Shown one piece after another: positions 1 to 64,000 of a stretch of 64,000 nt of DNA. The notes beneath the pieces were generated by a model. It saw only the letters and a list, made by a program, of their open reading frames with translations, was not told the origin of the DNA and searched no databases. The DNA comes from Chloroflexota bacterium (GTDB taxonomy: Bacteria > Chloroflexota > Dormibacteria > Dormibacterales > Dormibacteraceae). Each line of letters begins with the position of its first letter. Position 1 is the stretch's first letter. The position numbers and the translations under genes were made by a program. The stretch covers positions 1 through 64,000 of the forward strand of contig VBDR01000024.1 of NCBI GenBank assembly GCA_005882135.1, written 5' to 3'.

Positions 1-20
1 AGGCGCACCATCACGCAGAT

Positions 21-980
21 TCAGGCGCCGCTGAAGTATTTCGCCAGGCCTGCTCGCAGCGCAACCGCAATCCGCTGTTGACCCGCCGGATCGCTTGCCA
101 CCCGCGCCTCTGCCGGGTTGGTGAGGAACAGCGGCTCGACCAGTGCCCCCGGCATCTTGCTCGGGCTGTCGACCCAGCCGGTCGCCGCCGGTCCGAGCTC
201 GATCAGGTGGCCGTACAGGCTGCCCGCTGCGGTCAGGGTGGGCGCGGCCAGCTGATCGTCCGTCCACACGCCCCGGTCTGAAGTCCCCATCGCCCTGACG
301 ACGGCGGTCTGCAGGTCCTTGGCCAGGCGCTTGTTCTCCGACGCGAACGGGCGAGCAGCGTCATAGAAGGTTTCGGTCCCCCCCACCGACGGATCGTCGA
401 AGGCGTCGAAGTGGATCGAAACCAGGGCCGAGGCGGCGGCCGCGTTGGCGCAAAGCGTTCGCGTCACCAGGTCCCGGTGTTCGGCGGATGCGGTCAGGGC
501 GCCCGCCACCGAGTCAGTCGCCGAGAGCTTGGTCACCGACGAGTCGCCGGTGCGCGACATCACGACTCGATAGCCGTCGGCCCGCAAGAGCGTGGCCAGG
601 CGGGTCGCGACAGCCAGGGTGACGTCCTTCTCCAGCACCTGCCTTCCGCCGGCAAGCCCGACCACGCCGGGATCGAGGCCGCCGTGCCCAGGATCGAGGA
701 ACACAGTCTTGCCGGCGCCTGCTGAGCTGGGTTCCAGGCTCATACACGCGCCTGTCTGGAGGCCGCTCATCGGCAGTTGGCTCGCCGCGGCCTGCGCCGG
801 GCCGGATGGTCCGACGTGCGGAGCCAAACCGGAACGCGCGGCAGCCAGGAAAACGGGGGTCGCCATGGCGCAGACAGCGGCCAGCGCCAGGATGAGCGCT
901 GCACGGAGCAAGACGGGAGATCCCTGCCGGCGCCGAGAGCGGGCTGTGACGTTGGCGGCTTTTGCGATCGGCCGCGTCAT
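21..980 (-). CDS. N-acetylmuramoyl-L-alanine amidase (Amidase_3), membrane-anchored or secreted
   Basis: Zinc amidase that cleaves the amide bond between N-acetylmuramic acid and L-alanine in peptidoglycan; it should act outside the membrane. Of 319 residues, a basic N-terminus is followed by a hydrophobic segment (about 24-48) that is a signal peptide or anchor, then a linker, then the catalytic domain from about residue 90. The family motif DPGHGG places His99, with Glu117 and His190 (VSIHFDA) as the other likely metal ligands and Glu282 (LVEPLFLTN) as the catalytic acid. No SH3 or LysM wall-binding domain is visible. The ATG has a G-rich ribosome site (GGGG) 8 nt upstream. The lipoprotein gene lies just upstream on the same strand. 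Confidence 0.92.
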   Translation of the reverse strand: MTRPIAKAANVTARSRRRQGSPVLLRAALILALAAVCAMATPVFLAAARSGLAPHVGPSGPAQAAASQLPMSGLQTGACMSLEPSSAGAGKTVFLDPGHGGLDPGVVGLAGGRQVLEKDVTLAVATRLATLLRADGYRVVMSRTGDSSVTKLSATDSVAGALTASAEHRDLVTRTLCANAAAASALVSIHFDAFDDPSVGGTETFYDAARPFASENKRLAKDLQTAVVRAMGTSDRGVWTDDQLAAPTLTAAGSLYGHLIELGPAATGWVDSPSKMPGALVEPLFLTNPAEARVASDPAGQQRIAVALRAGLAKYFSGA

Positions 981-1034
981 TCTAGAGGCCCCGCCGCCCC
1001 CCTCATGTAATGGGAACTATTTCGAGAGCGCCGT

Positions 1035-1676
1035 CTACTTGATCCGGTCGTTCTCCGAGCTGGCGACTTTCTTGGCCGCCGTGGCGTCGATGTTCAGGAC
1101 CGCGAGGATGACCATGAACACCTTCTTCTGCCAGACCGCGATGAAGTAGGTCTGGTTCGCGATTGCGGTGTTGAGGACGATCGAATTGGCGGAGAGTCCC
1201 GTCTTGGCGCCCTCGACGACAGGTTGGCCGCTGTTCTTCAACTCGGACGCGCTGATTTTGAAGACGCCCTCGGTCGTATAGCCCTTGGCGGCGCTGGCCT
1301 CGTCTTTGAACTGGATGACGAAGTTGACCACCAGCCTGTAGGTTGCGGCGCCCAGGTCCGGGGTCTTGCCTTTGATGGCATCGCACCGGGTTGCGCTGTC
1401 GGTGTAGATGGCCACGTAGGCGGATGTGGCGCCTTTGGACCTGGCGTCATCCCATTCGGTCTTGGTCGACTGATATGTAGACGGATCGGCCGTCTTCTCC
1501 TTGCTCAGGAAGCTGTCGATGTCGCCCGAGATATTGCACTTCACAGTGCCGCTCGGCAGATCGCCCGGCTGAACCGCCACGTCCGCCGCTGTCGGTCCCA
1601 AAGGCGTTGATGAGGGACCTCCGCACGCGACAACAGACAACGCTGCGATGAGGGCGGCGATCCAAGCTCGGGTCAT
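1035..1676 (-). CDS. Putative lipoprotein of unknown function
   Basis: A 213-residue protein with a short hydrophobic signal ending in a lipobox, VVAC with the Cys at residue 18, followed by Gly-Gly and a Ser/Pro/Thr-rich linker; it is predicted to be lipid-anchored on the outer face of the membrane. The mature part is an alpha/beta-looking globular domain of about 180 residues containing the phrases SAYVAIYTD and TYFIAVWQKKVFMVIL. I recognise no enzyme motif. It lies 54 bp upstream of the amidase gene on the same strand and may be co-transcribed with it. The function is unknown. Confidence 0.8.
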   Translation of the reverse strand: MTRAWIAALIAALSVVACGGPSSTPLGPTAADVAVQPGDLPSGTVKCNISGDIDSFLSKEKTADPSTYQSTKTEWDDARSKGATSAYVAIYTDSATRCDAIKGKTPDLGAATYRLVVNFVIQFKDEASAAKGYTTEGVFKISASELKNSGQPVVEGAKTGLSANSIVLNTAIANQTYFIAVWQKKVFMVILAVLNIDATAAKKVASSENDRIK

Positions 1677-1716
1677 GAATGCAGGCTAACAGCGGCAGCG
1701 GCCGCTCCGCCCCGGC

Positions 1717-2532
1717 TTAAAAGAAGACCGTCTGGCGTCGCGGCAGCAGCTGGTACACCGTCGCCTGGATCCATTCCCGGACCTGCTCACTGAGCTCGAG
1801 CACGAGCCGTGCGTCGCCGGCCGCATCGGCGCCGTATCGCGCGACGTCAATCGGCTTGCCGAACGCGATGAGCCACTTCGAGGGCAGCGGGATCAACCCG
1901 CCGAGGCCAAGCCAGGGAAACGTCGGTGTGATGGGAATGGTCGGCAGGCCGAGAAGTCGCGCCAGAGGCTGCAGGTCCGTCATCACGGGGTGGATCTCCT
2001 CCGAACCAACCACAGCGACCGGGATGATCGGCGCACCTGTGCGGAGGGCCACCTGGACGAAGCCGCCGCGTCCCAGCCGCCGTATGCGATAGCGGTCGCG
2101 GTACGACTTCGAGGCCCCCTTCACGCCTTCAGGAAAGACGCCGACCAGCTCATCGCGCTCGAGCAGCGCGGTGGCGTTGTCGGGGTGGGCGAGCACATTG
2201 CCGGTCTTGACCAGGAGCATGTTTGTGAACGGCATCGCGAACGCCCAATCCACCACGAGCATGCGAGCGTGGCGCGGATGCGGATGTTCAGCGAGGATGG
2301 CGGTCCGAATCATCGCGCCGTCATACGGAATGATGCCCGCGTGATTCGCGACCAGCAGCGCACGTCCGCGCGCCGGCACGTTTTCCACGCCATCGACTTC
2401 AACCCGCCAGTACTTGCGATAGAACCACAGCGCGACGTTTTTCACGCGCTCGGTGAATTCGGGGTCAAAGCCGAAGCCATCGCTTTGGAGTTCCAGCTCT
2501 CGGCTGGGACTCACTACGCGGAGGGCCCCCAC
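1717..2532 (-). CDS. PlsC-like lysophospholipid acyltransferase
   Basis: Membrane-associated acyltransferase of the glycerol-phosphate/lysophosphatidate family, expected to transfer an acyl chain to a lysophospholipid. The 271 residues contain block 1, NHAGIIPYD, with His64 and Asp71, and block 3, VFPEG, near residue 133, followed by a basic stretch that would bind phosphate. The spacing in block 1 is H-x6-D rather than the textbook H-x4-D, a variant I associate with bacterial PlsC paralogues of unsettled substrate. The start is GTG, and a -10-like GATAAT lies 9 nt upstream on the minus strand. It diverges from the recombinase gene. Confidence 0.85.
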   Translation of the reverse strand: MGALRVVSPSRELELQSDGFGFDPEFTERVKNVALWFYRKYWRVEVDGVENVPARGRALLVANHAGIIPYDGAMIRTAILAEHPHPRHARMLVVDWAFAMPFTNMLLVKTGNVLAHPDNATALLERDELVGVFPEGVKGASKSYRDRYRIRRLGRGGFVQVALRTGAPIIPVAVVGSEEIHPVMTDLQPLARLLGLPTIPITPTFPWLGLGGLIPLPSKWLIAFGKPIDVARYGADAAGDARLVLELSEQVREWIQATVYQLLPRRQTVFF

Positions 2533-2541
2533 CTCCGGTCA

Positions 2542-2549
2542 ATTATCAT
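2542..2549. promoter_or_regulatory. Overlapping divergent -10 elements between plsC-like and xer genes
   Basis: On the plus strand TATCAT (2544-2549) is a plausible -10 for the recombinase. On the minus strand the overlapping GATAAT (2547 to 2542) lies 9 nt from the GTG of the acyltransferase. This resembles the symmetric TANNNTA cores found in six other divergent gaps of the window but is less exact. Confidence 0.4.
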
Positions 2550-2564
2550 GTGCCCGGCCTCGTT

Positions 2565-3491
2565 ATGCCACTCGCCCTGCAGGCCGCTGCGCATGAATAT
2601 CTCGGCTGGCTACAACTTGAAGCCAACCGCAGCCCGAACACGGTTCGGGCGTATGACTCCGAGATTCGCAAGCTGCTCGAATTCCTTGCTTCCAAGGGCC
2701 ACTCGCTCGGCGTCGATGAGCTGACACATGACGACCTGCGCGCATACCAACGACATCTCGCCACCCGTCTCAAGAGTCCCGCCTCGCGTGCGCGCGCGCT
2801 GGTGGCGATCCGCTCGTGGCTGCGCTGGACCGCGCGCGAGGGTTTGATCGAGCGCGACCTCTCCAACGGCATCACCCTGCCGAAGCTCGAGCAGCGGCTG
2901 CCCAAGCCGATCGACCCGGACGAGCTGACGCGGCTGCTGTCAGCCCTGCCGCGCGAGACGCTGCCGGAAAAACGCGACCGCGCCCTGGTGCAGTTCCTTG
3001 TGAGCACGGGCTGCCGAATCTCAGAAGTGCTGGCACTCGATCGGACCGACTTTCCGCGCTCAGGCAATCGTCTCGTCGTCACCGGGAAGGGCGCCAAACA
3101 GCGCAGCGTGTATCTGACCGCGGATGCGCGCGGCGCGATGGAGGAGTACCTGACCGCACGCGAGGACGCGTGCCTGGCGATGTTCGTCAACTTCGACCGC
3201 TCGGTGGGCGACGACCGCGAGCGGCGGCTGACCTCGGCCGGGGCGCGCTACATCGTGAAGCAGATTCGCAAACAGGTTGGGGCCTGGTCGTTCAAATCGC
3301 CGCACGTGGCCCGCCACACCGCGGCGACGACCCTGCTCGAGGTGACCGGCGGCGACGTGCGCCTGGTGCAAGAGGTCCTCGGGCACGCCAACCTCAACAC
3401 TTTGCAGGGCTACACAAAGATCGTCGACAGCCGTAAGCAGGAGGCGTATCGCCTTTACCAGGCATTCCTGGACGGCAAGAAGAAGGAGTAA
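2565..3491 (+). CDS. xerC: Tyrosine recombinase XerC/XerD
   Basis: Site-specific recombinase expected to resolve chromosome dimers at a dif site. Counting from the ATG at 2565 (308 residues), there is an N-terminal SAM-like core-binding domain (about 5-85; SPNTVRAYDSEIR) and a C-terminal catalytic domain with all active-site residues: Arg151 (GCRISE), Lys175 (GKGAK), His247 and Arg250 (HVAR), His274 (LGHAN) and the nucleophile Tyr283. A GTG at 2550 would add five residues. No phage or transposon genes adjoin it, so a housekeeping role is more likely than a mobile-element integrase. Sequence alone cannot separate XerC from XerD or the single XerA/XerS types. Confidence 0.9.
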   Translation: MPLALQAAAHEYLGWLQLEANRSPNTVRAYDSEIRKLLEFLASKGHSLGVDELTHDDLRAYQRHLATRLKSPASRARALVAIRSWLRWTAREGLIERDLSNGITLPKLEQRLPKPIDPDELTRLLSALPRETLPEKRDRALVQFLVSTGCRISEVLALDRTDFPRSGNRLVVTGKGAKQRSVYLTADARGAMEEYLTAREDACLAMFVNFDRSVGDDRERRLTSAGARYIVKQIRKQVGAWSFKSPHVARHTAATTLLEVTGGDVRLVQEVLGHANLNTLQGYTKIVDSRKQEAYRLYQAFLDGKKKE

Positions 3492-3532
3492 GAAGTCGTA
3501 ACGCCGGGCGTGCGGCGCTGTTGCAACTTACT

Positions 3533-3897
3533 GTGAGGCGCCGTCATTTGCTGCTGGTCGGCTTCGGGCTCGGGGCCTTGACGGTCATCGCGATAACCGC
3601 GATCGTCAACAGCAAGCGCTGCTGACGCCGACCAACACCGCCGGTACCACGGCCGCCGTTTCCTCGCCGTCCCTTCGACCGAGCCCGACGCTGACCCAAT
3701 CGCCGGCCGCCCCGGACCGCGGGCCGGCGCCGCGTGCGCCTGAACGACACGTGGACGTGGGACGGGACGACCTGGGCGACGTGACCGGCCAGGTCGTCCT
3801 CCACGGCGGGTCGTTCGACCAGCCGCAGCCTTTCGCGGAGACGTCGGTCTGGGACGGCTCGAAGTGGTCCTTGTGGAGTCCCACGGCGGGCGCATAG
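3533..3897 (+). pseudogene. Decayed secreted Kelch-repeat protein remnant
   Basis: This 415-bp gap between xer and the cNMP-binding gene has no intact gene, but pieces in two frames read as one broken protein. From a GTG at 3533, a 30-codon frame encodes a basic, hydrophobic signal-like segment ending at a stop at 3623. The overlapping frame from 3622 gives a Thr/Pro/Ser-rich linker. The first frame then yields NDTWTWDGTTW near 3743-3775. The other frame resumes with TGQVVLHGGS and later SVWDGSKWSLWSP before a stop at 3895. The order (W-D-G-x-x-W, then VVLxGG, then W-D-G-x-x-W) is that of Kelch-type beta-propeller repeats. At least three frame changes are needed, so it is probably non-functional. 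Confidence 0.6.
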
Positions 3898-3900
3898 TAT
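3895..3900 (+). promoter_or_regulatory. TANNNT -10 element of a leaderless gene
   Basis: TAGTAT ends 6 nt before the GTG at 3907. This is the spacing expected when transcription begins at the first base of the start codon, and there is no Shine-Dalgarno sequence in between. Confidence 0.5.
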
Positions 3901-3906
3901 TCGGGC

Positions 3907-4305
3907 GTGGTGGAGATCAAGCAGGCGAAGCTGTTCCAGGGCCTACCGGACTCCGAGGTCCGCTCGATCGAGAAGCAGCTCAAGGTCGTCAAGCACCCCG
4001 CCGGGCACGATATCGTGGTGCGAGGCGAGGGTGGGGTCGGCTTCATGATCATCACGGACGGCACTGTGACCGTCAACACCGCTAGCGGCCGCAAGCGAAA
4101 GCTGGGTCCGGGCGACTCGTTCGGCGAGATGGCGCTGCTAGACCAGGAGGGTCGCAGCGCGACCGTCAAGGCGGACACGGACGTCACGCTGGCGACGATC
4201 CCGGAGTGGAACTTCAAGCCGTTTCTGCACGAGCACCCCGAGGTGGCTTACCGCCTGCTTCAGACGCTCAGCCGCCGCATCCGCCAGGCCGAATCCCCGG
4301 AGTAG
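3907..4305 (+). CDS. Cyclic nucleotide-binding domain protein
   Basis: A stand-alone cNMP-binding domain of 132 residues. It shows the beta-roll hallmarks: GGVGFMIITDGTV, then GDSFGEMALLD-x-EGRSATV, the phosphate-binding cassette with the conserved Glu and the Arg that contacts the cyclic phosphate. There is no DNA-binding helix-turn-helix, kinase or channel domain, so it would be an adaptor or receptor module rather than a Crp-type regulator. Two class III cyclases lie in this window (31.3 and 43.7 kb), so cAMP is a plausible ligand; that link is inference. The start is GTG with a -10-like TAGTAT 6 nt upstream. Confidence 0.85.
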   Translation: MVEIKQAKLFQGLPDSEVRSIEKQLKVVKHPAGHDIVVRGEGGVGFMIITDGTVTVNTASGRKRKLGPGDSFGEMALLDQEGRSATVKADTDVTLATIPEWNFKPFLHEHPEVAYRLLQTLSRRIRQAESPE

Positions 4306-4334
4306 AGGGGGCCGGGCCCATTCGGGAAGTCGGG

Positions 4335-4820
4335 CTAGGTGATTTGGCGCTGATAGCGGATGTTCGCAAGGTCCTCTTTGCGGCCGCACGGGTCGTCATT
4401 CAAGGGACTGAGGAGGAGAACACCGGCAGAGACTGTCCAGCGATAGCGACCGACGCCGCCCGGCAGCGAGATCTTGCATTGGTCCCCGTTGTAGAAATCG
4501 ATCTCGTCACCATTCACCACCACGCTTCCAAACGCCGGAGCGCCGAACGTGGGATTGCTTATCCCTCTGAGGACGTACTGCTCCCCATTGAGCGAGAGTT
4601 GAACCCAACCGTCGTCACGGTGAAAGAACCAATCACCCTGCAGCTGAGTGGGCACCGGCCCACCCGGCGGAGGTGACAAGCCAGGGGTCGGGCTGGGGCT
4701 TGGCAAGCTGGGGGATTTGCTGCTCGCGGCGGGCGAACCTCCGCAGCCCGCGCCCATCAGCGAACCCGCGATCAAGACCACCGAAACGGCCGTGCGGCCG
4801 GCCAGCCAGATTCGCGCCAT
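4335..4820 (-). CDS. Putative lipoprotein of unknown function
   Basis: Small predicted lipoprotein. I start it at the ATG at 4820 (MARIWLAG), which gives a normal basic and hydrophobic signal ending in a lipobox (LMGAGC-GG). A longer frame opens 14 codons earlier but only adds unconvincing sequence. A Ser/Pro-rich linker of about 35 residues leads to a domain of about 100 residues (QLQGDWFFHRDDGWVQLSLNG) that looks like a small lipocalin-like or META-type beta-barrel. It has two Cys, in GDQCKIS and DDPCGRK, that could form a disulfide outside the membrane. No function can be assigned. Confidence 0.72.
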   Translation of the reverse strand: MARIWLAGRTAVSVVLIAGSLMGAGCGGSPAASSKSPSLPSPSPTPGLSPPPGGPVPTQLQGDWFFHRDDGWVQLSLNGEQYVLRGISNPTFGAPAFGSVVVNGDEIDFYNGDQCKISLPGGVGRYRWTVSAGVLLLSPLNDDPCGRKEDLANIRYQRQIT

Positions 4821-4907
4821 TTGCACTGGCGCAACGATAGGCGTGACGCTGGGGCACCGCATGGTCGCCGAACGCCCCCGAGGTCGCTTATCGCGTTGTC
4901 CGGACTC

Positions 4908-6038
4908 TCAGGCGCGACCTGGCCGTTTCGTGACCAGGCCGATGATCTGGGCCGCGGCGTTGAAGTTACTCGCAAGTCGATTCTTCGTCATGGCGAACGC
5001 AATACCCGTCGCCGCGTCGCCGAAGGCAAAGCTGCCACCAACGCCGCCGACGCCAAACGCCGTCTGCGTCTCTTGAGGCGACGTCCCCGGGACGCCGATC
5101 GAGTATCCGAGCGCCCAGGTCGTCGGCATCCCGAAGACTTCGTCGACTCCGCTCACTGGCTTGGTCGTCGCCTCCCGCAAGCGGTCTGGTGAGAGCAGGC
5201 GCACGCCATCGACCTCACCCAGAATGGCGGCGTACATGCGGGCGATGGCTCGTGCAGACGTCTTGCCACCGGCCGGGATGTCAGCGGCCAGAGTGTCCGG
5301 ACGATTGCCGAACGCCGCGTCAGGCATCAAAGACATGGGCGCGGCCTTGAACATCGGGAGATCGGGCGGCATCGCGGGCATCTGGAAATCGGGCGGCATC
5401 GGCGCGTCTTCGAGCACGGCCAATCTCTGGTGCTCCGACCGCGGCATGCCGAAGTAGAGCTCCTTCTCGACGCCCAGAGGGCCCGAAAGCTCCTCGCGCA
5501 GCAACTGCGAGATGGGCTTGCCCGTAACGCGGCGGATGATCTCGCCAACGATGTAGCCAAAGGTGTAGGCGTGGTAGCCGATCTTGGTTCCTGGCTCCCA
5601 CCAAAGCTCGGCGTGAGCGATGGCCGAGCACATCTTGTCCCAGTCGCAAAGATCTTCGATCGTCGTCGTCAAGGGGATGCCAGGCACCCCCGCGGTGTGG
5701 TTCAGGACGTGGCGAACGGTCACACGCTCCTTGCCGTGAGCAGCGAACTCGGGCCAGACCTCCGCGACCCTGGTCTCGTAGCCGAAGGCACCGCGCTCGG
5801 CCAGCATGTGGACCAGGGTCGAGGCCGCCGCCTTGCAGACCGAGTAGCAGTAGACCGGCGTCTCCGAGGCATACAACCGCCCGCTTGCCGGGTCAGCGAC
5901 GCCCGCCACCGCGTCGACGATCTGCTCGCCGCCTTGATACACGGCGACCTGGAGACCCCGCTCGGCTCCCGAATCGACCAAATCGTCGATGGCCCGCTGG
6001 ACTTGCGTTTGGACGCTGCGCGTCTTGGTTTCGCTCAT
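4908..6038 (-). CDS. Serine hydrolase, class C beta-lactamase/esterase family
   Basis: Penicillin-binding-protein-fold hydrolase, probably a carboxylesterase or D-aminopeptidase-like enzyme rather than a true beta-lactamase. I start at the ATG at 6038 (MSETKTRS), giving 376 residues; an in-frame ATG 22 codons upstream precedes no family-like sequence. Ser66 and Lys69 form the S-x-x-K motif (YSVCK), HVLNHTAGVPG is the conserved block after it, GYHAYTFGYIVGE supplies the catalytic Tyr motif, and the Gly-rich GVGGVGGSFAFGD stands in for the K/H-T-G strand. There is no signal peptide, so it is likely cytoplasmic, as for many actinobacterial EstB-like esterases. Confidence 0.88.
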   Translation of the reverse strand: MSETKTRSVQTQVQRAIDDLVDSGAERGLQVAVYQGGEQIVDAVAGVADPASGRLYASETPVYCYSVCKAAASTLVHMLAERGAFGYETRVAEVWPEFAAHGKERVTVRHVLNHTAGVPGIPLTTTIEDLCDWDKMCSAIAHAELWWEPGTKIGYHAYTFGYIVGEIIRRVTGKPISQLLREELSGPLGVEKELYFGMPRSEHQRLAVLEDAPMPPDFQMPAMPPDLPMFKAAPMSLMPDAAFGNRPDTLAADIPAGGKTSARAIARMYAAILGEVDGVRLLSPDRLREATTKPVSGVDEVFGMPTTWALGYSIGVPGTSPQETQTAFGVGGVGGSFAFGDAATGIAFAMTKNRLASNFNAAAQIIGLVTKRPGRA

Positions 6039-6139
6039 GTCACTGAGACGATTCAGACAGCGCCAACTCATCGCTGCACGGCAATGAAAGAGCCGGGCCC
6101 GCAAGAGGCCCAGCTCTTCGTATCGTCAGTTGGTCGGGA

Positions 6140-6454
6140 CTACTCGTCCTCGATCTGGTTGTACATGAGGCTGTCCTGGATCTCGTACAGAGCATCCATC
6201 GCCTCCATCACCGAGGCAGGCTTCGCCTGGGCCAGCACGGTGACCTCCGGCGACTCCTCGATGACCTTGTTGATCGCCACCGAAAGCACGGGCGGCATCT
6301 GCCGCTGGTCGGCCAGGTTCAGCATCTCGAGCTCGTTGAGGAGCTTGTCGATGTAGCGCATCTTGTTTCGGCGGGCATACTTCGCCCTCTGGATCCGGCG
6401 CTCGCGAGCCGTCATGTGCTCGATAGCGCGGCTTGCCTGCTTGATCATTGGCAT
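6140..6454 (-). CDS. Conserved-looking small helical protein, unknown
   Basis: A 104-residue, highly charged protein that I do not recognise. The first 40 residues are strongly basic (TARERRIQRAKYARRNKMRYIDK) and the C-terminus is acidic (QDSLMYNQIEDE), with helical patterning throughout, suggesting a small DNA-, RNA- or protein-binding helix bundle. It has the best promoter in the window (TTGACA, 16-bp spacer, TAAACT at 6506-6479) and a GGAGGAGA ribosome-binding site just upstream of the ATG, which suggests strong constitutive expression. It diverges from the SufR-like regulator gene. Confidence 0.78.
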   Translation of the reverse strand: MPMIKQASRAIEHMTARERRIQRAKYARRNKMRYIDKLLNELEMLNLADQRQMPPVLSVAINKVIEESPEVTVLAQAKPASVMEAMDALYEIQDSLMYNQIEDE

Positions 6455-6478
6455 TGCCTCTATCTCCTCCGCATATCA

Positions 6479-6506
6479 AGTTTAAGTGGCGGAAGGCTTT
6501 TGTCAA
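6479..6506 (-). promoter_or_regulatory. Sigma-70-type promoter of the 104-residue protein gene
   Basis: Read on the minus strand, a perfect TTGACA (6506-6501), a 16-bp spacer and TAAACT (6484-6479) precede a purine-rich GGAGGAGA ribosome site and the ATG at 6454. The predicted transcription start is near 6472. Confidence 0.6.
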
Positions 6507-6582
6507 GGACCACCTGTAATAAATCGATTTGGCGAGTTTGGCCTGTGCTAGCATCGCCAACAAGCGACCGGATGTGCCCCCC

Positions 6583-7212
6583 ATGATCGCCGGCCGTTCG
6601 ACCCGCATGGAAGTCCTGGAGCTGCTTCGGCGCAAGGGCAGATCGAGCGCGGAAACTATCGCCAACGACCTCGGCGTGACGCCGAACGCCGTCCGCCAGC
6701 ACCTCACCAACCTCGAGCGCGACGGCCTTGTCGTGAGCCAGCCCGAGCGGAGCGGCCGCGGCCGCCCCTCCCTCCTCTTCGCCCTTACCGAGCGCGCCGA
6801 CTCCGTGTTCCCGAAGCGCTACGGCCAGCTGGCGACGATGGTGCTCCAGGAGGTGCAGGAGATGGGCGGGCCCGAGGCCCTGGACGAGGTTTTTGCCCGC
6901 GTGGCGGCAAGGCACGCCGGCGCGATCGAAAAGGATCTGGAGGGGCTTGAGTTCGACGACAAGCTCCGCAAGGTGGTGAGCTGGATCGGCCGTGCCGGGA
7001 CGCTTGTCGAGCAGTCCGAGAGCGCCGAGGGGGTCAGGGTGACCATCCACAACTGCCCGTTCCGCAACACCGCGCTCAAGTTCCCCCAGGTCTGCACCAT
7101 CACCCCTCAGCTCATCTCGCGGCTGACCGGCGCGGCCGTCTCGCAATCGGACTCGATCCACCGCCGCGATCCCTACTGCTCATTTGTCGTCCAGCGCCCC
7201 ACCGACGCTTAG
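6583..7212 (+). CDS. Winged-helix regulator with Cys cluster, SufR-like
   Basis: Transcription regulator of 209 residues from the ATG at 6583 (TTG at 6529 and GTG at 6574 are alternatives). The N-terminal winged helix (about 5-75) has the pattern SSAETIANDLGVTPNAVRQHL then ERDGLV and RGRPSLLF. The C-terminal part carries three Cys spaced C-x12-C-x27-C (HNCPF, QVCTI, YCSF). Known SufR repressors use a similar C-x12-C arrangement to hold an Fe-S cluster, but a fourth Cys of the cyanobacterial pattern is replaced here. Iron-sulfur sensing is therefore plausible but not proven. No suf genes are in the window; yjeF overlaps its end. Confidence 0.82.
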   Translation: MIAGRSTRMEVLELLRRKGRSSAETIANDLGVTPNAVRQHLTNLERDGLVVSQPERSGRGRPSLLFALTERADSVFPKRYGQLATMVLQEVQEMGGPEALDEVFARVAARHAGAIEKDLEGLEFDDKLRKVVSWIGRAGTLVEQSESAEGVRVTIHNCPFRNTALKFPQVCTITPQLISRLTGAAVSQSDSIHRRDPYCSFVVQRPTDA

Positions 7213-7864
7213 CAGCCGCCAGGTCAGAGAGGTCGACACGCTCTCGGAGCAACGCTTCGGCGTGTCTGTCGAATGGTTGATGGAAGCCGCGGGATGGGCG
7301 ATCGCGCGCTCGTGCGAAGAGCGTGCTGTGGTCGTATGCGGGGTGGGCAACAACGCCGGCGACGGCCTGGCCGCGGCGAGGCACCTGCTGCGCTGGGGGA
7401 AGCTGGCGGGCGTCTGCTGTGTTGACGCGGAGCGACTCAAGGGGGCGGCGGGCCGGGAGCTCGAGGCGCTGCGGAAAATCGGCGTCGACGTTGCGGACGA
7501 GCTGCAACTCGAGGGCGGGCGACTCGTGGTGGACGCCATCTTCGGCACCGGGCTCTCGCGCGCACCAGAAGGACCTTTTGCCGCCTGGATCGAGGCGATC
7601 AACGCGTCCGGCCTGAAGGTGCTCGCACTCGATATACCGTCCGGGCTCGACGCCGACACCGGCGTCGCCTACGCTCCTTGTGTGCGCGCCGAGATCACCG
7701 TCACGCTGGGTCTGCCCAAGGTCGGGCTTCTGCAAGCGGATGGACCCAGCGTGGCCGGAGAGGTCTGGGTGGCCGACATCGGCGTGCCTTTCGAGGCGTA
7801 CGCGGCGGTGGGCGTGCAGGTGCCTCGCAACCTTTTTGCTTCGGGAGACCGCGTCCGTCTATGA
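7184..7864 (+). CDS. nnrE: NAD(P)H-hydrate epimerase (YjeF N-terminal domain only)
   Basis: Repairs damaged nicotinamide cofactors by interconverting R- and S-NAD(P)HX. The 226 residues form a complete YjeF_N Rossmann-like fold: VGNNAGDG (the variant of NNGGDG), VDAIFGTGL and the DIPSGLDADTG loop with the catalytic Asp. The NAD(P)HX dehydratase domain often fused at the C-terminus is absent, and no separate dehydratase gene is in the window. The TTG start at 7184 lies inside the end of the upstream regulator gene (29-nt overlap), and the stop overlaps the next gene as ATGA, so translation is probably coupled. Confidence 0.85.
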   Translation: MSSSAPPTLSSRQVREVDTLSEQRFGVSVEWLMEAAGWAIARSCEERAVVVCGVGNNAGDGLAAARHLLRWGKLAGVCCVDAERLKGAAGRELEALRKIGVDVADELQLEGGRLVVDAIFGTGLSRAPEGPFAAWIEAINASGLKVLALDIPSGLDADTGVAYAPCVRAEITVTLGLPKVGLLQADGPSVAGEVWVADIGVPFEAYAAVGVQVPRNLFASGDRVRL

Positions 7865-8829
7865 CCCGAGAGGTCGTCTGGGACCACGGCGTCGCGCTTC
7901 CGGGCTACCGGATGTGGCTCGACCCGTTGGTGGTGCGCAGCTTCGCATTCATCTCGCATGCGCACACAGACCACGCACGCCGTCACAAGGAGGCGCTGCT
8001 GACCCCGCAGACTCTTGCCCTGATCCCAGAGGCGCGTCGGCCCCGCGGCTGGCGCATGCTCGGTTTTGGCGAGACCATGCGGCGAGGCGAGGGGACGGTC
8101 ACGCTTCATCCCGCCGGCCACATGCTCGGCTCAGCCCAACTGCATTTCGAGCACCAGGGAACATCTCTCCTGTACACGGGCGACATCAAGCTGCGGCAAC
8201 CCAGCGGCATCCCGCCAACTTTCGTGCCGAGGGCCGACGTGCTCATCCTCGAGAGCACTTACGGGCGGCCCCATTTTCGCTTCGGCGACCCCGACTCCAC
8301 GATCGAGGCGATCGCCATGTGGTGCCGCCGCGCGCTGGACAGCCGCGTCACCCCGGTCCTGCTCTGCCACGCGCTCGGCAAGACCGAGGAGGTCATGCTC
8401 GCGCTCGCCCCGTATGGGTTTGAATTTGCCCTCGAGAAACGCTGCGCGCCATGCGCGCGCGATTACGCCGGGGCCGGTCGCTCGCTCCCAGCCTGGGTCG
8501 AGCTGGATGGAGAGCCCGTCAATGGCCGCGTGGTGATCGCGCCACCTGTCGGCAAGGACGAGATCCGCCGCCTCGGCCGTTATCGGACGGCGCTGGTTTC
8601 CGGCTGGGCCAAGGACGCGGAGTTCGCGCGCCTGTTCGGGGCTGACGCGACGTTTGATCTCTCCGACCACTGCGATTTCGACGAGCTCATCGAAGTCGTC
8701 GAGCGATCAGGCGCTGACCAGGTGTACACCGTGCACGGCTATACCGAGGACTTCGCCCGGTACCTGCGCAAGCGGGGCATCCGAGCCTGGGCCCTGGAAG
8801 CGAACGAGCAGCTGGTGTTGGCGCTTTAG
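7861..8829 (+). CDS. MBL-fold exonuclease, ligase-associated type
   Basis: Metallo-beta-lactamase/beta-CASP-like nuclease of 322 residues, starting at the ATG that overlaps the yjeF stop. The zinc site is explicit: HAHTDH (His33, His35, Asp37, His38), HPAGHMLGSAQ, LLYTGDIKL, and the late SDHCDF and VHGYTEDFA motifs. This family is known from bacterial DNA-repair clusters in which it accompanies an ATP-dependent DNA ligase, an Lhr-like helicase and a phosphoesterase. Here an ATP-dependent ligase lies 0.6 kb away, but the helicase and phosphoesterase are not in the window. The role is likely 3'-end processing before ligation. Confidence 0.85.
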   Translation: MTREVVWDHGVALPGYRMWLDPLVVRSFAFISHAHTDHARRHKEALLTPQTLALIPEARRPRGWRMLGFGETMRRGEGTVTLHPAGHMLGSAQLHFEHQGTSLLYTGDIKLRQPSGIPPTFVPRADVLILESTYGRPHFRFGDPDSTIEAIAMWCRRALDSRVTPVLLCHALGKTEEVMLALAPYGFEFALEKRCAPCARDYAGAGRSLPAWVELDGEPVNGRVVIAPPVGKDEIRRLGRYRTALVSGWAKDAEFARLFGADATFDLSDHCDFDELIEVVERSGADQVYTVHGYTEDFARYLRKRGIRAWALEANEQLVLAL

Positions 8830-9182
8830 CGCAGAGCCCAGCCGGAGCGGAGAACCGCGCGGCGCAGGTCGTGGTCTTTCGCGGCCGCGTCGCTGAGCTT
8901 GGTCAGGAGCAGGTCGACCCATGCCGCGAGCTCGACGGGCGGGGCCAACTCGAGCGCCTCGTTCTTGACCCTGGCTCGGAAGCTGCGTCCGTCGACATCG
9001 ATGGCGACCTCGGTGATCGGCCCTCGATTCAGATGCCCACGCTTGGCCTGTGCGATGGGAAGCCGCTCGACCAGGTAATCCAACAGTTCCGACGGTTCGT
9101 CGCGCTCGACCAGAGGCGCGTGACAGAACACGCAGGCCTCATCGATCGGCAGCGCCGGGGCGGAGCAAACTGGGCAGTTCAT
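8826..9182 (-). CDS. Small zinc-ribbon protein, unknown
   Basis: A 118-residue protein with an N-terminal CPVC (3-6) and CVFC (17-20) pair, a compact treble of Cys expected to bind one zinc, followed by a domain of about 90 residues with VAIDVDGRSFRARVKNEALEL and a C-terminal helix rich in Leu and Asp. It converges on the exonuclease gene with a 4-nt overlap. Its position between the exonuclease and the ligase suggests, but does not prove, a nucleic-acid role. Confidence 0.72.
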   Translation of the reverse strand: MNCPVCSAPALPIDEACVFCHAPLVERDEPSELLDYLVERLPIAQAKRGHLNRGPITEVAIDVDGRSFRARVKNEALELAPPVELAAWVDLLLTKLSDAAAKDHDLRRAVLRSGWALR

Positions 9183-9207
9183 TTGTGTGGCGGGTAGAAG
9201 TTGGGTT

Positions 9208-9420
9208 CTAGTCGGTGTAGCGGGTAATTGTGCGGTCCTCGCGCCCCTTTTCAGCCTGGTATAACGGGCAATCCTCGAAATTCCGCACGCAGATGGGCGG
9301 GCTGTCGCTCAGCGCGTACTTCCGCTTGGAGCGGTGGTCGACGTGGCAGTCGGCGCGGTAGACACGCAGCATGGCGTGCTGGTCTTTGACCAACTCCTCT
9401 AGGTAAGGGCAGCGCCGCAT
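9208..9420 (-). CDS. Small Cys-rich protein, unknown
   Basis: A 70-residue protein with four Cys at 4, 25, 44 and 51 (RRCPYLEE, ADCHVD, PICVRNF, DCPLYQ), a spacing fit for one zinc or an Fe-S centre. No family is recognised. It has a bidirectional promoter with the DNA ligase gene: the symmetric core TACGATA at 9428-9434 lies 8 nt from each start codon. Shared control with the ligase is therefore likely, which hints at a DNA-repair role. Confidence 0.65.
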   Translation of the reverse strand: MRRCPYLEELVKDQHAMLRVYRADCHVDHRSKRKYALSDSPPICVRNFEDCPLYQAEKGREDRTITRYTD

Positions 9421-9427
9421 CCCGACT

Positions 9428-9434
9428 TACGATA
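9428..9434. promoter_or_regulatory. Symmetric TANNNTA divergent -10 core (small Cys protein / ligase)
   Basis: TACGATA gives TACGAT on the plus strand, 8 nt before the ligase GTG at 9442, and TATCGT on the minus strand, 8 nt before the ATG at 9420. Neither gene has a Shine-Dalgarno sequence in that space. Confidence 0.55.
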
Positions 9435-9441
9435 GGCCTCC

Positions 9442-11097
9442 GTGCTTGATTTCGCCCGAGCAGGAGCCGCGGTCGGCGCGACGCCGGCCACGCTGGAGAA
9501 GACGCGGATCCTCGGCGCGTATTTCCGCAGGCTGGGCGAGGACGACCTCAGGCGGGCGGCGGTCTACATGAGCGGGCGCGCGTTTCCACCTTCCAGGCGG
9601 CGGACGCTTGGCCTTGGCTGGTCGACGCTGAGCAAGGTCGTCTCGTCCGTTTCGCGCCGCGACGAGGCTGAGCTCGGGCAAATCTTCCGCAAGCACTCTG
9701 ACCTCGGCGACTGGGCCGGCGAGGCGCTCGATGGACGCACCCAACCCGAAGTGGTCACCCTCCAGGAAGTCGAGGTCACGCTCGACGCGATCAGGACCGC
9801 GCGCGGCACGGCCAAGGCGGCGCCGCTGGAGTCGATGCTCCGGCGCCTGGATCCGGAGGCGGCGCGGTTCTTCATCAAGATCATCTCGGGCGAGATGCGC
9901 ATCGGATTGAGTGAGGGCCTGGTCGAGGCGGCGATCGCCGAAGCGTTCGGGGCGCCGATCACGCAGGTCAAACGGGTTCACCTGGTGACTGGCGACATCG
10001 GTGAGACCGCTGTGCGATGCAAGCGCGGAGAGTTCGAGGCCAGCACGATCACGCTGTTCCAGCCCGTGCGCTTCATGCTCGCGAGCCCGGTCGAGACGCC
10101 AGGCGAGGCCTTCGAGCGCATGGCTGCGGGCACGGTCTGGACGGAGGAGAAATACGACGGGGTGCGCTGTCAGCTGCATCGCCAGGCGTCTCGGGTGGAG
10201 CTGTTCTCGCGCGACCTCAAAGAGACGACCGGCGCATTTCCCGAGCTCACCGAGGCTGCGCCCTCGATCGGTCACGACGTGCTCTTCGACGGCGAGGTCC
10301 TTGCGCACCGCGATGGCCGCGTGCTCCGGTTCTTTGAGCTGCAGCGGCGGCTAGGGCGCAAGCAGGTCGACGCCGTCTTGCGGCGCGATGTGCCGGTGGT
10401 GCTCGTCATCTTCGACGTGCTGTGGCTCGACGGCCGCACCCTGCTCGACGAGCCGCTCACGACACGGCGCAAGCTGCTAGAAGGTCTCGGCCTCGAGCAT
10501 CCGTTTCTGCTGGCGCGGCTCGAGGAGGCGACCGACCCGCAGCACCTCGACCGCATCTTTGCCGAGACGCGAGAACGTGGCAATGAGGGGTTGATGGTCA
10601 AGGATCCAATCAGTCCGTACACGCCAGGACGGCGCGGCCTGGCATGGCTGAAGCTGAAGCGGCCTCTCGCGACACTCGACGTCGTCGTGACTGCGGTCGA
10701 GTGGGGCCACGGCAAGCGGAAGGGCGTGCTGTCCGATTACACGTTTGCGGTCAAGGACACGCGGACGGGCCGGCTCGTCAACGTCGGCAAGGCGTACACC
10801 GGGCTGACTGATGCTGAAATCGCGACTTTCACTGAGCGCTTTCTGGCGATGACGGTCGAGGACATGGGCCATGTGCGGATGGTGCGGCCGGAGGTGGTGC
10901 TCGAAGTCGCGTTCGACTCCATCCAGCACTCGGGGCGGCACCTGAGCGGTTTCGCGCTTCGCTTTCCGCGCATCGTGCGCATCCGCGACGACAAGCCGGT
11001 GGATGAGATCGACACGCTCGAGCGTGTGGCCGGGCTCTACGACCGGTATTTCGGTGAGAAATCAGAGGTGCCATTGTCCGAGGTCGCGGAGACTTGA
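9442..11097 (+). CDS. lig: ATP-dependent DNA ligase
   Basis: Joins DNA nicks using ATP. The 551 residues have the three-domain archaeal-LigB-like layout: N-terminal DNA-binding domain (about 1-200), adenylation domain with motif I EEKYDGVR and the nucleotidyl Lys237, motif III FDGEVLA, motif IV-like NEGLMVKD and motif V LAWLKLKR, then a C-terminal OB fold (GRLVNVGKAYTGLTD, VLEVAFDSIQHS). It is an accessory ligase, distinct from the NAD-dependent LigA expected elsewhere. The MBL-fold exonuclease nearby is a typical partner. The GTG start is probably leaderless. Confidence 0.93.
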   Translation: MLDFARAGAAVGATPATLEKTRILGAYFRRLGEDDLRRAAVYMSGRAFPPSRRRTLGLGWSTLSKVVSSVSRRDEAELGQIFRKHSDLGDWAGEALDGRTQPEVVTLQEVEVTLDAIRTARGTAKAAPLESMLRRLDPEAARFFIKIISGEMRIGLSEGLVEAAIAEAFGAPITQVKRVHLVTGDIGETAVRCKRGEFEASTITLFQPVRFMLASPVETPGEAFERMAAGTVWTEEKYDGVRCQLHRQASRVELFSRDLKETTGAFPELTEAAPSIGHDVLFDGEVLAHRDGRVLRFFELQRRLGRKQVDAVLRRDVPVVLVIFDVLWLDGRTLLDEPLTTRRKLLEGLGLEHPFLLARLEEATDPQHLDRIFAETRERGNEGLMVKDPISPYTPGRRGLAWLKLKRPLATLDVVVTAVEWGHGKRKGVLSDYTFAVKDTRTGRLVNVGKAYTGLTDAEIATFTERFLAMTVEDMGHVRMVRPEVVLEVAFDSIQHSGRHLSGFALRFPRIVRIRDDKPVDEIDTLERVAGLYDRYFGEKSEVPLSEVAET

Positions 11098-11109
11098 CTC
11101 TTCCCACCC

Positions 11110-11147
11110 GGCGGCTGCGCCGCCGACCTCCCCACATGGTGGGGAGG
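11110..11147. repeat. Tandem perfect hairpins in the ligase/MBL gap
   Basis: Two perfect inverted repeats sit back to back: 6-bp arms at 11110-11115 and 11119-11124 with a 3-nt loop, then 9-bp arms at 11127-11135 and 11139-11147 with a 3-nt ATG loop. There is no T-run, so this is not a classical terminator. The right arm of the second hairpin contains GGGGAGG, which could serve as the ribosome site of the next gene. It may be a short palindromic repeat or an RNA control element. Confidence 0.55.
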
Positions 11148-11161
11148 TGAATTAGCTTCTC

Positions 11162-11899
11162 GTGCGTCTCACTTTCATGGGGACGGCTGGGGCTCGCTTC
11201 ATGGTTGCCAGGCAGGTTGCCGCGTCCGGTGGTCTTTTCATCGAGGACGGGAACACTCGGATCAGCCTTGATCCGGGTCCTGGCGCGGTGGTGCAGTACG
11301 CGCAGCGAAAGATCGACCTCACGACACTCGACGCGATCGTGGTCAGCCACCGGCACCTCGACCACGTCGGCGACGTGAACGTGATGATCGAAGCCATGAC
11401 CGACGGCGGTTTCTCGCACCGAGGGCGGCTCTTCTGTCCCTCCGACGCGCTCGATGAGGACCCGGTCGTGCTCAAGTACCTGCGCCGGTTCCCGCAGGAG
11501 ATCGTCCGCCTTGCACCCGAAACCTCCTACTCGGTCAATGGGCTGACGTTCACAACCAGCGGCCGCCACGTGCACCAGGTCGAGACGTACGGTTTTCGTT
11601 TCGGCCACCGGCTCGGTTGGATCACCGACTCCGCTTACTACGAGGGCATCGCCGAGCAGCACCAAGCCGATGTGATGCTGATCCACACCATCCTGATGCA
11701 CTGCAGGCCGGATCTTCCGCACCTCTGCATTGACGACGCGGAGCGCATCATCCGCGAGGCGAAACCGCGGCTCGCCATCCTGACGCACTATGGGATGGCG
11801 GTCTGGCAAGCGAACCCGCAGGAGATCGCCGCCGACCTTACGCATCGGATCGGGACCGAGGTCCAGGCTGCGCGAGACGGGATGTCGCTAGAGCTGTGA
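11162..11899 (+). CDS. MBL-fold metal-dependent hydrolase
   Basis: A 245-residue metallo-beta-lactamase-fold protein related to the RNase Z/PhnP-like branch (Lactamase_B_2). The metal site reads SHRHLDHVGD (His63, His65, Asp67, His68), then SGRHVHQ, WITDSAYY with the bridging Asp, and ILTHYGM. There is no beta-CASP domain and no flexible arm as in tRNase Z. The GTG start follows the G-rich arm of the hairpin at 11139-11147. The substrate is unknown: small phosphodiester or RNA processing are possibilities. Confidence 0.83.
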   Translation: MRLTFMGTAGARFMVARQVAASGGLFIEDGNTRISLDPGPGAVVQYAQRKIDLTTLDAIVVSHRHLDHVGDVNVMIEAMTDGGFSHRGRLFCPSDALDEDPVVLKYLRRFPQEIVRLAPETSYSVNGLTFTTSGRHVHQVETYGFRFGHRLGWITDSAYYEGIAEQHQADVMLIHTILMHCRPDLPHLCIDDAERIIREAKPRLAILTHYGMAVWQANPQEIAADLTHRIGTEVQAARDGMSLEL

Positions 11900-11914
11900 A
11901 CACCCCGCTTTGAC

Positions 11915-13057
11915 ATGAACGAGCGATGGCGATGGCGCGGCTCGGTCGCGATGCTGGCGGTCGCGCTGGCGTTTTTCCTCTATCCGCTGCTGCCGAACGA
12001 CGACGTCATCAACTCCGACTGGCCCGCGTTTGCGACAGGGGCCCGTCTCATCATTTCCGACCCGGGTCATCTGTACGACCTCCACGCCCAGCAGCGCGTC
12101 CAGCTCGAGGTGACCGGCGGCCGCACCCTCGTCACCCTCGGTATCCACGGCATCCTGCCCTTCCTCGCCCCGGCCTGGGTCGCCCTGCTCGCGGTCCCAT
12201 TCGAGCGGCTGGGCACCGACCTCGGAGGACGGGTCTGGATTCTGTTCGGCCTCGTCTGCCTGGCGGGCGGCCTATACCTGGCGACCCGCACCCATCCTTC
12301 GGAGGGGCTGCGCCGGAGGGGCGCGACCGAAATGCTGCCGGGCTTCGCCGCCGTGCCCACCGCGCTGATGCTTCTCAACGCCCAGCTCGACGGGATCGTG
12401 GCCCTTGGTGTGGGGGCCGCCATCGCGCTACGGTCGCGGCCGTATCTCGCCGGCCTCGCGCTCGGCCTGACCTTGATGAAGCCTCAGCTGATGCTGCCGC
12501 TCGCGGTAGCCGTGATCCTGGCGAGGCGCTGGCAGGTGCTTGCCGGGTGGGCTGCCGCCGGTGCCGGGCTGTTGGCGACCACCGCGATCCTCAACCCGCG
12601 ATGGGTGCTGGACTGGCTGGGCCAGACCCGCGCCACCGTCGCGCCGGCCAGCCGCGAGGTCGACCTGCCCCACCTCGGCGTCCTGCTGCCAGGCCAGGCG
12701 CAGACCATCGCTGTGGCGGTGCTGACCCTGGTCGCGATCGCGCTCGTGGTGTACCTCGCGAGACGCCGGCGGGACGACTTTCGGGCCACCGCCGCCGTGC
12801 TGGTCGCCGGCGGCGTGCTCGCGGCGCCGCACGCGCTGCCGGCGGACCTGGTCCTGGTCGCGGTGGCCATGGCCGTCTGGGGGCGCGCGCGATGGTTCGA
12901 CTGGCTGGGCCTTTCGGTGGCGGCGTTGGTGGCGGCGCTCACCCCCGCGCCCGTGCCGGCTGTGGTCGGGATTGCCCTTATCGGCTGGGTGTGCGTGCGG
13001 GCCGCAGGCGTGGCTAGCCGGCGGTCGATAGAACCGGTACCCGCTTCTGCTCGATGA
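11915..13057 (+). CDS. GT87 (DUF2029) polytopic glycosyltransferase
   Basis: Integral membrane protein of 380 residues with about ten hydrophobic segments. After the first membrane segment, an extracytoplasmic loop has [14 protein letters not shown] and HLYDLHAQ, the pattern of GT-C enzymes of family 87, which in actinobacteria use polyprenyl-phosphate mannose to extend phosphatidylinositol mannosides or lipoarabinomannan. [14 protein letters not shown] is another family-like segment. The acceptor cannot be told here, but PimA-type genes at 56-60 kb make mannolipid extension a reasonable inference. The end overlaps clpP on the other strand by 44 bp. Confidence 0.8.
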
Positions 13058-13634
13058 TGCCGTCGATCAGTCCGTACTCGACGGCCTCCAGCGGCGACAG
13101 GAAGTAGTCGCGGTCGGTGTCCCGCTCGACCCGGTCCAGCGGCTGACCGGTGTGCTTGGCGATGAGCTCGTTGAGCACCGTCCGGATCCGGATGATCTCT
13201 CGGGCGTGGATGTCGAGGTCGCTCGCTTGACCCTGAAGGCCCTTGCCGCCGATCAGCGGCTGATGCATGTGGATGGTCGCGCTCGGCAGCGAGTACCGCT
13301 TGCCTTTCGCTCCGGCCATCAGCACCACGGTGCCGAAGCTTGCCGCACGCCCGATGCAAACCGTCGAGATGGGTGCCCGGACGTATTGCATGGTGTCGTA
13401 GATCGCAAGCCCAGCGGTGACCGCGCCCCCCGGAGAGTTGATGTAGATCTGGATCTCCTTGTCGGGGTCGTCAGCCGCCAGGTACATGAGCTGAGCGACG
13501 ACGAGGTTGGCGACCACGTCGTCGATCGGGCGCCCGATCAGGATGATTCGGTCTCTGAGCAGCCGCGAGTAGATATCGAAAGTCCGCTCGCGGTTGCCGC
13601 CCTCGTTCTCGACGACGGTGGGGATGTACGCCAA
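13014..13634 (-). CDS. clpP: ATP-dependent Clp protease proteolytic subunit
   Basis: Serine protease barrel that degrades unfolded or tagged proteins with ClpX/ClpC/ClpA ATPases. Starting at the TTG at 13634 (reading [11 protein letters not shown], the normal ClpP N-terminus) gives 206 residues. The catalytic Ser99 lies in [13 protein letters not shown], His124 in [10 protein letters not shown], and the acid in ERDTDRDYF; the oligomerisation helix region IYDTMQYV is intact. A frame opens 25 codons earlier at 13709, but that stretch lies in the dispersed repeat (13663-13781), which argues for the internal start. The SFG variant near the nucleophile replaces the more common SMG. Confidence 0.9.
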
Positions 13635-13662
13635 TCTGGATGGCAGCTTACGAGAAACATTC

Positions 13663-13781
13663 GCGGGTGAGCCAGGCCTCCCCCGCGGGCCCCCTCCATG
13701 GCATGCCATGCCTGGGAGGCGTTTGGAGGTTACGCTCGAGGGACGGCCGGAATAAATCCGGCCTACATCCCACCTCGTCTA
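13663..13781. repeat. 119-bp double-hairpin dispersed repeat, copy A
   Basis: This matches copy B at 25755-25873 with the same length. Shared blocks are the outer hairpin arm ending GCCTCCCCCGC, the following GGGCCCCCTCC, a GGCGTTTGG block, the second hairpin (GGCCGGA at 13745-13751 and TCCGGCC at 13757-13763, 5-nt loop) and the right end CACCTCGTCTA. Copy A fills the gap between clpP and the divergent hypothetical gene and lies in the 5' region of both. The outer left arm has two mismatches here. Confidence 0.72.
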
Positions 13782-13787
13782 CCCCTA

Positions 13788-14234
13788 ATGTTGCTGTCGC
13801 CATCTGACTTCTTTGTCCGGCTGCGGAAGGCGTTGAAACATAGCCTGCCGGCAGCCATGCACGACTTCCGCACCATCCGCGGCCGGGGACGGCTCATGAA
13901 AGTGCACTTCGGCGAGCCGGCCTTCCACTACGAGGCATGGCACCACGCCGGCGTGGGCAGGCTGGAGGTCGGGTTGCATTTCGAGGCGTCGGCCGGCGAG
14001 AACCAGGCGGCCTTTGACTTCTTTCGCTCGCGTATGGTCGAGGTCAAGGCGAGCCTGCCGCGGGCCGAGCTCGAGCCATGGGATCGCGGCTGGTCCAGGC
14101 TGTACGAGACCGTGCCGGCCGGGCGGCTGGATGACGTCGTGCTCGACCACACGGTCGCGTGCATGACCGAATATGTGGTCACCCTCCAGCCCCTTCTCGA
14201 TCAGTTCTTGAGGAGTCGCGATGAGAACAGTTGA
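13788..14234 (+). CDS. Conserved-looking protein of unknown function
   Basis: I start at the ATG at 13788 (MLLSPSDFF), giving 148 residues; an earlier in-frame ATG at 13698 would lie inside the dispersed repeat. The protein has no signal or membrane segment. It reads as an alpha/beta domain: HYEAWHHAGVGRLEVGLHFEAS, then a helical C-terminus ending CMTEYVVTLQPLLDQFL. That pattern of a strand pair followed by FFRSRMVEVKASL resembles proteins that gauge or bind nucleic acid or nucleotide targets, but I cannot name a family. It overlaps the methyltransferase gene by 14 nt, so they are probably co-translated. Confidence 0.68.
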   Translation: MLLSPSDFFVRLRKALKHSLPAAMHDFRTIRGRGRLMKVHFGEPAFHYEAWHHAGVGRLEVGLHFEASAGENQAAFDFFRSRMVEVKASLPRAELEPWDRGWSRLYETVPAGRLDDVVLDHTVACMTEYVVTLQPLLDQFLRSRDENS

Positions 14235-14865
14235 AGTGACCGATGAGCTGCAGGCATACCTGGACGGCCTGGTGCCCAAGCGCGACCAGGTGCTGGCGCG
14301 GATGGAGGAAGAGGCCCATCGCGAAAACATCCCGATCGTCGATCCGCACGAGGGGATGCTGCTGTACCTGTTGGTCAAGATCGCAGGCGCCAAGCGGGTG
14401 CTGGAGCTGGGCACCGCGACCGGCTACAGCGGGATCTGGCTCCTGCGTGGCACCGATGGCGGATCGCTGACGACGTTCGAGGTCGATCACAAGCGCGCGG
14501 AACGTGCCCGGGCGAACTTCTCCGACGCCGGCCTCGGCAAGCAGGCCCTGGTCCTAGAGCAGGACGCGGTGGCCGGCCTGGAAAAGGTCGATCAGAGGTT
14601 TGACGCCTGCTTCATCGATCTGCTCAACGGCTTTCCATCCGAGGACGTGACGCGGCGGGCGCTCGAGCTGTGCCTACAGCGGCTCGAAGGCGGCGCGCTT
14701 CTGATGGCCGACAACGCGCTGCGGCAGGGCGAGGTCGCGCGACCGAAAAACCAGCAGGCGCGGAACGTCGCCCACTACAACGAGCTGGTGGCGAAGCATC
14801 CGCGCCTGGAGAGCGTCGTGATCCCGATCCGTGACGGTCTGTCTGTGGCCCGGGTCAGAGACTGA
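14221..14865 (+). CDS. SAM-dependent O-methyltransferase (class I, COMT-like)
   Basis: A 214-residue class I methyltransferase of the caffeoyl-CoA/catechol O-methyltransferase family. Motif I is VLELGTATGYSGIWLL, followed by TTFEVDHKRAERARANF with the acidic residue for SAM ribose, and DACFIDLLNGFP in place of the usual DxxFIDADK; LLMADNAL is the metal-associated DN motif. The loss of the usual Asp-Lys after FID is a mild departure. The natural substrate is unknown. It overlaps the upstream unknown gene and is followed by a strong hairpin. Confidence 0.85.
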   Translation: MRTVEVTDELQAYLDGLVPKRDQVLARMEEEAHRENIPIVDPHEGMLLYLLVKIAGAKRVLELGTATGYSGIWLLRGTDGGSLTTFEVDHKRAERARANFSDAGLGKQALVLEQDAVAGLEKVDQRFDACFIDLLNGFPSEDVTRRALELCLQRLEGGALLMADNALRQGEVARPKNQQARNVAHYNELVAKHPRLESVVIPIRDGLSVARVRD

Positions 14866-14875
14866 ACCCGCGCCA

Positions 14876-14902
14876 GTTCCGGGGCCGGTCCGGCCCCGGA
14901 AC
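14876..14902. terminator. Perfect 12-bp hairpin between convergent genes
   Basis: Arms 14876-14887 and 14891-14902 are fully complementary with a 3-nt GTC loop, centred in the 52-bp gap between two convergent genes. It would form on either transcript. There is no U-tract, so it is a hairpin-only terminator or an mRNA-end stabiliser rather than a classical intrinsic terminator. Confidence 0.6.
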
Positions 14903-14917
14903 CTGCACCCAAGGCGA

Positions 14918-15133
14918 TCAGCATGCCTTGACGTCGCCGACGAAGACGCACGGGCTGTCGTACGCGGCTGAAGACTGGGAGTCGACGACGAGAACCTTGC
15001 CCGGGGTGGTGATGACCGTCGCCGCCTTCAGCGCGTAACCAAGCTGAAGCCCGATCAGCAACGCCGCCAGGACCCCGAACGCGATCAGAATGGGCGCCAC
15101 CGGAAACCTTTGAATCTCGAGTCTTGCCTGCAT
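14918..15133 (-). CDS. Small single-pass membrane protein
   Basis: A 71-residue protein starting at the ATG at 15133, which is preceded 7 nt upstream by an excellent ribosome site (AAGGAGG); a longer frame from 15199 is therefore rejected. A basic N-terminus (QARLEIQRF) and one membrane segment (PILIAFGVLAALLIGLQLGY) place the C-terminal tail of about 40 residues outside. That tail has two Cys (DSPCVFVG and the final C) that could pair. The function is unknown. The strong ribosome site suggests abundant expression. Confidence 0.72.
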   Translation of the reverse strand: MQARLEIQRFPVAPILIAFGVLAALLIGLQLGYALKAATVITTPGKVLVVDSQSSAAYDSPCVFVGDVKAC

Positions 15134-15244
15134 CTGTCGAACCTCCTTGGGGGTGGAATCTGATGCAGGCAGCGTCCCTCGAATCCAACACCCAAACATC
15201 GGAGGAACTACCTAAATCAGACGGCCCGGGTACCCGAATTACGC

Positions 15245-15937
15245 TCAGGCCTGCTTGGCTTCGTCCCCCTCGATCCAGTACGTACCGTCGGCGGCGTGCT
15301 CTTTCTTCCAGATCGGCACGGTCTCTTTGAGCCGGTCGATGCCCCACTTGCAAGCCGCGATCGCCTCCGCCCGGTGGGGGCACGAAACCGAGACCACGAC
15401 CGACGCATCGCCGATCTGCAGCTTGCCGGTGCGGTGAGCCATCGCCACCCTCGCCTCAGGCCACTGCTCGGCGATCTCGTCGCCGATCTTGCGCATCTGC
15501 GCGGTCGCCATCTCGGTGTACGCCTCGTAGTCGAGCTCGGTTACCGAATGTCCGCGTGAGTTGTCGCGCACGACGCCCGTGAACGTGCAGATCGCGCCCG
15601 CGCCCGCATGCGCCACGGCTGCTTCGAGCCGGCGAGCGTCGATCGGATCGGCGGTCAGCTCGAAGAGGATCCCGACCCTGTGCGCGCCCCCGCTGACGGG
15701 CGGGATGAAGGCCACCTCATCGCCATCCGACACCTTGATGGTCCAGTCGGCAAACTCCTGGTTAAGCGCGGCCCGCACCCCTTCGCGCTCGGGGAGGGCT
15801 GGGTGTGCGCGCCGAGAGACGTCGTAGACGTCGGCCAGCGTCGAGCCGGGCGGCATCTGGCGTGGTTCGATCTCGACTCCCGCTTGTTCGCGCAGCCGAG
15901 CGAAAAACCGCACCCGTACGGCGACCGCTATCGCCAT
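15245..15937 (-). CDS. moaX: MoaD-MoaE fusion (molybdopterin synthase, MoaX type)
   Basis: Both subunits of molybdopterin synthase in one 230-residue chain, converting precursor Z (cPMP) to molybdopterin. Residues 1-84 are the MoaD ubiquitin-like sulfur carrier, ending in the diagnostic SGG at 82-84. MoaE follows directly, with FTGVVRDNSRG, YEAYTEMA, MAHRTGKLQIGD and the active-site PIWKKE. Because the Gly-Gly tail must be free to carry a thiocarboxylate, the fusion should need cleavage after Gly84, as known for mycobacterial MoaX. No other moa genes are in the window. Confidence 0.9.
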   Translation of the reverse strand: MAIAVAVRVRFFARLREQAGVEIEPRQMPPGSTLADVYDVSRRAHPALPEREGVRAALNQEFADWTIKVSDGDEVAFIPPVSGGAHRVGILFELTADPIDARRLEAAVAHAGAGAICTFTGVVRDNSRGHSVTELDYEAYTEMATAQMRKIGDEIAEQWPEARVAMAHRTGKLQIGDASVVVSVSCPHRAEAIAACKWGIDRLKETVPIWKKEHAADGTYWIEGDEAKQA

Positions 15938-15949
15938 GACGGCATCTTA

Positions 15950-16291
15950 CTAACCGACGAAAACGTGGACCTCCTTGCCGGAGTCGAGGGCTCGCTCGAC
16001 CGTGGTTCGGGTGCCTTTCGAGCTCCCGTCCCAGAAAGCGACGAGCACGTCGCAAGCATCGACAAGGCGCTGGTTGCGGGCGGCCGACCTGGCAGGGTCC
16101 GCCAGCTCATCAAATGAAGCCGGAAGCACCTGAACCGGTACCCCTTTCTCCCGCGCGGCGCGTGTCGCCGCGGCGTCGACTCCGCTCGCGCTGCCGGTGA
16201 TGATCGACGCCCGCGGTGGCAGGGATTTGACGTAATCGTCGACGCGTGCGGGGTCGGAAAAGTGCCTGCTGCCGACGATCGCGACTCTCAA
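15950..16291 (-). CDS. SLOG-family (DUF2493/YspA-like) nucleotide-binding protein
   Basis: A 113-residue single-domain Rossmann-like protein. GSRHF at the N-terminus, ITGSASGVDAAA in the middle, the AARNQRLVDACDVLVAFWDG segment and GTRTTVERAL near the end are the SLOG hallmarks for binding a nucleotide or its ribose-phosphate part. Members occur alone or in conflict-related systems; no toxin, CBASS or phage genes adjoin it here, so a housekeeping or metabolite-sensing role is as likely. It lies between pckA and moaX on the same strand with gaps under 13 nt. Confidence 0.82.
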   Translation of the reverse strand: MRVAIVGSRHFSDPARVDDYVKSLPPRASIITGSASGVDAAATRAAREKGVPVQVLPASFDELADPARSAARNQRLVDACDVLVAFWDGSSKGTRTTVERALDSGKEVHVFVG

Positions 16292-17833
16292 CTAACCGGC
16301 GGTCGAGGCGCTCTTGCCGATCATGTGGATATTGCTTTCGAACATGGCGCGCAGCTTGGCGGCCTGGCGGTCGTAGTCCTCGGGGTTCGGCCAGCTGTCC
16401 CGGGTGTCGAGCACCTCACGCGGCACGCCCGGGACGCGGTTGGGTATGTGCAGCCCGAACACCGGATCGACATGCGTCGAGACGCCACGAAGGTCGCCTT
16501 CCAGCACCGCGCGAACGATCGCCCGCGTGTGCGCGATCGACATCCGCTCGCCGACACCAAATGGGCCGCCGACCCAGCCCGTGTTCAGCATCCAGACGTC
16601 GACGTGGTGCCGCTTGACGCGCTCGATCAGCATGTCCGCGTATCGCTCCGGGGGCAGGACGAGGAACGGCGCGGCGAAGCACGTGCTGAAGATCGGCTCC
16701 GGCTCGGTGACACCCCGCTCGGTGCCGGCGACCTTGGCCGTGTATCCGCTCAGAAAGTAGTGGCGGACCTGCTCCTCGTCCAGGCGGGCGACCGGCGGAA
16801 GCACGCCGTACGCATCCGCGGAGAGGAACATCACGTTATGGGGATGGCTTCCCATGCCCGCCAGCACGGCGTTGGGGATCAGGTCGATCGGGTAGGCCGC
16901 GCGTGTGTTCTCGGTCTTCTCATCCGAGTCGTAATCCGGCACCCGCGTGCGCTCGTCGTAGACGACGTTTTCGAGGATGGTGCCGAAGCTCTCGGTGGCG
17001 GCGTAGATCTCGGGCTCCGACTCCTTGTGGATGCGGATCGTCTTCGCGTAGCAGCCGCCTTCGAAGTTGAAGACCCCGCGGTCGCTCCATCCATGCTCGT
17101 CGTCACCGATCAGGCGTCGCGAGGGCTCGGCGGACAAGGTGGTCTTCCCGGTCCCGCTGAGGCCGAAGAAAAGCGCGACGTCGGAGCCGTCCGCGTTCGT
17201 GTTGGCCGAGCAATGCATTGGGAACACGCCCTGCGCCGGGAGCAGGTAGTTGAGCGCGGTGAAGATCGACTTCTTGATCTCGCCCGCATATCCCGTGCCG
17301 CCGATGATCACGATCCGCCGGCCCAGGTTGACGAGGATAAAGGTCTCACTGCGCGTGCCGTCGGGCTGAGGATCGGCCTTCACCGAAGGCAGCGCCATCA
17401 CCGTGAAGTCCGGTTCGAAGTTCATCAGCTCGTCGGCGTTGGGGCGGATGAACAGGTTGCGCGCGAACAGGCTGTGCCAGGCAAGCTCGGTCACCACGCG
17501 CACGCGCAGCCGGTAGCGCGGGTCGGCGCAGGCGAAGACGTCCTGGGTGAACACCTCGTGCGTCGCCGCGAACTCTTCCGTGCGGGCCAGAAGCTGGTCG
17601 AACTTCGCCGAGGCGATCGGCTGGTTGCCCGGATGCCACCAGATCGCGTCCTGGCTCGTCGGCTCCTTGACGAAAAATTTGTCCTTGGGTGACCGGCCGG
17701 TGTGCTTGCCAGTCTCCGCGGTCAGGGCGCCGGTGGAAACGATCGCCGCCTCATCGCGTCGGATCGCGTGCTCGTAAAGCGCGGCCGGACTCAGGTTGCG
17801 GCGCCCGACGGCTACCTGGTTGGTCGTGGCCAC
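16292..17833 (-). CDS. pckA: Phosphoenolpyruvate carboxykinase (ATP)
   Basis: Converts oxaloacetate and ATP to PEP and CO2, the entry step of gluconeogenesis. Starting at the GTG at 17833 (MATTNQVAVGRRNLSP) gives 513 residues and leaves 34 nt to the upstream vWA gene; a TTG at 17932 would overlap that gene and only add low-complexity sequence. ATP-type markers are present: TGRSPKDKF, the P-loop GLSGTGKTTL at 224-233, the metal site IGDDEHGW, and NARAAYPID. No GTP-type features are seen. Confidence 0.93.
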   Translation of the reverse strand: MATTNQVAVGRRNLSPAALYEHAIRRDEAAIVSTGALTAETGKHTGRSPKDKFFVKEPTSQDAIWWHPGNQPIASAKFDQLLARTEEFAATHEVFTQDVFACADPRYRLRVRVVTELAWHSLFARNLFIRPNADELMNFEPDFTVMALPSVKADPQPDGTRSETFILVNLGRRIVIIGGTGYAGEIKKSIFTALNYLLPAQGVFPMHCSANTNADGSDVALFFGLSGTGKTTLSAEPSRRLIGDDEHGWSDRGVFNFEGGCYAKTIRIHKESEPEIYAATESFGTILENVVYDERTRVPDYDSDEKTENTRAAYPIDLIPNAVLAGMGSHPHNVMFLSADAYGVLPPVARLDEEQVRHYFLSGYTAKVAGTERGVTEPEPIFSTCFAAPFLVLPPERYADMLIERVKRHHVDVWMLNTGWVGGPFGVGERMSIAHTRAIVRAVLEGDLRGVSTHVDPVFGLHIPNRVPGVPREVLDTRDSWPNPEDYDRQAAKLRAMFESNIHMIGKSASTAG

Positions 17834-17867
17834 GGTTTCAGGATAAGGAACGAGGCCGGGGTCACTC

Positions 17868-19850
17868 TTACGCGATGCGCGCGCGGCGGGTGCTGGCGCG
17901 GCGGCGCTGCTTCCCGCTGACGTAGTCGACAAGGATGTACTCGCCGAGCCGGTCCGGCGAGACGAAGAAGGCTCGTCCCTTGTTGATCCGCGTCATCTGG
18001 TTGATGAACTCGGTCAGGTACGGCCCGCGCTCGAGCATGAAAGTGTTGATGACGATGCGGTCGCGGGTGCAGCGTTTGACCTCGCTCAGCGTCTGCTGGA
18101 TCGTCTTGTAGGTCGGGGGGTACGCGAAGGACGCACGGCCGTTTTCCTCGAGGTGGGCGGTCGGCTCCCCGTCCGTGATCATGATCACTTGGCGGTTGCC
18201 CCGATGCTTGGCCAGCAGCGACCGCGCGAGCTGAAAGCCGTGCTGCATGTTGGTCCCGTAGACGTAGTCGTTGAGCGCCAGCTGCGGCAGCGTCTGCGGC
18301 TTCAGCTCGACCGCGTAGTTGGAGAAGCCGACCACGTACAGGGAGTCGCGCGGGTACTGGCTGCGGATCAGCGAGTCGAGCGCGATCGCAACCTTCTTGG
18401 CGGCCAGGAAGCAGCCGCGAAGGAACATCGATCGGCTCATGTCGATCATCAGCACCGTCGAGGCCTGCGTCATGTGCTCCGTGCGGTGGACGACGAAGTC
18501 CTGCGCGGCCATCTTGACGGGCACCCGGGGCCCTTCCCGGACGATCGAGTTGAAGAGCGTTTCCTTCATCTCGAGCAGGAATGGATCGCCGTATTCGTAA
18601 GCCTTGAGCTCGTCTGACGCGTCCGTGCCGACCCCGCCGCGCCAGAGCTGGTGCTGGCCCATGCGCGTCTTCTTCAGCTGGTCGAAGATGTCGTGCAGCG
18701 CCGACTGGCCGATCCGCCGCATGCCGCGCGGCGTGAGCTCCAGGCGACGGCCTTTGCGCTCCACGTAGCCGGCCTTCTCGAGCACGTCGGTCACCTGGCG
18801 CAGCTGATCCAGCGCCTGCCTCGCGTCTGGCCCGAGCAGCTCCTGGGCGAGCGAGCGGTCGACGTCGTCGGGCCGGAAGCTGCCGCGCTCGAGCTGGGAC
18901 TCGAGGCGGTCCATCTGCTGCAGCCTCTCCATCAGTCCCATCGCCTCGCCCATGCTCAGCGGGTCTTCGCCGAAGAACGGGTAGCGTTCACTGAGCTCCG
19001 ACGGCGGCATCATCGCCTGCATGAAGCCCCCCAGGCGCGCCAGCTCGAGCCGCAGCGAGTCGTCCTGGAGCAGGGCGTCCATCATCTGGCGCAGCTCCTC
19101 GCGGGCCTCGGGGCTCATGCTCTGGAGCAGCGACTGCATCTGCGCCATCTGCCGCTGCAGATGCTCGAGCAGCTCGTCCAGGCTGTTGATGCCCGGCGGG
19201 AACATGTCGCCGAAACGCTGCATGAACCCGTTGAAGTCGGGCGTGCGGCCTTCCATGCGCTGCTCGAGCATCTTGTTCAGCTCGCGCACCATGTCTCGAA
19301 CTCGCGAGAGGTCCTGTCCCTGCATTTGCTGAAGCGAGCCTTTGATGCCCTGGAACATCTGGTCCAGGATCTGTTTCTGAAGCTCCTGCATCAGCTCTTC
19401 GAATTTCTGCCGCGCCGCATCGTCGACGAACTCGTAGTTGCGCAGTCCCTTGACACGCCCGCCGAGGTCGTCCGGGAGGCGGTCGAGCTGGTCGTTGCGC
19501 TGTCGCGCTATGCGGTCGAGCAGCTTGCGCGCCTCGGGCGTCGCGTCCTTCAATCGCTGCTCGATCCCGGTCCGCTCGGTGTCGATCACGTCCTGCACCT
19601 TCTGCCGGAGCTGTTCCACAGTCGAGTCGAGGTTGTAGCGGCCTAGCTCCTTCTCACGCGCTTCGCGAAGCTGCTTCAGGAGCTGCTCCAAGCCCTGCAT
19701 GTTCGGCGAGCCCCAGCGGAGGAATCGCTGCAGGGCGGCGTTGAGGTCGCCGTAGTTCATGAGATCGTCGGAGAGCGCGTCGAGCACATCGCCGGCGTCG
19801 AGCTCGTCGAGCTTCTGCGTCCCGTCCCAGCGTGAGTAGCGAAACCTCAC
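17868..19850 (-). CDS. Long helical protein with C-terminal vWA domain
   Basis: A 660-residue protein. Residues about 50-330 are helical, rich in Gln, Met and Leu (for example MAQMQSLLQSMSPEAREELRQMM, given here only in part) and likely form coiled coils. A von Willebrand A domain starts near 463, with an intact MIDAS (DMSRS at 470-474, a Thr/Gly-rich loop YGTNM, and TDGEP). Similar proteins are partners of MoxR/BchI-type AAA+ ATPases and act as metal-insertion or remodelling chaperones; no such ATPase is in this window. The tail is basic (RRRASTRRARIA). It overlaps the amidase stop as ATGA. Confidence 0.8.
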   Translation of the reverse strand: MRFRYSRWDGTQKLDELDAGDVLDALSDDLMNYGDLNAALQRFLRWGSPNMQGLEQLLKQLREAREKELGRYNLDSTVEQLRQKVQDVIDTERTGIEQRLKDATPEARKLLDRIARQRNDQLDRLPDDLGGRVKGLRNYEFVDDAARQKFEELMQELQKQILDQMFQGIKGSLQQMQGQDLSRVRDMVRELNKMLEQRMEGRTPDFNGFMQRFGDMFPPGINSLDELLEHLQRQMAQMQSLLQSMSPEAREELRQMMDALLQDDSLRLELARLGGFMQAMMPPSELSERYPFFGEDPLSMGEAMGLMERLQQMDRLESQLERGSFRPDDVDRSLAQELLGPDARQALDQLRQVTDVLEKAGYVERKGRRLELTPRGMRRIGQSALHDIFDQLKKTRMGQHQLWRGGVGTDASDELKAYEYGDPFLLEMKETLFNSIVREGPRVPVKMAAQDFVVHRTEHMTQASTVLMIDMSRSMFLRGCFLAAKKVAIALDSLIRSQYPRDSLYVVGFSNYAVELKPQTLPQLALNDYVYGTNMQHGFQLARSLLAKHRGNRQVIMITDGEPTAHLEENGRASFAYPPTYKTIQQTLSEVKRCTRDRIVINTFMLERGPYLTEFINQMTRINKGRAFFVSPDRLGEYILVDYVSGKQRRRASTRRARIA

Positions 19851-21136
19851 CCGACCACGCTAGCAGGACGCCAGCCGCCCAGCGCCCGTTCGATAGCTCG
19901 CGCCGCGCGCAGCGCCACATCGTCATGCCAGTTGCGTGCCACGACCTGCACACCGATCGGAAGGTTCTCCGGCGAGGTCCCGGCGCGGACGACGACGCAC
20001 GGGTTTCCAGACAGGCTGTAGGGGATCGTGTACGTGTACTGATGGTCCGGCGATCCCCTCGCTTTGTAGAGGGGCGCCACGGTTGGCGAGACCGGGCTGA
20101 GGACGATGTCGAAGCGGGTCATGAATTCCAGGATCGTCGAGCGGAACACGTCCCAGCGGCTGTAGAGACGCTCGTGGCTCATGTGCTTCTTGCCCCAGTA
20201 GCCGAGGGTGACCAGCTGCGCCTCGGGCAGGCTTGGTGGACGTTCCTCGATGACCGTGCATCCCTCATCCGCGAGGGCCCGAGCCGCGGCCCGGACCGCC
20301 GCCGCGACCGCGGGAGCCGGCTTCATGATGCCGTCGTCGGCGTACCAGGCCACCCGGAGCCCGGGCAGCTTCGGCGTGCGCTTCGCCAGCGGGACGGGCA
20401 CCACGCCGGAATCGATGCCATCCGGTCCGACCAGCACCGGCAGGGTGAGCGCGAGGTCGGAGACAAATCGCGCCATCGGACCGACCTGGCTGCGCGGGTC
20501 GCTGAGTCCCCCCGGAAGGGCGTAGGCGCCGGTCACTGGCACGAGGCCGGCGGTCGGCTTGAGGGCGGCGATGCCGCAGTAGTTGGCCGGCATCCGGATG
20601 CTGCCGCCCGAGTCGCTGCCGATCCCGAGCGGGGAGCCGCCGGCGGCGATGATCGACGCCTCGCCGCTGCTGCTCCCTCCGGGCGAGCGGTTGACGTCAT
20701 ATGGGTTGCGGGTCCCGCCGTGGAGCGGGTTCCAGCTGTCGCTGCCCATGCCGCCTGGCGGGCAGTTCGTCTTGCCGATCAGGATCGCGCCCGCACGCCG
20801 CATCCGGGCGATTACGGTGGCGTCGCGGGTGGGGATGTTGGTGCGCAGCATGCGCAGCCCGGCGGTGGTCGGCAGCCCGGCGGTGTTGAAGATGTCCTTG
20901 GCCGTGAACGGGACGCCATGCAGAGGGCCGAGGACGCTCTTGCGAGTGTTGTGACGGTCGGCTGCGCGGGCTTCCTTGATCGCGCTTTCCGCGGTCGCGA
21001 ACACGACCGCGTTCAGCCGCGGATTGACGGTGTGGATGTGCTCGAGGTGGGCCCGGACGACCTCGACCGATGACACCTTCTTGTCCCGGATGGCGCGCGC
21101 CAGCCAGGCGGCCGGGGCGCCGATGACATCGCGCAT
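19847..21136 (-). CDS. Amidase-signature family enzyme
   Basis: A 429-residue hydrolase of the amidase signature family (GatA relatives). The Ser-cisSer-Lys triad is present: Lys in VPFTAKDIF, the Ser-rich SPGGSSSGEA, and GSDSGGSIRMPA. NPYDVNRSPGGSSSG identifies the family. It lacks GatA context (no gatB or gatC), so it is a stand-alone amidase with an unknown amide substrate rather than part of the Glu-tRNA amidotransferase. It is translationally coupled to the downstream vWA gene by a 4-nt overlap. Confidence 0.87.
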   Translation of the reverse strand: MRDVIGAPAAWLARAIRDKKVSSVEVVRAHLEHIHTVNPRLNAVVFATAESAIKEARAADRHNTRKSVLGPLHGVPFTAKDIFNTAGLPTTAGLRMLRTNIPTRDATVIARMRRAGAILIGKTNCPPGGMGSDSWNPLHGGTRNPYDVNRSPGGSSSGEASIIAAGGSPLGIGSDSGGSIRMPANYCGIAALKPTAGLVPVTGAYALPGGLSDPRSQVGPMARFVSDLALTLPVLVGPDGIDSGVVPVPLAKRTPKLPGLRVAWYADDGIMKPAPAVAAAVRAAARALADEGCTVIEERPPSLPEAQLVTLGYWGKKHMSHERLYSRWDVFRSTILEFMTRFDIVLSPVSPTVAPLYKARGSPDHQYTYTIPYSLSGNPCVVVRAGTSPENLPIGVQVVARNWHDDVALRAARAIERALGGWRPASVVG

Positions 21137-21175
21137 CCGCGCGAGCTTAGACGCTCGTGGCCGGCTTTTCGCCTC

Positions 21176-21889
21176 TTAGACGGTGTCTCCGGGCTTGATG
21201 TCCAGGACCTTGATCCCCGGCCCGACCAGCTCCTGGAGCTGGCTCGGCCGTCCGTCCAGGATCGGGAAGGTCGCAAAGTGCATGGGCACGACCGTCTTCA
21301 CGCCCAGCAGCTGCACCGCCTTGGCGGCGCGCTCCGGGCCCATGGTGTAGAAGTCTCCGATGGGCAGGAACGCGACGTCGAACTTGCTCAGCTCGGCGAT
21401 CAGCGCCATGTCGCCGAACACGTCCGTGTCGCCGGCGAAGTAGATCGTGAAGCCATTCTCGAACTCGATCACGAAGCCGCACGCCTCGCCGCCGTAGACC
21501 AGGTGCCCGTCGTCTTCCGTGATGCCACACGAATGCTCGGCGTGGACGAGGGTCACTTTGACGCCTTCGGCCTCGATGGTGCCGCCCTGGTTGCCCGCGA
21601 CGATCTTTTCGCCATCGATGCCCTTGGAGCCCAGCCACACGCCGATCTCGTGGTTGGTCACGATCGTCGGCTTGGTCCGGCGCGCGATCTCGAGGGCGTC
21701 ATGGATGTGGTCGAAATGACCATGCGTGATCAGCATCAGGTCGCATTTGTCGACGGTCTTCAACGTCTCGGGCGCGGCCGGGTTGTTCATGACCCAGGGG
21801 TCGATGAGGATCTCCTTCCCCTTGGCGCTCCGAACCTTCCATGTCCCGTGACCGACCCAGGTGAAGCTGACGTCAGCATTGAGCGCCAT
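21176..21889 (-). CDS. UPF0173 metal-dependent hydrolase (MBL fold)
   Basis: A 237-residue MBL-fold protein of the UPF0173/UlaG-like type. Metal ligands are visible in THGHFDHIHD, VHAEHSCG, YFAGDTDVFGDM and VPMHFATFP. The N-terminus reads FTWVGHGTWKV, the signature of this family. It probably hydrolyses a phosphoester or lactone of a small metabolite; the substrate is not known for most members. A good ribosome site (GGGGGAG) precedes the ATG, and the start lies 17 nt inside the end of the GT87 gene. Confidence 0.85.
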   Translation of the reverse strand: MALNADVSFTWVGHGTWKVRSAKGKEILIDPWVMNNPAAPETLKTVDKCDLMLITHGHFDHIHDALEIARRTKPTIVTNHEIGVWLGSKGIDGEKIVAGNQGGTIEAEGVKVTLVHAEHSCGITEDDGHLVYGGEACGFVIEFENGFTIYFAGDTDVFGDMALIAELSKFDVAFLPIGDFYTMGPERAAKAVQLLGVKTVVPMHFATFPILDGRPSQLQELVGPGIKVLDIKPGDTV

Positions 21890-23129
21890 GCTTACTCCCC
21901 CTTTGTTCCACGCCAGCGCGGAAAAGCCGATTCTCCCACAGGGCCAGGACGAAGATTCCGATCCCCGCGATCGTCCACAGGTTCGGGAAGAACAGCTCGC
22001 ATGGCTGACGTACGAACCCCAACAGAAAGACGCCCATGAGGACCAGCGTGATCCAACGGCGTCGTTCGATCCCGCGCACGATGACGATCAGCGCAAGCGG
22101 GAGCAGCGGCAGCCACTGGTAGGGCCAGACCTCATTGGGAACGAGCGCGCCGAGGGCGAAGCCGAGTGACATTCCGTACGCGGCATTCCAGCCGCTGCGC
22201 CAGGCCGCCCACGCCGCGCCCACCGCGAACGCCACCGCGCTGGCGTAAGAAATGAACAGCGCGGCAGCCGAGAAGTGGAGCGGGGAGCTCACGATCTCGT
22301 ATCCGGTTGCCGACGGGACGGCAAACGGCTCGCCACCGATGGTGCGCATGAACAGCGTGCGCACCGAGTCGTACGCGCAGTCCGGGTTGTAGGAGCCGAG
22401 TGACGGCACCAGGACGTGCTGGTAGTAGAAGAGGGCGCCGCCGAGGCCCAGCGGGATGAACGTGGCCGCGGTCACGAGCGCCGCCACCACACCCAGCACG
22501 ATCGCGTATCGGATCCGATGCCCAGGCCGCGGCCCGATGATCATCGCGGCGGGGTAGTACTTGATCGCCGCCGCCAGGCCGCCGACCGCGCCCGCAAGGG
22601 CCGGCCGCTTGCGCTCGAACCAGATCGAGGCCATGGCCAGCCCGAGCATCACGCCGCCACGCTGGCCCGCGCTCACGTCCGCAAAGAGGGGCGGGAAGTA
22701 CGCCGCGGCGACCCAGAAGATGGGGCGAGCCAGCCGGTTTTGCGTTGCGAGCACGCGATCAAGCAGGATCAAGGCCAGGAGAAGGGCGGCCGCATCGATC
22801 GCGGTCCAAACCTGGACCCCGACGCTCCTGGGCAGGAGGGCGACCGGGATCGCGAGCACCGCAACCGGCGGCGGGCTGACGAACGCGTCGAGCCCACCCG
22901 GTGGCGCGATGATGTGCAGCCGCGACAGGTAATTTGCAGCAGCGTCGTACATGTGCGGCGGATTCACCAGGTAAGCGCGTGCGCCCTCCCACATGCCTTC
23001 GGCGTCATAGCGGCGCGGCGTGGCAAGGGTCAGGAAAATCCCCCGCAGGGCGAAAACGATCGCGAGCACCCAGTAAAAAGCCGGCCGCGACAGCACGTCG
23101 GCGGCGGCGCGCTGCAGGCGGTGGATCAA
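21873..23129 (-). CDS. GT87 (DUF2029) polytopic glycosyltransferase
   Basis: Integral membrane protein with about ten hydrophobic segments. I choose the TTG at 23129 (MIHRLQRAAADV, 418 residues) because it overlaps the LysR stop as TTGA; a frame open upstream to 23324 lies wholly inside the LysR gene and has no membrane character. Family 87 features are RRYDAEGMWEGARAYL and HMYDAAANYL in the first external loop, DAFVSPPPVAVL, and the central SAGQRGGVMLGL. It resembles polyprenyl-phosphate-mannose-dependent mannosyltransferases. The acceptor is unknown. It is the second such gene in the window. Confidence 0.8.
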   Translation of the reverse strand: MIHRLQRAAADVLSRPAFYWVLAIVFALRGIFLTLATPRRYDAEGMWEGARAYLVNPPHMYDAAANYLSRLHIIAPPGGLDAFVSPPPVAVLAIPVALLPRSVGVQVWTAIDAAALLLALILLDRVLATQNRLARPIFWVAAAYFPPLFADVSAGQRGGVMLGLAMASIWFERKRPALAGAVGGLAAAIKYYPAAMIIGPRPGHRIRYAIVLGVVAALVTAATFIPLGLGGALFYYQHVLVPSLGSYNPDCAYDSVRTLFMRTIGGEPFAVPSATGYEIVSSPLHFSAAALFISYASAVAFAVGAAWAAWRSGWNAAYGMSLGFALGALVPNEVWPYQWLPLLPLALIVIVRGIERRRWITLVLMGVFLLGFVRQPCELFFPNLWTIAGIGIFVLALWENRLFRAGVEQRGSKHGAQC

Positions 23130-24094
23130 TCCGTCGGAGGGCGGACGCGACCGCGCGAGCCGTTGCGCGAGACCCAGCTCGTGTCTTTGAGGAACTCGAT
23201 GAACGCGTGCACCGACGCAGGCAGCTTCCGCCTGCGCAGGTGGACGATGTGCCAGTCGCGGCGGATCGGAAAGCCCTGGACGTCCAGCTCGACCAGGCGG
23301 CCGGTCGAGAATTCGAGCGCGCACGCATAGCGAGATATCACCGCAAGGCCAAGCCCCGATTCGACCGCGTGCTTGATGGCGCCATTGGACCCGAGCTCCA
23401 TCGCGACCATCAGCTTGACGCCCGCCCTGCGCGCGGCCTTTTCCAGCGACCAGCGGCTTCCAGAGGCAGCCTCGCGCATGACGAAAGGCTGGTCCGACAC
23501 GTCTTTGAGGCTGAGACCGCGCCTATCCGCCAGCACATGCCCGGCGGGCGCGATCACGACCAGCTCATCGGTGAGAAACGGGATGATCGCGAGCTCCGGG
23601 TCTTTCGAGGCCGGACCAACCACCGCGAGGTCGAGCTCGTTGTTGAGGACCTGCTCCTGCACGCGGGCGCGGGTTCCGATCTCGAGCGAGATGACGAGTC
23701 CGGGGTGCAACTTCTTGAAGGCGCCGAGAGCCGCGGGCAGCAGGTAGATGCCGACCGTCGTGCTGGCCCCGACGCGCAGGCTGCCGCGCTTGATGCCGCG
23801 CATCTCCTCGATCGCAACCGTCGCGTCGTCGAGCACGTCGAGCATCCGGCGCGCGTAGCCGTAGAGGAGCGATCCCGCCTCCGTCAGCTGCACGCGCTTG
23901 CCCAAGCGGTCCAGCAGCGGCAGTCCGAGCGTCTCTTCCAGCTCTTTCACCTGGTACGAGACCGACGGCTGGCTGAGCTTGAGGCGCTGTGCGGCGAGGC
24001 TGAAGCTGTTCAAGTCGGCGACCGTCTTGAACGTGCGGAGCTGCCGCAAAGTGACCGCCCTGTCCAGGTCGAGCTGAGATTGAGCTTGCGGCAC
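23126..24094 (-). CDS. LysR-family transcriptional regulator
   Basis: A 322-residue regulator from the GTG at 24094. The N-terminal helix-turn-helix (LRQLRTFKTVADLNSFSLAA, then KLSQPSVSYQVKELEETLG) is followed by a periplasmic-binding-protein-like effector domain (RVGASTTVGIYLLPAAL, ELDLAVVGP). The start is supported by TATCGT 7 nt upstream; a TTG at 24049 is an alternative. It diverges from the acyl-CoA carboxylase gene through a shared 19-bp gap, the usual arrangement when a LysR protein controls its neighbour. It is also translationally coupled to the GT87 gene. Confidence 0.88.
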   Translation of the reverse strand: MPQAQSQLDLDRAVTLRQLRTFKTVADLNSFSLAAQRLKLSQPSVSYQVKELEETLGLPLLDRLGKRVQLTEAGSLLYGYARRMLDVLDDATVAIEEMRGIKRGSLRVGASTTVGIYLLPAALGAFKKLHPGLVISLEIGTRARVQEQVLNNELDLAVVGPASKDPELAIIPFLTDELVVIAPAGHVLADRRGLSLKDVSDQPFVMREAASGSRWSLEKAARRAGVKLMVAMELGSNGAIKHAVESGLGLAVISRYACALEFSTGRLVELDVQGFPIRRDWHIVHLRRRKLPASVHAFIEFLKDTSWVSRNGSRGRVRPPTD

Positions 24095-24100
24095 GGCGCC

Positions 24101-24107
24101 TACGATA
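24101..24107. promoter_or_regulatory. Symmetric TANNNTA divergent -10 core (LysR / carboxylase)
   Basis: TACGATA reads TACGAT on the plus strand, 7 nt before the ATG at 24114, and TATCGT on the minus strand, 7 nt before the GTG at 24094. The 19-bp gap has no room for two separate promoters or for ribosome sites, so both mRNAs are probably leaderless. Confidence 0.58.
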
Positions 24108-24113
24108 TGCGCT

Positions 24114-25751
24114 ATGGCGGCGAGGAAACCCAGGTCTCTTTCACCAGTGCGCCGAACCACTCCGAGCCTCGAAGGCGTCGAGGCTCCGCAGCGAGAGGCG
24201 ACCACCGTTTCGGAACAGAAGATCAACCAGTACCGCAAGCGCCGCTACCAGGCTCTGCACACCGACACCGACGCCGCGAACAAGCGTCGGGCGGCGGGCA
24301 AAGCGACCGCCCGCGATCGCATCGAGATGCTGCTCGACGAGGGCTCGTTCGTCGAGCTCGACGTCTTTGCGACGCATCGCGCGCACGGCTTCGGGATGGA
24401 GGACCGCAAGATCGCCGGCGACGGCGTGGTCGCAGGGTTCGGCGAGATCGACCGCCGGCCCATCGCCGTCTACGCGTACGACGCCACGGTCTTCGGCGGC
24501 TCGCTCGGAGAGGTGACCGCGGAAAAGATCGTCAAGGTCCAGGAGCTCGCGCTCCGCAACCGCGTGCCCATCATCGGCATCAACGACTCGGGCGGGGCCC
24601 GTATCCAGGAAGGCGTGGTCGCGCTGGCCGGTTACGCGGACATCTTCTTTCGCAACGTGCGGTCCTCGGGCGTCATCCCGCAGCTCAGCGTCATCGCCGG
24701 GCCATGCACGGGCGGGGCGGTCTACTCGCCGGCCATCACTGACTTCATCTTCATCGTCGCCGGCCAGGGCTACATGTTCATCACCGGCCCGGAGGTGATC
24801 AAAGTCGTCACCGGCGAGGCGGTGTCGTTCGATGAGCTCGGCGGCGGCCACGTCCACAACGCGACGTCCGGCGTCGCCCACTTCCTGCCTCAGACGGAGC
24901 AGGACTGCGCCGCGGGCGTGCGCAAGCTGCTGTCGTACCTGCCGTCATCGAACGCGGAGCGACCGCCGTTCGTGCCGACCACCGACGACGTCGAGCGAGC
25001 CGACGTCGAGCTGCAAACCATCGTGCCGGAGCTGCCGAACAAGCCGTATGACATGCGAGAGGTCGTCTCCCGTGTCCTCGACGGGCGCGAGTTCTTCGAG
25101 GTGCAGCCCTTCTTCGCCCAGAACATCGTGGTCGGCCTCGGCCGGCTCGGTGGCCACGTCGTCGGTATCGTCGGCAACCAGCCCAAGGTGCTCGCGGGCG
25201 CGATCGACATCAACGCCTCGGTCAAGGCGGCCCGGTTCATCCGCTTCTGCGATGCCTTCGGCATTCCGATCATCTCCTTCGTGGACGTGCCCGGCTACCT
25301 GCCAGGGCGCGACCAGGAGCACGGCGGGATCATCCGGCACGGCGCCAAGCTGCTGTACGCCTACGCGGAAGCGACGGTGCCGAAGCTCGCCGTGATCACG
25401 CGCAAGAACTACGGCGGCGCGTACACCGTGATGTCGCCGAAGCAGATGGGCGCCGACCTCAACCTGGCCTGGCCGACGGCAGAGATCGCGGTGATGGGCC
25501 CGCAGGCGGCGGTCAACATCATCTACAAGCGGGATCTGGCCACGGCGCGCGACCCCGTGGCGCGACGCAAGGAGCTCGTCGCCGAGTACACGGCGCGCTT
25601 TGCCAATCCGTACGTGGCGGCGGAGCGCGGGTACATCGACGATGTCATCGAGCCGAGCCAGACGCGTCGCGAGCTGGTGCGCGCCCTTCAGCTGTGCCTG
25701 CGCAAAACCGTCGAGCGCCCGCCGCGCAAGCACGGGAACATCCCGCTTTAA
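24114..25751 (+). CDS. Acyl-CoA carboxylase carboxyltransferase (beta) subunit
   Basis: Transfers a carboxyl group from carboxybiotin to acetyl- or propionyl-CoA, feeding fatty-acid synthesis or propionate metabolism. The 545 residues have two crotonase-like halves: N-terminal with KATARDRIEMLLDEGSFVELD, GINDSGGARIQEG and GPCTGGAVYSPA; C-terminal with FCDAFGIPIISFVDVPGYLPG, KNYGGAYTVM and RDLATARDP. The substrate (acetyl or propionyl) cannot be fixed by eye. The biotin carboxylase and carrier subunit are not in the window; biotin ligase is at 42.4 kb. Copy B of the dispersed repeat follows the stop at once. Confidence 0.92.
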   Translation: MAARKPRSLSPVRRTTPSLEGVEAPQREATTVSEQKINQYRKRRYQALHTDTDAANKRRAAGKATARDRIEMLLDEGSFVELDVFATHRAHGFGMEDRKIAGDGVVAGFGEIDRRPIAVYAYDATVFGGSLGEVTAEKIVKVQELALRNRVPIIGINDSGGARIQEGVVALAGYADIFFRNVRSSGVIPQLSVIAGPCTGGAVYSPAITDFIFIVAGQGYMFITGPEVIKVVTGEAVSFDELGGGHVHNATSGVAHFLPQTEQDCAAGVRKLLSYLPSSNAERPPFVPTTDDVERADVELQTIVPELPNKPYDMREVVSRVLDGREFFEVQPFFAQNIVVGLGRLGGHVVGIVGNQPKVLAGAIDINASVKAARFIRFCDAFGIPIISFVDVPGYLPGRDQEHGGIIRHGAKLLYAYAEATVPKLAVITRKNYGGAYTVMSPKQMGADLNLAWPTAEIAVMGPQAAVNIIYKRDLATARDPVARRKELVAEYTARFANPYVAAERGYIDDVIEPSQTRRELVRALQLCLRKTVERPPRKHGNIPL

Positions 25752-25754
25752 AGC

Positions 25755-25873
25755 GCGGGGGAGGCAGGCCTCCCCCGCGGGCCCCCTCCGTTGCCCGCTA
25801 CGTCTGGCGGCGTTTGGCATACAACGCGGGGTGACGGCCGGAGTAAATCCGGCCTTCGGCTCCACTTCGTCTA
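25755..25873. repeat. 119-bp double-hairpin dispersed repeat, copy B
   Basis: It fills the gap between the convergent carboxylase and GH15 genes and supplies the GH15 stop codon at its right end. The outer hairpin has perfect 11-bp arms (25755-25765 and 25768-25778, 2-nt loop). The inner hairpin has 7-bp arms (25836-25842 and 25848-25854, 5-nt loop). Length and block order equal copy A at 13663-13781. Confidence 0.75.
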
Positions 25874-27862
25874 GATCGGCCCGTCCGGCGCCCCGCGCAG
25901 CAAGTCCGCCCTGCGGCAGTACTCGTCCACGGTGACGATGAACTCGGCGTGCGACCAGGTCAGCGGCGAAACCGAGAGCGGAGCCCCCGTGTGCGGGTCG
26001 AGCTGCTCCGACAGCAGCCCGCCGGGCATCTGGTGCCGGACGGCCCAATCGATCATCTCCCGCGCCGGCTTCAGGTCCGGCTCGCTCTTGGCGGTGGCGA
26101 TGTACCACTGGGCGAGCCACAGGGTGGACAGGAACCACGGGTTGCCCGGCACGTTCGTCGTGTCCGGCTCGACCCTGAAGTAATAGTCGTCCGTGTAGCG
26201 GGCGATGCCTCCGGCTTCGGCCTTGTTGGAGAGCTGGTCGGCGATCGCCTTCATCGTGTCCGCGATTCGCTGATCCTCCGGCGGGTACATGCCGAACCGC
26301 CAGAGACCATGGATCGCGCTGTCGAGAACCGTGTCGACGGTCACCGATTCGTCGTCCTCGACAGTGATCCGGCGCGGGAAGCGTCCCAGCTCGGAGCTGT
26401 ACAGGTTGGTGTCGGATGCCTCGCGCAGCCGCTCGGCGGCGTCCCGGTAGCGCGCATAAGCCGGGACGTCGCCGAACATGTCCGCGAAGCTGCGCGCCGC
26501 GTCGAGACCGCCCCACACCGATCCGACCGTGAACGCGTGCACGCCCCAGCGCTCCTCCCACAGGTCCCACGACGGGATGGGAAGGCCGTTGCGCTGGTCG
26601 ACGTAGCTCACCATCCAGTCCGCCGCCGGCACGATGAGGGCCGTGTAAAGGTCCACGACGAAGTCGAGGTTGCGGTGGATGCGGTAGTGCTGCCACAGCG
26701 ACCACAGCACCAGCCCTGTCTCGTCCTCCTGGATCGGCAGCGTGCGAGCACCGTGTGAGTCGACCCAGGGCAACCACGAGCTGCCCGGTTGGCCGTAGGG
26801 CGTGTACTTGTGCAGGAAGAACCCTTCCTCGACCAGAGTCTGCTGGCAGAAAAGGAAGAACTGGCGCGTGACGTCCTCATGTCCGCAGCGATCGAGCGCG
26901 TTCGCGACCAGGGCGCCGTCGCGAGGCCAGGCGTACGCGTAGGTGTCGCGGGCGAACTTGGTGATGTCGAAATCGCTGGAGGCGATGACGGCGCCGCGGT
27001 TGTCGACGTGAGTCCGCGCGGTCAGAACGCTGCGCCGATAAAGGTCGGTCACCTCCTCACCGAGCTCTTCGTCGATGTGGCGGTGGTCTTTTTCCGACCA
27101 CACCTTCCAGTAGGTCAACGTGCGGCTGCGATAGGTGTCCGGACCCTTGCCTACGATCAGCTCCTGGCCGTAAGTCGTGACGTCGCTCAGGCGCGAGCCC
27201 ATGCACAGCCAGTGCGTCAGCCTGCGTGGCTGATTGGGGCCGACCGAGCCCATGTCGAAGCCGATGGTGCAGTCGACGGAGCCCTGCTCGATCGGGTTCT
27301 TGCCGAGCACGCCGTCTTCGGCGTCGACCCAGGTCCCAGCCAGACCATTGCCCTTCTTGCCGTTCGCCCACGTGCTGACTCCGTACTCGGCGTCGCACTG
27401 GCCGCCGACCAGGAAATAGCGGTTGGCCTTGTAGGCGATGACACCGCGATGGCGGGGGTCGTACAGCACCGTGTTGCCGATATCGGAACCCTCGATGTAC
27501 CAGTCGTAATGCAAGAAGACGCGGCCCACCGTGAACCCGACCGCGGAAGTGACGCTGAGGTTGCGGATGAACCAGTTCCGGGCAAGGTCGATGTAGTCCT
27601 CGAACCGGACACTGATGCCGAGGCCAGGATGGCTGACCGTGACGTCGCTCACCAGCGAGTCCTCCGCGTAGCCGAGCTTTCGGTCCCATGCGCGTTCGTC
27701 GAGCCACGCGAACTTGCGATCGATGTAGAAGCCGACGCGGCAGAGATTGCCCATCGTGTGATTGGCGTCGCCCACGCGCGGATAGAAGATGTCGCGGATC
27801 GAATACGTGGCGTCGAAACCGATCAGCGTGTTGCCGTTGCCGAGGACGAGGCTTCTGGGCAA
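25871..27862 (-). CDS. Glycoside hydrolase family 15 (glucoamylase/trehalase-like)
   Basis: An inverting exo-glycosidase acting on alpha-glucans or trehalose. The 663 residues comprise an N-terminal beta-sandwich (about 1-270; LVLGNGNTLIGFDATYSIRD) and a C-terminal (alpha/alpha)6 barrel. YAWPRDGALV is the substrate-binding motif, the general acid is likely the Glu in WDLWEERWG, and the general base the Glu in LTWSHAEFI near the C-terminus. No signal peptide is seen, so it works inside the cell, as expected for glycogen or trehalose turnover. The start is TTG. Confidence 0.9.
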   Translation of the reverse strand: MPRSLVLGNGNTLIGFDATYSIRDIFYPRVGDANHTMGNLCRVGFYIDRKFAWLDERAWDRKLGYAEDSLVSDVTVSHPGLGISVRFEDYIDLARNWFIRNLSVTSAVGFTVGRVFLHYDWYIEGSDIGNTVLYDPRHRGVIAYKANRYFLVGGQCDAEYGVSTWANGKKGNGLAGTWVDAEDGVLGKNPIEQGSVDCTIGFDMGSVGPNQPRRLTHWLCMGSRLSDVTTYGQELIVGKGPDTYRSRTLTYWKVWSEKDHRHIDEELGEEVTDLYRRSVLTARTHVDNRGAVIASSDFDITKFARDTYAYAWPRDGALVANALDRCGHEDVTRQFFLFCQQTLVEEGFFLHKYTPYGQPGSSWLPWVDSHGARTLPIQEDETGLVLWSLWQHYRIHRNLDFVVDLYTALIVPAADWMVSYVDQRNGLPIPSWDLWEERWGVHAFTVGSVWGGLDAARSFADMFGDVPAYARYRDAAERLREASDTNLYSSELGRFPRRITVEDDESVTVDTVLDSAIHGLWRFGMYPPEDQRIADTMKAIADQLSNKAEAGGIARYTDDYYFRVEPDTTNVPGNPWFLSTLWLAQWYIATAKSEPDLKPAREMIDWAVRHQMPGGLLSEQLDPHTGAPLSVSPLTWSHAEFIVTVDEYCRRADLLRGAPDGPI

Positions 27863-27889
27863 ATTCTTTTGCGCGGAATCCTACGCCGG

Positions 27890-27895
27890 TACAAT
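27890..27895 (+). promoter_or_regulatory. Putative -10 element of the YgjP-like gene
   Basis: TACAAT lies 34 nt upstream of the chosen TTG at 27930 and a GGAG ribosome site lies between. A weak -35-like TTGCGC is 15 bp upstream. On the other strand TAGGAT (27883-27878) could serve the divergent GH15 gene. Confidence 0.35.
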
Positions 27896-27929
27896 CCGGC
27901 CAGCGCCACCACCAAACGGAGCACACGTC

Positions 27930-28439
27930 TTGGAATCGAACCCAGATCCGCATCTTCTACCGGTTCGCGTAATCACCTCGCGCAAGCGGCGGCGCACCGT
28001 GGCGGCTCGCCTGCGCTCAGGGGTGTTGGAGCTGCTCGTCCCCGCGACCATGCCGCACGCCGAACGCGAGCACTGGGCGCAGGTGATGAGCCGCCGGCTG
28101 CAGCGGCGGGCGGAGCGGTCGCGGCCGTCGGACGAGCGGCTGCTGGACCGGGCCCGAAAGCTCAATCAACGCCACTTCGAAGGCAGGTTGCGATGGACGT
28201 CGATCGGATTCGCCGACATGGAGCGCTTGTGGGGAAGCTGCACCTTTACCGAAGGCGCCGTTCGCATCGCGCGCCGTGCGGCATCCCTGCCCGACTGGGT
28301 GCTCGACTATCTGCTCATGCACGAGCTCGCGCATCTGGTGCACAGCGACCACGGGGCCGATTTTCACGAGCTGGAAAACCGCTACCCGCTGACCGAACGC
28401 GCCAAGGGCTACCTGCTCGCGCTCGATGCAATGGCGTAA
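27930..28439 (+). CDS. YgjP-like (DUF45) zinc metallopeptidase
   Basis: A 169-residue minimal gluzincin. The C-terminal HELAHLVHSDHGADFHELE gives an HExxH pair with a downstream His, and WGSCT before it is the conserved core of the YgjP/SprT-like group. I take the TTG at 27930 (ESNPDPHLL) because a GGAG site precedes it at a suitable distance; a frame from 27789 would start inside the divergent GH15 gene. No membrane segment or signal is present. The biological substrate of this family is unknown, though some partners are restriction or toxin systems; none is seen here. Confidence 0.82.
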   Translation: MESNPDPHLLPVRVITSRKRRRTVAARLRSGVLELLVPATMPHAEREHWAQVMSRRLQRRAERSRPSDERLLDRARKLNQRHFEGRLRWTSIGFADMERLWGSCTFTEGAVRIARRAASLPDWVLDYLLMHELAHLVHSDHGADFHELENRYPLTERAKGYLLALDAMA

Positions 28440-28486
28440 CCCCACCTCACCCGCGCGTTTGCGCCAAACCGTACGCAGCGGGCTGA

Positions 28487-29524
28487 CTATGGAGTCAGGA
28501 CTATCTTCGTCGCTTCGCGGGCGTCGAACATCCGGTAAGCCTCTTCGGCGTCTTCCAGCTTCATCCGGTGGCTGATGATCTTTTCCGGGTGCAGCCGGCC
28601 GGCGGCGACCAGGTCGAGCAGCGGTCGCATGTAGGCCTGCACGTTGCACCACCCGGCTCGAAAGCTCAACGACTTGAGCCACATGCGCATGTACGGAAAG
28701 TCTCCCAGCACCGCGCTGGGTACTCCGACCATCGAGATCGTGCCGCCTCCGCGCACACACTGGATGGCCGTGTCCACCGCCGGCAGGAGCCCAACACATT
28801 CGATGCTGGAATCAGCGCCGATACCGTCGGTTTCGGCCTCGATGGCTTGCACAGGATGAACGCGCTTGGAGTTGATGGGGATCCCGCCCAGCTCCTCAGC
28901 GATCTCCAGGCGCGAGTCGACCATGTCGATCACGAATGTCCGCGCCGGCCCAAACAGCTGGGCGCACATCGTCGCCATCAGTCCCACCGGCCCGGCGCCG
29001 ACCACGGCGATGACGTCGCCCGGCTTGATCTCGGCGCGCTCGGCGCCGAAGTAGCCGGTCGACAGGATGTCGCCGACAAAGATCGCCTGCTCGTCGGCCA
29101 TCGAGGCGGGAATCGACTCCATGGTGTGATCCGCGTTCGGCACCACGACGTATTCGGCCTGACCCCCGCCGAGTCCGCCGAAGTATTCGCCGTGCCCGAA
29201 CGTGGCCTTGTCGACACACTGGTTGAACCATCCCTTGCGGCACAGGGTGCAGTGACCGCAGGCGGTGAAAAAGCTGGACACGACCCGATCGCCGGCTTGG
29301 AACCGTTTGACCTCGCTGCCCACGTCCTCCACCACGCCGACGAACTCGTGCCCGAGAACCGCCCCTGCATTCATCGGGGTATGCCCGTGGAGGATGTGAA
29401 GGTCGGAGCCGCAAACCGATCCGAGGGTGACCCTGACCAGCGCGTCGCCGGAGCCTTTGATGGCCGGCTTGGGAACGTCCATGACTTTGACGTCGCCCGC
29501 GCCCTGAAACGTCAACGCTTTCAT
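28487..29524 (-). CDS. Zinc-dependent alcohol/sorbitol dehydrogenase (MDR family)
   Basis: A 345-residue medium-chain dehydrogenase. The catalytic zinc site is GSVCGSD with GHEFVG, and the structural zinc site has four Cys in CGHC-TLC-RKGWFNQC. The Rossmann motif is VVGAGPVGLMA, followed by an Asp at the end of the second strand (TFVIDMVDS), which favours NAD over NADP. It probably oxidises a secondary alcohol or polyol; glutathione-independent formaldehyde dehydrogenase relatives share this layout. A TAGAAT element lies 12 nt before the ATG, and the gene diverges from an SDR. Confidence 0.88.
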   Translation of the reverse strand: MKALTFQGAGDVKVMDVPKPAIKGSGDALVRVTLGSVCGSDLHILHGHTPMNAGAVLGHEFVGVVEDVGSEVKRFQAGDRVVSSFFTACGHCTLCRKGWFNQCVDKATFGHGEYFGGLGGGQAEYVVVPNADHTMESIPASMADEQAIFVGDILSTGYFGAERAEIKPGDVIAVVGAGPVGLMATMCAQLFGPARTFVIDMVDSRLEIAEELGGIPINSKRVHPVQAIEAETDGIGADSSIECVGLLPAVDTAIQCVRGGGTISMVGVPSAVLGDFPYMRMWLKSLSFRAGWCNVQAYMRPLLDLVAAGRLHPEKIISHRMKLEDAEEAYRMFDAREATKIVLTP

Positions 29525-29552
29525 CGCAGTGGTCGGATTCTACGGCCGACCA

Positions 29553-29559
29553 TAAGCTA
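29553..29559. promoter_or_regulatory. Symmetric TANNNTA divergent -10 core (ADH / SDR)
   Basis: TAAGCTA gives TAAGCT 6 nt before the SDR GTG at 29565. The minus-strand TAGCTT lies 29 nt from the dehydrogenase ATG at 29524; TAGAAT (29542-29537) is a closer alternative for that gene. Confidence 0.5.
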
Positions 29560-29564
29560 GCCAT

Positions 29565-30341
29565 GTGCGGCTCAAGGGAGCGGTCGTGGTGGTCACGGGC
29601 GCGTCGAGCGGAATCGGCGAGGCGACCGCGATCGCATTCGCGCGTCGGGGCGCACGGCTCGAGCTCGGGGCGCGCAGGCTGGAAAAGCTCAATTCCGTCG
29701 CCCAAAGGTGCCGCCAGGCCGGCTCTCCAGACGTCAACGTCAGGCTCCTGGACGTCGGCCAGAGGGCCTCCGCGCGAGCCTTCATCGCCGCCACGCTGCG
29801 CGACCACGAACGGCTCGACGTGTTGATCAACAACGCGGGCGTCGGCTGGGCGGGCCGTGTGCACGATATGACCGAGGAGAAGGTGGACGAGCTCATCGCC
29901 ACCAACCTGAAGGGGGTCATCAATACGACCCAGGCCACGCTGCCCTGGATGCTTGAACGCCGGCGGGGCGTGATCATCAACGTCGCCTCGGTGGTCGGCT
30001 TCCGGCCTTCCCCCTACTCCGCCCTCTACTCCGCGACCAAGCATGCGGTGGTGGGTTTCTCGCACGCGCTTCGCGGTGAGCTTTCCGGAACCGGCGTCAA
30101 GGTCTGCGTGGTCTACCCCGGGGTGACCGGTGGAACGGAGTTCTTCAAGGACCCCGACCGCCCGATCGGGTTCCAGTATCCGGCGTCATGGGTGGCAAAC
30201 CTGATCGTGCGTACGGCTCGCTATCCGCGGCGCGATGCGATGGTGCTGCCGCTGCGTCTGGCCCACCTGGCGGAGCCTGTGCTCGGCGGGTTGATGGACC
30301 ACGCCATCGGCGAGATCAGGCGCCGCAACCTGCAGGACTGA
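29565..30341 (+). CDS. Short-chain dehydrogenase/reductase
   Basis: A 258-residue classical SDR. The cofactor motif TGASSGIG, NNAG (LINNAGVGWAG), the catalytic Ser in NVASVVG and Tyr-x-x-x-Lys (YSATK) are all present, and ARR after the second strand suggests NADP(H). The C-terminus is basic with a hydrophobic stretch (LPLRLAHLAEPVLGGLMDHAIG) like membrane-associated SDRs. The GTG start follows TAAGCT by 6 nt and has no ribosome site, so it is likely leaderless. The substrate is unknown. Confidence 0.88.
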   Translation: MRLKGAVVVVTGASSGIGEATAIAFARRGARLELGARRLEKLNSVAQRCRQAGSPDVNVRLLDVGQRASARAFIAATLRDHERLDVLINNAGVGWAGRVHDMTEEKVDELIATNLKGVINTTQATLPWMLERRRGVIINVASVVGFRPSPYSALYSATKHAVVGFSHALRGELSGTGVKVCVVYPGVTGGTEFFKDPDRPIGFQYPASWVANLIVRTARYPRRDAMVLPLRLAHLAEPVLGGLMDHAIGEIRRRNLQD

Positions 30342-30344
30342 GGA

Positions 30345-31247
30345 TCACTTCTGCCACGCCTCCAGCAGCCTCTCCAGCTGCTGCGCGTTCTTGACCGAGT
30401 AGTTCGAATAGTTGTTGTTCATGAGGGCGTGGACCTTGCCTGCGGAGCGCTCCATCTCCTTGATGCGCGGCACCCAATCGACCAGCTCCCGATCGCTGTA
30501 GTCGTAGCGAAACCGCACGTTTGGCGGTGCGCCCCTGAGATCCCACGTTTCGTGATTGCGGCCGTGAAAGCGAACCACCGCCAGCTTTGACGAGGTGACG
30601 TCGTGGGCAGGCGGCATGCTGGTTCGGTGCCCTTCGGGCACGTCGACCGCGACATACGGGATGTCGCGCGTACCCAGGAAGGCCATGGTGCCCTCGCGAT
30701 GCCGCGCATCGAGCCACTCCGGCTTGCGAAACTCGACCGCGATCTGAAAGCCGAACATGCGCTCCTGGACCTGCTCGACGTAGGCGAGCGAGCGTGATGA
30801 GGGCAGAAACCACGGCGGAAACTGGAAGAAGACCGCGCCCAGCTTCCCCGCCGCCCGCAGCGGTTCCAGCGCCGCCCGGAACCGCGCCCAGGCCTCGTCC
30901 ACGAGCTCCTCCGGCATGCGTTCGAGGTAGATGTTCTTGTCCCGAAGGTCCGCGGGCAGGTCCTCCCGTATGTCCGGCGGCAGCGACATCGGCTTGGTCG
31001 GGTGGTTGGTGAAGAGCGAGAAGGACTTGACGTCGAAAGTGAATCCAGCAGGCGTCTGAGCCGCCCAGGCTTCGGCGCTCTCGGGCTTCGGAATCCCGTA
31101 ATAGGTCGAATCGACCTCGACCAGTGAAAACTGCGTCGCGTAGAAGCGCAAGCGGTCGCCTGAGGTCTTGACCGAGAGTGGGTAGAAGAGCTTGGAGTCG
31201 ATGAGCGACTTGTCGACCCAGCCGGCGATTCCGCAGAGAACGGTCAT
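30345..31247 (-). CDS. DUF72 TIM-barrel protein
   Basis: A 300-residue protein of the DUF72 (YecE) family. Recognisable are GIAGWVDKSLI, FYATQFSLVEVDSTYY, GFTFDVKSF, GAVFFQFPPWF, VEFRKPEWL and a C-terminal NNNYSNYSVKNAQQL, the last motif being typical. The fold is a TIM barrel; the activity is unknown, though links to endonuclease IV-like folds have been noted. It converges with the SDR gene (3-nt gap) and diverges from the cyclase with only 10 nt between start codons. Confidence 0.85.
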   Translation of the reverse strand: MTVLCGIAGWVDKSLIDSKLFYPLSVKTSGDRLRFYATQFSLVEVDSTYYGIPKPESAEAWAAQTPAGFTFDVKSFSLFTNHPTKPMSLPPDIREDLPADLRDKNIYLERMPEELVDEAWARFRAALEPLRAAGKLGAVFFQFPPWFLPSSRSLAYVEQVQERMFGFQIAVEFRKPEWLDARHREGTMAFLGTRDIPYVAVDVPEGHRTSMPPAHDVTSSKLAVVRFHGRNHETWDLRGAPPNVRFRYDYSDRELVDWVPRIKEMERSAGKVHALMNNNYSNYSVKNAQQLERLLEAWQK

Positions 31248-31257
31248 TGCTAGCGAT

Positions 31258-33444
31258 ATGATCCCTCCGCCTTTGGGCCGCTACATCCGCTACTGGTACA
31301 CGTACCGCACCGCAGTCGCGGTCCTGATCGCGCTCGTCTTGACAGGTTCGATGTACTGGCTGTACGGGCAGCAGCTCACCTGCGACGCGCACGAAACCGG
31401 TTGCTTCGCGAACGTCTCGGTCCACCCCGAGGACCGCTTTGCCAACCAGTACGACCCGGGCAAGCCGATCGACGGGGTGGTGATTGTCGGCATCGACGAC
31501 GCCAGCGTGCGGGCGATCGGCAAATACCCGCTGCCGCGCGATCGCTATGCGGACGCCCTGCTCAACCTGGAAAAGGCAGGCGCCCAGGTGGTCGCTTTCG
31601 ACGTCGGATTCACGGACCCGAGCGGAGCCGACAAGAAGCTGGCCGAGACTCTCGCCTCGGCCTCGGTGCCGGTGGTGCTTGCCTATGGGGGCACGACCGA
31701 GGTCGCCAGCGGAAAGGTCGTGCAGAAGGGTGTCGACCAGATCCCGCTGAAAGCATTCCGTTGCGCGGACGCCAACGACGACTCGGGCATTGCTTGCGCT
31801 CAGCCGTATCGCAACGTCGTCCTTGCCTCCACCGACCTCGTCCTCGATCGCGACGGCGTGGTCAGGCGCGTCCCGCTCACCGTGGAGCCCGCCTGCTTCA
31901 TGAGGGTGTCGTGCAGCACGCCGCTCCTCGACACATTCGGTTTCGCCGCCTATCGGCCCTACCAGCTGGGCGGGGATTTTCAGAGCGGGCCCGACCTCGA
32001 GGTCTCCAACGGGACCGCGCGCTTTGGCCAGGCGTGGAGCACCCCGATCGACGGGTCCGGCTCGATCCTCATCAACTTCTCGGGCCCGCCCGGCAATTTC
32101 GAGAAGTACGGTCATTACATCAGCTTCGACAAGGTCGTGGACGGGACCTTTGACGCCGGCCAGGTCAAAGACAAGATCGTGCTCGTGGGCTACTACGGAT
32201 TGACCGGCGTCAACGATGAGCAGCTTGTAACGACGAGCTTCGGCAGCAACCAGACGCTGGCCATGCCCGGGGTCGAGATCCACGCCAACGTCGTTCAGAT
32301 GATGCTGAACGCGGTCGCCACGCCCCAGACAGCTTCCCGATTTCTAACCGCGGAGCCGCCATGGGTCCTGCTCGTGCTGATCCTGCTGATCGGGTTGGCA
32401 ACCGCGTTCGGCGTGTCTCGCGTGAGCGTCTTGTGGGGCCTGGCCGGGACCGCGATCGCTCTCGTCATTTTCACACTCGGGATGTCAGCGCTCTCGGCCT
32501 TCAACAACTGGGTGCCAGACCTCTTCCACCCATGGCTTGGGATCGCCCTCACATATTCCGGCGTGACTGCATACAGGTTCCTCTATGAGGACCGCGAGAA
32601 GCGAAAGGTCACAGCTCTGTTCGGCCAGTACCTGAAGCCCGAGATTGTTGCGCAGCTCGCCAAGACCAGAGGCGGCGTGGATGACATCCTCCGCGGCGGC
32701 GAGCGTCGCGACGTCACGCTGATGTTCGTCGACATCCGCGGCTTCACCTCGATGTCGGAGTCGATGGCTGCCGGCGATGTGACCGAGCTCGTCCAGATGT
32801 ACCTGGACCACCTTAGCGGCGTCATCTTTACCTGGGACGGCACCATCGACAAGTACGTCGGGGACGAGATCATGGCTTTCTGGAACGCCCCGCGGTTGCA
32901 GGACAACCACGCGCTGCTGGCGATCCGCTGCGCCTACGACCTCATCAACCGCGCGCCCGAGCTGCAGCAGAAGCTGCTCGCGAAGGGACTGCCACCGATC
33001 CGCTGGGGCATCGGGATCAACTCCGGTCCAGCCGTGGTCGGCATGATGGGGTCCCGAAGTCGACTCCAGTACACGGCGTTGGGGGATACGGTCAACACCG
33101 CGGCCCGTTTCTGCGCGCACGCGCCCGCCTTTCACGTCCTGATCGGCCAGACGACCTACGAGATGTGCCGCGACTACATCGCCGTCGACCTGGTTCCGGG
33201 TGTGCAGCTGAAAGGAAAGTCCGCCGAGACCTTCCGGATCTACGAGGTGACCGCAATCCGCGAGGCGCCCGATGCGCCCTGGGTGCAATTCCCGACGCAG
33301 ATGGCCGCCCAGGCACACCACACCTTCACGACGCAATACACGCAGCAGACCGTGATCGCAGCGGGCAACTCGGGTTCGAGCGACATCCTGGTCGGCGAGG
33401 CGGCTGAGGAAATCCTCGCCCGCCGGCCGCAGTCCCCCAACTAG
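31258..33444 (+). CDS. CHASE2-domain class III adenylate cyclase (first copy)
   Basis: Membrane receptor cyclase of 728 residues from the ATG at 31258. A first membrane helix (about 21-41), a large extracytoplasmic CHASE2 sensor (about 45-360; VVIGIDDASVRAIGKYPLPRD), three membrane helices (near 370-460) and a cytoplasmic class III cyclase domain (about 490-660). Both metal Asp are present (FVDIRGFT, YVGDEIM), the adenine-selecting Lys (IDKYVGDE) and Asp (ALGDTVN), and the transition-state Asn and Arg (NTAAR), so cAMP synthesis is expected. It converges with a Ser/Thr kinase gene, and a close paralogue lies at 43.7 kb. Confidence 0.9.
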   Translation: MIPPPLGRYIRYWYTYRTAVAVLIALVLTGSMYWLYGQQLTCDAHETGCFANVSVHPEDRFANQYDPGKPIDGVVIVGIDDASVRAIGKYPLPRDRYADALLNLEKAGAQVVAFDVGFTDPSGADKKLAETLASASVPVVLAYGGTTEVASGKVVQKGVDQIPLKAFRCADANDDSGIACAQPYRNVVLASTDLVLDRDGVVRRVPLTVEPACFMRVSCSTPLLDTFGFAAYRPYQLGGDFQSGPDLEVSNGTARFGQAWSTPIDGSGSILINFSGPPGNFEKYGHYISFDKVVDGTFDAGQVKDKIVLVGYYGLTGVNDEQLVTTSFGSNQTLAMPGVEIHANVVQMMLNAVATPQTASRFLTAEPPWVLLVLILLIGLATAFGVSRVSVLWGLAGTAIALVIFTLGMSALSAFNNWVPDLFHPWLGIALTYSGVTAYRFLYEDREKRKVTALFGQYLKPEIVAQLAKTRGGVDDILRGGERRDVTLMFVDIRGFTSMSESMAAGDVTELVQMYLDHLSGVIFTWDGTIDKYVGDEIMAFWNAPRLQDNHALLAIRCAYDLINRAPELQQKLLAKGLPPIRWGIGINSGPAVVGMMGSRSRLQYTALGDTVNTAARFCAHAPAFHVLIGQTTYEMCRDYIAVDLVPGVQLKGKSAETFRIYEVTAIREAPDAPWVQFPTQMAAQAHHTFTTQYTQQTVIAAGNSGSSDILVGEAAEEILARRPQSPN

Positions 33445-34739
33445 CGGAGGTAGCCCGCCGCCAGAACTCCGACCGCAGCCGACATCAACACCAGCAATCC
33501 CACCAGGCTCAAACAGCTCATCGACTTTTTCGCCACCGGCTTGACAGGCGGCGTCGGGTTGTAGACCACGTGAGGCTGGGGCATGGCCGCCGCAGGTTGC
33601 GAGATCGCGATACCGATCGGGGTTGCAGGGAGCGCGTTGGGCGGCGTCGTGTTGGGGACCATGCGCGACAGGTCGGCGCCAGGCTCGAGGCTGTGTTCCC
33701 AGCCCGGGCACATCTCGTCGGCGACGCGCGACATCGCGCGGTCGAACTCTTGTCCGGTCTGGAACCTGTCCTCGGGTCGCTTTGAAAGCGCCTTCAGGAT
33801 CAGCTGCTCGAGCTCGGGATTGAGCCCCGGACGAAAAACCGACGGAGGTTTCGGCGGCGCCTGGACGTGCTTCGCCATGAGCGTGAAAGGACCATCCGCA
33901 TCCGACGCGGTGAATGGAGGCTGGCCCGCGACGAGCTCGTAGAAGATGATCCCTGCCGAATAGAGGTCGCTCCGTCCGTCGACCTTGCTTGAAGCCGCCT
34001 GCTCGGGGGACATGTACTGCGGCGTGCCGACGGTGGTCCCGGTCTTGGTTGTGGTGCCACCTAGCCCCGTGTCGTCCATGAGCCGCGCGATCCCGAAATC
34101 AGCGACCTTGACCATGCCCTCGTCGGAGATGAGCACGTTCTCCGGCTTCATATCGCGGTGGACGATGGCGTGGCGGTGCGCGTAATCAAGCGCTTGCAGG
34201 ACCCCGTGCATGACCGCGAAGACCTGCGGCGGGGGCAGCGGCGTCTGATTCATCCAGTCGCGCAGCGACCGGCCCCGGACGAACTCCAGGACGAGGTAGT
34301 TGATGTCGCCCATCAGCTCCATGTCGTGGACCTGGACGAGATTGGGGTGGCTCGTCCGCGCCATCACCTGGGCCTCCTGCAGGAAGCGTCGCAGCGAGAC
34401 CGGGTCGGCCGACTGGATGAGCTCTTTGATCGCGACCTCGCGGTCGAGACCTGGTTGCTCGGCCAGGTACACAGCGCCCATGCCCCCGCGACCGAGCACG
34501 CTTTTGACCCTGTACTTGCCGATGTAGCGCTCGCCCGGGACCTGGGGGGGCGTGTTGATCGCGGCGACCGGCGGCGGGGGTGTTGCCGGCGGCGGCACAG
34601 GGATCAGGCGCATCGTTGCGGCGATATCGGGTGGTGCGCCGGCTGGCGGCGGCAGAGAAGACTCGGCCTCTGGCGACGGCGCCGATCCCGGGACCGGCGG
34701 GTGGGGCGGAGTCTTTGGCGGCTGACCGGAATCGGTCAT
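33441..34739 (-). CDS. PknB-type Ser/Thr protein kinase with C-terminal anchor
   Basis: A 432-residue eukaryotic-like kinase. A Pro-rich N-terminal region (1-70) precedes the kinase domain (about 72-340): Gly loop LGRGGMGAVYLA, Lys in VAIKEL, catalytic loop HRDMKPEN, DFG, and MSPEQ in the activation loop. A Pro-rich linker and one membrane helix at the extreme C-terminus (SLVGLLVLMSAAVGVLAAGYL) leave no extracellular sensor; PASTA repeats are absent. It overlaps the cyclase stop by 4 nt on the opposite strand. Whether the cyclase and kinase share a pathway is speculation. TAGGCT lies 9 nt before the ATG. Confidence 0.92.
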   Translation of the reverse strand: MTDSGQPPKTPPHPPVPGSAPSPEAESSLPPPAGAPPDIAATMRLIPVPPPATPPPPVAAINTPPQVPGERYIGKYRVKSVLGRGGMGAVYLAEQPGLDREVAIKELIQSADPVSLRRFLQEAQVMARTSHPNLVQVHDMELMGDINYLVLEFVRGRSLRDWMNQTPLPPPQVFAVMHGVLQALDYAHRHAIVHRDMKPENVLISDEGMVKVADFGIARLMDDTGLGGTTTKTGTTVGTPQYMSPEQAASSKVDGRSDLYSAGIIFYELVAGQPPFTASDADGPFTLMAKHVQAPPKPPSVFRPGLNPELEQLILKALSKRPEDRFQTGQEFDRAMSRVADEMCPGWEHSLEPGADLSRMVPNTTPPNALPATPIGIAISQPAAAMPQPHVVYNPTPPVKPVAKKSMSCLSLVGLLVLMSAAVGVLAAGYLR

Positions 34740-34825
34740 CTCGCCGCGAGCCTAACAGAGTACGTTCCAGCCGGTGCCCGTCCGCTAACCCTGGCGGGGC
34801 TATGGCGTTTTCGGGTCATTGCACC

Positions 34826-34860
34826 CATAATCTGGCCCGCAACAGCCACCCAACAGGAGG
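34826..34860 (+). promoter_or_regulatory. -10 element and strong ribosome site of the Tic20-like gene
   Basis: CATAAT (34826-34831) would start transcription near 34838, leaving a short leader with a full AGGAGG at 34855-34860, 10 nt before the ATG. Most genes here lack such a ribosome site. Confidence 0.45.
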
Positions 34861-34870
34861 AGATTGATCC

Positions 34871-35269
34871 ATGTCTCAGATGCCCCCACCGCCGCCCAGC
34901 CAGCCGGCACCCGTGGGCGGAACACCGAGCACAGCTGGAAGCAACAAGAAGACCTACACGATCCTGGCGTATGTCCTGGGTTGGCTTGGTGGCCTGATCT
35001 TTCTGTTCGTGGGCAAGGACGACCCCGACGTCAAGTGGAATGCCGCCAACTCCCTGCTCATCTTTGGCGGGCTGAGCGTGGTCATGATCGTGCTGAGCTT
35101 CATTCCACCCGTGTTCTTCCTCGTCTACGTCCTCTGGCTGGTCGGTCTTGTTTACTGGGTGATCTTTCTCGTCAAGGCTTTGCAGGGCAACGGTGAGCGC
35201 ATCCCGGCGCCTGGGATCAGCAATTTTCTGAGCCCGTACGTCGATCAGGTGGCGAACGCCGTCAAGTAG
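34871..35269 (+). CDS. Small Tic20/DUF4870-like membrane protein
   Basis: A 132-residue membrane protein with a Pro-rich N-terminal tail (MSQMPPPPPSQPAP) and three to four hydrophobic segments: TILAYVLGWLGGLIFLFV, LLIFGGLSVVMIVLSFI and FFLVYVLWLVGLVYWVIFLV. KWNAANSLLIFG between the first two is the DUF4870 family signature (usually H-A-x-Q-A/N). The role of this family is unknown. It is a single-gene transcript bounded by its own promoter region and a textbook terminator, with a full AGGAGG ribosome site, so it is probably abundant. Confidence 0.83.
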   Translation: MSQMPPPPPSQPAPVGGTPSTAGSNKKTYTILAYVLGWLGGLIFLFVGKDDPDVKWNAANSLLIFGGLSVVMIVLSFIPPVFFLVYVLWLVGLVYWVIFLVKALQGNGERIPAPGISNFLSPYVDQVANAVK

Positions 35270-35286
35270 TCAGGATTTCGCTCCAG

Positions 35287-35317
35287 GGCCCCGCCTTCAG
35301 GCGGGGCCTTTTCTTTT
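35287..35317 (+). terminator. Intrinsic terminator of the Tic20-like gene
   Basis: Perfect 9-bp G+C-rich stem (35287-35295 with 35300-35308, TTCA tetraloop) followed by a T-rich run to 35317. It lies 18 nt past the stop and reaches the stop codon of the convergent coiled-coil gene. It is the only classical intrinsic terminator I see in the window. Confidence 0.88.
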
Positions 35318-35597
35318 ACTCGGCGGCCAATCGCTGGACCGCACGCTCGATGCCCGCTCGAAGCTCGTCGCGCTCTTCACGAAGCTGATTCGCCTCGGCC
35401 CGCGCCGACGCGAGCTGGTAGCGAAGTCGCTCGATCTCGTCCTGCAGCTCGCGGACGCGTGGGTCGGGCCCGCCGGCATTGGACTGGGCGTCCGCGAGAT
35501 CGAGCTTGAGACGTTCCACGGCGACCTTCAGCTCGCGTCTTTCCGCGAGCAGATCCTGGACGAGCGACTCAGACGGCCTGGTCTGCTCTTTTGACAT
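35316..35597 (-). CDS. Small coiled-coil protein, unknown
   Basis: A 93-residue protein from the ATG at 35597 (MSKEQTRPSE). Almost the whole sequence is a heptad-patterned, charge-rich helix (RVRELQDEIERLRYQL, then EANQLREERDELRAGIERAVQRL), so it should form a parallel or antiparallel coiled coil. No enzymatic motif is seen. It is the last gene of a three-gene minus-strand unit with the 98-residue protein and the radical SAM enzyme, overlapping the former by 29 nt. Confidence 0.72.
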   Translation of the reverse strand: MSKEQTRPSESLVQDLLAERRELKVAVERLKLDLADAQSNAGGPDPRVRELQDEIERLRYQLASARAEANQLREERDELRAGIERAVQRLAAE

Positions 35598-35865
35598 AGC
35601 GACATAGTCCGGGCTGGAACTCGCGGAGACGAAGATGTTCCATCTCGCCGCGAAGGTAGCGGGCCTTGATGTCAAGGCTCGCGATGCCTTTTGCCGCTTC
35701 GAAGGGAAAACGGTAGAGCTTGCCCGAGTCGACAAGCATGCAGAGAGAAAGCTGCTCGCCGTCCTTCTCCAGGACGTGTTTGTAGCAGGGCACGGTCCGG
35801 CGGGCGATCTCCATCTTCTTGAGGCCGGCGACCTTGCCGGCCAGCACATCGATGGGACTGCGCAT
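35569..35865 (-). CDS. Protein of unknown function downstream of radical SAM gene
   Basis: A 98-residue protein with a mixed alpha/beta look (MEIARRTVPCYKHVLEKDGEQ and ASLDIKARYLRGEMEHLRL, each part of a longer run). Cys at VPCYKH, SLCMLV and GLCRYV could be chance. It begins 10 nt after the stop of the radical SAM gene and overlaps the coiled-coil gene, so it belongs to that operon and probably to the same LexA-type control. I do not recognise it. Confidence 0.68.
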   Translation of the reverse strand: MRSPIDVLAGKVAGLKKMEIARRTVPCYKHVLEKDGEQLSLCMLVDSGKLYRFPFEAAKGIASLDIKARYLRGEMEHLRLREFQPGLCRYVKRADQAV

Positions 35866-35875
35866 GCGTTGAATG

Positions 35876-36796
35876 CTAATTCAGCAGGGTCAACTGTTCG
35901 GGTTCTGGCGGCGGTTTGAGAATGACGCGGCGCCGGTCCGAGACCCCGTGGTGGGAGCGAAGGCGCGCGACCTCATGCATCGTCTTCTCGCCAAACGACG
36001 GCGGAAGGTATGCGCGATCCCGGTACGCCTGCTCATAACGCGGCACCAGCTCCGGCCAGTGCCGGTTGAGCACCGACATGAAGTGCTCGCGCGTCCCATC
36101 CTTCAGGTGCAGCATGCCCGCCCAGAGGCCGGTGGCGCCCGCCGCCCGTGCGGCCTTGACCACCGCCTCGAGCTGGTCTGGCCGGTCGGTGAGCCCGGGG
36201 AGGATGGGCGCCATGCCGACTCCGACGTCGATGCCGGCCGCGACGAGCCTTTCGATCGCGCGTAGGCGCTGTCGCGGGTGCGCGGTGCCAGGCTCTGTTT
36301 TCCGCCAGATCTCATCGTCCAGGGTTGGGATGCTGAAGGTGATGTGCACCTCGGCGCGCCGCGCGAGCGCCGACAGCACGTCGATGTCGCGAACGATCAT
36401 CGGGCCGCGCGTGATCATCGCCGCGGGATTTGCAAAGTCGCGCAGCGTCTCGAGGCACTGGCGCGTCAGCCGGTACCTGCCTTCGGCCGGCTGATAGGGG
36501 TCGGTGGCGGCGCCGATGACCACGGTCTCTTTGCGCCATGAGCGACGCGAGAGCTCGCTGCGGAGGACTGCGGCGACGTTCGTTTTGATGCGTACGGTGC
36601 GGCCGTAGCGGTCGTCAGAGGGGCGGTCGGCCCGGAGCTCGAAGGCGCGCACATAGCAGAAGGCGCATCGGTGCTCGCATCCCGTATAGGGGTTCAGAGA
36701 CCAGGAGAAGCCCATGTTCTTGACCGGGTTGAGCGCCGACTTGCACTCGACCTCGAGGTAGTCGACTTCGACCAGCCTGGGCTCCGGAGCCGCCAC
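35876..36796 (-). CDS. Radical SAM enzyme, SplB/Rv2578c-like
   Basis: A 306-residue radical SAM protein. The cluster motif is C-x3-C-x2-C in YTGCEHRCAFCYV, followed by VVIGAATDPYQPAEG and ITRGPMIVRDIDVL, which place it with the spore photoproduct lyase-like/Rv2578c group. It lacks an obvious C-terminal Fe-S extension. The real substrate is unknown; DNA repair is suggested by the family and by the LexA-type box immediately upstream. The GTG start is 6 nt after a TAACAT -10, so the mRNA is likely leaderless. Two small genes follow in the same unit. Confidence 0.87.
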   Translation of the reverse strand: MAAPEPRLVEVDYLEVECKSALNPVKNMGFSWSLNPYTGCEHRCAFCYVRAFELRADRPSDDRYGRTVRIKTNVAAVLRSELSRRSWRKETVVIGAATDPYQPAEGRYRLTRQCLETLRDFANPAAMITRGPMIVRDIDVLSALARRAEVHITFSIPTLDDEIWRKTEPGTAHPRQRLRAIERLVAAGIDVGVGMAPILPGLTDRPDQLEAVVKAARAAGATGLWAGMLHLKDGTREHFMSVLNRHWPELVPRYEQAYRDRAYLPPSFGEKTMHEVARLRSHHGVSDRRRVILKPPPEPEQLTLLN

Positions 36797-36802
36797 CAGG
36801 TA

Positions 36803-36832
36803 ATGTTAGAACAAATGTTCGAGCCTTAACAA
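36803..36832 (-). promoter_or_regulatory. Promoter with LexA/SOS-type box
   Basis: On the minus strand TCGAAC-N4-GTTCTA (36822-36807) differs by one base from the actinobacterial SOS consensus TCGAAC-N4-GTTCGA. It lies between a -35-like TTGTTA (36832-36827) and a -10 TAACAT (36808-36803), which is 6 nt before the GTG at 36796. A repressor bound there would cover the spacer. The box is in the 76-bp gap after nth. Confidence 0.65.
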
Positions 36833-36872
36833 CCTGAGTTGTAGGCGCCCCCCTTGTGCGGTTGGATGCCCG

Positions 36873-37631
36873 TCAGGCTGGCCGGTTGGGGGTGGGCACC
36901 GGCCGGGAGGAGGGTGGGCCCGCGATAGATGCAGCGGGTGCCGGGCGGCGGCGCTTGGGGCGCACCAGGGAGGACGGGCAGAAATCGTTGAGCACGCACT
37001 CTTCGCACCTCGGCCGGCGCGCCACGCAGACCCGGCGCCCGTGGAGGATCAGCCGCAGCGAGAGCCCGGTCCATTCCTCTTTGGGCACCGTCGAGCAGAC
37101 CTGGTACTCGATCTTCACCGGGTCCTTGGTCGCGACCAGCCCCAGCCGGTTGGTCAGGCGGATCACGTGGGTGTCGACGGCAAACCCCGGCACGCCAAAA
37201 CCCGCGCCCAGGATGACGTTGGCCGTCTTGCGGCCGATGCCCGGGATCTTGACGAGGTCTTCCATCTTGTTTGGCACCTCGCCGCCGAACAGCTCGACCA
37301 GCTTGCGGCTCGCGGCGATGATGCGCTTCGTCTTGGCGCGAAAGAAGCCGGTTGGCTTGATCAGGGTCTCGACGACGGCCGGATCGGCCGCAGCCAGGTC
37401 TTCCGCGGTCGGATAACGCCGAAACAGCTCTGGGCTGACGAGGTTCACCGACCGGTCCGTCGTCTGCGCCGAAAGGATGGTGGCGATGAGGAGCTGAAAC
37501 GGATTCTCATGCGAGAGCTCGGTGGCCGCCGGATAGAGGTCGCGCAGCCGCTCGACCGTCAGCCTGGCCCGCGTCCGGGCGCCGCGCGGGGGCGGCGGCA
37601 CCATCCACGACTTCTTGGTCTTAGGAGCCAA
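36873..37631 (-). CDS. nth: Endonuclease III
   Basis: Bifunctional DNA glycosylase/AP lyase for oxidised pyrimidines in base-excision repair. The 252 residues show the helix-hairpin-helix LVKIPGIGRKTANVIL with the catalytic Lys, the catalytic Asp in AVDTHVIRL, and the four-Cys Fe-S loop in CVARRPRCEECVLNDFC. A Lys/Arg/Pro-rich tail of about 30 residues follows and is not part of the family core. It overlaps the end of the YqeY gene by 11 nt. Confidence 0.93.
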   Translation of the reverse strand: MAPKTKKSWMVPPPPRGARTRARLTVERLRDLYPAATELSHENPFQLLIATILSAQTTDRSVNLVSPELFRRYPTAEDLAAADPAVVETLIKPTGFFRAKTKRIIAASRKLVELFGGEVPNKMEDLVKIPGIGRKTANVILGAGFGVPGFAVDTHVIRLTNRLGLVATKDPVKIEYQVCSTVPKEEWTGLSLRLILHGRRVCVARRPRCEECVLNDFCPSSLVRPKRRRPAPAASIAGPPSSRPVPTPNRPA

Positions 37632-38088
37632 GCAGCCTGCGCGCTACCGCCGCGACCTGGGTTCCGTCCGCCCTGCCGGCCAGGCGCGCGGTGGCGGCTT
37701 TCATCACGAGCCCGAATCCCTTCGGGCCGTCAGGCTTGACCTCAGCGATCACCGCTCGCACCTCCGCCTCGATCTCCTGCTCGCTCAGTGCGGCCGGAAG
37801 AAAGCCTCGGAGCACCCCCATCTCCGCCTCTTCGCGCCGCGCGGACTCTTCGCGGCCCGCTTTGCGGTAGACGGCGATCGCCTCTTCCCGGCGCTTGACC
37901 TCTTTGCGAGCGACGCGGACAACGAGCTCGTCGTTGATGTTTCCAGCGCCCGGACCTTCCTTGCTCGCACGCACCAACTCGCTCTTGAGAAGCGAAAGCG
38001 TGCCCAGGGCGACATCGTCGCGGCGCCTGCGCGCTTCGACCATTTCAGCCTGAATCCGGTCGTAAAACGTCACCGTCGGGATTGTCAC
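37621..38088 (-). CDS. GatB/YqeY-domain protein
   Basis: A 155-residue YqeY protein, a helical domain also found at the C-terminus of GatB that is thought to bind tRNA. I choose the GTG at 38088 (MTIPTVTFYDRIQAEM); the frame is open further upstream without family-like sequence. Motifs: GTLSLLKSELVRA, EVKRREEAIAVYRKAGR, GFLPAALSEQEIEAEV and GLVMKAATARLAGRADG. It overlaps nth, and the divergent proline-rich gene begins 34 bp away across the palindrome CCGATAATCGG (38106-38116). Confidence 0.85.
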   Translation of the reverse strand: MTIPTVTFYDRIQAEMVEARRRRDDVALGTLSLLKSELVRASKEGPGAGNINDELVVRVARKEVKRREEAIAVYRKAGREESARREEAEMGVLRGFLPAALSEQEIEAEVRAVIAEVKPDGPKGFGLVMKAATARLAGRADGTQVAAVARRLLGS

Positions 38089-38105
38089 ACATGGGGGACC
38101 GATCC

Positions 38106-38116
38106 CCGATAATCGG
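38106..38116. promoter_or_regulatory. Palindromic -10 region between YqeY and proline-rich gene
   Basis: CCGATAATCGG is an 11-bp palindrome with a central A. It gives GATAAT on the plus strand, 9 nt before the ATG at 38123, and GATTAT on the minus strand, 20 nt before the GTG at 38088. Confidence 0.42.
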
Positions 38117-38122
38117 CAGCCT

Positions 38123-38959
38123 ATGGCGTACCTCCTGGCCGGTCCCCTGGTCGCGATCGTCGGCATCGTGGCCGTCTTTTTCGTGCTGCGACGCAAATCG
38201 GTCGAGAAGCGCTCCATGTATTCGGCGCGGCGCTCCCAGATCGAACACAAGGTACGAGCCGCGCGGCAGCGCACCCTGACGCCTCGAGGTCATGCGGAGA
38301 AGCTGGCCGAACCAGCTCCGGGCGCCGCCTCACCGTTCGCCCAAACACAGGTTCAGCCGACCGTCGCCTACCAGGCTCCCGCCTACGAGGCGCCGCCGGT
38401 CGCCCCGCCGTCTGCCCCCCCGCCGCCAAGACCGGAGCAGGCTCCCAGCTCACCTCCATGGGAGCAGCCGAGCATTCCGCCACCGGCGCCGAGCACGTTC
38501 GACTTCCCGCACGCAGCACCCGAGGCTTACCCGCCGGCGCCGGCGGAGCCGTTCCGGCCCACGCCCGAGCCCACACCCATTCCCGCCTCGAGCGAGCCTG
38601 CGTGGACGCCCGCTCCGCGCGCTGCCGAACCGGCGGCCGCGCCGGAACCGGTCGCGCCGGCCGCTTCCGCCGCCACGTCCACCTCGGCCGCGGGGTCGTG
38701 GTCGGTCGTCAACTCCAGCAAGGAGCCTGAGCTCAGCGCCGAGCCCGACTCGAAGCGCAAGAGGAAGGATGCTGGCGGGCCGACTTCGGCTTGGCAGCTG
38801 GCGTCAGGCGAGGCCCCCGGCCTCGAGTCAGACGAGCCCGAGGCCAAGCGCTCGAGCGGAACCATCATGGCGGTCGCTCAGTACGCGGTGCTGGTGGTCG
38901 GCCTGGTCATGGTCTTGATCGGCGTCCTGGTCATGGTCGCCAACTCACGCCCGACTTAG
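38123..38959 (+). CDS. Proline/alanine-rich protein with two terminal membrane helices
   Basis: A 278-residue protein with no recognised domain. An N-terminal membrane helix (LLAGPLVAIVGIVAVFFVL), a short basic region (RRKSVEKRSMYSARRSQIEH) and about 150 residues of Pro, Ala, Glu and Ser in low-complexity order are followed by a second membrane helix near the C-terminus (AQYAVLVVGLVMVLIGVLVMV). The Pro-rich region could span the wall or tether the two helices. Its end overlaps cofD on the other strand by 15 nt. Confidence 0.72.
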   Translation: MAYLLAGPLVAIVGIVAVFFVLRRKSVEKRSMYSARRSQIEHKVRAARQRTLTPRGHAEKLAEPAPGAASPFAQTQVQPTVAYQAPAYEAPPVAPPSAPPPPRPEQAPSSPPWEQPSIPPPAPSTFDFPHAAPEAYPPAPAEPFRPTPEPTPIPASSEPAWTPAPRAAEPAAAPEPVAPAASAATSTSAAGSWSVVNSSKEPELSAEPDSKRKRKDAGGPTSAWQLASGEAPGLESDEPEAKRSSGTIMAVAQYAVLVVGLVMVLIGVLVMVANSRPT

Positions 38960-39850
38960 TCTCAAGACAGACTCGGCCAGCCCGCGCCCGCCGTCACGCA
39001 TGATCGTGTCGCGGATGATCGTGCGGTAACCAAGATCTTCGATCGCGCCGGCGAGGTTGCGATCGCGCTCGTCGAGCACGAAGCCCGTCGCCACGCCTCG
39101 ATACATGCGCGCAACTTCCACCGGGTCGGGATCGTGGCCGAGTGCTCGCATCATCTCGACCGTGGGCCCTTTCAAGGCGGCGCCGCCGACGATTGGCGTC
39201 ACGGCGATGGTGCGGTCGGGACGAATCAGGTCGGCGGCGAGCTGCAGGATCGGAGCGATCGAGATCAGTGGGTTCGAAGGACCGATGATCACGAGATCAG
39301 CCTCGCCCAACGTGCTCGCCACCTCGGCCGACGGCCTGGCCGCCTTGGCGCCTGCGAATTCGACGCCCAGGAGCCGGGGCTGCAGACGCTCGCGCACGTA
39401 GTACTGCTGGAAAGAGAGCTCACCTTGGTCGGTGCTGAACCGGGTTCGCACCGGGTCATCCGTCATGGGAAGCACTCGTCCTGCGATGCCGAACCGCCGG
39501 CACAGCGCGAGCGTGATCGCGGTCAGCGTACCGCCTCGCCGCAGCATGTCGGTGCGCAGGACATGCATGGCGAAGTCCCTGTCGCCGATGTGAAACCAGG
39601 TCTCCTCGCCGGCTTCGGCAAGACTCTCGAGTACGTGGAACGTGTCGCCTTCGACCCCGTATCCGGCTTTCTGGTTGAAGACCCCGGCCAGGCGGTAGAT
39701 GACCGCATCGATGTCGGGACAGACCAGAAGGCCCCAGAACTCGTCGTCGTCGGCGGTGTTGGCGATCACCGTCAGGTCGTCATCGGGGGCGATGTCCTGG
39801 ATTCCCGCCGCCAGCGCGGCGCCCCCGGTGCCACCCGCGAGCACGACCAC
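38945..39850 (-). CDS. cofD: 2-phospho-L-lactate transferase (F420-0 synthesis)
   Basis: Joins the phospholactyl (or enolpyruvyl) group of the CofC product to the deazaflavin FO, giving (dehydro-)F420-0. The 301 residues begin with VVLAGGTGGAALAAGI and show IANTADDDEFWGLLVCPDIDAVIY, IGDRDFAMHVLRTDMLRRG, GPSNPLISIAPIL and a terminal region MRDGGRG typical of CofD/FbiA. It is the last gene of the F420 operon, 2 nt after cofE. Confidence 0.93.
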   Translation of the reverse strand: MVVLAGGTGGAALAAGIQDIAPDDDLTVIANTADDDEFWGLLVCPDIDAVIYRLAGVFNQKAGYGVEGDTFHVLESLAEAGEETWFHIGDRDFAMHVLRTDMLRRGGTLTAITLALCRRFGIAGRVLPMTDDPVRTRFSTDQGELSFQQYYVRERLQPRLLGVEFAGAKAARPSAEVASTLGEADLVIIGPSNPLISIAPILQLAADLIRPDRTIAVTPIVGGAALKGPTVEMMRALGHDPDPVEVARMYRGVATGFVLDERDRNLAGAIEDLGYRTIIRDTIMRDGGRGLAESVLRLSRA

Positions 39851-39852
39851 CT

Positions 39853-40590
39853 TCAGCGGAAGAGATCCTCGGCCTGCGGACGGATGAGATCGCGCCCGCT
39901 ACCGCTGCCCCTCAGCTCGAGGCCACGCACGATGACCGCGGGAGTGCGGTTGGTCTTTCCCATCACGAGCCCGGCGCCGGCCGCGATATCGTCCGCGATC
40001 GCAAGCACGGTCGCACGCAGCGGCTCGCCATCGTCATCCAGCGTGCCGCGAAGATCGACTGTGGCCGGCATCCCGGCGACGCCGAGGGCAACGTTCACGA
40101 TGCCAAGCCTCCACGGGCGGCCGAAGGTGTCGGAGATGATGACGCCGACCTCAACACCGGTGAGCTCCTGCAGGCGCACCCGCAGGCGCTTGGCGCTGGC
40201 ATCCGGGTCGACTGGCAGCAGCGTCAGCTTGTCGTGGCCTCCGACATTCGAATGGTCCACTCCAGCGTTGGCGCTTACATAACCCTGTCGGGTTTCGGTG
40301 ATGAGCACGCGTTCCGACCGCAGCACACGCACGCTCTCGTCGAGCACGACCTGGACCATGCGCGGATCCGGGTTCGCGATCAGGCCGCCTGCGATCCGCA
40401 CCGCGTCTTCGCCGGCGACGACAGCGGCAAGATCGATGAGCCGGCCCTCGGCCTTGGACACCACCTTCTGGGCCATGACGAGGACGTCGCCCGGCTGGAA
40501 CTTCGCGTGTGCGCTCAACAGTTGAGCCAGGTCGTCGCCAGACCGCACCTCAGGCAGGCCCTCGACGCCGATCAGCTCGAGGGATTTCAC
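39853..40590 (-). CDS. cofE: Coenzyme F420-0:L-glutamate ligase
   Basis: Adds gamma-linked glutamates to F420-0 using GTP. The 245 residues correspond to the archaeal-type CofE core: GVEGLPEVRSGDDLA, VVMAQKVVSKAEGRLI, RGYVSANAGVDHSNV-like block, and IISDTFGRPWRLGIVNVALG. The mycobacterial homologue FbiB carries a second, FMN-binding domain that reduces dehydro-F420; that domain is missing here. The start overlaps the cofC stop by 4 nt. Confidence 0.92.
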   Translation of the reverse strand: MKSLELIGVEGLPEVRSGDDLAQLLSAHAKFQPGDVLVMAQKVVSKAEGRLIDLAAVVAGEDAVRIAGGLIANPDPRMVQVVLDESVRVLRSERVLITETRQGYVSANAGVDHSNVGGHDKLTLLPVDPDASAKRLRVRLQELTGVEVGVIISDTFGRPWRLGIVNVALGVAGMPATVDLRGTLDDDGEPLRATVLAIADDIAAGAGLVMGKTNRTPAVIVRGLELRGSGSGRDLIRPQAEDLFR

Positions 40591-41186
40591 ACCGCGCGGC
40601 TGAGACGTGCCAGGTCGGAAGGCTCGTCGAGGTCGAGCGCCAACGGGTCCGAATGATGGACCGCGAAACGCACGCCTTTTGCCTCAGCCTCCGCACGGAA
40701 CCTGGCCAGTGAGTCGTCGCCGAAATGCATGGCGATCGCGCCGGGCGGGCGCAGGTAGAGGGCGTTGGTCCCGCCGCGGCCGATGGCAGGCACGGCGATG
40801 GCGATCGGGGGCTTGAGCCTCGCCGCCGAGTCGAGCAGCTTGCGAACCGCGGCCTCGGTCACGAGGGGCAGGTCGCTGGACAGCAGGAGCACCGCGCCGG
40901 CGCCCGCCTCCACGGCTCGTTTCAGGCCGCGCTCGGCGGCGATGTTCTGGCCTTCTTCGCGTGGTTCGAGCAGAACATCGGCGCCCCACGACGCCGCTAT
41001 CTCCGACACCTCCTCGCCGCCCGCGACGACGAGCACGTGGTCGCCCGCGGCGGCGGCACGCACCGCAAGCTGAGCGTTCCTCCGAGCGAGTGCGCGGCGA
41101 GACTTGATCCCCATCGCGGGGCGCAGGCGTTGCTTGGCCGAGTCGAAGTCCTTGACCAGGACGACGACCCAGGTTGTTACTGCCAC
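40587..41186 (-). CDS. cofC: 2-phospho-L-lactate (or PEP) guanylyltransferase
   Basis: Activates 2-phospholactate or phosphoenolpyruvate with GTP for F420 synthesis. The 199 residues have the nucleotidyltransferase fold: [36 protein letters not shown] and [25 protein letters not shown] (two adjacent blocks). CofC uses phospholactate in archaea while actinobacterial FbiD uses PEP; sequence does not settle which applies. It overlaps fgd by 10 nt and cofE by 4 nt. Confidence 0.9.
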
Positions 41187-42184
41187 TGCTTGCGAATCCT
41201 CGGCAGGATCTGCGATCCATAGAGCTCGATGAAACGCGTCTGGCCGTCACCCGGCGCATGAAAGACCAGGTGCGTGAAACCAAGCTCCAGGTATGGCCTC
41301 AGCTGTTCGATGTGCTCGTCGGGGTCGCTGGCGACGAGCCAACGGCGGTCGGCCACGTCCTCCACCGTCTTGGCGAGCCGTTCCATCTCTCGCGGGTCGT
41401 CGATGCCGGACTTGGCTTCGGCCGGCAACGCCAGCGCGGCCCAGATCTTGGTGTCCTCCCGGGCCCGGTTGCCATCCGTATCGAACGAAACCTTGACCTC
41501 GATCATCCTGTCGAGATCACGGGCCGCCCTGCCGGATTCTTGCGCGCCATCGCTGAACGACGGGAGCAACTGCTGGGAGTACAGCTCCATTCCCTTGCCG
41601 GAGGTGCAGATCAGCCCGTCGCCCGCCCGCCCTGCGTATTTCGCCACCTGTGGGCCACCGGCCCCGATGTAGACCGGCACCGGCTTTTCCGGACGGTCGT
41701 AGATGGTCGCGTTTCGCGTGTGGTAGTAGTCGCCGTCAAAGGTCACGGACTGATCGGTCCACAGCATGCGGATCAGCCGCACCGCTTCCCGCAGGCGGGC
41801 GAAACGCTCGCGGTTGTCGGGCCACTCGATGCCGAGCGCACCTTCGTTGAGGTGCTCGCCCGTGCCCACGCCAAGGATCATTCGCTCGGGGTAGAGCGAG
41901 CCGAGCGTTCCGAACGCCTGGGCGACGATCGCGGGGTGATAGCGAAAAGTGGGCGTTACGACCGATGTCCCAAGCAGGATTCGCTTCGTACGCTCGCCGG
42001 CCGCGGCCAGCCATGCGAACGCAAATGGCGCGTGGCCGTCGGAGTGGCGCCAGGGCTGAAAGTGATCGCTGACGAAAACCGAGTCGAAGCCGTTCGCCTC
42101 CGCGGCTACCGCAAAGTCGAGCAGCTCACGGGGTCCGAACTGCTCGGCCGAGGCTTTGTAACCAAGTTGCAGCTTGGGCCCCAA
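41177..42184 (-). CDS. fgd: F420-dependent glucose-6-phosphate dehydrogenase-like LLM oxidoreductase
   Basis: TIM-barrel flavin-like oxidoreductase of the luciferase-like family, reducing F420 with a sugar phosphate. It resembles mycobacterial Fgd1 along its length ([67 protein letters not shown]). The residues that hold F420 and the phosphate of glucose 6-phosphate in Fgd1 are conserved: His/Trp of SDHFQPW, Glu of GTGE, Lys of TSGKG, Lys of PAEAKSG and Arg of DRRWLVAS. The start is TTG, abutting the stop of the small membrane protein. Confidence 0.93.
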
Positions 42185-42373
42185 TCAGTTGCGCCTGCCG
42201 TAGCGCTTCCAGCTAAAGGCGGCACCGCTGATCGCGGCCGCGACGATCACCACCACAAGCGCGATCAGGCTGTGGCTGTCGAAGTTGGCGATGCCCGCCG
42301 CGGTTAGCAGCACGAGAGCGCCCACCGCCACCAGCATCATCACGAGAAGGACGACCGCGCGGTGGATCTTCAT
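42185..42373 (-). CDS. Small two-helix membrane protein at the head of the F420 operon
   Basis: A 62-residue protein. Its ATG at 42373 shares the CATG with an ATG on the other strand. Two membrane helices (AVVLLVMMLVAVGALVLLTAA and LIALVVVIVAAAISGAAFSW) are joined by a short polar turn, and the C-terminus is basic (KRYGRRN). Its TGA is immediately followed by the TTG of fgd. Function unknown; it could anchor or localise the operon's enzymes. Confidence 0.68.
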   Translation of the reverse strand: MKIHRAVVLLVMMLVAVGALVLLTAAGIANFDSHSLIALVVVIVAAAISGAAFSWKRYGRRN

Positions 42374-42382
42374 GGACTCGGT

Positions 42383-42389
42383 TAGCTTA
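42383..42389. promoter_or_regulatory. Symmetric TANNNTA divergent -10 core (F420 operon / birA)
   Basis: TAGCTTA gives TAGCTT on the plus strand, 7 nt before the birA GTG at 42396, and TAAGCT on the minus strand, 10 nt before the ATG at 42373. The whole gap is 22 bp. Confidence 0.55.
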
Positions 42390-42395
42390 CCGACC

Positions 42396-43007
42396 GTGGG
42401 TAAATCACAAGTCGTGCGCCTGGACTCGGTGACGTCGACGCAAGACGCCGCGCGCGACATGGCGATCGGCTCGATCGTGATCGCAAACCACCAGACGGCA
42501 GGTCGAGGTCGCCTCGAGCGGCGCTGGGAGGCGCCACCCGGAACGGCTCTGCTGGCGTCCTTCGTGCTGCACCCGAATCCGCTCCTCAGCCTTGCCGCGG
42601 GCGTCGCCGCGGCCGAGGCCTGCGGTGAGGCCGTCCGTCTGAAATGGCCGAACGACCTCCTGCTGGCGGGCCTGAAGCTTGGTGGCGTTCTGGTCGAGGC
42701 AAAGCAAGGCAAGGCGATCTGTGGCATCGGTATCAACCTGACGTGGGCGCCAGTGGGCGCCGCGAAGTTGGACCTGCCGGCCGACGAGCTTCTCGACCGA
42801 TTGCGGGAAAGGATTGAAGTGTGGACCGCGGCCCCGCCCGACACCGTGCTCGACCGCTGGCGCCGGCTGTCTGCAACCCTTGGACGGCGGGTGCGACTCG
42901 AGCTTTCGGGCAAGACCACCGAGGGTCTTGCTGAGGACGTCGGGCCCAATGGCGAGCTGATCGTGGACGGAGTGCCGTTCTTCGCCGGTAGCGTCACCCA
43001 CTTATGA
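42396..43007 (+). CDS. birA: Biotin--[acetyl-CoA-carboxylase] ligase
   Basis: Attaches biotin to carboxylase carrier proteins via biotinyl-AMP. The 203 residues from the GTG at 42396 carry DSVTSTQDAARD, ANHQTAGRGRLERRW (the biotinyl-AMP loop), KWPNDLLLAGLKLGGVLVE and GIGINLTW. The N-terminal DNA-binding domain of E. coli BirA is missing, so it is a ligase without repressor activity. An ATG at 42372 would add eight residues; the 7-nt spacing from TAGCTT supports the GTG. Its partner substrates would include the acyl-CoA carboxylase system at 24 kb. Confidence 0.9.
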   Translation: MGKSQVVRLDSVTSTQDAARDMAIGSIVIANHQTAGRGRLERRWEAPPGTALLASFVLHPNPLLSLAAGVAAAEACGEAVRLKWPNDLLLAGLKLGGVLVEAKQGKAICGIGINLTWAPVGAAKLDLPADELLDRLRERIEVWTAAPPDTVLDRWRRLSATLGRRVRLELSGKTTEGLAEDVGPNGELIVDGVPFFAGSVTHL

Positions 43008-43737
43008 GTCGGCCGATCTCGGGGAGCACCTCGCCCGAGCGGCCATGAATGACGACCTCGGCGAAGCGGTCGAACGGCGTCGGTTCGGCGTTGACCACGA
43101 TCATCAGGGCGCCTGACTGCACCGCCAGCAGCGGAACTTCCGCGGCCGGGTAGACGACCAGCGATGACCCGACCACGAGCATCACGTCTGTTTGGCGTGC
43201 CAGCTCGAACGCCTCATTGAGGGCGGCCGCCGGCATCGGCTCGCCGAACAGGACCACGGTCGGCTTCAAAAAGATGCTTCCGCAGCTGCGGCAGTGCGGC
43301 GGCATCTCAGTGTCCAGTCTGCGCTGAACGTCCGCCCTCGCCTCGCGACTGCCGCACTCGAGGCACTGCACCATCCGCCCCGAACCATGCAGCTCGATCA
43401 CGTGCGTGCTTCCCGAGTCCTGATGGAGGCCATCGGTGTTCTGGGTCACGATCGCGGCCAGGCGCCCCGCGGCCTCCATGGCCGCCAGCGCCTCGTGTCC
43501 CGGATTGGGGCGGGCGGCCAGGGCGATCGAACCGCGCTCTTTCGAGACCCGCCAATAGGCGGCGGGGTCGGCGAGGAAGCTTTCGATCGAGGATACCTTC
43601 ACCGGGTCGTACTTGGTCCACAGGCCACCCTCGCCCCGGAAGGTCGGAATCCCGCTTTCGGCCGAGACGCCGGCACCGGTCAGGGCGAGGCCTTGGCGCG
43701 CGGTCGCCAGGAGCTCCGCGGCGCGTCTGACTGTCAA
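42994..43737 (-). CDS. cobB: Sir2-family NAD-dependent protein deacylase
   Basis: Removes acyl groups from lysine using NAD+, for example to reactivate acetyl-CoA synthetase. The 247 residues contain TGAGVSAESGIPTFRG, QNTDGLHQDSGS, the catalytic His in ELHGSG, a zinc site of two C-x2-C pairs (CLEC, CRSC) and GSSLVVYPAAE. It lacks the Tyr/Arg pair typical of class III desuccinylases in the usual place, so it is probably a deacetylase. It overlaps the upstream cyclase gene as ATGA. Confidence 0.9.
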   Translation of the reverse strand: MTVRRAAELLATARQGLALTGAGVSAESGIPTFRGEGGLWTKYDPVKVSSIESFLADPAAYWRVSKERGSIALAARPNPGHEALAAMEAAGRLAAIVTQNTDGLHQDSGSTHVIELHGSGRMVQCLECGSREARADVQRRLDTEMPPHCRSCGSIFLKPTVVLFGEPMPAAALNEAFELARQTDVMLVVGSSLVVYPAAEVPLLAVQSGALMIVVNAEPTPFDRFAEVVIHGRSGEVLPEIGRLISG

Positions 43738-45683
43738 ATGAACAATGACTGCCTGGCGTACAGCTGCTGGCTTGCGCTGTACGCACTGGCGGCCGCGTCG
43801 GTCGGCATCGGCACCCAGGGCGAACCCGGTTCTTCGCGGATCGCGGTCACCTTGAAGATGCGGAATTTTTCCGCGCTCTTGCCTTTGAGCTGAATGCCGG
43901 GGACCTCATCGATCGCGATGTAGTCGGAGCATGCCTGGTAGGTCGCCAGCCCGATCAAAACCTCAAACGCGGGAGCCGCGCTGCAGAAGCGGGCGCCTGT
44001 GTTCACGGTGTCGCCGAGCGCGGTGTACTGGAGGCGGTCCTGGCTGCCCATGTTGCCGACGACCGCCGGCCCGGTGTTGACGCCGATGCCCCAACCGATG
44101 GGCGGCAGTCCGCGCGTGGCGAGCTTGGCCTGCAGCGCTGGGGCATTGCTGACCAGGTCGTATGCGCAGCGAATCGCGAGCAGCGCATGGTTCGCCTGTT
44201 CGAGTGGGACGTTCCAGAGCGCCATGATCTCGTCGCCGACATACTTGTCGATAAGGCCATCCCACTTGAGGATGAGCTTGCTCATCTCATCAAGGTAGTC
44301 CTGGATTACAGCGAGAACGTCATCCGCACGCATCGATTCGGACATCGATGTGAAGCCCCTTATGTCCATGAACAGCACGGTGAGGTCGCGGCGCTCGCCT
44401 TTCGAGATCAGATCTTCAACCGAGCGCGTCGCAGCAAGCTGACGAGCGACACGCGGGTCGATGTAGTGGCCGAAGATGCGCTCGACCTTGCGGCGCTCGC
44501 GTTCCTCGAGCACATAGCGCGCGCCAAGCGAGAAGGTCGCGGCCAGGACGATGGCGGTCGGCGCGTATAGGGGATCGGCCAGGTAACCGTTCTGACCGAT
44601 CAGATAGATGCCAAGGTAGTACGCCAAGAGGAGGCTCGCGGTGAGGAGCATCCCCACGCGAAACGAAAGCAGGTAGACGATGAGGCCGACGATCGCGGCC
44701 AGCAGCAGCACGGCGAGCTGGGTCGACACTGGCGGCTGAGTGCGGAGGTATCGATCCCGCAGCACCGTGCCTATGGCGTCGCCCTCGATTCGGTAGCCGT
44801 AGTTCTGGCTGTCCAGCATGCAGCGCGGCCGGTGGACTGGACAGAAGCTGGCATCGTGGGGGAAGGAAACGGCCTGGCCGTAGATGTCACCGGCATCGAT
44901 CAGCTTGGTGCCGACCACGACGATGTGATCAGTGATGAGATCGGGTTGCGGGCACGCACTGTTGAAGGCGTCGACGTAAGAGCAGCTCGGACTCGATCCG
45001 CGGGAGAAATTGATCAGCATCTGACCCTGCTCGACCGGAATCCGGTGAGTCCCAAATGTGGCAACAGAGTCGCGCACCGTGAGGGGTGCGGTGATCTTCT
45101 CGGAGATTCGTAATGCCAGCAAAAAGGCGGGCTCGTCGGTCTCGTTCTCGGCGCAGGTCGCGTCCGGGGCCGGCCTCAGGATCAAGCCACGGACTGCGTT
45201 GGCACGATCCGCAACCCCGAGTCCGCGATCACCAACCGCGGCGGCGACGGTTGAAAACTCTGGCCGCGGAGCCGATTCGGCGTTGCATACGAGAACTACA
45301 TTTCCCGCTGCCCGGATCGCCTGCGTCAACTGCGGGTCGGTCGCCTCGAAGGGCGGTTCCACGCTGTTGCCAGTCAGGTGGTCCAGCACGATGTCAAAGA
45401 GGATCGCCTTCGGGTGAAGGCCGGCCAGGTAGTTGATCACCTGCGCGTGATAGGAGTTGTTCCAGGGATAGGCACCGAGGGTCCGCTGGCTTCGTGAATC
45501 CAGCGCCACGAATGTGATCTGGGGATCCGGTGAAGGCGCGGGGAACAGCGTGTCCTGGCCCGCATCGAATGTCCCGGCTGTGACGCCGGTTTGAGCAAGA
45601 GTGATCACAAGCAGGCCGGCCACAATTCCCGCGAGAGCGAAGCGCCAGGCCAGGCGCCAGTCGCCAACTCTCTCGCGGACCAT
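43734..45683 (-). CDS. CHASE2-domain class III adenylate cyclase (second copy)
   Basis: A 649-residue receptor cyclase paralogous to the one at 31.3 kb. After the first membrane helix comes a CHASE2 sensor (about 45-330; ITFVALDSRSQRTLGAYPW), three membrane helices and a C-terminal class III domain (about 430-600). Metal Asp (FMDIRGFT, YVGDEIM), the Lys of IDKYVGDE, Asp of ALGDTVN and the Asn/Arg of NTGAR are conserved, so it should make cAMP. The sensor regions of the two copies are much less alike than the catalytic domains. It is translationally coupled to the sirtuin. Confidence 0.9.
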   Translation of the reverse strand: MVRERVGDWRLAWRFALAGIVAGLLVITLAQTGVTAGTFDAGQDTLFPAPSPDPQITFVALDSRSQRTLGAYPWNNSYHAQVINYLAGLHPKAILFDIVLDHLTGNSVEPPFEATDPQLTQAIRAAGNVVLVCNAESAPRPEFSTVAAAVGDRGLGVADRANAVRGLILRPAPDATCAENETDEPAFLLALRISEKITAPLTVRDSVATFGTHRIPVEQGQMLINFSRGSSPSCSYVDAFNSACPQPDLITDHIVVVGTKLIDAGDIYGQAVSFPHDASFCPVHRPRCMLDSQNYGYRIEGDAIGTVLRDRYLRTQPPVSTQLAVLLLAAIVGLIVYLLSFRVGMLLTASLLLAYYLGIYLIGQNGYLADPLYAPTAIVLAATFSLGARYVLEERERRKVERIFGHYIDPRVARQLAATRSVEDLISKGERRDLTVLFMDIRGFTSMSESMRADDVLAVIQDYLDEMSKLILKWDGLIDKYVGDEIMALWNVPLEQANHALLAIRCAYDLVSNAPALQAKLATRGLPPIGWGIGVNTGPAVVGNMGSQDRLQYTALGDTVNTGARFCSAAPAFEVLIGLATYQACSDYIAIDEVPGIQLKGKSAEKFRIFKVTAIREEPGSPWVPMPTDAAASAYSASQQLYARQSLFI

Positions 45684-45691
45684 GTCGCCGG

Positions 45692-45698
45692 TATGTTA
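45692..45698. promoter_or_regulatory. Symmetric TANNNTA divergent -10 core (cyclase / MFS)
   Basis: TATGTTA gives TATGTT on the plus strand, 7 nt before a GTG at 45705, and TAACAT on the minus strand, 9 nt before the cyclase ATG at 45683. Confidence 0.55.
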
Positions 45699-45704
45699 GG
45701 CAGG

Positions 45705-46913
45705 GTGACCCAGGCCGTCCCCGAATCTCGCCGCATGCTCTTTCTGTACGTGGCCGCCGGAGCGGTATTCGCCACCATCGCGGCCCGTGGCGTGACCGTG
45801 CCCCTGTACGCGCACGACCTCGGCGCAAGTCGATTCGAGGTCGGCGCGCTCTTCTCGGTGGCGACGATTGCCGCGGCGCTGCTCTCGCTTCCCTCTGGCG
45901 TGCTGGTCGATCGTTTCGGTGCCCGAACCCTGCTCGGCCTGTCGCTCGGCGCCACCGCCCTCTCGCAGATCGCCACGGCATTCACGGTGAGCGTGGCTCC
46001 CCTGTTCCTGTGGCAGATCGTGGGCGGGCTCGCCGCCGGCGCGCAGCAGTCCGCGATCTTCAGCGCCGTCACCGAGTCGGTGTCGAGAGGGCGGCTGGGC
46101 CGCGCGATGGGCTGGCTGACGCTTTCAATGCAGGTCGGCTTCACGCTCGGCCCCGCCATCGCCGGTCTCGCGCTGAAGTGGATCGACCTGCGCACCGACA
46201 TCGGGGTCACGACCGTGCTGTTGATCTTCACCATTCCGGGCGCGCTCGCAGTGAGCCAGACGCGGCAGCACACAGGACAGGGGCTCGCGCTGCGGGAACC
46301 GCTGAAAGCCCTGGCCCGCCAGGTCGCTTTCGTGCCGGTGACGATCGGCCTGGTCAGCATGACCCTGATCTGGGGCACCTTCGGCGCCTTCGTCCCCATC
46401 TTCGCCAGGGAGGCGCTCGGCCTGCCTAGTTTTCAGGTCGGCCTGCTGCTCGGGTTGCAGGCGATCTTCAACGCTGGTTCGCGGCCCGTGGCCGGACGGA
46501 TCGTGGATCGGGCCCGGCGCCGATGGCCGATCGTGCTGGTCGGTGTGATCGTGTGGTCCGCGGCGATGGTGGTGGTCGGTCACCTCACCGGCTTCTTGCT
46601 GCCGGCGATCGTGATCGCCATCGGCACGCCTTTCATAGCGGCGGCTTTCGTTGCCATCGGCGTCGTCTTCGGTGACCTGTCGAGCGCGTCCACGCGCGGG
46701 GTGACGATGGGCATTTACGGCACCGTGCTCTTCCTTGGCCTTTCCGCCGGACCGCTGATCTTCGGGCCGATCGTCCAGGGTTATGGCTACGCGGCGGGGT
46801 TCACCGTCTGCGCCGTGGTCGCGGTGGTGTTGGTGCTGGTGATGGCGGCGATGCAGGTGGAGCCGGCGCGGCGGCGGTCAGAGGTGCCGGTCCCGCCAAC
46901 GCCTGGGACCTGA
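45705..46913 (+). CDS. MFS transporter
   Basis: A 402-residue, 12-helix major facilitator. GVLVDRFGARTLLG between helices 2 and 3 is the family loop motif, and a matching VAGRIVDRARRRWPI appears in the second half. The GTG at 45705 is chosen because TATGTT lies 7 nt upstream; an ATG at 45693 would add four residues. The substrate is unknown; drug or metabolite efflux is common for this type. Its last 113 nt overlap the C-terminal region of the convergent NUDIX gene. Confidence 0.87.
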   Translation: MTQAVPESRRMLFLYVAAGAVFATIAARGVTVPLYAHDLGASRFEVGALFSVATIAAALLSLPSGVLVDRFGARTLLGLSLGATALSQIATAFTVSVAPLFLWQIVGGLAAGAQQSAIFSAVTESVSRGRLGRAMGWLTLSMQVGFTLGPAIAGLALKWIDLRTDIGVTTVLLIFTIPGALAVSQTRQHTGQGLALREPLKALARQVAFVPVTIGLVSMTLIWGTFGAFVPIFAREALGLPSFQVGLLLGLQAIFNAGSRPVAGRIVDRARRRWPIVLVGVIVWSAAMVVVGHLTGFLLPAIVIAIGTPFIAAAFVAIGVVFGDLSSASTRGVTMGIYGTVLFLGLSAGPLIFGPIVQGYGYAAGFTVCAVVAVVLVLVMAAMQVEPARRRSEVPVPPTPGT

Positions 46914-47391
46914 GGTAACCGTCCAGCACCGCCCGGTGGCTTGGAAACGCGATCGGCGGTAGGTCGTCCGGCGCGAAGGTGCCCAGCTCGAGCATCTCCG
47001 GTCCGGCGCTCATGACGGCGCCGCCGGCGAGCCGGCCGCGGTAGGCGATCCCGACGATGCTTGAAGCCGTGGTCTTGCCTATGTGATAGATGCCGATCAG
47101 CCCAGTGAGCTCGACCACCGCGTTGATCTCTTCCATGCACTCCCGGACGGCGGCCTGCGCGGGGTCTTCATCGTCGTTCACGAAGCCACCGGGCAGGCAC
47201 CAGAGGCCGTAGCCGGGCTCGATGCTGCGGCGGCCGAGCACGATTCCACCATCGGCTTCGACGACGACGGCGGCCGCGACCTTGGGATCGCGCCACAGCA
47301 CGTAACCGTCGTTCGGACACACCTCGAGCTCGCGGTTCTCGATCAGCTTCACGATGAGCGGCCCGCCGCAGTTGACGCAGAAGTGCCCCAC
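46801..47391 (-). CDS. NUDIX hydrolase with N-terminal zinc ribbon
   Basis: A 196-residue NUDIX protein. The zinc ribbon CVNCGGPL and the later VCPNDGY precede the fold, and the NUDIX box GGFVNDDEDPAQAAVRECMEEI follows near residues 68-91 (shown without its ends). This ribbon-NUDIX layout occurs in NADH pyrophosphatase-like and ADP-ribose pyrophosphatase-like enzymes. The C-terminal 35 or so residues are Ala/Pro-rich low complexity and lie antisense to the MFS gene, so they may be an annotation artefact of a late stop. Confidence 0.83.
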   Translation of the reverse strand: MGHFCVNCGGPLIVKLIENRELEVCPNDGYVLWRDPKVAAAVVVEADGGIVLGRRSIEPGYGLWCLPGGFVNDDEDPAQAAVRECMEEINAVVELTGLIGIYHIGKTTASSIVGIAYRGRLAGGAVMSAGPEMLELGTFAPDDLPPIAFPSHRAVLDGYLRSQALAGPAPLTAAAPAPPASPPSPAPTPPRPRRRR

Positions 47392-47401
47392 GTTGGGGAG
47401 A

Positions 47402-48559
47402 TTAGACGGGTTCGGCCTCCGGCTTCGTGGGATGCGGCTTGGGCGCCGGGCCCTTCATGTCGGCGACGCGAACCTGGTTCCGCCCGCCTTGTTTGGCCGT
47501 GTACAGGGCCTGGTCGGCGCGGTCGATGAGCTGCGTGAACAGCGTGGGCTCACCGGTCGCGGCCACACCGATGCTGATGGTGAGCTTGAGGCCACCGGGA
47601 AACGTCGCCGCGGCGACTTTGGCGCGAATGCGCTCGGCGAGAGTTCGAGCGCCGGGCTCGGTGGTTTCGTGGAGGATGAGCGCGAATTCTTCGCCTCCGT
47701 AGCGGGCGCAGACGTCGGATTCGCGCGCACCCGTTTTCAGGATTTGGGCGAGCTCTGCAAGCACCGCGTCGCCGTTCAGGTGCCCGTACGTGTCGTTGAC
47801 CTGCTTGAAGTGGTCCAGGTCGATCATCAAGAAAGCGATCGCGTTGTGGTGGCGGCGCGCCCGCTGCATCTCCTTCAGGAACTCCTGGGCAAGCGCGCGC
47901 CGGTTGGGCAGCTTGGTGAGCTCGTCGGTGAGGGCGTTCTCCTCCTGGGCTTGAAACAGCTGCGCATGGCGGATGGCGATCGCGGCCTGCGAAGCGACTC
48001 CGTTGAGGAGGTCGGCCTGGTCCTCCGTCAGCTCGCGCCAGGCATTGAGGTAGAGCTCCATCGCGCCCATGAGCTGTCCTGATCGCACGATCGGCACGAC
48101 CAGCGCGTGCTGCGGGTGTCCGCCTGCCTCCAGTCCTGGCGCCGTGCGCTCATCGAGGTTGACCACGAGCGGCCGCATCACTGAAAGCACGGTTTGCAGC
48201 GGCTCCTCGTCGATCTTTCGCACACCGCCGCGAGCCCGGTTGGTCAGGTTGTAGGAGGCTTCGCGGTACATCTCGGCCTTCCCAATCCGAACCAGGTACA
48301 TGGCACCGGCGACCGCGCCCATGATCCGGCCGGCGTGGGTCAGAGCGACGTTGAGCACCTCTTCCAGCGCCAGCGACGAGTTGACCGCGGATGCGATGGC
48401 GAGCAGCAGAGCGGCCCGGTCACGCGCGCCGCTCTCGTCGGCCAGCGCGGCCTCGAGCTCTTGGGCGGTGCCGCGCAGACGCATCAAGGAGACGGTGAGG
48501 AGGATGAAAGCAATGACAAGGAGAACCGAAGTGACGAGTAGAACGCCGGCGAGCTCCAC
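47402..48559 (-). CDS. Membrane GAF-GGDEF diguanylate cyclase
   Basis: A 385-residue protein making cyclic di-GMP. I start at the GTG at 48559, which has a perfect AGGAGG 7 nt upstream. One membrane helix (LLVTSVLLVIAFILLTVSLM), a GAF sensor (about 45-200) and a GGDEF domain (about 215-370). The active-site motif is GGEEF, and RESD five residues before it is an intact product-inhibition I-site. So it should be active and feedback-controlled. Confidence 0.9.
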   Translation of the reverse strand: MELAGVLLVTSVLLVIAFILLTVSLMRLRGTAQELEAALADESGARDRAALLLAIASAVNSSLALEEVLNVALTHAGRIMGAVAGAMYLVRIGKAEMYREASYNLTNRARGGVRKIDEEPLQTVLSVMRPLVVNLDERTAPGLEAGGHPQHALVVPIVRSGQLMGAMELYLNAWRELTEDQADLLNGVASQAAIAIRHAQLFQAQEENALTDELTKLPNRRALAQEFLKEMQRARRHHNAIAFLMIDLDHFKQVNDTYGHLNGDAVLAELAQILKTGARESDVCARYGGEEFALILHETTEPGARTLAERIRAKVAAATFPGGLKLTISIGVAATGEPTLFTQLIDRADQALYTAKQGGRNQVRVADMKGPAPKPHPTKPEAEPV

Positions 48560-48593
48560 CGAGGGACCTCCTGGTTCGGATCGAGAGTTGCCA

Positions 48594-48600
48594 TAGGTTA
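48594..48600. promoter_or_regulatory. Symmetric TANNNTA divergent -10 core (GGDEF / MaoC-like)
   Basis: TAGGTTA gives TAGGTT 12 nt before the TTG at 48612 and TAACCT on the minus strand, 35 nt before the GTG at 48559. The latter gene has a ribosome site, so its mRNA would be leadered. Confidence 0.48.
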
Positions 48601-48611
48601 ACGCCCCGAAC

Positions 48612-49466
48612 TTGCAGTTGAGTCGCAAGACCGCGGAGGGAGAAGGACAGGCTTCCTGCCTCGCGGGCTATACTCGGCCCGATCTGGAGCCGCTTTCTTT
48701 CGACGACCTTCCCCTCGGCGGCGAGTGGACGACGCGCCGCCGCACCGTCTCCGAAGCCGAGATAGCACTGTTTGCCGGCGTCGCCGGCGACCTGTCGCCG
48801 CTGACGATCGAGGCGGCGGGTGACGGCCGGCGTGCCGCGCCGCCCGCGTTGATCGTGGCCATGGCAGTTGGGCTGGGCTCAGTCGACATGCCAGTGCCCT
48901 CCGTCGCCGAGTGGGAGTGGCTGAACTGGAAATTTCCCCGTTCGGTGCATGCAGGTGACACGATCTACGCCCGGTGGACGCTGACTCAGAAGCGGCCCCC
49001 GTTGCCCAGCGCGCCTTCCTCGATCGTCGTCTGGAGGGTCGACGTCCACACCGCCGATGGCGCCCTTTGCGCCGAGGGCGAGATCGGCGCCAAGGTCAAA
49101 CGCAGCGTGGCGATTGCCCGCCAGCGGGCCCCTGAGCAAGCGGTCGCCGCGGTCGCCGCTCCCGCCGCACCGAGACGGCGACGCCGCCGGTCCCGGACCA
49201 ATGGAGCCCTCCCAGAGCCGCCGGCCGTGGCCGCGCCGCCGGCATCCGCCGCCAAGCCTGAACGAGCGTCCGGCCCGTCGCGCCGGAGGCGGCGCCGGCG
49301 CGCGTCCGGCTCCGCCGCCCGCGAAGAGGAGCACGAGCCCCGCGCCGCCCACGTGCCTGAGACCGCTCCGCCACCGGCTGCCAGCTCGACCGCTCCCGCC
49401 GGATCCACCCGACCTGCCGGGCGAAGAGGCCTTGGAGGCGTCCTCCGCCGCCTGCGAGGAACCTAG
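48612..49466 (+). CDS. MaoC-like hotdog protein with Arg-rich tail
   Basis: A 284-residue protein in two parts. The N-terminal 170 residues have the MaoC dehydratase pattern (FDDLPLGGEWTTRRRTVSEAEIALFAGVAGDLSPL), but the catalytic His that follows Asp in GDxxPxH is replaced by Thr (GDLSPLT), so dehydratase activity is doubtful. Residues 170-284 are low-complexity Ala/Pro/Arg with two runs of six or seven Arg, unusual for the family and suited to binding nucleic acid or acidic surfaces. The start is uncertain: TTG at 48612 or 48618. Confidence 0.7.
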   Translation: MQLSRKTAEGEGQASCLAGYTRPDLEPLSFDDLPLGGEWTTRRRTVSEAEIALFAGVAGDLSPLTIEAAGDGRRAAPPALIVAMAVGLGSVDMPVPSVAEWEWLNWKFPRSVHAGDTIYARWTLTQKRPPLPSAPSSIVVWRVDVHTADGALCAEGEIGAKVKRSVAIARQRAPEQAVAAVAAPAAPRRRRRRSRTNGALPEPPAVAAPPASAAKPERASGPSRRRRRRRASGSAAREEEHEPRAAHVPETAPPPAASSTAPAGSTRPAGRRGLGGVLRRLRGT

Positions 49467-50332
49467 GCGGGGGCTTCCAGTGCCTCGAGGTACTCGATCA
49501 CCCGGCGCGTGAGCTGGGTCGGGGTCGAGGCGCCGCTCGTCACGCCGACCTTCTTGGCCCCCCTGAACCAGGCCAGGTCGAGCTCCCCGAGATCATCGAC
49601 GAGATAGGCGGGCTTGTGGCCCAGCTTCTTGACCACCTCGACCAGGCGCAGCGAGTTGGAGGAGCGCGTGCTGCCCACGACGATGACGAGGTCGACCTCC
49701 TTGGCCGCCTCGACCGCCGCCTCCTGGCGCTCCTGGGTGGCGCGGCAGATCTCGTTGTAGACCTCCGCCTGCGGGTAACGCGCCTTCACGCGACCGATCA
49801 GGTCCTCGGTGTCCCAGACCGACAACGTGGTCTGGCAGGTGACCGCGATCCGATCGCCGTTGAGCTCCAGAGCGTCGATGTCTTCCGGATCCTGGACCAG
49901 GTGCACGTTGTCGGGCGCCTCGCCCATCACCCCTTCGGGCTCCGGGTGTCCTTTACGTCCGATGTAGACGACCTGGTAGCCCTTGCGGGCCAGGTCCGCG
50001 ACGAGCTCGTGGGTGCGCACGACGTCGGAGCACGTCGCGTCCACCGGCGTCAGGCCAAGCTCCACCGCGCGCTGCTTGACCTGGGGCGAAACGCCGTGCG
50101 CGGTGAAGATCACGGTGCCTTCTTTGACCTGCTCCAGCCCGGCGAGCCGGTTGGGTTGGTCGACGAGCGCGACCCCCTGGCGCTGCAGGTCGTCCGTGGC
50201 ATGGGTGTTGTGGACCAGCATGCCGAGCATGTGGACCGGGCCGTCGGTCTCCTCGCGAACCCTCTTGGCGATGCGGAACGCATCCACCACCCCGTGGCAG
50301 TAACCGCGCGGCGTGATCTTGAGAACTTCCAT
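49463..50332 (-). CDS. ispH: 4-hydroxy-3-methylbut-2-enyl diphosphate reductase
   Basis: Last step of the MEP isoprenoid pathway, making IPP and DMAPP with a [4Fe-4S] cluster. The 289 residues have the three cluster Cys in GYCHGV (Cys12), DATCSDV and NEICRATQ, and the substrate motifs HNTHAT and TAHGVS, with VVGSTRSSNSLRL later. It ends the long minus-strand run and converges on the MaoC-like gene with a 4-nt overlap. Confidence 0.94.
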   Translation of the reverse strand: MEVLKITPRGYCHGVVDAFRIAKRVREETDGPVHMLGMLVHNTHATDDLQRQGVALVDQPNRLAGLEQVKEGTVIFTAHGVSPQVKQRAVELGLTPVDATCSDVVRTHELVADLARKGYQVVYIGRKGHPEPEGVMGEAPDNVHLVQDPEDIDALELNGDRIAVTCQTTLSVWDTEDLIGRVKARYPQAEVYNEICRATQERQEAAVEAAKEVDLVIVVGSTRSSNSLRLVEVVKKLGHKPAYLVDDLGELDLAWFRGAKKVGVTSGASTPTQLTRRVIEYLEALEAPA

Positions 50333-50361
50333 ACCGGCGGCTTGAGTCTACGAGAGGGGCG

Positions 50362-51168
50362 TCACTCGATCCCCGCGAAAAGATCGTCTTCCGGGAGCGA
50401 AAGGCCCGGTTTGCCCCGGGCCAGCTGGTAGTACTCGGTCCCGAACGCAAGCTCGTAGACCTGGCTGGCCATCGTCATGAACCATGAGTTGGGGTCGTTC
50501 TGGCTCACATGGGCGCGGAACGCGTCGCGCTTGCGCTCCACGTAATCGTGGACATCGACGCGAGTCGTGACGAGCTCGTCCGGCGTACCGGCGATCCTCA
50601 TGTTGCCGCCCATCGCACGCTGCGCCTCCTCCGGCATCTGCTGGACGAACGCTTCCATCATCGAGCGGGGGATGGCCGTGTAGTAGAGCTTTCGCGCCGG
50701 CGACCCCTCCCGTTGGACGATGTCGAGCGCAGCGTTCGTCACGTGATGGGCCTTGATGTGGTCGGGGTGGCCGTAAACGCCGTCTTCGGCATACGTCACG
50801 ACGACATCCGGCCGCTCTTCGCGAATAAAAACAGCCAGCTTGCCGGCCGCGTCCTCGAGCTTGGCCTGATGGAATGAACGTGGGTCCTTGTTGTCGGGGG
50901 TGTCGACCATGCCGGAGTCTCGGTAGCCGAGGAATTCGAGGCGATCGACACCCAGGATCTCTGCCGCCGACTTCAACTCTTCGGTCCGGATCTCGCCGAG
51001 TCTCGGTCGCGACGCCTCCTCGTCCATGTTGTAGATCTCGCCGGCTTCGCCACGAGTGGCGGTGACGAGTACCACGCGGTGGCCGTGCGCCTTGGCCTTC
51101 ATCATCACGCCGCCGGTCGAGATCGCCTCGTCGTCAGGGTGCGCGTGAACCAGCGCCAGAGTTCCCAT
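50362..51168 (-). CDS. PIG-L/LmbE deacetylase, Mca/MshB-like
   Basis: Zinc deacetylase or amidase for N-acetylglucosaminyl conjugates. Of 268 residues, VHAHPDDEAI near the N-terminus and YGHPDHIKAHH around 143 provide metal ligands, and GYRDSGM fits the Mca/MshB branch of mycothiol metabolism. The gene sits in a run that also makes inositol phosphate, so GlcNAc-inositol is a plausible substrate. No MshA or MshC is in the window, so a mycothiol pathway is not established. It begins right at the HAD gene's end. Confidence 0.83.
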   Translation of the reverse strand: MGTLALVHAHPDDEAISTGGVMMKAKAHGHRVVLVTATRGEAGEIYNMDEEASRPRLGEIRTEELKSAAEILGVDRLEFLGYRDSGMVDTPDNKDPRSFHQAKLEDAAGKLAVFIREERPDVVVTYAEDGVYGHPDHIKAHHVTNAALDIVQREGSPARKLYYTAIPRSMMEAFVQQMPEEAQRAMGGNMRIAGTPDELVTTRVDVHDYVERKRDAFRAHVSQNDPNSWFMTMASQVYELAFGTEYYQLARGKPGLSLPEDDLFAGIE

Positions 51169-51978
51169 CTATGAGAGCAACGTGTCGGCCAGCTGCTGGA
51201 TTCCACCGTGGCCAGGGCCGGGGATGGTTCGGTCGGCGGCGGCGATGACCTCAGGCGGCGACCCCTCGACCGCGATCCCGAGGCCCGCCCAGGCGATCAT
51301 CGACGCGTCGTTGCGCCCATCGCCGACCGCCGCCACCTCCGACTGCGCGATCCCCAGCCGTTCCGTCACGAAGCGGAGCGCCGACGCCTTGTCGCTTTCC
51401 ACGCTCGTGAACTCGAGGTAGTCGGGTGTCGACGTGGCTGCGTTGAGCCTGCCGGCCCACCTTCGCCGAACGTCCGGCAGCAGCTCCTCGAGCATGGCAG
51501 GCGTGGAGACGATGACGAGCTTGGGCGTCGTCGGGCCCATCGCCAGATCGAGGTCGGCGACGACGTGGATCTCCATGCCGGCGTGCTCTGCGTACTTGTG
51601 GGCTTCGGGCCGCTCGTGTTCAACCATCAGCCGGTCGTCGCGATACGCCTGGACATGGAGGTTGCGCTCGCGCGCGTAGCGAATCACCTCCATCGCGAGG
51701 TCATGAGGTACGCCGTGGTCGAGCAAGACGCCGCCCTCGGGCGTCCTGACCTCCGCGCCCTGGTAGCAGACGATCGGTCCTTGGAGTCCGAGCCGCGTTA
51801 CCCACGGCACCGCGCCCGGGAAAGGGCGGCCGGTGCACGCCACCACGGCCACCCCGGCCGACACGATGCGGCCCAGCGCCGCGACGTCGCGGGGGTCGAG
51901 ACGGAGCTGCATGTCGAGGATGGTCCCGTCCAGGTCAAGGGCCAGAAGGCGATAACGCGTCGTTATCGAGGAGGCGAT
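51169..51978 (-). CDS. Cof-type HAD phosphatase, start codon unusual
   Basis: About 269 residues of a HAD hydrolase with a C2B cap: LLALDLDGTI (nucleophile and acid/base Asp), ACTGRPF (motif II Thr), KLVIV near residue 150 and GDGRNDASMI (motif III/IV). It probably removes phosphate from a sugar or cofactor. Between the stop of the 2-hydroxyacid dehydrogenase gene and the nucleophile Asp there is no in-frame ATG, GTG or TTG; the ATC at 51978 has GGAG 8 nt upstream, and ATA at 51966 is another option. The boundary is therefore uncertain. Two perfect hairpins cover the same region. Confidence 0.75.
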   Translation of the reverse strand: MASSITTRYRLLALDLDGTILDMQLRLDPRDVAALGRIVSAGVAVVACTGRPFPGAVPWVTRLGLQGPIVCYQGAEVRTPEGGVLLDHGVPHDLAMEVIRYARERNLHVQAYRDDRLMVEHERPEAHKYAEHAGMEIHVVADLDLAMGPTTPKLVIVSTPAMLEELLPDVRRRWAGRLNAATSTPDYLEFTSVESDKASALRFVTERLGIAQSEVAAVGDGRNDASMIAWAGLGIAVEGSPPEVIAAADRTIPGPGHGGIQQLADTLLS

Positions 51979-51993
51979 CGGAGGATCTCCGAT
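51950..51993. other. Two perfect hairpins at the HAD gene start
   Basis: Arms 51950-51957 and 51961-51968 (8 bp, CGT loop) and arms 51977-51983 and 51987-51993 (7 bp, 3-nt loop) lie at the boundary between the 2-hydroxyacid dehydrogenase and HAD genes, covering the putative ribosome site and first codons. They could form an RNA switch on translation of the HAD gene. Confidence 0.55.
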
Positions 51994-52003
51994 TCCGTCC
52001 CCA

Positions 52004-52987
52004 CTATTTCTTGACCTCCGGGTTGACGAGGTTCGGCGGCCGGCCGCCTCGCACTGCTGTCGCCATGTTTCGCGCCGCCATCGCCGACATTTCCGAGCGC
52101 GTGCGCACGGTAGCGCTCGCGATGTGCGGGGCAAGCACAACGTTGGGCATGGGAGTGAGGCCCGGATGAACGGCCGGTTCGCGCTCGTACACGTCAAGTC
52201 CCGCGCCCGCGAGCTTTCGCCCTTTGAGGGCCTCGACGAGCGCCGCCTCATCGACGACGGGGCCGCGAGAGGTGTTGACCAGGACCGCATTTCTTTTCAT
52301 CTGGTTGAACTGCTGCGTGCTGAACAGGTGGTGAGTCTCCTGGGTTAGAGGCACATGGATCGAGATGAAATCGGACTCCGCGATCAGCCTGCCCAGGTCG
52401 ACGCGAGTGGCGCCGAGCTGCTCCTCAGCCTCGCGCGGAAGCGGCTGCGGGTCGTAGTAGAGGACGCGCATGTTGAAGCCCTTGGCCCGGTGGGCCACAC
52501 CGCGTCCGATGCGGCCGACACCCACGATCCCGAGCGTGGCCCCGAAAATGTCCTGGCCAAGCATCATGTCGATGGCCCAGCCGCGGAAGCGCCCTGAGCG
52601 CGTGAAGCTGTCGGCCTCGACGATGCGGCGCGCGGTCGCCATCAGAAGGGTGAACGCGAAGTCGGCCGTCGAGTCGTCGAGCACGCCCGGCGTGTTGGTG
52701 ACCATCACCTTGTGCGACGTGGCCGCGGCCACGTCGACATTGTCAAAGCCCACCGCGACGTTGCTGACGCACTTGAGTCCGGGCGTGGACAGGACGGTCT
52801 CCCGGATGGGATCCATCAGCTGGCTCACGATCCCGACGCAGCCTTCGGCCGCCTGCCGGATGCTGGCCTCGTCGAGCGGTCGGTTGGGCGGATAAGCCAG
52901 GACCTCGGCCGCCTCGGCCAGGATCGCGGGGCCGGGGTCGAGGATGGGATGCATCAACAGGACTCGGGGCCGCCCGCCGGTGCTCAT
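52004..52987 (-). CDS. D-2-hydroxyacid dehydrogenase
   Basis: A 327-residue NAD(P)-dependent dehydrogenase, for example glyoxylate/hydroxypyruvate reductase. The nucleotide-binding motif is GIVGVGRIGRGVA with the Asp-like switch YYDPQPLP, NTSRGPVVDEAALVEAL provides the Arg, the Glu is in YEREPAVHPGL and the His in VLAPHIAS. The start overlaps the HD gene's stop as ATGA. In this operon it may act on a sugar or amino-acid-derived 2-oxoacid; the exact substrate is not visible. Confidence 0.88.
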   Translation of the reverse strand: MSTGGRPRVLLMHPILDPGPAILAEAAEVLAYPPNRPLDEASIRQAAEGCVGIVSQLMDPIRETVLSTPGLKCVSNVAVGFDNVDVAAATSHKVMVTNTPGVLDDSTADFAFTLLMATARRIVEADSFTRSGRFRGWAIDMMLGQDIFGATLGIVGVGRIGRGVAHRAKGFNMRVLYYDPQPLPREAEEQLGATRVDLGRLIAESDFISIHVPLTQETHHLFSTQQFNQMKRNAVLVNTSRGPVVDEAALVEALKGRKLAGAGLDVYEREPAVHPGLTPMPNVVLAPHIASATVRTRSEMSAMAARNMATAVRGGRPPNLVNPEVKK

Positions 52988-53553
52988 GGGTTCAGTCCCA
53001 GCTCCTGTGCTATCGGCTTCAGGGCATCGCGGACGAACTCCACGTGCTCGTCGAAGGGTATACCGAGCACCTCGGCGCCTGCGACCAGCTCGTCCCGATG
53101 CACGCCGCGCGCAAAGGCCTTGTCCTTCATCTTCTTGCGCACGGTGCTCGCCTCGACCGAGCTCAATGCTTGGTCAGGCTTCACAAGCGCGCACGCGATG
53201 ATGAAACCGCACATCTCGTCGACCGCGTAGAGGGCCCTGCGCGCGTTGGTGTCGCGCGGGACGTTGAGGTAGTCGGCGTGCGAGGCGATGTCCTCGAGAA
53301 TGTCTTCAGGCCAACCCTTCTCGCGCAGCATCTCGATGCCGCGCATCGGATGCAGCTCCGCCGTCGGCCCGGACTCGTAGTCCCAGTCATGGATCAACCC
53401 CAGGACGGCCCACCGCTCCTCGTCCTCGCCGAAACGCCTTGCGTACGCGCGCATGGCCGCCTCGACACTTCGCATGTGGCGGCGGAGCTGGTCTGATTTG
53501 GTCATCGAGGTGACGAGCTCCCACGCTTCGCTCCTGGTCGGTGTGGTGGTCAC
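52984..53553 (-). CDS. HD-domain hydrolase
   Basis: A 189-residue HD protein. His in LRRHMRSVE, then the HD pair in GLIHDWDYE and the later His in DIASHADYL with a distal Asp give the metal-binding set, as in small nucleotidases and phosphodiesterases. No synthetase or GGDEF domain is fused. The substrate is unknown. It is coupled by 4-nt overlaps to hisC upstream and the dehydrogenase downstream. Confidence 0.83.
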   Translation of the reverse strand: MTTTPTRSEAWELVTSMTKSDQLRRHMRSVEAAMRAYARRFGEDEERWAVLGLIHDWDYESGPTAELHPMRGIEMLREKGWPEDILEDIASHADYLNVPRDTNARRALYAVDEMCGFIIACALVKPDQALSSVEASTVRKKMKDKAFARGVHRDELVAGAEVLGIPFDEHVEFVRDALKPIAQELGLNP

Positions 53554-54596
53554 AAAACCTCCTTCAGCGCTGCCAGCAGTCGCTCGTTCTGATCGCGGGT
53601 GCCGATCGTGATCCGGATCCAGCCCGCGATCGGCTCACGATCGTAATGGCGGACCAGGATCTTGCGCTCGCGCAGCGCAGCGACGACGCCGGCTGCAGCC
53701 TTCGGCGGCCTGGCAAAGATGAAGTTCGTCGCCGACGGCACCAGGTCGAATCCCATCCCGGCCAGAGCTCCAGCCAGCTCGCCGCGATTGTTGACGACTT
53801 CGTCGACGAGCCGGCGGTGATGCTCCTCATCCTCGATCGCGGCCACCGCGCCGACGATGGCCAGGCGGTCGACGTTGTAGGAGTCCTTGACCGAGCTCAG
53901 CGCCTCGATCACGTCGCGCGGCCCCAGCGCGAAACCGATGCGGAGGCCCGCCAGCCCGTAGGACTTCGAGAAGGTGCGCAGGAGCACGACATTCTGGTGA
54001 CGCTCTAGCAAGGGCAGGCACGAATGGGGAGCGAAGTCGACATACGCCTCGTCGATGGCGACCAACCCGGATGACGCGGCGACTGCCGCCTCGACGGCGG
54101 GCGTCGGAAAGAGCGCGCCGGTGGGCGAGTTTGGGTTGACGATGAACTTCAGGGGAGCCGGGTCGGGACCGAGGCTGGGAGGCAGCTCCCAAGGCAGCTC
54201 GGTGGGATGCGGCGACGGCTCGGCCTCATGGATCCTGCAGAGCGGCTCCAGGAGCGGATAGGTCGGTGTCGGATAGGCGACGGTGTCGCCCGCGCCGGCG
54301 AAGGCGCGGAAGCACATCTCGATCAGCTCGTCGCCCCCGTTGCCGATCACCACCTGCGAAGGATCGAGACTGAACCGGCCGGCGATCGCTTCCCGCGCAG
54401 GGGCGGCCGTTGGGCTCGGATAAAGTCGCAGCGCGTCGTTCGCCGCGTCCTTGATGGCCTGCAGGACTCTTGGCGATGGGGGCAGTGGCGACTCGTTCGT
54501 GTTGAGCTTGACCCAGCCCTCGGCGTCGGGCGGCTGCTCGCCGGGGATGTAGGGCTGGAAGCCATCGAGGGCTTTCCTTACGAGGCTTTTCGGCAT
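53550..54596 (-). CDS. hisC: Histidinol-phosphate aminotransferase
   Basis: PLP enzyme converting imidazole acetol-phosphate and glutamate to histidinol phosphate. The 348 residues carry LNTNESPLPPSP (substrate entry), FSKSYGLAGLRIGFAL with the PLP Lys, and VIGNGGDELI in the cofactor region. No other his genes flank it, so the operon link is unlike the usual histidine cluster. Some relatives act on aromatic or imidazole substrates. It overlaps holB by 19 nt. Confidence 0.9.
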   Translation of the reverse strand: MPKSLVRKALDGFQPYIPGEQPPDAEGWVKLNTNESPLPPSPRVLQAIKDAANDALRLYPSPTAAPAREAIAGRFSLDPSQVVIGNGGDELIEMCFRAFAGAGDTVAYPTPTYPLLEPLCRIHEAEPSPHPTELPWELPPSLGPDPAPLKFIVNPNSPTGALFPTPAVEAAVAASSGLVAIDEAYVDFAPHSCLPLLERHQNVVLLRTFSKSYGLAGLRIGFALGPRDVIEALSSVKDSYNVDRLAIVGAVAAIEDEEHHRRLVDEVVNNRGELAGALAGMGFDLVPSATNFIFARPPKAAAGVVAALRERKILVRHYDREPIAGWIRITIGTRDQNERLLAALKEVL

Positions 54597-55528
54597 TCGA
54601 GCAGGAAAGTTTCGAGCGCCAGCCGCGGGCTGACGTTTTGCTCGAGGTAGCCGAGCGTGTCATACGAGAGCTCCAGCAGCCGCGCCCACCGTCCCTGCTC
54701 GCGGCCGCGGCTCGCCAGCATGCGCCGCCGCAGCTCGATCTGCCAGCTTGCGATGGCGAACAGCGCCGGGTCCTCCTCATCGCCTTCACTGCGCCGCCAC
54801 CCCATCTGCTCCGAATCGAGCTGGGCCGCGACGTGCAGCGGCACGTCAACCGGCGCGCCGAAGATCTCCTGCAGGCGCTGGGTCCACGTGTGATGAAGCG
54901 CGATCACGCTCTGGTCGTCCGCCCTTCGCATCGCCCAGCCTGGCCGGCCTCCGGACAGCTCGGCCAGCAGCCTGGCGCGCTTGGTCTCCACGCCGCGTGA
55001 TGCCAACCGCGTCTCGATCTCGGGAGCCGGAACAGGGTGAAAGAAAAGCCGCTGGCAGCGTGAGACCACCGTCGGCAGAACGACGAACGGATTGAGGCTG
55101 GGCGTCGTGAGGACGATCACGCGGTGCGGGTGAGGCTCCTCCAGCGTCTTCAGCAGCACCCCCTGGTCCTGGTCGCGGAGGCGACCGACGTTGACAACGA
55201 CCGCGACCCGTCGCGCCCCGACCGCGGGTTTGAGATTGAGGAATGCCTGCAGCGACAGCTCGTGAAACTCAGGCGGCTTGTCCGGCAAGAGCCGTATCTC
55301 GTTGATCGAAAGCGGCTTGATCCGGTCGTCTTCCCAGTAGTCGGGATGTCGCGTCAGCGGCGCCTCGGGCAAGAGAGCCGACGCCAGCGCCCGGGCGGTC
55401 GTGGACTTGCCGAGACCGGTTTCGCCGACGAAGAGGTACGCGTGTGCGAGCCGGTCGGTGTTGATCTGCGAGCGCAGCTGATCCAGTGCCTGCGAATGGC
55501 CGACGACGCTGTGGAACGGATCGGTCAC
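54578..55528 (-). CDS. holB: DNA polymerase III subunit delta'
   Basis: Clamp-loader ATPase-like subunit of 316 residues. The Walker A is GETGLGKST, LLKTLEEP follows, and the C-terminal domain has HAAQLDSEQ. SRCQRLFF corresponds to the sensor-1/SRC region. A zinc-module Cys cluster of tau-type subunits is not visible, consistent with delta'. It is embedded in a lipid-biosynthesis run, between the CDP-alcohol transferase (ATGA overlap) and hisC. Confidence 0.88.
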   Translation of the reverse strand: MTDPFHSVVGHSQALDQLRSQINTDRLAHAYLFVGETGLGKSTTARALASALLPEAPLTRHPDYWEDDRIKPLSINEIRLLPDKPPEFHELSLQAFLNLKPAVGARRVAVVVNVGRLRDQDQGVLLKTLEEPHPHRVIVLTTPSLNPFVVLPTVVSRCQRLFFHPVPAPEIETRLASRGVETKRARLLAELSGGRPGWAMRRADDQSVIALHHTWTQRLQEIFGAPVDVPLHVAAQLDSEQMGWRRSEGDEEDPALFAIASWQIELRRRMLASRGREQGRWARLLELSYDTLGYLEQNVSPRLALETFLLECRKAS

Positions 55529-56178
55529 TGGGCCTGATGCGGCGCGGCGCGGCGCGCCTTCAACTCGCGCTCACGCTCAAGGCGTTGGGCCCGGCCCTGG
55601 AGCCATACCTCGCGGATACGCTGCAAGGCCGTGATGTTGGTGACAATCGCGAGGAGAAACACGACGCCGTAGAGGACATACCCGCCGACCAGGAGCCCGA
55701 TCACGGTCACGACGACACGTTCTGGCCGCTGGAACAGACCTGTCTTGCAAACGAACCCGAGACTCTGGGCGCGCGCACGAACGTAGCTGACGAGGAACGA
55801 ACCCGCCAGGGCAGAGAGCGTGGACAAGACAAGCCACTCCTGCAGCGGCGGATCGATCGTGACGAAGTACGCCGCGAGCCCGAGGTACACGGCCCCTTCG
55901 GAGTAGCGGTCAAGAGTTGAATCTAGAAAGGCGCCGTAGGGATAGCTCGCGTTGGTCGAGCGCGCCAGAGCGCCATCGAGGATGTCGCAGGTGCCGGCGA
56001 AGATCAGGACGACGCCCGCCCAGCGCAGCTGCCCAAACGCGGCGAGCCCGGCCGCTAGAAACGTGAGCGCCAGTCCCACCACCGTGACCTGGTTCGGGGT
56101 CAGTGGAGTGCGCCCAAGCGCGGTCATCAAAGCCTCTGCGTGCCGGCGGACCCAGGCCTCAAACCGCGTGGTGAACAC
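55525..56178 (-). CDS. CDP-alcohol phosphatidyltransferase (PI-phosphate synthase type)
   Basis: Makes a phosphatidyl-linked lipid from CDP-diacylglycerol. The 217-residue, six-helix protein has the motif D-x2-D-G-x2-A-R-x8-G-x3-D-x3-D: DILDGALARS, then GAFLDSTLDR. The neighbours inositol-phosphate synthase and PimA strongly suggest the acceptor is inositol 1-phosphate, giving phosphatidylinositol phosphate. This is inference: PgsA and Pss look similar. It overlaps pimA by 20 nt. Confidence 0.85.
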   Translation of the reverse strand: MFTTRFEAWVRRHAEALMTALGRTPLTPNQVTVVGLALTFLAAGLAAFGQLRWAGVVLIFAGTCDILDGALARSTNASYPYGAFLDSTLDRYSEGAVYLGLAAYFVTIDPPLQEWLVLSTLSALAGSFLVSYVRARAQSLGFVCKTGLFQRPERVVVTVIGLLVGGYVLYGVVFLLAIVTNITALQRIREVWLQGRAQRLERERELKARRAAPHQAQ

Positions 56179-57328
56179 TGGTCACCTCCAGCGCTTTTGC
56201 GGGTCGGATGGCCAGCGCCTTGCGAGCCTCCTGGTAGACCTCGACGACCTCGGAAGCAACCAGCTCCCACGAGTAACGGCTCGCCTTCTGCCGCCCGTAG
56301 TCGGCGAGCCGGCGACGGAGCTCCGCATCGCGCGCGAGGATCACCAGCGACGCAGCGAGCTCGCGCCAGTTCTTCGGCTGCACGGTGATGCTGTCGCGGC
56401 CAGGCTCGAGCACGGACATGTAACCGGGCACCTCCGTCGCGACCACGGGCAGCCCCGACGCCAGCGCCTCGAGGAGCACGATGCCGAAACTCTCGGCGCC
56501 TGTCGCCGGAGCACAGAAGATGTCCGCGCTGTTGTAGTAGCGGGGCTTCACGCTTTCAGGTACGTAACCGGCAAGCACCACATTTGGAAGCCGGTACCGA
56601 GCGACGTAAGACTCGACCCTGCCGCGCAGCGGACCGTCGCCGACGATGATCAGGCGCGCTTGCGGGACGCGTGATTTCATCGCCCGATAGGCCCTCAGCA
56701 GATCGCCGAGCCCCTTGCGTTTTTCCAGCCTGCCGACGAACAGGATGTTCAGGTTGTCGTCGCGAAGGTGCCGGATCGGGGCCAGGCCGGGCCGGAAGAC
56801 CTCGAGGTCGACGCCATTGGGGATCACCCGCATCGGGAAGTCCTGGAAGTAGCGGTTGACGAACGCGCGCGCGGGCTCGCTGACGGCAATCGCGCGATGC
56901 AGGTGAGCCAGGTAGGGCTGAAGCAGGGGGCGACCGTAGTAGTAACCGACGTTCGACCGAGCGAACGCGTGAAAGGTTCCGACATTGGCGGTCGCCGACA
57001 TCCGCAGCATCGTCATCGGCAGCGCGGGCATCAGCGGCTCATGAAAATGAAGGACGTCAAAACCCTCGTCGGCGATGATCGCAGCGACCTGGTTGGCGAG
57101 GTGGAAGCTGAGCGTGATGCGCGCCACCGAATCGTTGACGGGGATGGCTATGGGCGTGCCGATCCGGTAAAAACGCGCGCTGTCGAAGTCGACATCGGCG
57201 CGACTCGACGGCGCAAAGATCCGCGTTTCATGACCGAGCTGCTGCAGACACACGGCAAGGTGGCGGACGTGGTCGTTGACGCCTCCAGGCGAGGCGAAGT
57301 CGTAGGGCGAGACCAGGCCTACCCTCAT
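56159..57328 (-). CDS. pimA: PimA-like phosphatidylinositol mannosyltransferase (GT4)
   Basis: Transfers the first mannose from GDP-mannose to phosphatidylinositol at the cytosolic membrane face. The 389 residues start MRVGLVSPYDFASPGGVNDHV, like mycobacterial PimA, with HLHRAIAVSEPARAF, IPNGVDLEVF and the donor-site GAESFGIVLLEALASG (its E-x7-E). VSPYDF plus the IPVNDSVARI loop resemble PimA rather than MshA. The neighbours are the acyltransferases, PI synthase and inositol synthase. Confidence 0.88.
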   Translation of the reverse strand: MRVGLVSPYDFASPGGVNDHVRHLAVCLQQLGHETRIFAPSSRADVDFDSARFYRIGTPIAIPVNDSVARITLSFHLANQVAAIIADEGFDVLHFHEPLMPALPMTMLRMSATANVGTFHAFARSNVGYYYGRPLLQPYLAHLHRAIAVSEPARAFVNRYFQDFPMRVIPNGVDLEVFRPGLAPIRHLRDDNLNILFVGRLEKRKGLGDLLRAYRAMKSRVPQARLIIVGDGPLRGRVESYVARYRLPNVVLAGYVPESVKPRYYNSADIFCAPATGAESFGIVLLEALASGLPVVATEVPGYMSVLEPGRDSITVQPKNWRELAASLVILARDAELRRRLADYGRQKASRYSWELVASEVVEVYQEARKALAIRPAKALEVTSVHHAV

Positions 57329-57353
57329 CTCGAGGCCCCGCGCTTGTCACGCC

Positions 57354-58232
57354 TCATACCGAGCCTGCCCAGATGCGATGCGGGACGTGCCACTGGTCGG
57401 GATGCTGCTGGATGAATCCTTCGATATGGCGAAGCAGGTCCTGCGTGGCCGTCACCTGGTCCGCGCGCGGGTTGCCCGTCGACCTGGCGTACACGAGCGG
57501 CCCGGCCTCGGCCACATAGGTATCGTCGGGCAACCTGTAGACGCACACGGGTAAAAGAGGCGTGCCGAGCCGGAGCGCAATCGAGGCGGGGCCCAGCGGG
57601 ATCGGCGCCAGCCTGCCGAAGAACGGCATCAGGTAGCCCGTGCCAGTGACGTCGCGGTCGATCGCCGTGATCACCATCTCCTGTTCGCGCAGCGCCTCGA
57701 TCACCTTGCGAATGCCGCCGTGGTCGAGGGTCAGCACGCTGATCCCCAGCCGAGCCCGGGTGTCGCGGTACCACTCGAACAGGGCCCGCGGCTCCAGCTC
57801 CTCGGCGAAGAAGCTCACCGGCGCCAGTGTCGCCGACCAGATCGCGGCCACCACCTCGTACGAACCCATGTGACACGAGACGGCCAGGACGCCCTTGCCG
57901 AGGCTGCGCGCCTCCTCCAGGTATTCCAGCCCCTGGACTTTCAGCTGAGAGCTCATCGCCTCGACCCGGGTGCGCGGTAGCTGCATGAGGTCGGCGTACG
58001 CCTTGGCGTGGTTGCGAAAGTTCAAGAAGGAGACGCGTCTCAACCCCGCCTTGTCGTTCTCCAGCTCCGGGCATGCGACCTTGAGGTTGTACTCGAGCCG
58101 CGGGCGCGCCAGGGGCGAGAACCACCAGGCGAATCGTGCAGCCATCACCGCAAGCGCGTACGCCCACGACCGGGGCAAGCGTTCGACCAGGGACTGCACG
58201 ACTTTGAATGCTCTCCATGTCCATTCGCCCAT
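57354..58232 (-). CDS. LpxL/PatA-like acyltransferase, copy 1
   Basis: A 292-residue membrane acyltransferase of the HtrB/LpxL family that includes PatA, which acylates the mannose of PIM. The catalytic block is SCHMGSYEVV (His-x4-Glu). The N-terminus (SWAYALAVMAARFAWWF) is membrane-associated. DHGGIRKVIEALREQ and AIDRDVTGTGYLMPFFGR correspond to the conserved blocks after the active site. It follows the second copy with only a 3-nt gap and is thus a tandem paralogue. Confidence 0.87.
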   Translation of the reverse strand: MGEWTWRAFKVVQSLVERLPRSWAYALAVMAARFAWWFSPLARPRLEYNLKVACPELENDKAGLRRVSFLNFRNHAKAYADLMQLPRTRVEAMSSQLKVQGLEYLEEARSLGKGVLAVSCHMGSYEVVAAIWSATLAPVSFFAEELEPRALFEWYRDTRARLGISVLTLDHGGIRKVIEALREQEMVITAIDRDVTGTGYLMPFFGRLAPIPLGPASIALRLGTPLLPVCVYRLPDDTYVAEAGPLVYARSTGNPRADQVTATQDLLRHIEGFIQQHPDQWHVPHRIWAGSV

Positions 58233-58235
58233 GCC

Positions 58236-59132
58236 TCAGCGGCTGAACATCGGCCGAAATGCGTACCACTGGTCGGGACGCTCCTTGATGAAGTCCTCGA
58301 ATCGCTCCACCACCCGCTGCATGAGGTTTTCTTTCGTGTCGCCCTCGACAACGCTTAGCGCCGGATCAAGGTGCACCTCGTACCGGCCGCCGGAGGTTGA
58401 GTACTGACAGGCCGGCAGCAGCGCCGCGCCCGTTTTCAGCGCGAAGGCTGCCGGCCCGCCCGGCACGATCGCGCGGCGGCCAAAAAAACGTACGGCCGGC
58501 CCCGGGCCCTGCTCGAGATCGCACAGCAACGCGACGATGTGGTTGGCCGCCAGGGCTTCAGTCACCCCTCTCACCGCGGGCCGCCCCAGCGTGATCACGT
58601 CCAGCCCGAAACGCTGACGGGTGGCCACGACGGCCTCGTTGAGGGAGCCGGGGAAACGTTCGGCGACGGCGGAGATCCGGTAGCCGAGCGCCCCCGCGTA
58701 CGAGCCGGCCATGTCCCACGAGCCCATGTGGGGCACGGCCATGATCACGCCGCGGCCCCGCGCAAGCGCTGCGTCGAGGTGCTCGCGGCCATCCACCGAC
58801 ATGCGCGCGATCAGCTCGCGCGGGGTCAGGCTGCCCAGGAGAAGGAAGTCCATCAGCATCCGGCCATAGTTCTGAAAGGCCCGCCTGGCCACGCGAGCGA
58901 CCTCTGGGTCCGACCGGTCCTTGCCCAACGCGGCCGCGTAGTTGTCGAGGGCGGCGTTGCGCTGCGCGAGGCTGAGCCAGAACCACGCCGTGCCGCCGGG
59001 CGCCGCCGCCGCATGCCGCAGCCCGGCCGGCACCGCGCGTAAGGCGCGCGCTCCGGCGCCGTAGCTAGCGGCGAGCAGTCGCGGTCGCCGGCTTGGCGCG
59101 GGCGGCGCGGCGGTCGCGTCCGTTGCGCCCAT
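58236..59132 (-). CDS. LpxL/PatA-like acyltransferase, copy 2
   Basis: A paralogue of the downstream gene, 298 residues from the ATG at 59132 (GGGAG just upstream; a GTG at 59150 is the alternative). The catalytic block is [10 protein letters not shown] (His-x4-Asp). Other matches are [26 protein letters not shown] and [20 protein letters not shown]. His-x4-Asp is typical of LpxL, whereas the neighbour has Glu. The start lies inside the end of ino1 by 68 nt, a long but not impossible overlap. Confidence 0.85.
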
Positions 59133-60252
59133 TGACTCCCGCCTTATCACCTTCGATGAACTCCTCCACCAACCGCTTGGCCTCGTTGTCGCTGTACTGC
59201 ACCGGCGGCGACTTCATGAAGTAAGAGCTCGGACCCTCGAGCGCACCGCCGATGCCGCGGTCGAGCGCCAGCTTGGCGCAGCGCACGGCGTCGATGACGA
59301 TGCCGGCCGAGTTGGGCGAGTCGACGACCTCGAGCTTCAGCTCGACGTTGAGCGGTACATCACCAAATGAGCGACCTTCCAGCCGGATGTACGCCCACTT
59401 GCGGTCGTTCAGCCAGGGCACGTAGTCGGACGGGCCGATGTGGACGTTGTCCTTGCCCACGTCGTAGTCGAGCTGCGAGGTGACAGACCGGGTCTTGGAG
59501 ATCTTCTTCGACATCAGCCGATCGCGCTCGAGCATGTTCAAGAAGTCGGTGTTGCCGCCGAAGTTGAGCTGGTAGGTGCGCTCGACCTTGACGCCTCGGT
59601 CACGGAAGAGGCGCGTCAGGACTCGGTGGATGATCGTGGCGCCGACCTGCGACTTGATGTCGTCGCCGATGATCGGCAGGTTTTTGTCGAGGAAGCGCTT
59701 CTGCCAGTAAGGCTCGCGCGCGATGAAGACTGGGATGCAGTTGACGAAGCCTACCCCCGCCGTCAGCGCCTGTTCGACGTACCACTTGGTCGCCTCCTCG
59801 GAGCCGACCGGTAGATAGCTGACGAGCACATCCGCCCTCGTCTTCTTCAGGATGCCGACGACATCGGACGTCTCGCCCGGCGCCTTCTGCACCACCTCGG
59901 CAAGGTACTTGCCGATGCCGTCGTGGGTCATGCCGCGCTGGACCTTCACGCCGGTGCGCGGCACGTCGGCGAACTTCACGGTGTTGTTGGGCTTGGTGAA
60001 GATCGCTTCCGAGAGGTCGAGCCCCACCTTGTTCTTGTCGATGTCGAACGCGGCCACGAACTCGATGTCCCGAATGTGATAGCCACCGAGGTCGACGTGC
60101 ATGAGTCCAGGCACTGAGTCTTTCGGCGACGCGTCCCGGTAGTAGTGCACGCCCTGGACGAGCGAGGAGGCGCAATTGCCCACCCCCACGATGGCCACGC
60201 GCACTTTCTTGTCGTTTGCGTTGCGATGACCGTCCCTGTGATTGGCGCTCAT
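59065..60252 (-). CDS. ino1: Inositol-3-phosphate synthase
   Basis: Converts glucose 6-phosphate to L-myo-inositol 1-phosphate using NAD. The 395 residues begin with [18 protein letters not shown], and [29 protein letters not shown] and [12 protein letters not shown] are the family blocks. This is the actinobacterial/archaeal short form. Its tail is basic. It lies directly after the ArsR gene (ATGA overlap) and feeds the PI synthase, PimA and acyltransferase genes that follow. Confidence 0.94.
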
Positions 60253-60572
60253 GCCCCAACCTCCTCGCGAACTTTCAATTTCTGCGTCATTCCGAGCATC
60301 TGGTCCAGGCGCTCGCGGTAACGCCTGATGTTCTCCACGTCGAGCGAGCAGTACACCTGCCGGCCTTCCCGCCGGGTCCGGATCACGCCACCGACGCGCA
60401 GCATCCGCAGGTGCCAGGAGATGCGCGGCTGGCTCATGTGCAGGTAGACGGCCAGGTCGTTGACGTTGACCTCGCCGGCCTGGGCCAGGCGCTCCAGGAT
60501 GCGCAGGCGTGTGGGGTTGGCAAAGGCCAGGAAATGGTCCGGAAGCTCGTTGCGCGGGTTCTGGACAAACAT
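60249..60572 (-). CDS. ArsR-type transcriptional regulator of the inositol lipid run
   Basis: A winged-helix regulator of 107 residues from the ATG at 60572; a frame from 60644 would cross the operator region. [42 protein letters not shown] is the DNA-binding part (described in short form). The ELCVCDL metal site of arsenic/zinc sensors is absent, and only one Cys remains (VYCSLD), so it probably senses something else. It overlaps ino1, and palindromes at its own promoter suggest autoregulation. Confidence 0.85.
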
Positions 60573-60618
60573 AAAGGTTGCTTTATACGCCAGTCTAAAG
60601 CATAAAGACTCGTTTATG
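60571..60618 (-). promoter_or_regulatory. ArsR operator/promoter region with inverted repeats
   Basis: Two A+T-rich inverted repeats: ATAAAG/CTTTAT at 60571-60576 and 60581-60586 (4-nt spacer), and CATAAA/TTTATG at 60601-60606 and 60613-60618 (6-nt spacer). On the minus strand a -10-like TATAAA (60587-60582) ends 9 nt before the ATG at 60572, inside the first repeat. A regulator binding there would block RNA polymerase. Confidence 0.55.
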
Positions 60619-60655
60619 TATGAGGACCCAGGGGTGGCCGGCAACGGGCCGGCGT

Positions 60656-61237
60656 CTAGCTCGGCCGGTGGACCAGGTCCAGGAACTCCGCCCTGGTGCG
60701 CGGATCGCGGCGGAAGGTGCCGAGCATGCAGGACGTGATCATCCGCCCGCCCGGCGTCTCCACGCCGCGCATCTCCATGCAGAGATGCCTCGCCTCCACG
60801 ACGACGCCAACGCCCCTCGGTTCCAGGGTGCCGTTCAGAGCCTCGGCGATCGCCTTCGTCATCTGCTCCTGGAGCTGGAGCCGGTGCGCGTAGACCTCGA
60901 CCAGGCGGGGGATCTTGCTCAGGCCTACCACCTTGCCTTTCGGCAGGTACCCGACGTGGACGTGGCCGAAGAAGGGCAGCATGTGGTGCTCGCAGAGGCT
61001 GTAGAAGGCGATGTCTTTGACGACGACCATCTCGTCGTAGTCCTGGTCGAAGATCGCGTCAGCGATGACATCTTCCGGCTTGACGCCGTAGCCATCGGTC
61101 AGCTCGCGCATCGCCCGCGCCACCCGCTCTGGGGTCGAGGTCAGGCCCTGGCGACGTGGGTCCTCGCCGAGCTCGACCAGCAGCGCCTCGACGAGCTCGG
61201 CGATCGGATCGCCCTGTTTGGGCTTTGCCTGCACCAT
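60656..61237 (-). CDS. folE: GTP cyclohydrolase I
   Basis: First step of tetrahydrofolate (and pterin) synthesis: GTP to dihydroneopterin triphosphate. 193 residues from the ATG at 61237 (MVQAKPKQGD). Zinc ligands are in SLCEHHMLPFFG and RHLCMEMRG, and RLQLQEQMTKAIAEAL and TSCMLGTFR follow. A frame open from 61366 is non-homologous. It is the zinc-dependent type IA. It diverges from the PHP gene. Confidence 0.94.
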   Translation of the reverse strand: MVQAKPKQGDPIAELVEALLVELGEDPRRQGLTSTPERVARAMRELTDGYGVKPEDVIADAIFDQDYDEMVVVKDIAFYSLCEHHMLPFFGHVHVGYLPKGKVVGLSKIPRLVEVYAHRLQLQEQMTKAIAEALNGTLEPRGVGVVVEARHLCMEMRGVETPGGRMITSCMLGTFRRDPRTRAEFLDLVHRPS

Positions 61238-61250
61238 GTCCAGATCCTCA

Positions 61251-61260
61251 CACAATTGTG
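61251..61260. promoter_or_regulatory. Perfect 10-bp palindrome in the folE/PHP gap
   Basis: CACAATTGTG lies in the 20-bp gap between the divergent start codons of folE and the PHP gene and overlaps the GTG at 61258. It could be an operator, but nothing else supports this. Confidence 0.3.
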
Positions 61261-62268
61261 CTGGTGGATGCGCTTGCTGCCGCTCAGGTTCTGTCGGAGA
61301 TCGGGTATCTCCTCCGGCAAGACCCGGACGAGAGGTTTCGAGCCAAGGCCTTCTCCGCGGCGGCATGGTCGCTCGCGCTTCAGCGGCCGGACCTCGTCTC
61401 CCTGCAGCGGACTGAGAACCTGACCTCGATCGAAGGAGTCGGCGAGGGCATCGCCAGGGTGCTTTCCGACCTGATCAAGTCGGGCGAGAGTCGGTATCTG
61501 AATCGCCTGCGCGAGCAGTTCAAGCAACCCGCCCGCGTCGATGAGTCCGACCTCGATTTCAGCGCCTACCAGGGCGACGTGCACTCGCATACCGGCTGGA
61601 GCGACGGCAGGGCGACGATGCTCGAGATGGCGGAGGGGGCGCAGGCGCTGGGCTACGCCTACCTCGGCATCACCGACCACTCGCCGCGCATCACCGTGGT
61701 GCACGGCCTCAACGCTGAGCGCCTGGTCGCCCAGTCGCGCGAGATGGCCGAGGTGCAAAAGCAAATGGACGGCCTGACCCTCCTGCAGGGCATCGAGGTC
61801 GACATCCTCGAGGACGGTTCGCTGGACCTGCCCGACTCCGTGCTCGAGATCCTGGATGTCGTCATCGCGTCGCCGCACGTGAAGCTGCGCCAGGAACCCG
61901 GGGCGATGACCGAGCGAATGCTGCGTGCCGTCTCGCATCCACATGTCGACGTGATCGGCCATCCCACCGGCCGTCGCCCCGGCTCGCGAGAAGGCGCCAG
62001 CTATGACTTCGAGGCCGTCTTCAAGGAAGCCGCCAAGCACGAAGTCGCCCTCGAGATCGACTGTGACCCGGCACGCATGGACCTATCACCGGAGATGGCG
62101 CGGCTGGCTTATGAATGCGGATGCAGCTTTGCGGTCGACGCCGACGCCCACGCACCCGCTGAGTTCGCGTACGTGCCGATGGCGTTGTGGATGGCGCGCC
62201 GCGCCGGCATCCCGCAAGATCGCATCCTCAACTTCCGACCCCTAGATGAACTTACGATGGCTCGCTAG
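61258..62268 (+). CDS. HhH-PHP protein (PolX-like without polymerase core)
   Basis: A 336-residue protein from the GTG at 61258 (GTG at 61264 is an alternative). The N-terminal about 85 residues are helix-hairpin-helix-like, as in DNA polymerase X (FRAKAFSAAAWSLAL, SIEGVGEGIARVL). The rest is a PHP hydrolase: GDVHSHTGWSDG, GITDHSPR, EVDILEDG, SPHVKLRQ, GHPTGRRPG and VDADAHAP. The polymerase palm and fingers normally between them are absent, so this is a nuclease or phosphatase derivative of PolX. The stop overlaps the LLM gene's GTG by 1 nt. Confidence 0.85.
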   Translation: MLVDALAAAQVLSEIGYLLRQDPDERFRAKAFSAAAWSLALQRPDLVSLQRTENLTSIEGVGEGIARVLSDLIKSGESRYLNRLREQFKQPARVDESDLDFSAYQGDVHSHTGWSDGRATMLEMAEGAQALGYAYLGITDHSPRITVVHGLNAERLVAQSREMAEVQKQMDGLTLLQGIEVDILEDGSLDLPDSVLEILDVVIASPHVKLRQEPGAMTERMLRAVSHPHVDVIGHPTGRRPGSREGASYDFEAVFKEAAKHEVALEIDCDPARMDLSPEMARLAYECGCSFAVDADAHAPAEFAYVPMALWMARRAGIPQDRILNFRPLDELTMAR

Positions 62269-63176
62269 TGGCGAAGGTCGGAATCATGATCGAGGGCCAG
62301 GAAGGTCTCAGCTGGGACCGCTGGCGCAGGATCTGCCAGGACGCCGACCGCCTCGGTTTCGCGTCGCTTCGGCGCAGCGACCACTTCGTCTCCCTGAACG
62401 GCCGCCCGGAGCTGGACTGCATCGAATGCTGGATCTCGCTGGCGCTGGCCGCGGAGTGGACGAAGACCATCGAGTTCGGCCCGATGGTCAGCCCGATGAC
62501 CTTTCGACCGCCCGCGCTGCTCGCTCGGATGGCGGCGGCTGTCGACGTGCTCGCGGGCGGCCGGTTGATCCTCGGCGTGGGCGCCGGCTGGAACGAGCCC
62601 GAGCACACAGAGTTCAAGATTCACTTTCCCACCCAGCGGGAGCGCTTCGACATGCTCGAGGCCGGCATTCAGACCATCCGCGACAGCTGGCAGAAATCGA
62701 ATCCCAAGCCGGCGCGGAATCCGATCCCCCTCCTGATCGGTGGCAAGGGGGCAAAGCGGACGCTGCCGCTCGTCGCGCGGGAGGCTTCGGAGTGGAACCT
62801 GTCGAGGCTTGACGCGGACCTCTACCGCCAGCTGCGCGACGTGCTCGAACACCTGTGCCGCGAAGTGCGGCGCGACCCTGAGAGCATCCGCCACTCGGTG
62901 ATGACCGCTTTCATCGTCGGCCGGAACCGGTCCGAGCTGCTCGAGCGGGCGGCGCTGGTCAGCGAGGTCGTCGACGACCTCAACGGTCTGAGCCCCGAGG
63001 AAGTCCTTGAAAACCGCAAGGAGGCATGGTTTGTCGGCACCCCCGATGAGATCGCGGAGAGGATGCGTGAGTTCGAACGCCTCGGGATCGACCTGTTCAT
63101 GCTCCAGCACTTCTTGCTCGACGACGCGGATGCATTGGAGCTCCTGGCGAAAGAGGTGATTCCGGCTATCGCGTGA
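62268..63176 (+). CDS. LLM-class F420-dependent oxidoreductase
   Basis: A 302-residue luciferase-like TIM-barrel oxidoreductase. IMIEGQEGLSW, RRSDHFVSL and LGVGAGWNEPEH are the family blocks, and a Gly-rich PLLIGGKGAKRTL contacts the cofactor. It is not close to Fgd; the substrate is unknown. F420 made by the operon at 39-42 kb is the likely cofactor. It overlaps the PHP stop by 1 nt, so the two are co-translated. Confidence 0.87.
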   Translation: MAKVGIMIEGQEGLSWDRWRRICQDADRLGFASLRRSDHFVSLNGRPELDCIECWISLALAAEWTKTIEFGPMVSPMTFRPPALLARMAAAVDVLAGGRLILGVGAGWNEPEHTEFKIHFPTQRERFDMLEAGIQTIRDSWQKSNPKPARNPIPLLIGGKGAKRTLPLVAREASEWNLSRLDADLYRQLRDVLEHLCREVRRDPESIRHSVMTAFIVGRNRSELLERAALVSEVVDDLNGLSPEEVLENRKEAWFVGTPDEIAERMREFERLGIDLFMLQHFLLDDADALELLAKEVIPAIA

Positions 63177-63187
63177 GGGGGCGGGGC

Positions 63188-63193
63188 TAAGGT
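63188..63193 (+). promoter_or_regulatory. TANNNT -10 element of the acyl-CoA dehydrogenase gene
   Basis: TAAGGT lies 6 nt before the GTG at 63200, with no ribosome site between. The gene is probably leaderless. Confidence 0.48.
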
Positions 63194-63199
63194 ATTGAC

Positions 63200-64000
63200 G
63201 TGGACTTCGAGCTGAGCTCGGCGGAGAAGGCGTTTCGCGACGAAGTCCGCGCCTGGCTGAAGACCAATGCTCCGCGCGACGATGGCGACCTGGAGACAAG
63301 CGAGTTCATCGACAACCGGCGCGCGTGGCAGAAGAAGCTCCATGAAGCCGGCTACGTCGGCATCACCTGGCCGAAGGAATATGGCGGCCGGGGCGGCAAC
63401 TTGATGGAGCAGCTCATCTTCAACGACGAGATGATCCAGGCCCACGCACCGGAGCCGATCAACGTCATCGGCCTTGGCATGGGCGGCCCGGTCGTGATGG
63501 CCCATGGGACGGAGGAGCAGAAGAAGCGGTATCTGCCGCCGCTGCTTTCCGGGGATGAGATCTGGTGCCAGGGTTTCAGCGAGCCCAACGCCGGCAGTGA
63601 CCTGTCAGGGCTGCAGACCCGCGCCGAAGACCGGGGCGACCACTACGTCGTCAACGGACAGAAGGTCTGGACGACGCTCGCCCACGTCGCGAAGTGGTGC
63701 ATGCTCATCGCCCGCGAACGCAAGGAGTCCAATCCGCGCGAGGGCCTCACCTATCTCGTGGTCGACATGGAGAGCCCTGGCGTCGAGGTGCGGCCGTTGG
63801 TCCAGATCACCGGCGACGCCGAGTTCAATGAGATCTTCTTCAAGGACGTCAAGGTTCCGAAATCACAGATCCTCGGCGAGGCCGGAGAGGGATGGGCGGT
63901 CGCCATGACGACTCTGCTCCACGAGCGGGGCACGCTCGGCCTTGCCCTCGCCACCCGCGCCCAGATCACGGCGTCCGAGCTGGCCGAACACGCGCGCAAG
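63200..64000 (+). CDS. Acyl-CoA dehydrogenase, truncated by window end
   Basis: First 267 codons of an acyl-CoA dehydrogenase that oxidises acyl-CoA to enoyl-CoA using FAD. The N-terminus FELSSAEKAFRDEVRAWL, GYVGITWPKEYGGRGG and the FAD-binding CQGFSEPNAGSDL are diagnostic, and NGQKVWTTLAHVAKW follows. The start is GTG at 63200. No stop occurs before the window edge. It begins 23 nt after the LLM gene. Confidence 0.9.
   Translation, partial: MDFELSSAEKAFRDEVRAWLKTNAPRDDGDLETSEFIDNRRAWQKKLHEAGYVGITWPKEYGGRGGNLMEQLIFNDEMIQAHAPEPINVIGLGMGGPVVMAHGTEEQKKRYLPPLLSGDEIWCQGFSEPNAGSDLSGLQTRAEDRGDHYVVNGQKVWTTLAHVAKWCMLIARERKESNPREGLTYLVVDMESPGVEVRPLVQITGDAEFNEIFFKDVKVPKSQILGEAGEGWAVAMTTLLHERGTLGLALATRAQITASELAEHARK

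What the first reader, a model, noticed from the sequence alone, without database searches (positions are those of the whole stretch)
9428..48600. Recurring symmetric TANNNTA cores between divergent genes: bidirectional promoters for leaderless mRNAs
Six divergent gene pairs contain a TANNNTA heptamer that reads TANNNT on both strands: 9428 (TACGATA), 24101 (TACGATA), 29553 (TAAGCTA), 42383 (TAGCTTA), 45692 (TATGTTA) and 48594 (TAGGTTA). Distance from the hexamer to the start codon is 8/8, 7/7, 6 plus 29, 7/10, 7/9 and 12 plus 35 nt (plus/minus strand). With A and T at about one sixth each, the heptamer is expected about once per 1300 bp; all divergent gaps together total under 1 kb. Known: symmetric -10 sites can fire both ways, and TANNNT 6-7 nt before a start codon marks leaderless genes. 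Inference: this lineage uses one shared core for both genes, with coordinated expression of pairs such as F420/biotin ligase and LysR/carboxylase.
Basis: partly seen in the sequence, partly recalled or inferred. Interest (0 to 1): 0.72.

Follow-up and report, generated by a model that had tools for sequence, protein, structure and literature searches.

The report
Shared leaderless promoters for divergent genes
In this uncultured soil bacterium some back-to-back gene pairs appear to start from one tiny symmetric DNA switch that could launch RNA in both directions, with almost nothing between the switch and either protein start; the switch type is known, and only this stripped-down two-way use looks new.

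Summary
All six TANNNTA sites and spacings are as stated; the window holds only 7, against about 52 expected from base composition. In 1.27 Mb of this genome (Ca. Dormibacterota) TANNNT stands 6-10 nt before many starts (outside the window 81 of 296 divergent genes; 11 of 322 expected with it) and is purged about fourfold from coding DNA. In 327 divergent pairs of five genomes, two such -10 hexamers overlap in two registers only, TANNNTA (14) and ANNNTANNNT (8); shuffles of 324 pairs give 1.6 and 0.6. These equal the 18- and 23-bp spacings published for bidirectional promoters. At four of the six loci the heptamer stands in 57 of 58 orthologous sequences. Two of six fail: 29553 has a separate minus -10, 48594 is no convincing divergent pair. 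Shared cores serve 11 of 161 own divergent pairs, so this is no general rule. TANNNTA is not in excess of the dinucleotide expectation in divergent gaps outside the window, and strict start calls lose the divergent/tandem contrast. No RNA data; coordination untested. Verdict: real; new variant of a known promoter type.

The parts
9428..9434 (.). Shared symmetric -10 core TACGATA between a 70-aa minus ORF (ATG at 9420) and a DNA ligase gene (GTG 9442); spacers 8/8
   Evidence: heptamer and minus ATG at spacer 8 in 16 of 16 same-genus sequences, plus start in frame at spacer 8-10 in 12 of 16
9208..9420 (-). 70-aa ORF, no Pfam match
9442..11097 (+). ATP-dependent DNA ligase
24101..24107 (.). Shared symmetric -10 core TACGATA; minus GTG at 24094 (LysR), plus ATG at 24114 (carboxyltransferase); spacers 7/7
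   Evidence: heptamer in 12 of 12 orthologous sequences (TACCATA in G022)
23126..24094 (-). LysR-type regulator
   Evidence: present beside the core in 9 of 9 same-genus loci, not in L053 or G022
24114..25751 (+). Acyl-CoA carboxylase carboxyltransferase
42383..42389 (.). Shared symmetric -10 core TAGCTTA; minus ATG at 42373 (62-aa ORF), plus GTG at 42396 (biotin ligase); spacers 10/7
   Evidence: 14 of 15 sequences, AAGCTTA in G014
42185..42373 (-). 62-aa ORF without Pfam match, followed directly by a luciferase-like monooxygenase gene (41177-42184)
42396..43007 (+). Biotin/lipoate protein ligase
45692..45698 (.). Shared symmetric -10 core TATGTTA; minus ATG at 45683 (CHASE2-nucleotide cyclase), plus GTG at 45705 (MFS transporter); spacers 9/7
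   Evidence: 15 of 15 sequences, inner bases TATGTTA/TATGGTA/TATCGTA/TATCTTA
43734..45683 (-). CHASE2 - adenylate/guanylate cyclase
45705..46913 (+). MFS transporter
29553..29559 (+). TAAGCTA: leaderless-type -10 of the plus gene (GTG 29565, spacer 6) only; not a two-sided shared core
29537..29542 (-). Separate -10 (TAGAAT read on minus) 12 nt before the minus ATG at 29524
   Evidence: offset -16
48594..48600 (-). TAGGTTA inside a block kept in 11 of 11 genomes examined; probable promoter part of the minus GAF-GGDEF gene, not a divergent leaderless pair
63188..63194 (+). Seventh TANNNTA of the window, 6 nt before GTG 63200 (acyl-CoA dehydrogenase), tandem context

Best explanation
At 9428, 24101, 42383 and 45692 a single 7-bp symmetric -10 element (TANNNTA) is the core promoter of both divergent genes. 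RNA polymerase with its main sigma factor can bind it in either orientation: the -11A and -7T of one strand pair with the -7T and -11A of the other, so the two transcription starts lie about 18 bp apart. Because each start codon lies 7-10 nt beyond the hexamer, both mRNAs begin at or within about 4 nt of the start codon and are read as leaderless. No -35 element is generally needed. The same arrangement, with a second register (ANNNTANNNT, about 23 bp), serves about 7% of divergent pairs in this genome. Shown: sequence geometry, positional signal, purge elsewhere, cross-species conservation. Inferred: sigma binding, RNA 5' ends, activity in both directions, leaderless translation.
For: TANNNT at spacer 6-10 of motif-blind start calls, own genome with window: 89 of 322 divergent genes (11.0 expected), 49 of 428 tandem with gap >=25 (8.8), 49 of 430 tandem with gap <25 (4.6); outside the window 81 of 296 divergent and 89 of 815 tandem. 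Coding TANNNT observed/expected 0.27 and 0.24 on the two strands, TANNNTA 0.09, against synonymous shuffles; other spacings 0.48-0.93. Head-to-head offsets in 327 pairs: +1 in 14, -4 in 8; shuffle means 1.55 and 0.6 for 324 pairs. Between -10 and +10 the only other offset is one +9. Offsets +1, -4 and +9 equal start distances of 18, 23 and 10 bp, the three named in the Introduction of PMC12825309. Core in 57 of 58 orthologous sequences at four loci. The symmetric A is scarce after TANNNT in tandem genes (15 of 280; 0.107 expected, p=0.0026) and commoner in divergent ones (29 of 247; p=0.011). Upstream of 329 aligned cores no position carries more than 0.1 bit; TTGAC occurs 10 times at 14-21 nt.
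Against: No transcript data. With only the top-scoring start per gene the divergent/tandem difference vanishes (17 of 144 against 13 of 164, p=0.34). In divergent genes as a whole A after TANNNT does not exceed background (29 of 247 against 0.151, p=0.15). TANNNTA is not enriched over the dinucleotide content of divergent gaps outside the window (23 against 20.3). Start calls are computed, and some of the 22 cases rest on second-choice starts. At 9428 the plus start is in frame at spacer 8-10 without a stop in 12 of 16 sequences only. In L053 and G022 the 24101 heptamer is kept but no LysR gene lies beside it. TAN6T is also reduced in coding DNA (0.48-0.51), which the -10 reading does not explain. 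Of the overlapping registers, offsets 0, -3, -5 and +5 are impossible by their letters and the two seen are the ones that need fewest letters; the shuffles allow for this.
Confidence: 0.75

Rival explanations
1. The core drives one gene only; the second half-site is a by-product of short gaps and a weakly specific -10 word, and the other gene is transcribed from elsewhere or read through.
For: P(A after T) is already 0.11-0.15 upstream of genes, so a chance second half-site is cheap. 29553 is a TANNNTA whose minus gene has its own -10. In L053 and G022 the 24101 core is present without its LysR partner.
Against: Both half-sites stand in 57 of 58 sequences over four loci; the cores of 24101 and 45692 are also met in G022, another genus. 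Positional excess 14 against 1.55.
Confidence: 0.17
2. The heptamers are operator sites of transcription factors (for example LysR) rather than -10 elements.
For: 24101 lies beside a lysR gene; short palindromes are typical of operators (recalled).
Against: Inner bases differ between loci and within 45692; gene pairs are unrelated, including class I (E/Q) tRNA synthetase, fumarase and DNA ligase genes; the distance to starts is narrow.
Confidence: 0.04
3. Chance words in AT-richer gaps, picked out because the reader scanned for symmetry.
For: The window is an outlier (4 of 7 own-genome cases in 5% of the sample); no overall excess over dinucleotide content in divergent gaps.
Against: 10 of the 14 TANNNTA pairs and all 8 of the other register lie outside the window; shuffles give 1.55 and 0.6; conservation.
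Confidence: 0.04

Closest known systems
Bidirectional promoters with a shared symmetric -10 element (Warman, Grainger and colleagues; PMC10268837 passages, PMC12825309 Introduction and passages; their 2021 paper PMC7612053 is not held)
   Same: -7T and -11A pair reciprocally; 18 bp preferred, 23 and 10 bp also common; on the chromosome mostly between divergent genes
   Different: 'leaderless' does not occur in the main text of either paper. Here both start codons sit at the presumed transcript starts, so promoter and both gene starts fit in 18-30 bp, and no -35 signal is seen
Leaderless TANNNT genes of Actinobacteria and Deinococcus-Thermus (PMC3160421 passages; PMC12340547 one section and passages)
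   Same: TANNNT about 6-7 nt before the start, high-GC genome, little information in the three middle bases
   Different: Here spacers run 6-10; lineage is Dormibacterota. Two-sided use: 0 hits for divergent, bidirectional, opposite, palindrom in the main text of PMC12340547; 0 for divergent in the main text of PMC3160421 (the listing shows 1, which may be in its references)
Selection against spurious -10 motifs (PMC1939733, abstract and passages)
   Same: -10 motifs under-represented in coding regions of 24 of 42 genomes there
   Different: Here the spaced three-letter word is reduced about fourfold on both strands; methods differ, so sizes cannot be compared directly

Membership tests
Bidirectional (shared -10) promoter | -10 element symmetric so that -7T and -11A coincide reciprocally | tested here: met
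   TANNNTA at four window loci and in 14 pairs overall
Bidirectional (shared -10) promoter | Preferred spacing of the two transcription starts 18 bp, also 23 and 10 | tested here: inconclusive
   Predicted from hexamer positions only: offsets +1, -4, +9; real starts not mapped
Bidirectional (shared -10) promoter | RNA made in both directions from the site | not testable with these tools
   no transcript data held
Leaderless TANNNT gene | TANNNT about 6-7 nt before the start codon, in excess over other positions | tested here: met
   peak at spacers 6-10; at 6-7 in the Nonomuraea control
Leaderless TANNNT gene | RNA 5' end at the start codon | not testable with these tools
   no transcript data held
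Leaderless TANNNT gene | No room for a ribosome-binding site in the transcript | tested here: inconclusive
   7-10 nt between hexamer and start at the four loci; follows only if transcription starts where predicted
ECF-type promoter (48594; consensus recalled, from no call) | GGAAC-like -35, about 16 nt, CGTT -10 | tested here: inconclusive
   pattern G[GA]A[AC]C-N15-18-CGTTA found in 7 of 10 relatives, not in the window itself

The most novel reading that the evidence does not exclude
In family f1 of Dormibacterota about the smallest possible promoter, one 7- or 10-bp symmetric -10 word, is a selected device that makes two leaderless mRNAs whose start codons are 18-30 bp apart. Because the polymerase can face only one way at a time, paired genes such as LysR/carboxylase are coupled by competition at a single site with no 5' leader, no -35 and almost no other regulatory room.
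Probability: 0.35. Interest if true: 0.66.

Novelty: new variant of a known kind. Interest (0 to 1): 0.52.

Why it matters
If true, it joins two separately known facts, symmetric two-way promoters and leaderless genes, into about the most compact divergent expression unit that they allow, in an uncultured phylum. The sequence rule (both starts 18-30 bp apart around TANNNTA or ANNNTANNNT) predicts transcription starts and start codons from sequence alone, so one 5'-end data set can test it. The fourfold purge of TANNNT from coding DNA suggests that a bare -10 is enough to start transcription here.

Tried and rejected
Considered and rejected: a genome-wide rule that divergent genes share a core (11 of 161 own pairs); 48594 and 29553 as shared cores; one transcription-factor operator (inner bases vary). 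Tested and not found: enrichment of TANNNTA in divergent gaps over dinucleotide content outside the window; a divergent/tandem difference with strict starts. Controls for shared cores: Nonomuraea 300 kb 0 of 43 divergent pairs, Deinococcus plasmids 0 of 18, class-level relatives G027 and G037 0 of 49, E. coli 50 kb 0 of 4. Against 21 of 278 pairs in the three f1 samples the first two together give p=0.019 and the relatives p=0.054, so a restriction to f1 is suggestive only. Avoidance of TANNNT as a marker of leaderless lineages is weakened by Deinococcus, only 0.65 (Nonomuraea 0.38). No structure prediction, RNA-family or tandem-repeat search was made. Literature: eight searches were answered; of each I saw a capped listing with abstract starts (5-20 papers), and in those rows no paper on two-sided leaderless bidirectional promoters; the library lacks most subscription journals.
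Full report
Setting. The window is part of a 2.71-Mb, 91-contig genome, 85% complete.

Observation. All six heptamers and spacings are correct. There are 7 TANNNTA in 64 kb; base composition predicts 52. The seventh also precedes a start (63188, GTG at 63200). Of 115 TANNNT on both strands of the window, 19 lie 5-12 nt before a called start of the right strand.

Gene calls. I wrote a gene caller that uses codon scores, start-codon type and overlap only, no promoter or ribosome-site signal, and applied it to 1.27 Mb of the own genome (window included), 0.4 Mb each of G004 (same genus) and G022 (same family), and 0.2 Mb each of G027 and G037 (same class).

TANNNT as a leaderless -10. Spacers between TANNNT and the called start peak at 6-10 nt: own genome 89 of 322 divergent genes (11.0 expected from spacers 15-40), 49 of 428 and 49 of 430 tandem genes (8.8 and 4.6 expected). 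Divergent genes elsewhere: G004 20 of 120 (3.1), G022 30 of 114 (3.3), G027 15 of 76 (1.9), G037 2 of 22 (0.2). Weak cases: G004 tandem with gap >=25, 6 of 116 (2.5), and G027 tandem with gap <25, 1 of 54 (0.0). Outside the window the own genome has 81 of 296 divergent and 89 of 815 tandem genes; the window 8 of 26 and 9 of 43. GTG starts sit mainly at 6-7 nt (108 of 157), ATG starts spread over 6-10 (58 of 158 at 6-7). Upstream of 329 aligned cores no position carries more than 0.1 bit; TTGAC occurs 10 times at 14-21 nt. Controls at spacer 6-10: Nonomuraea 12 of 251 genes (3.8 expected), peak at 6-7; Deinococcus plasmids 10 of 111 (3.8); E. coli 0 of 37 (2.0).

Purge from coding DNA. Against synonymous-codon shuffles, TANNNT in 601 coding sequences of the first 0.68 Mb (window included) is at 0.27 (+) and 0.24 (-), TANNNTA at 0.09 (10 observed, 109 expected). 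TAN1T, TAN2T, TAN4T and TAN5T lie at 0.77-0.93, TAN0T at 0.61-0.67 and TAN6T at 0.48-0.51, the last unexplained. Over 34 chosen loci of many phyla and the five samples the ratio is 0.20-0.33 in G027, G004, G000 and G022, 0.18-0.34 in six actinobacterial loci, 0.18-0.47 in six loci of MAGs labelled Chloroflexi CF_n, 0.30 in a locus of palsa_842 (G022 again), 0.47 in G037, 0.85 in E. coli and 0.52-1.09 in the other 20; most loci are only 10-20 kb. Nonomuraea has 0.38 and Deinococcus plasmids 0.65, so the purge does not simply follow leaderless use.

Shared cores. For each divergent pair I listed TANNNT at spacers 5-12 from plausible starts on each side (scores within 8 nats of the best) and recorded the offset of the two hexamers. 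In 327 pairs of five genomes offset +1 (TANNNTA) occurs 14 times and -4 (ANNNTANNNT) 8 times; one own pair has both, giving 21 distinct pairs (own 11, G004 3, G022 7; G027 and G037 0). Between -10 and +10 the only other value is one +9, at a pair that also has -4. Dinucleotide shuffles of 324 of the gaps give 1.55 (highest 4) and 0.6 (highest 2) in 20 runs. Five of the 21 are orthologous to another one (one of them judged on one side only), leaving 16 loci. First bases of the two start codons are 18-25 bp apart for TANNNTA and 22-30 for the other register. If transcription starts 7 bases after the -7T, offsets +1, -4 and +9 mean 18, 23 and 10 bp, the three distances reported as common for bidirectional promoters (PMC12825309, Introduction; PMC10268837, passages, for 18 bp).

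Conservation. 24101: 12 sequences (ten of the 41 matched genomes and two named records). 9428: 16 same-genus sequences (22 of 25 genomes matched); five class-level loci were looked at and left out, two of them with a TAAGCTA nearby. 45692: 15 same-genus sequences (24 of 25 genomes matched; weak and class-level matches left out). 42383: 15 (25 of 25 matched; G002 and nine class-level genomes not fetched). TANNNTA is present in 12, 16, 15 and 14: 57 of 58. At 45692 the inner bases take four forms while the outer TA pairs are fixed; at 24101 one sequence differs inside; at 9428 and 42383 the three inner bases do not vary while flanks do. At 9428 the minus ATG stands at spacer 8 in 16 of 16, the plus start in frame at 8-10 in 12 of 16. 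At 24101 a LysR gene lies beside the core in 9 of 9 same-genus relatives but not in L053 or G022. 29553: TAAGCTA in 4 of 7 (own plus six). 48594: TAGGTTA in 11 of 11 (own plus ten), within a longer conserved block.

Tests that weaken the claim. A after TANNNT outside the window is 29 of 247 in divergent and 15 of 280 in tandem genes (p=0.011), but 17 of 144 and 13 of 164 with strict starts (p=0.34). Background A-after-T upstream is 0.151 (divergent) and 0.107 (tandem), so the signal is a shortage in tandem genes (p=0.0026) rather than an excess in divergent ones (p=0.15). TANNNTA per kb is 4.4 times higher in divergent than convergent gaps outside the window but about equals the dinucleotide expectation there.

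Functions. Window pairs: 70-aa ORF/DNA ligase; LysR/carboxyltransferase; 62-aa ORF followed by a luciferase-like monooxygenase, facing biotin ligase; CHASE2 cyclase/MFS. Other own pairs: fumarase/Ppx-GppA, peptidase S51/class I (E,Q) tRNA synthetase, beta-eliminating lyase/amidohydrolase, cyclase-TPR/cNMP-binding, GT87/GNAT, polysaccharide deacetylase/glycosyltransferase, ferredoxin/protein without match in the part scanned.

Conclusion. It combines two known things in a compact form that I did not see in the listings of eight searches of an open-access library. The missing proof is RNA.

Noticed in passing
48560-48640: Conserved block around TAGGTTAACGC in 11 of 11 genomes; on the minus strand 7 of 10 relatives match G[GA]A[AC]C-N15-18-CGTTA (ECF-like, recalled) before a GAF-GGDEF gene, the window itself does not.
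   Followed up: partly
48612-49466: Plus-strand ORF with a MaoC-like match below the Pfam cut-off whose coding signal is positive for about 540 nt and then negative: perhaps a decayed or frame-shifted gene.
   Followed up: partly
G000, G004, G022, G027 coding sequences: TANNNT is reduced three- to fivefold in coding DNA, both strands together, as in six actinobacterial loci and unlike E. coli or three Anaerolineae-type loci.
   Followed up: partly
9428 gap, relatives G002, G007, G013: The start next to the core is out of frame with the ligase (G002, G007) or meets a stop first (G013): a short leader peptide or a leadered start there.
   Followed up: partly
24101 ortholog in L053 and G022: Heptamer and minus GTG are kept although no LysR gene lies beside them.
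   Followed up: partly
leaderless-type genes, five genomes: GTG starts cluster at spacer 6-7, ATG starts spread to 9-10: perhaps 5'-GUG is used exactly at +1 while AUG tolerates a few leader bases.
   Followed up: no
coding sequences, own genome: TAN6T is reduced to about half of expectation on both strands, with no explanation.
   Followed up: no
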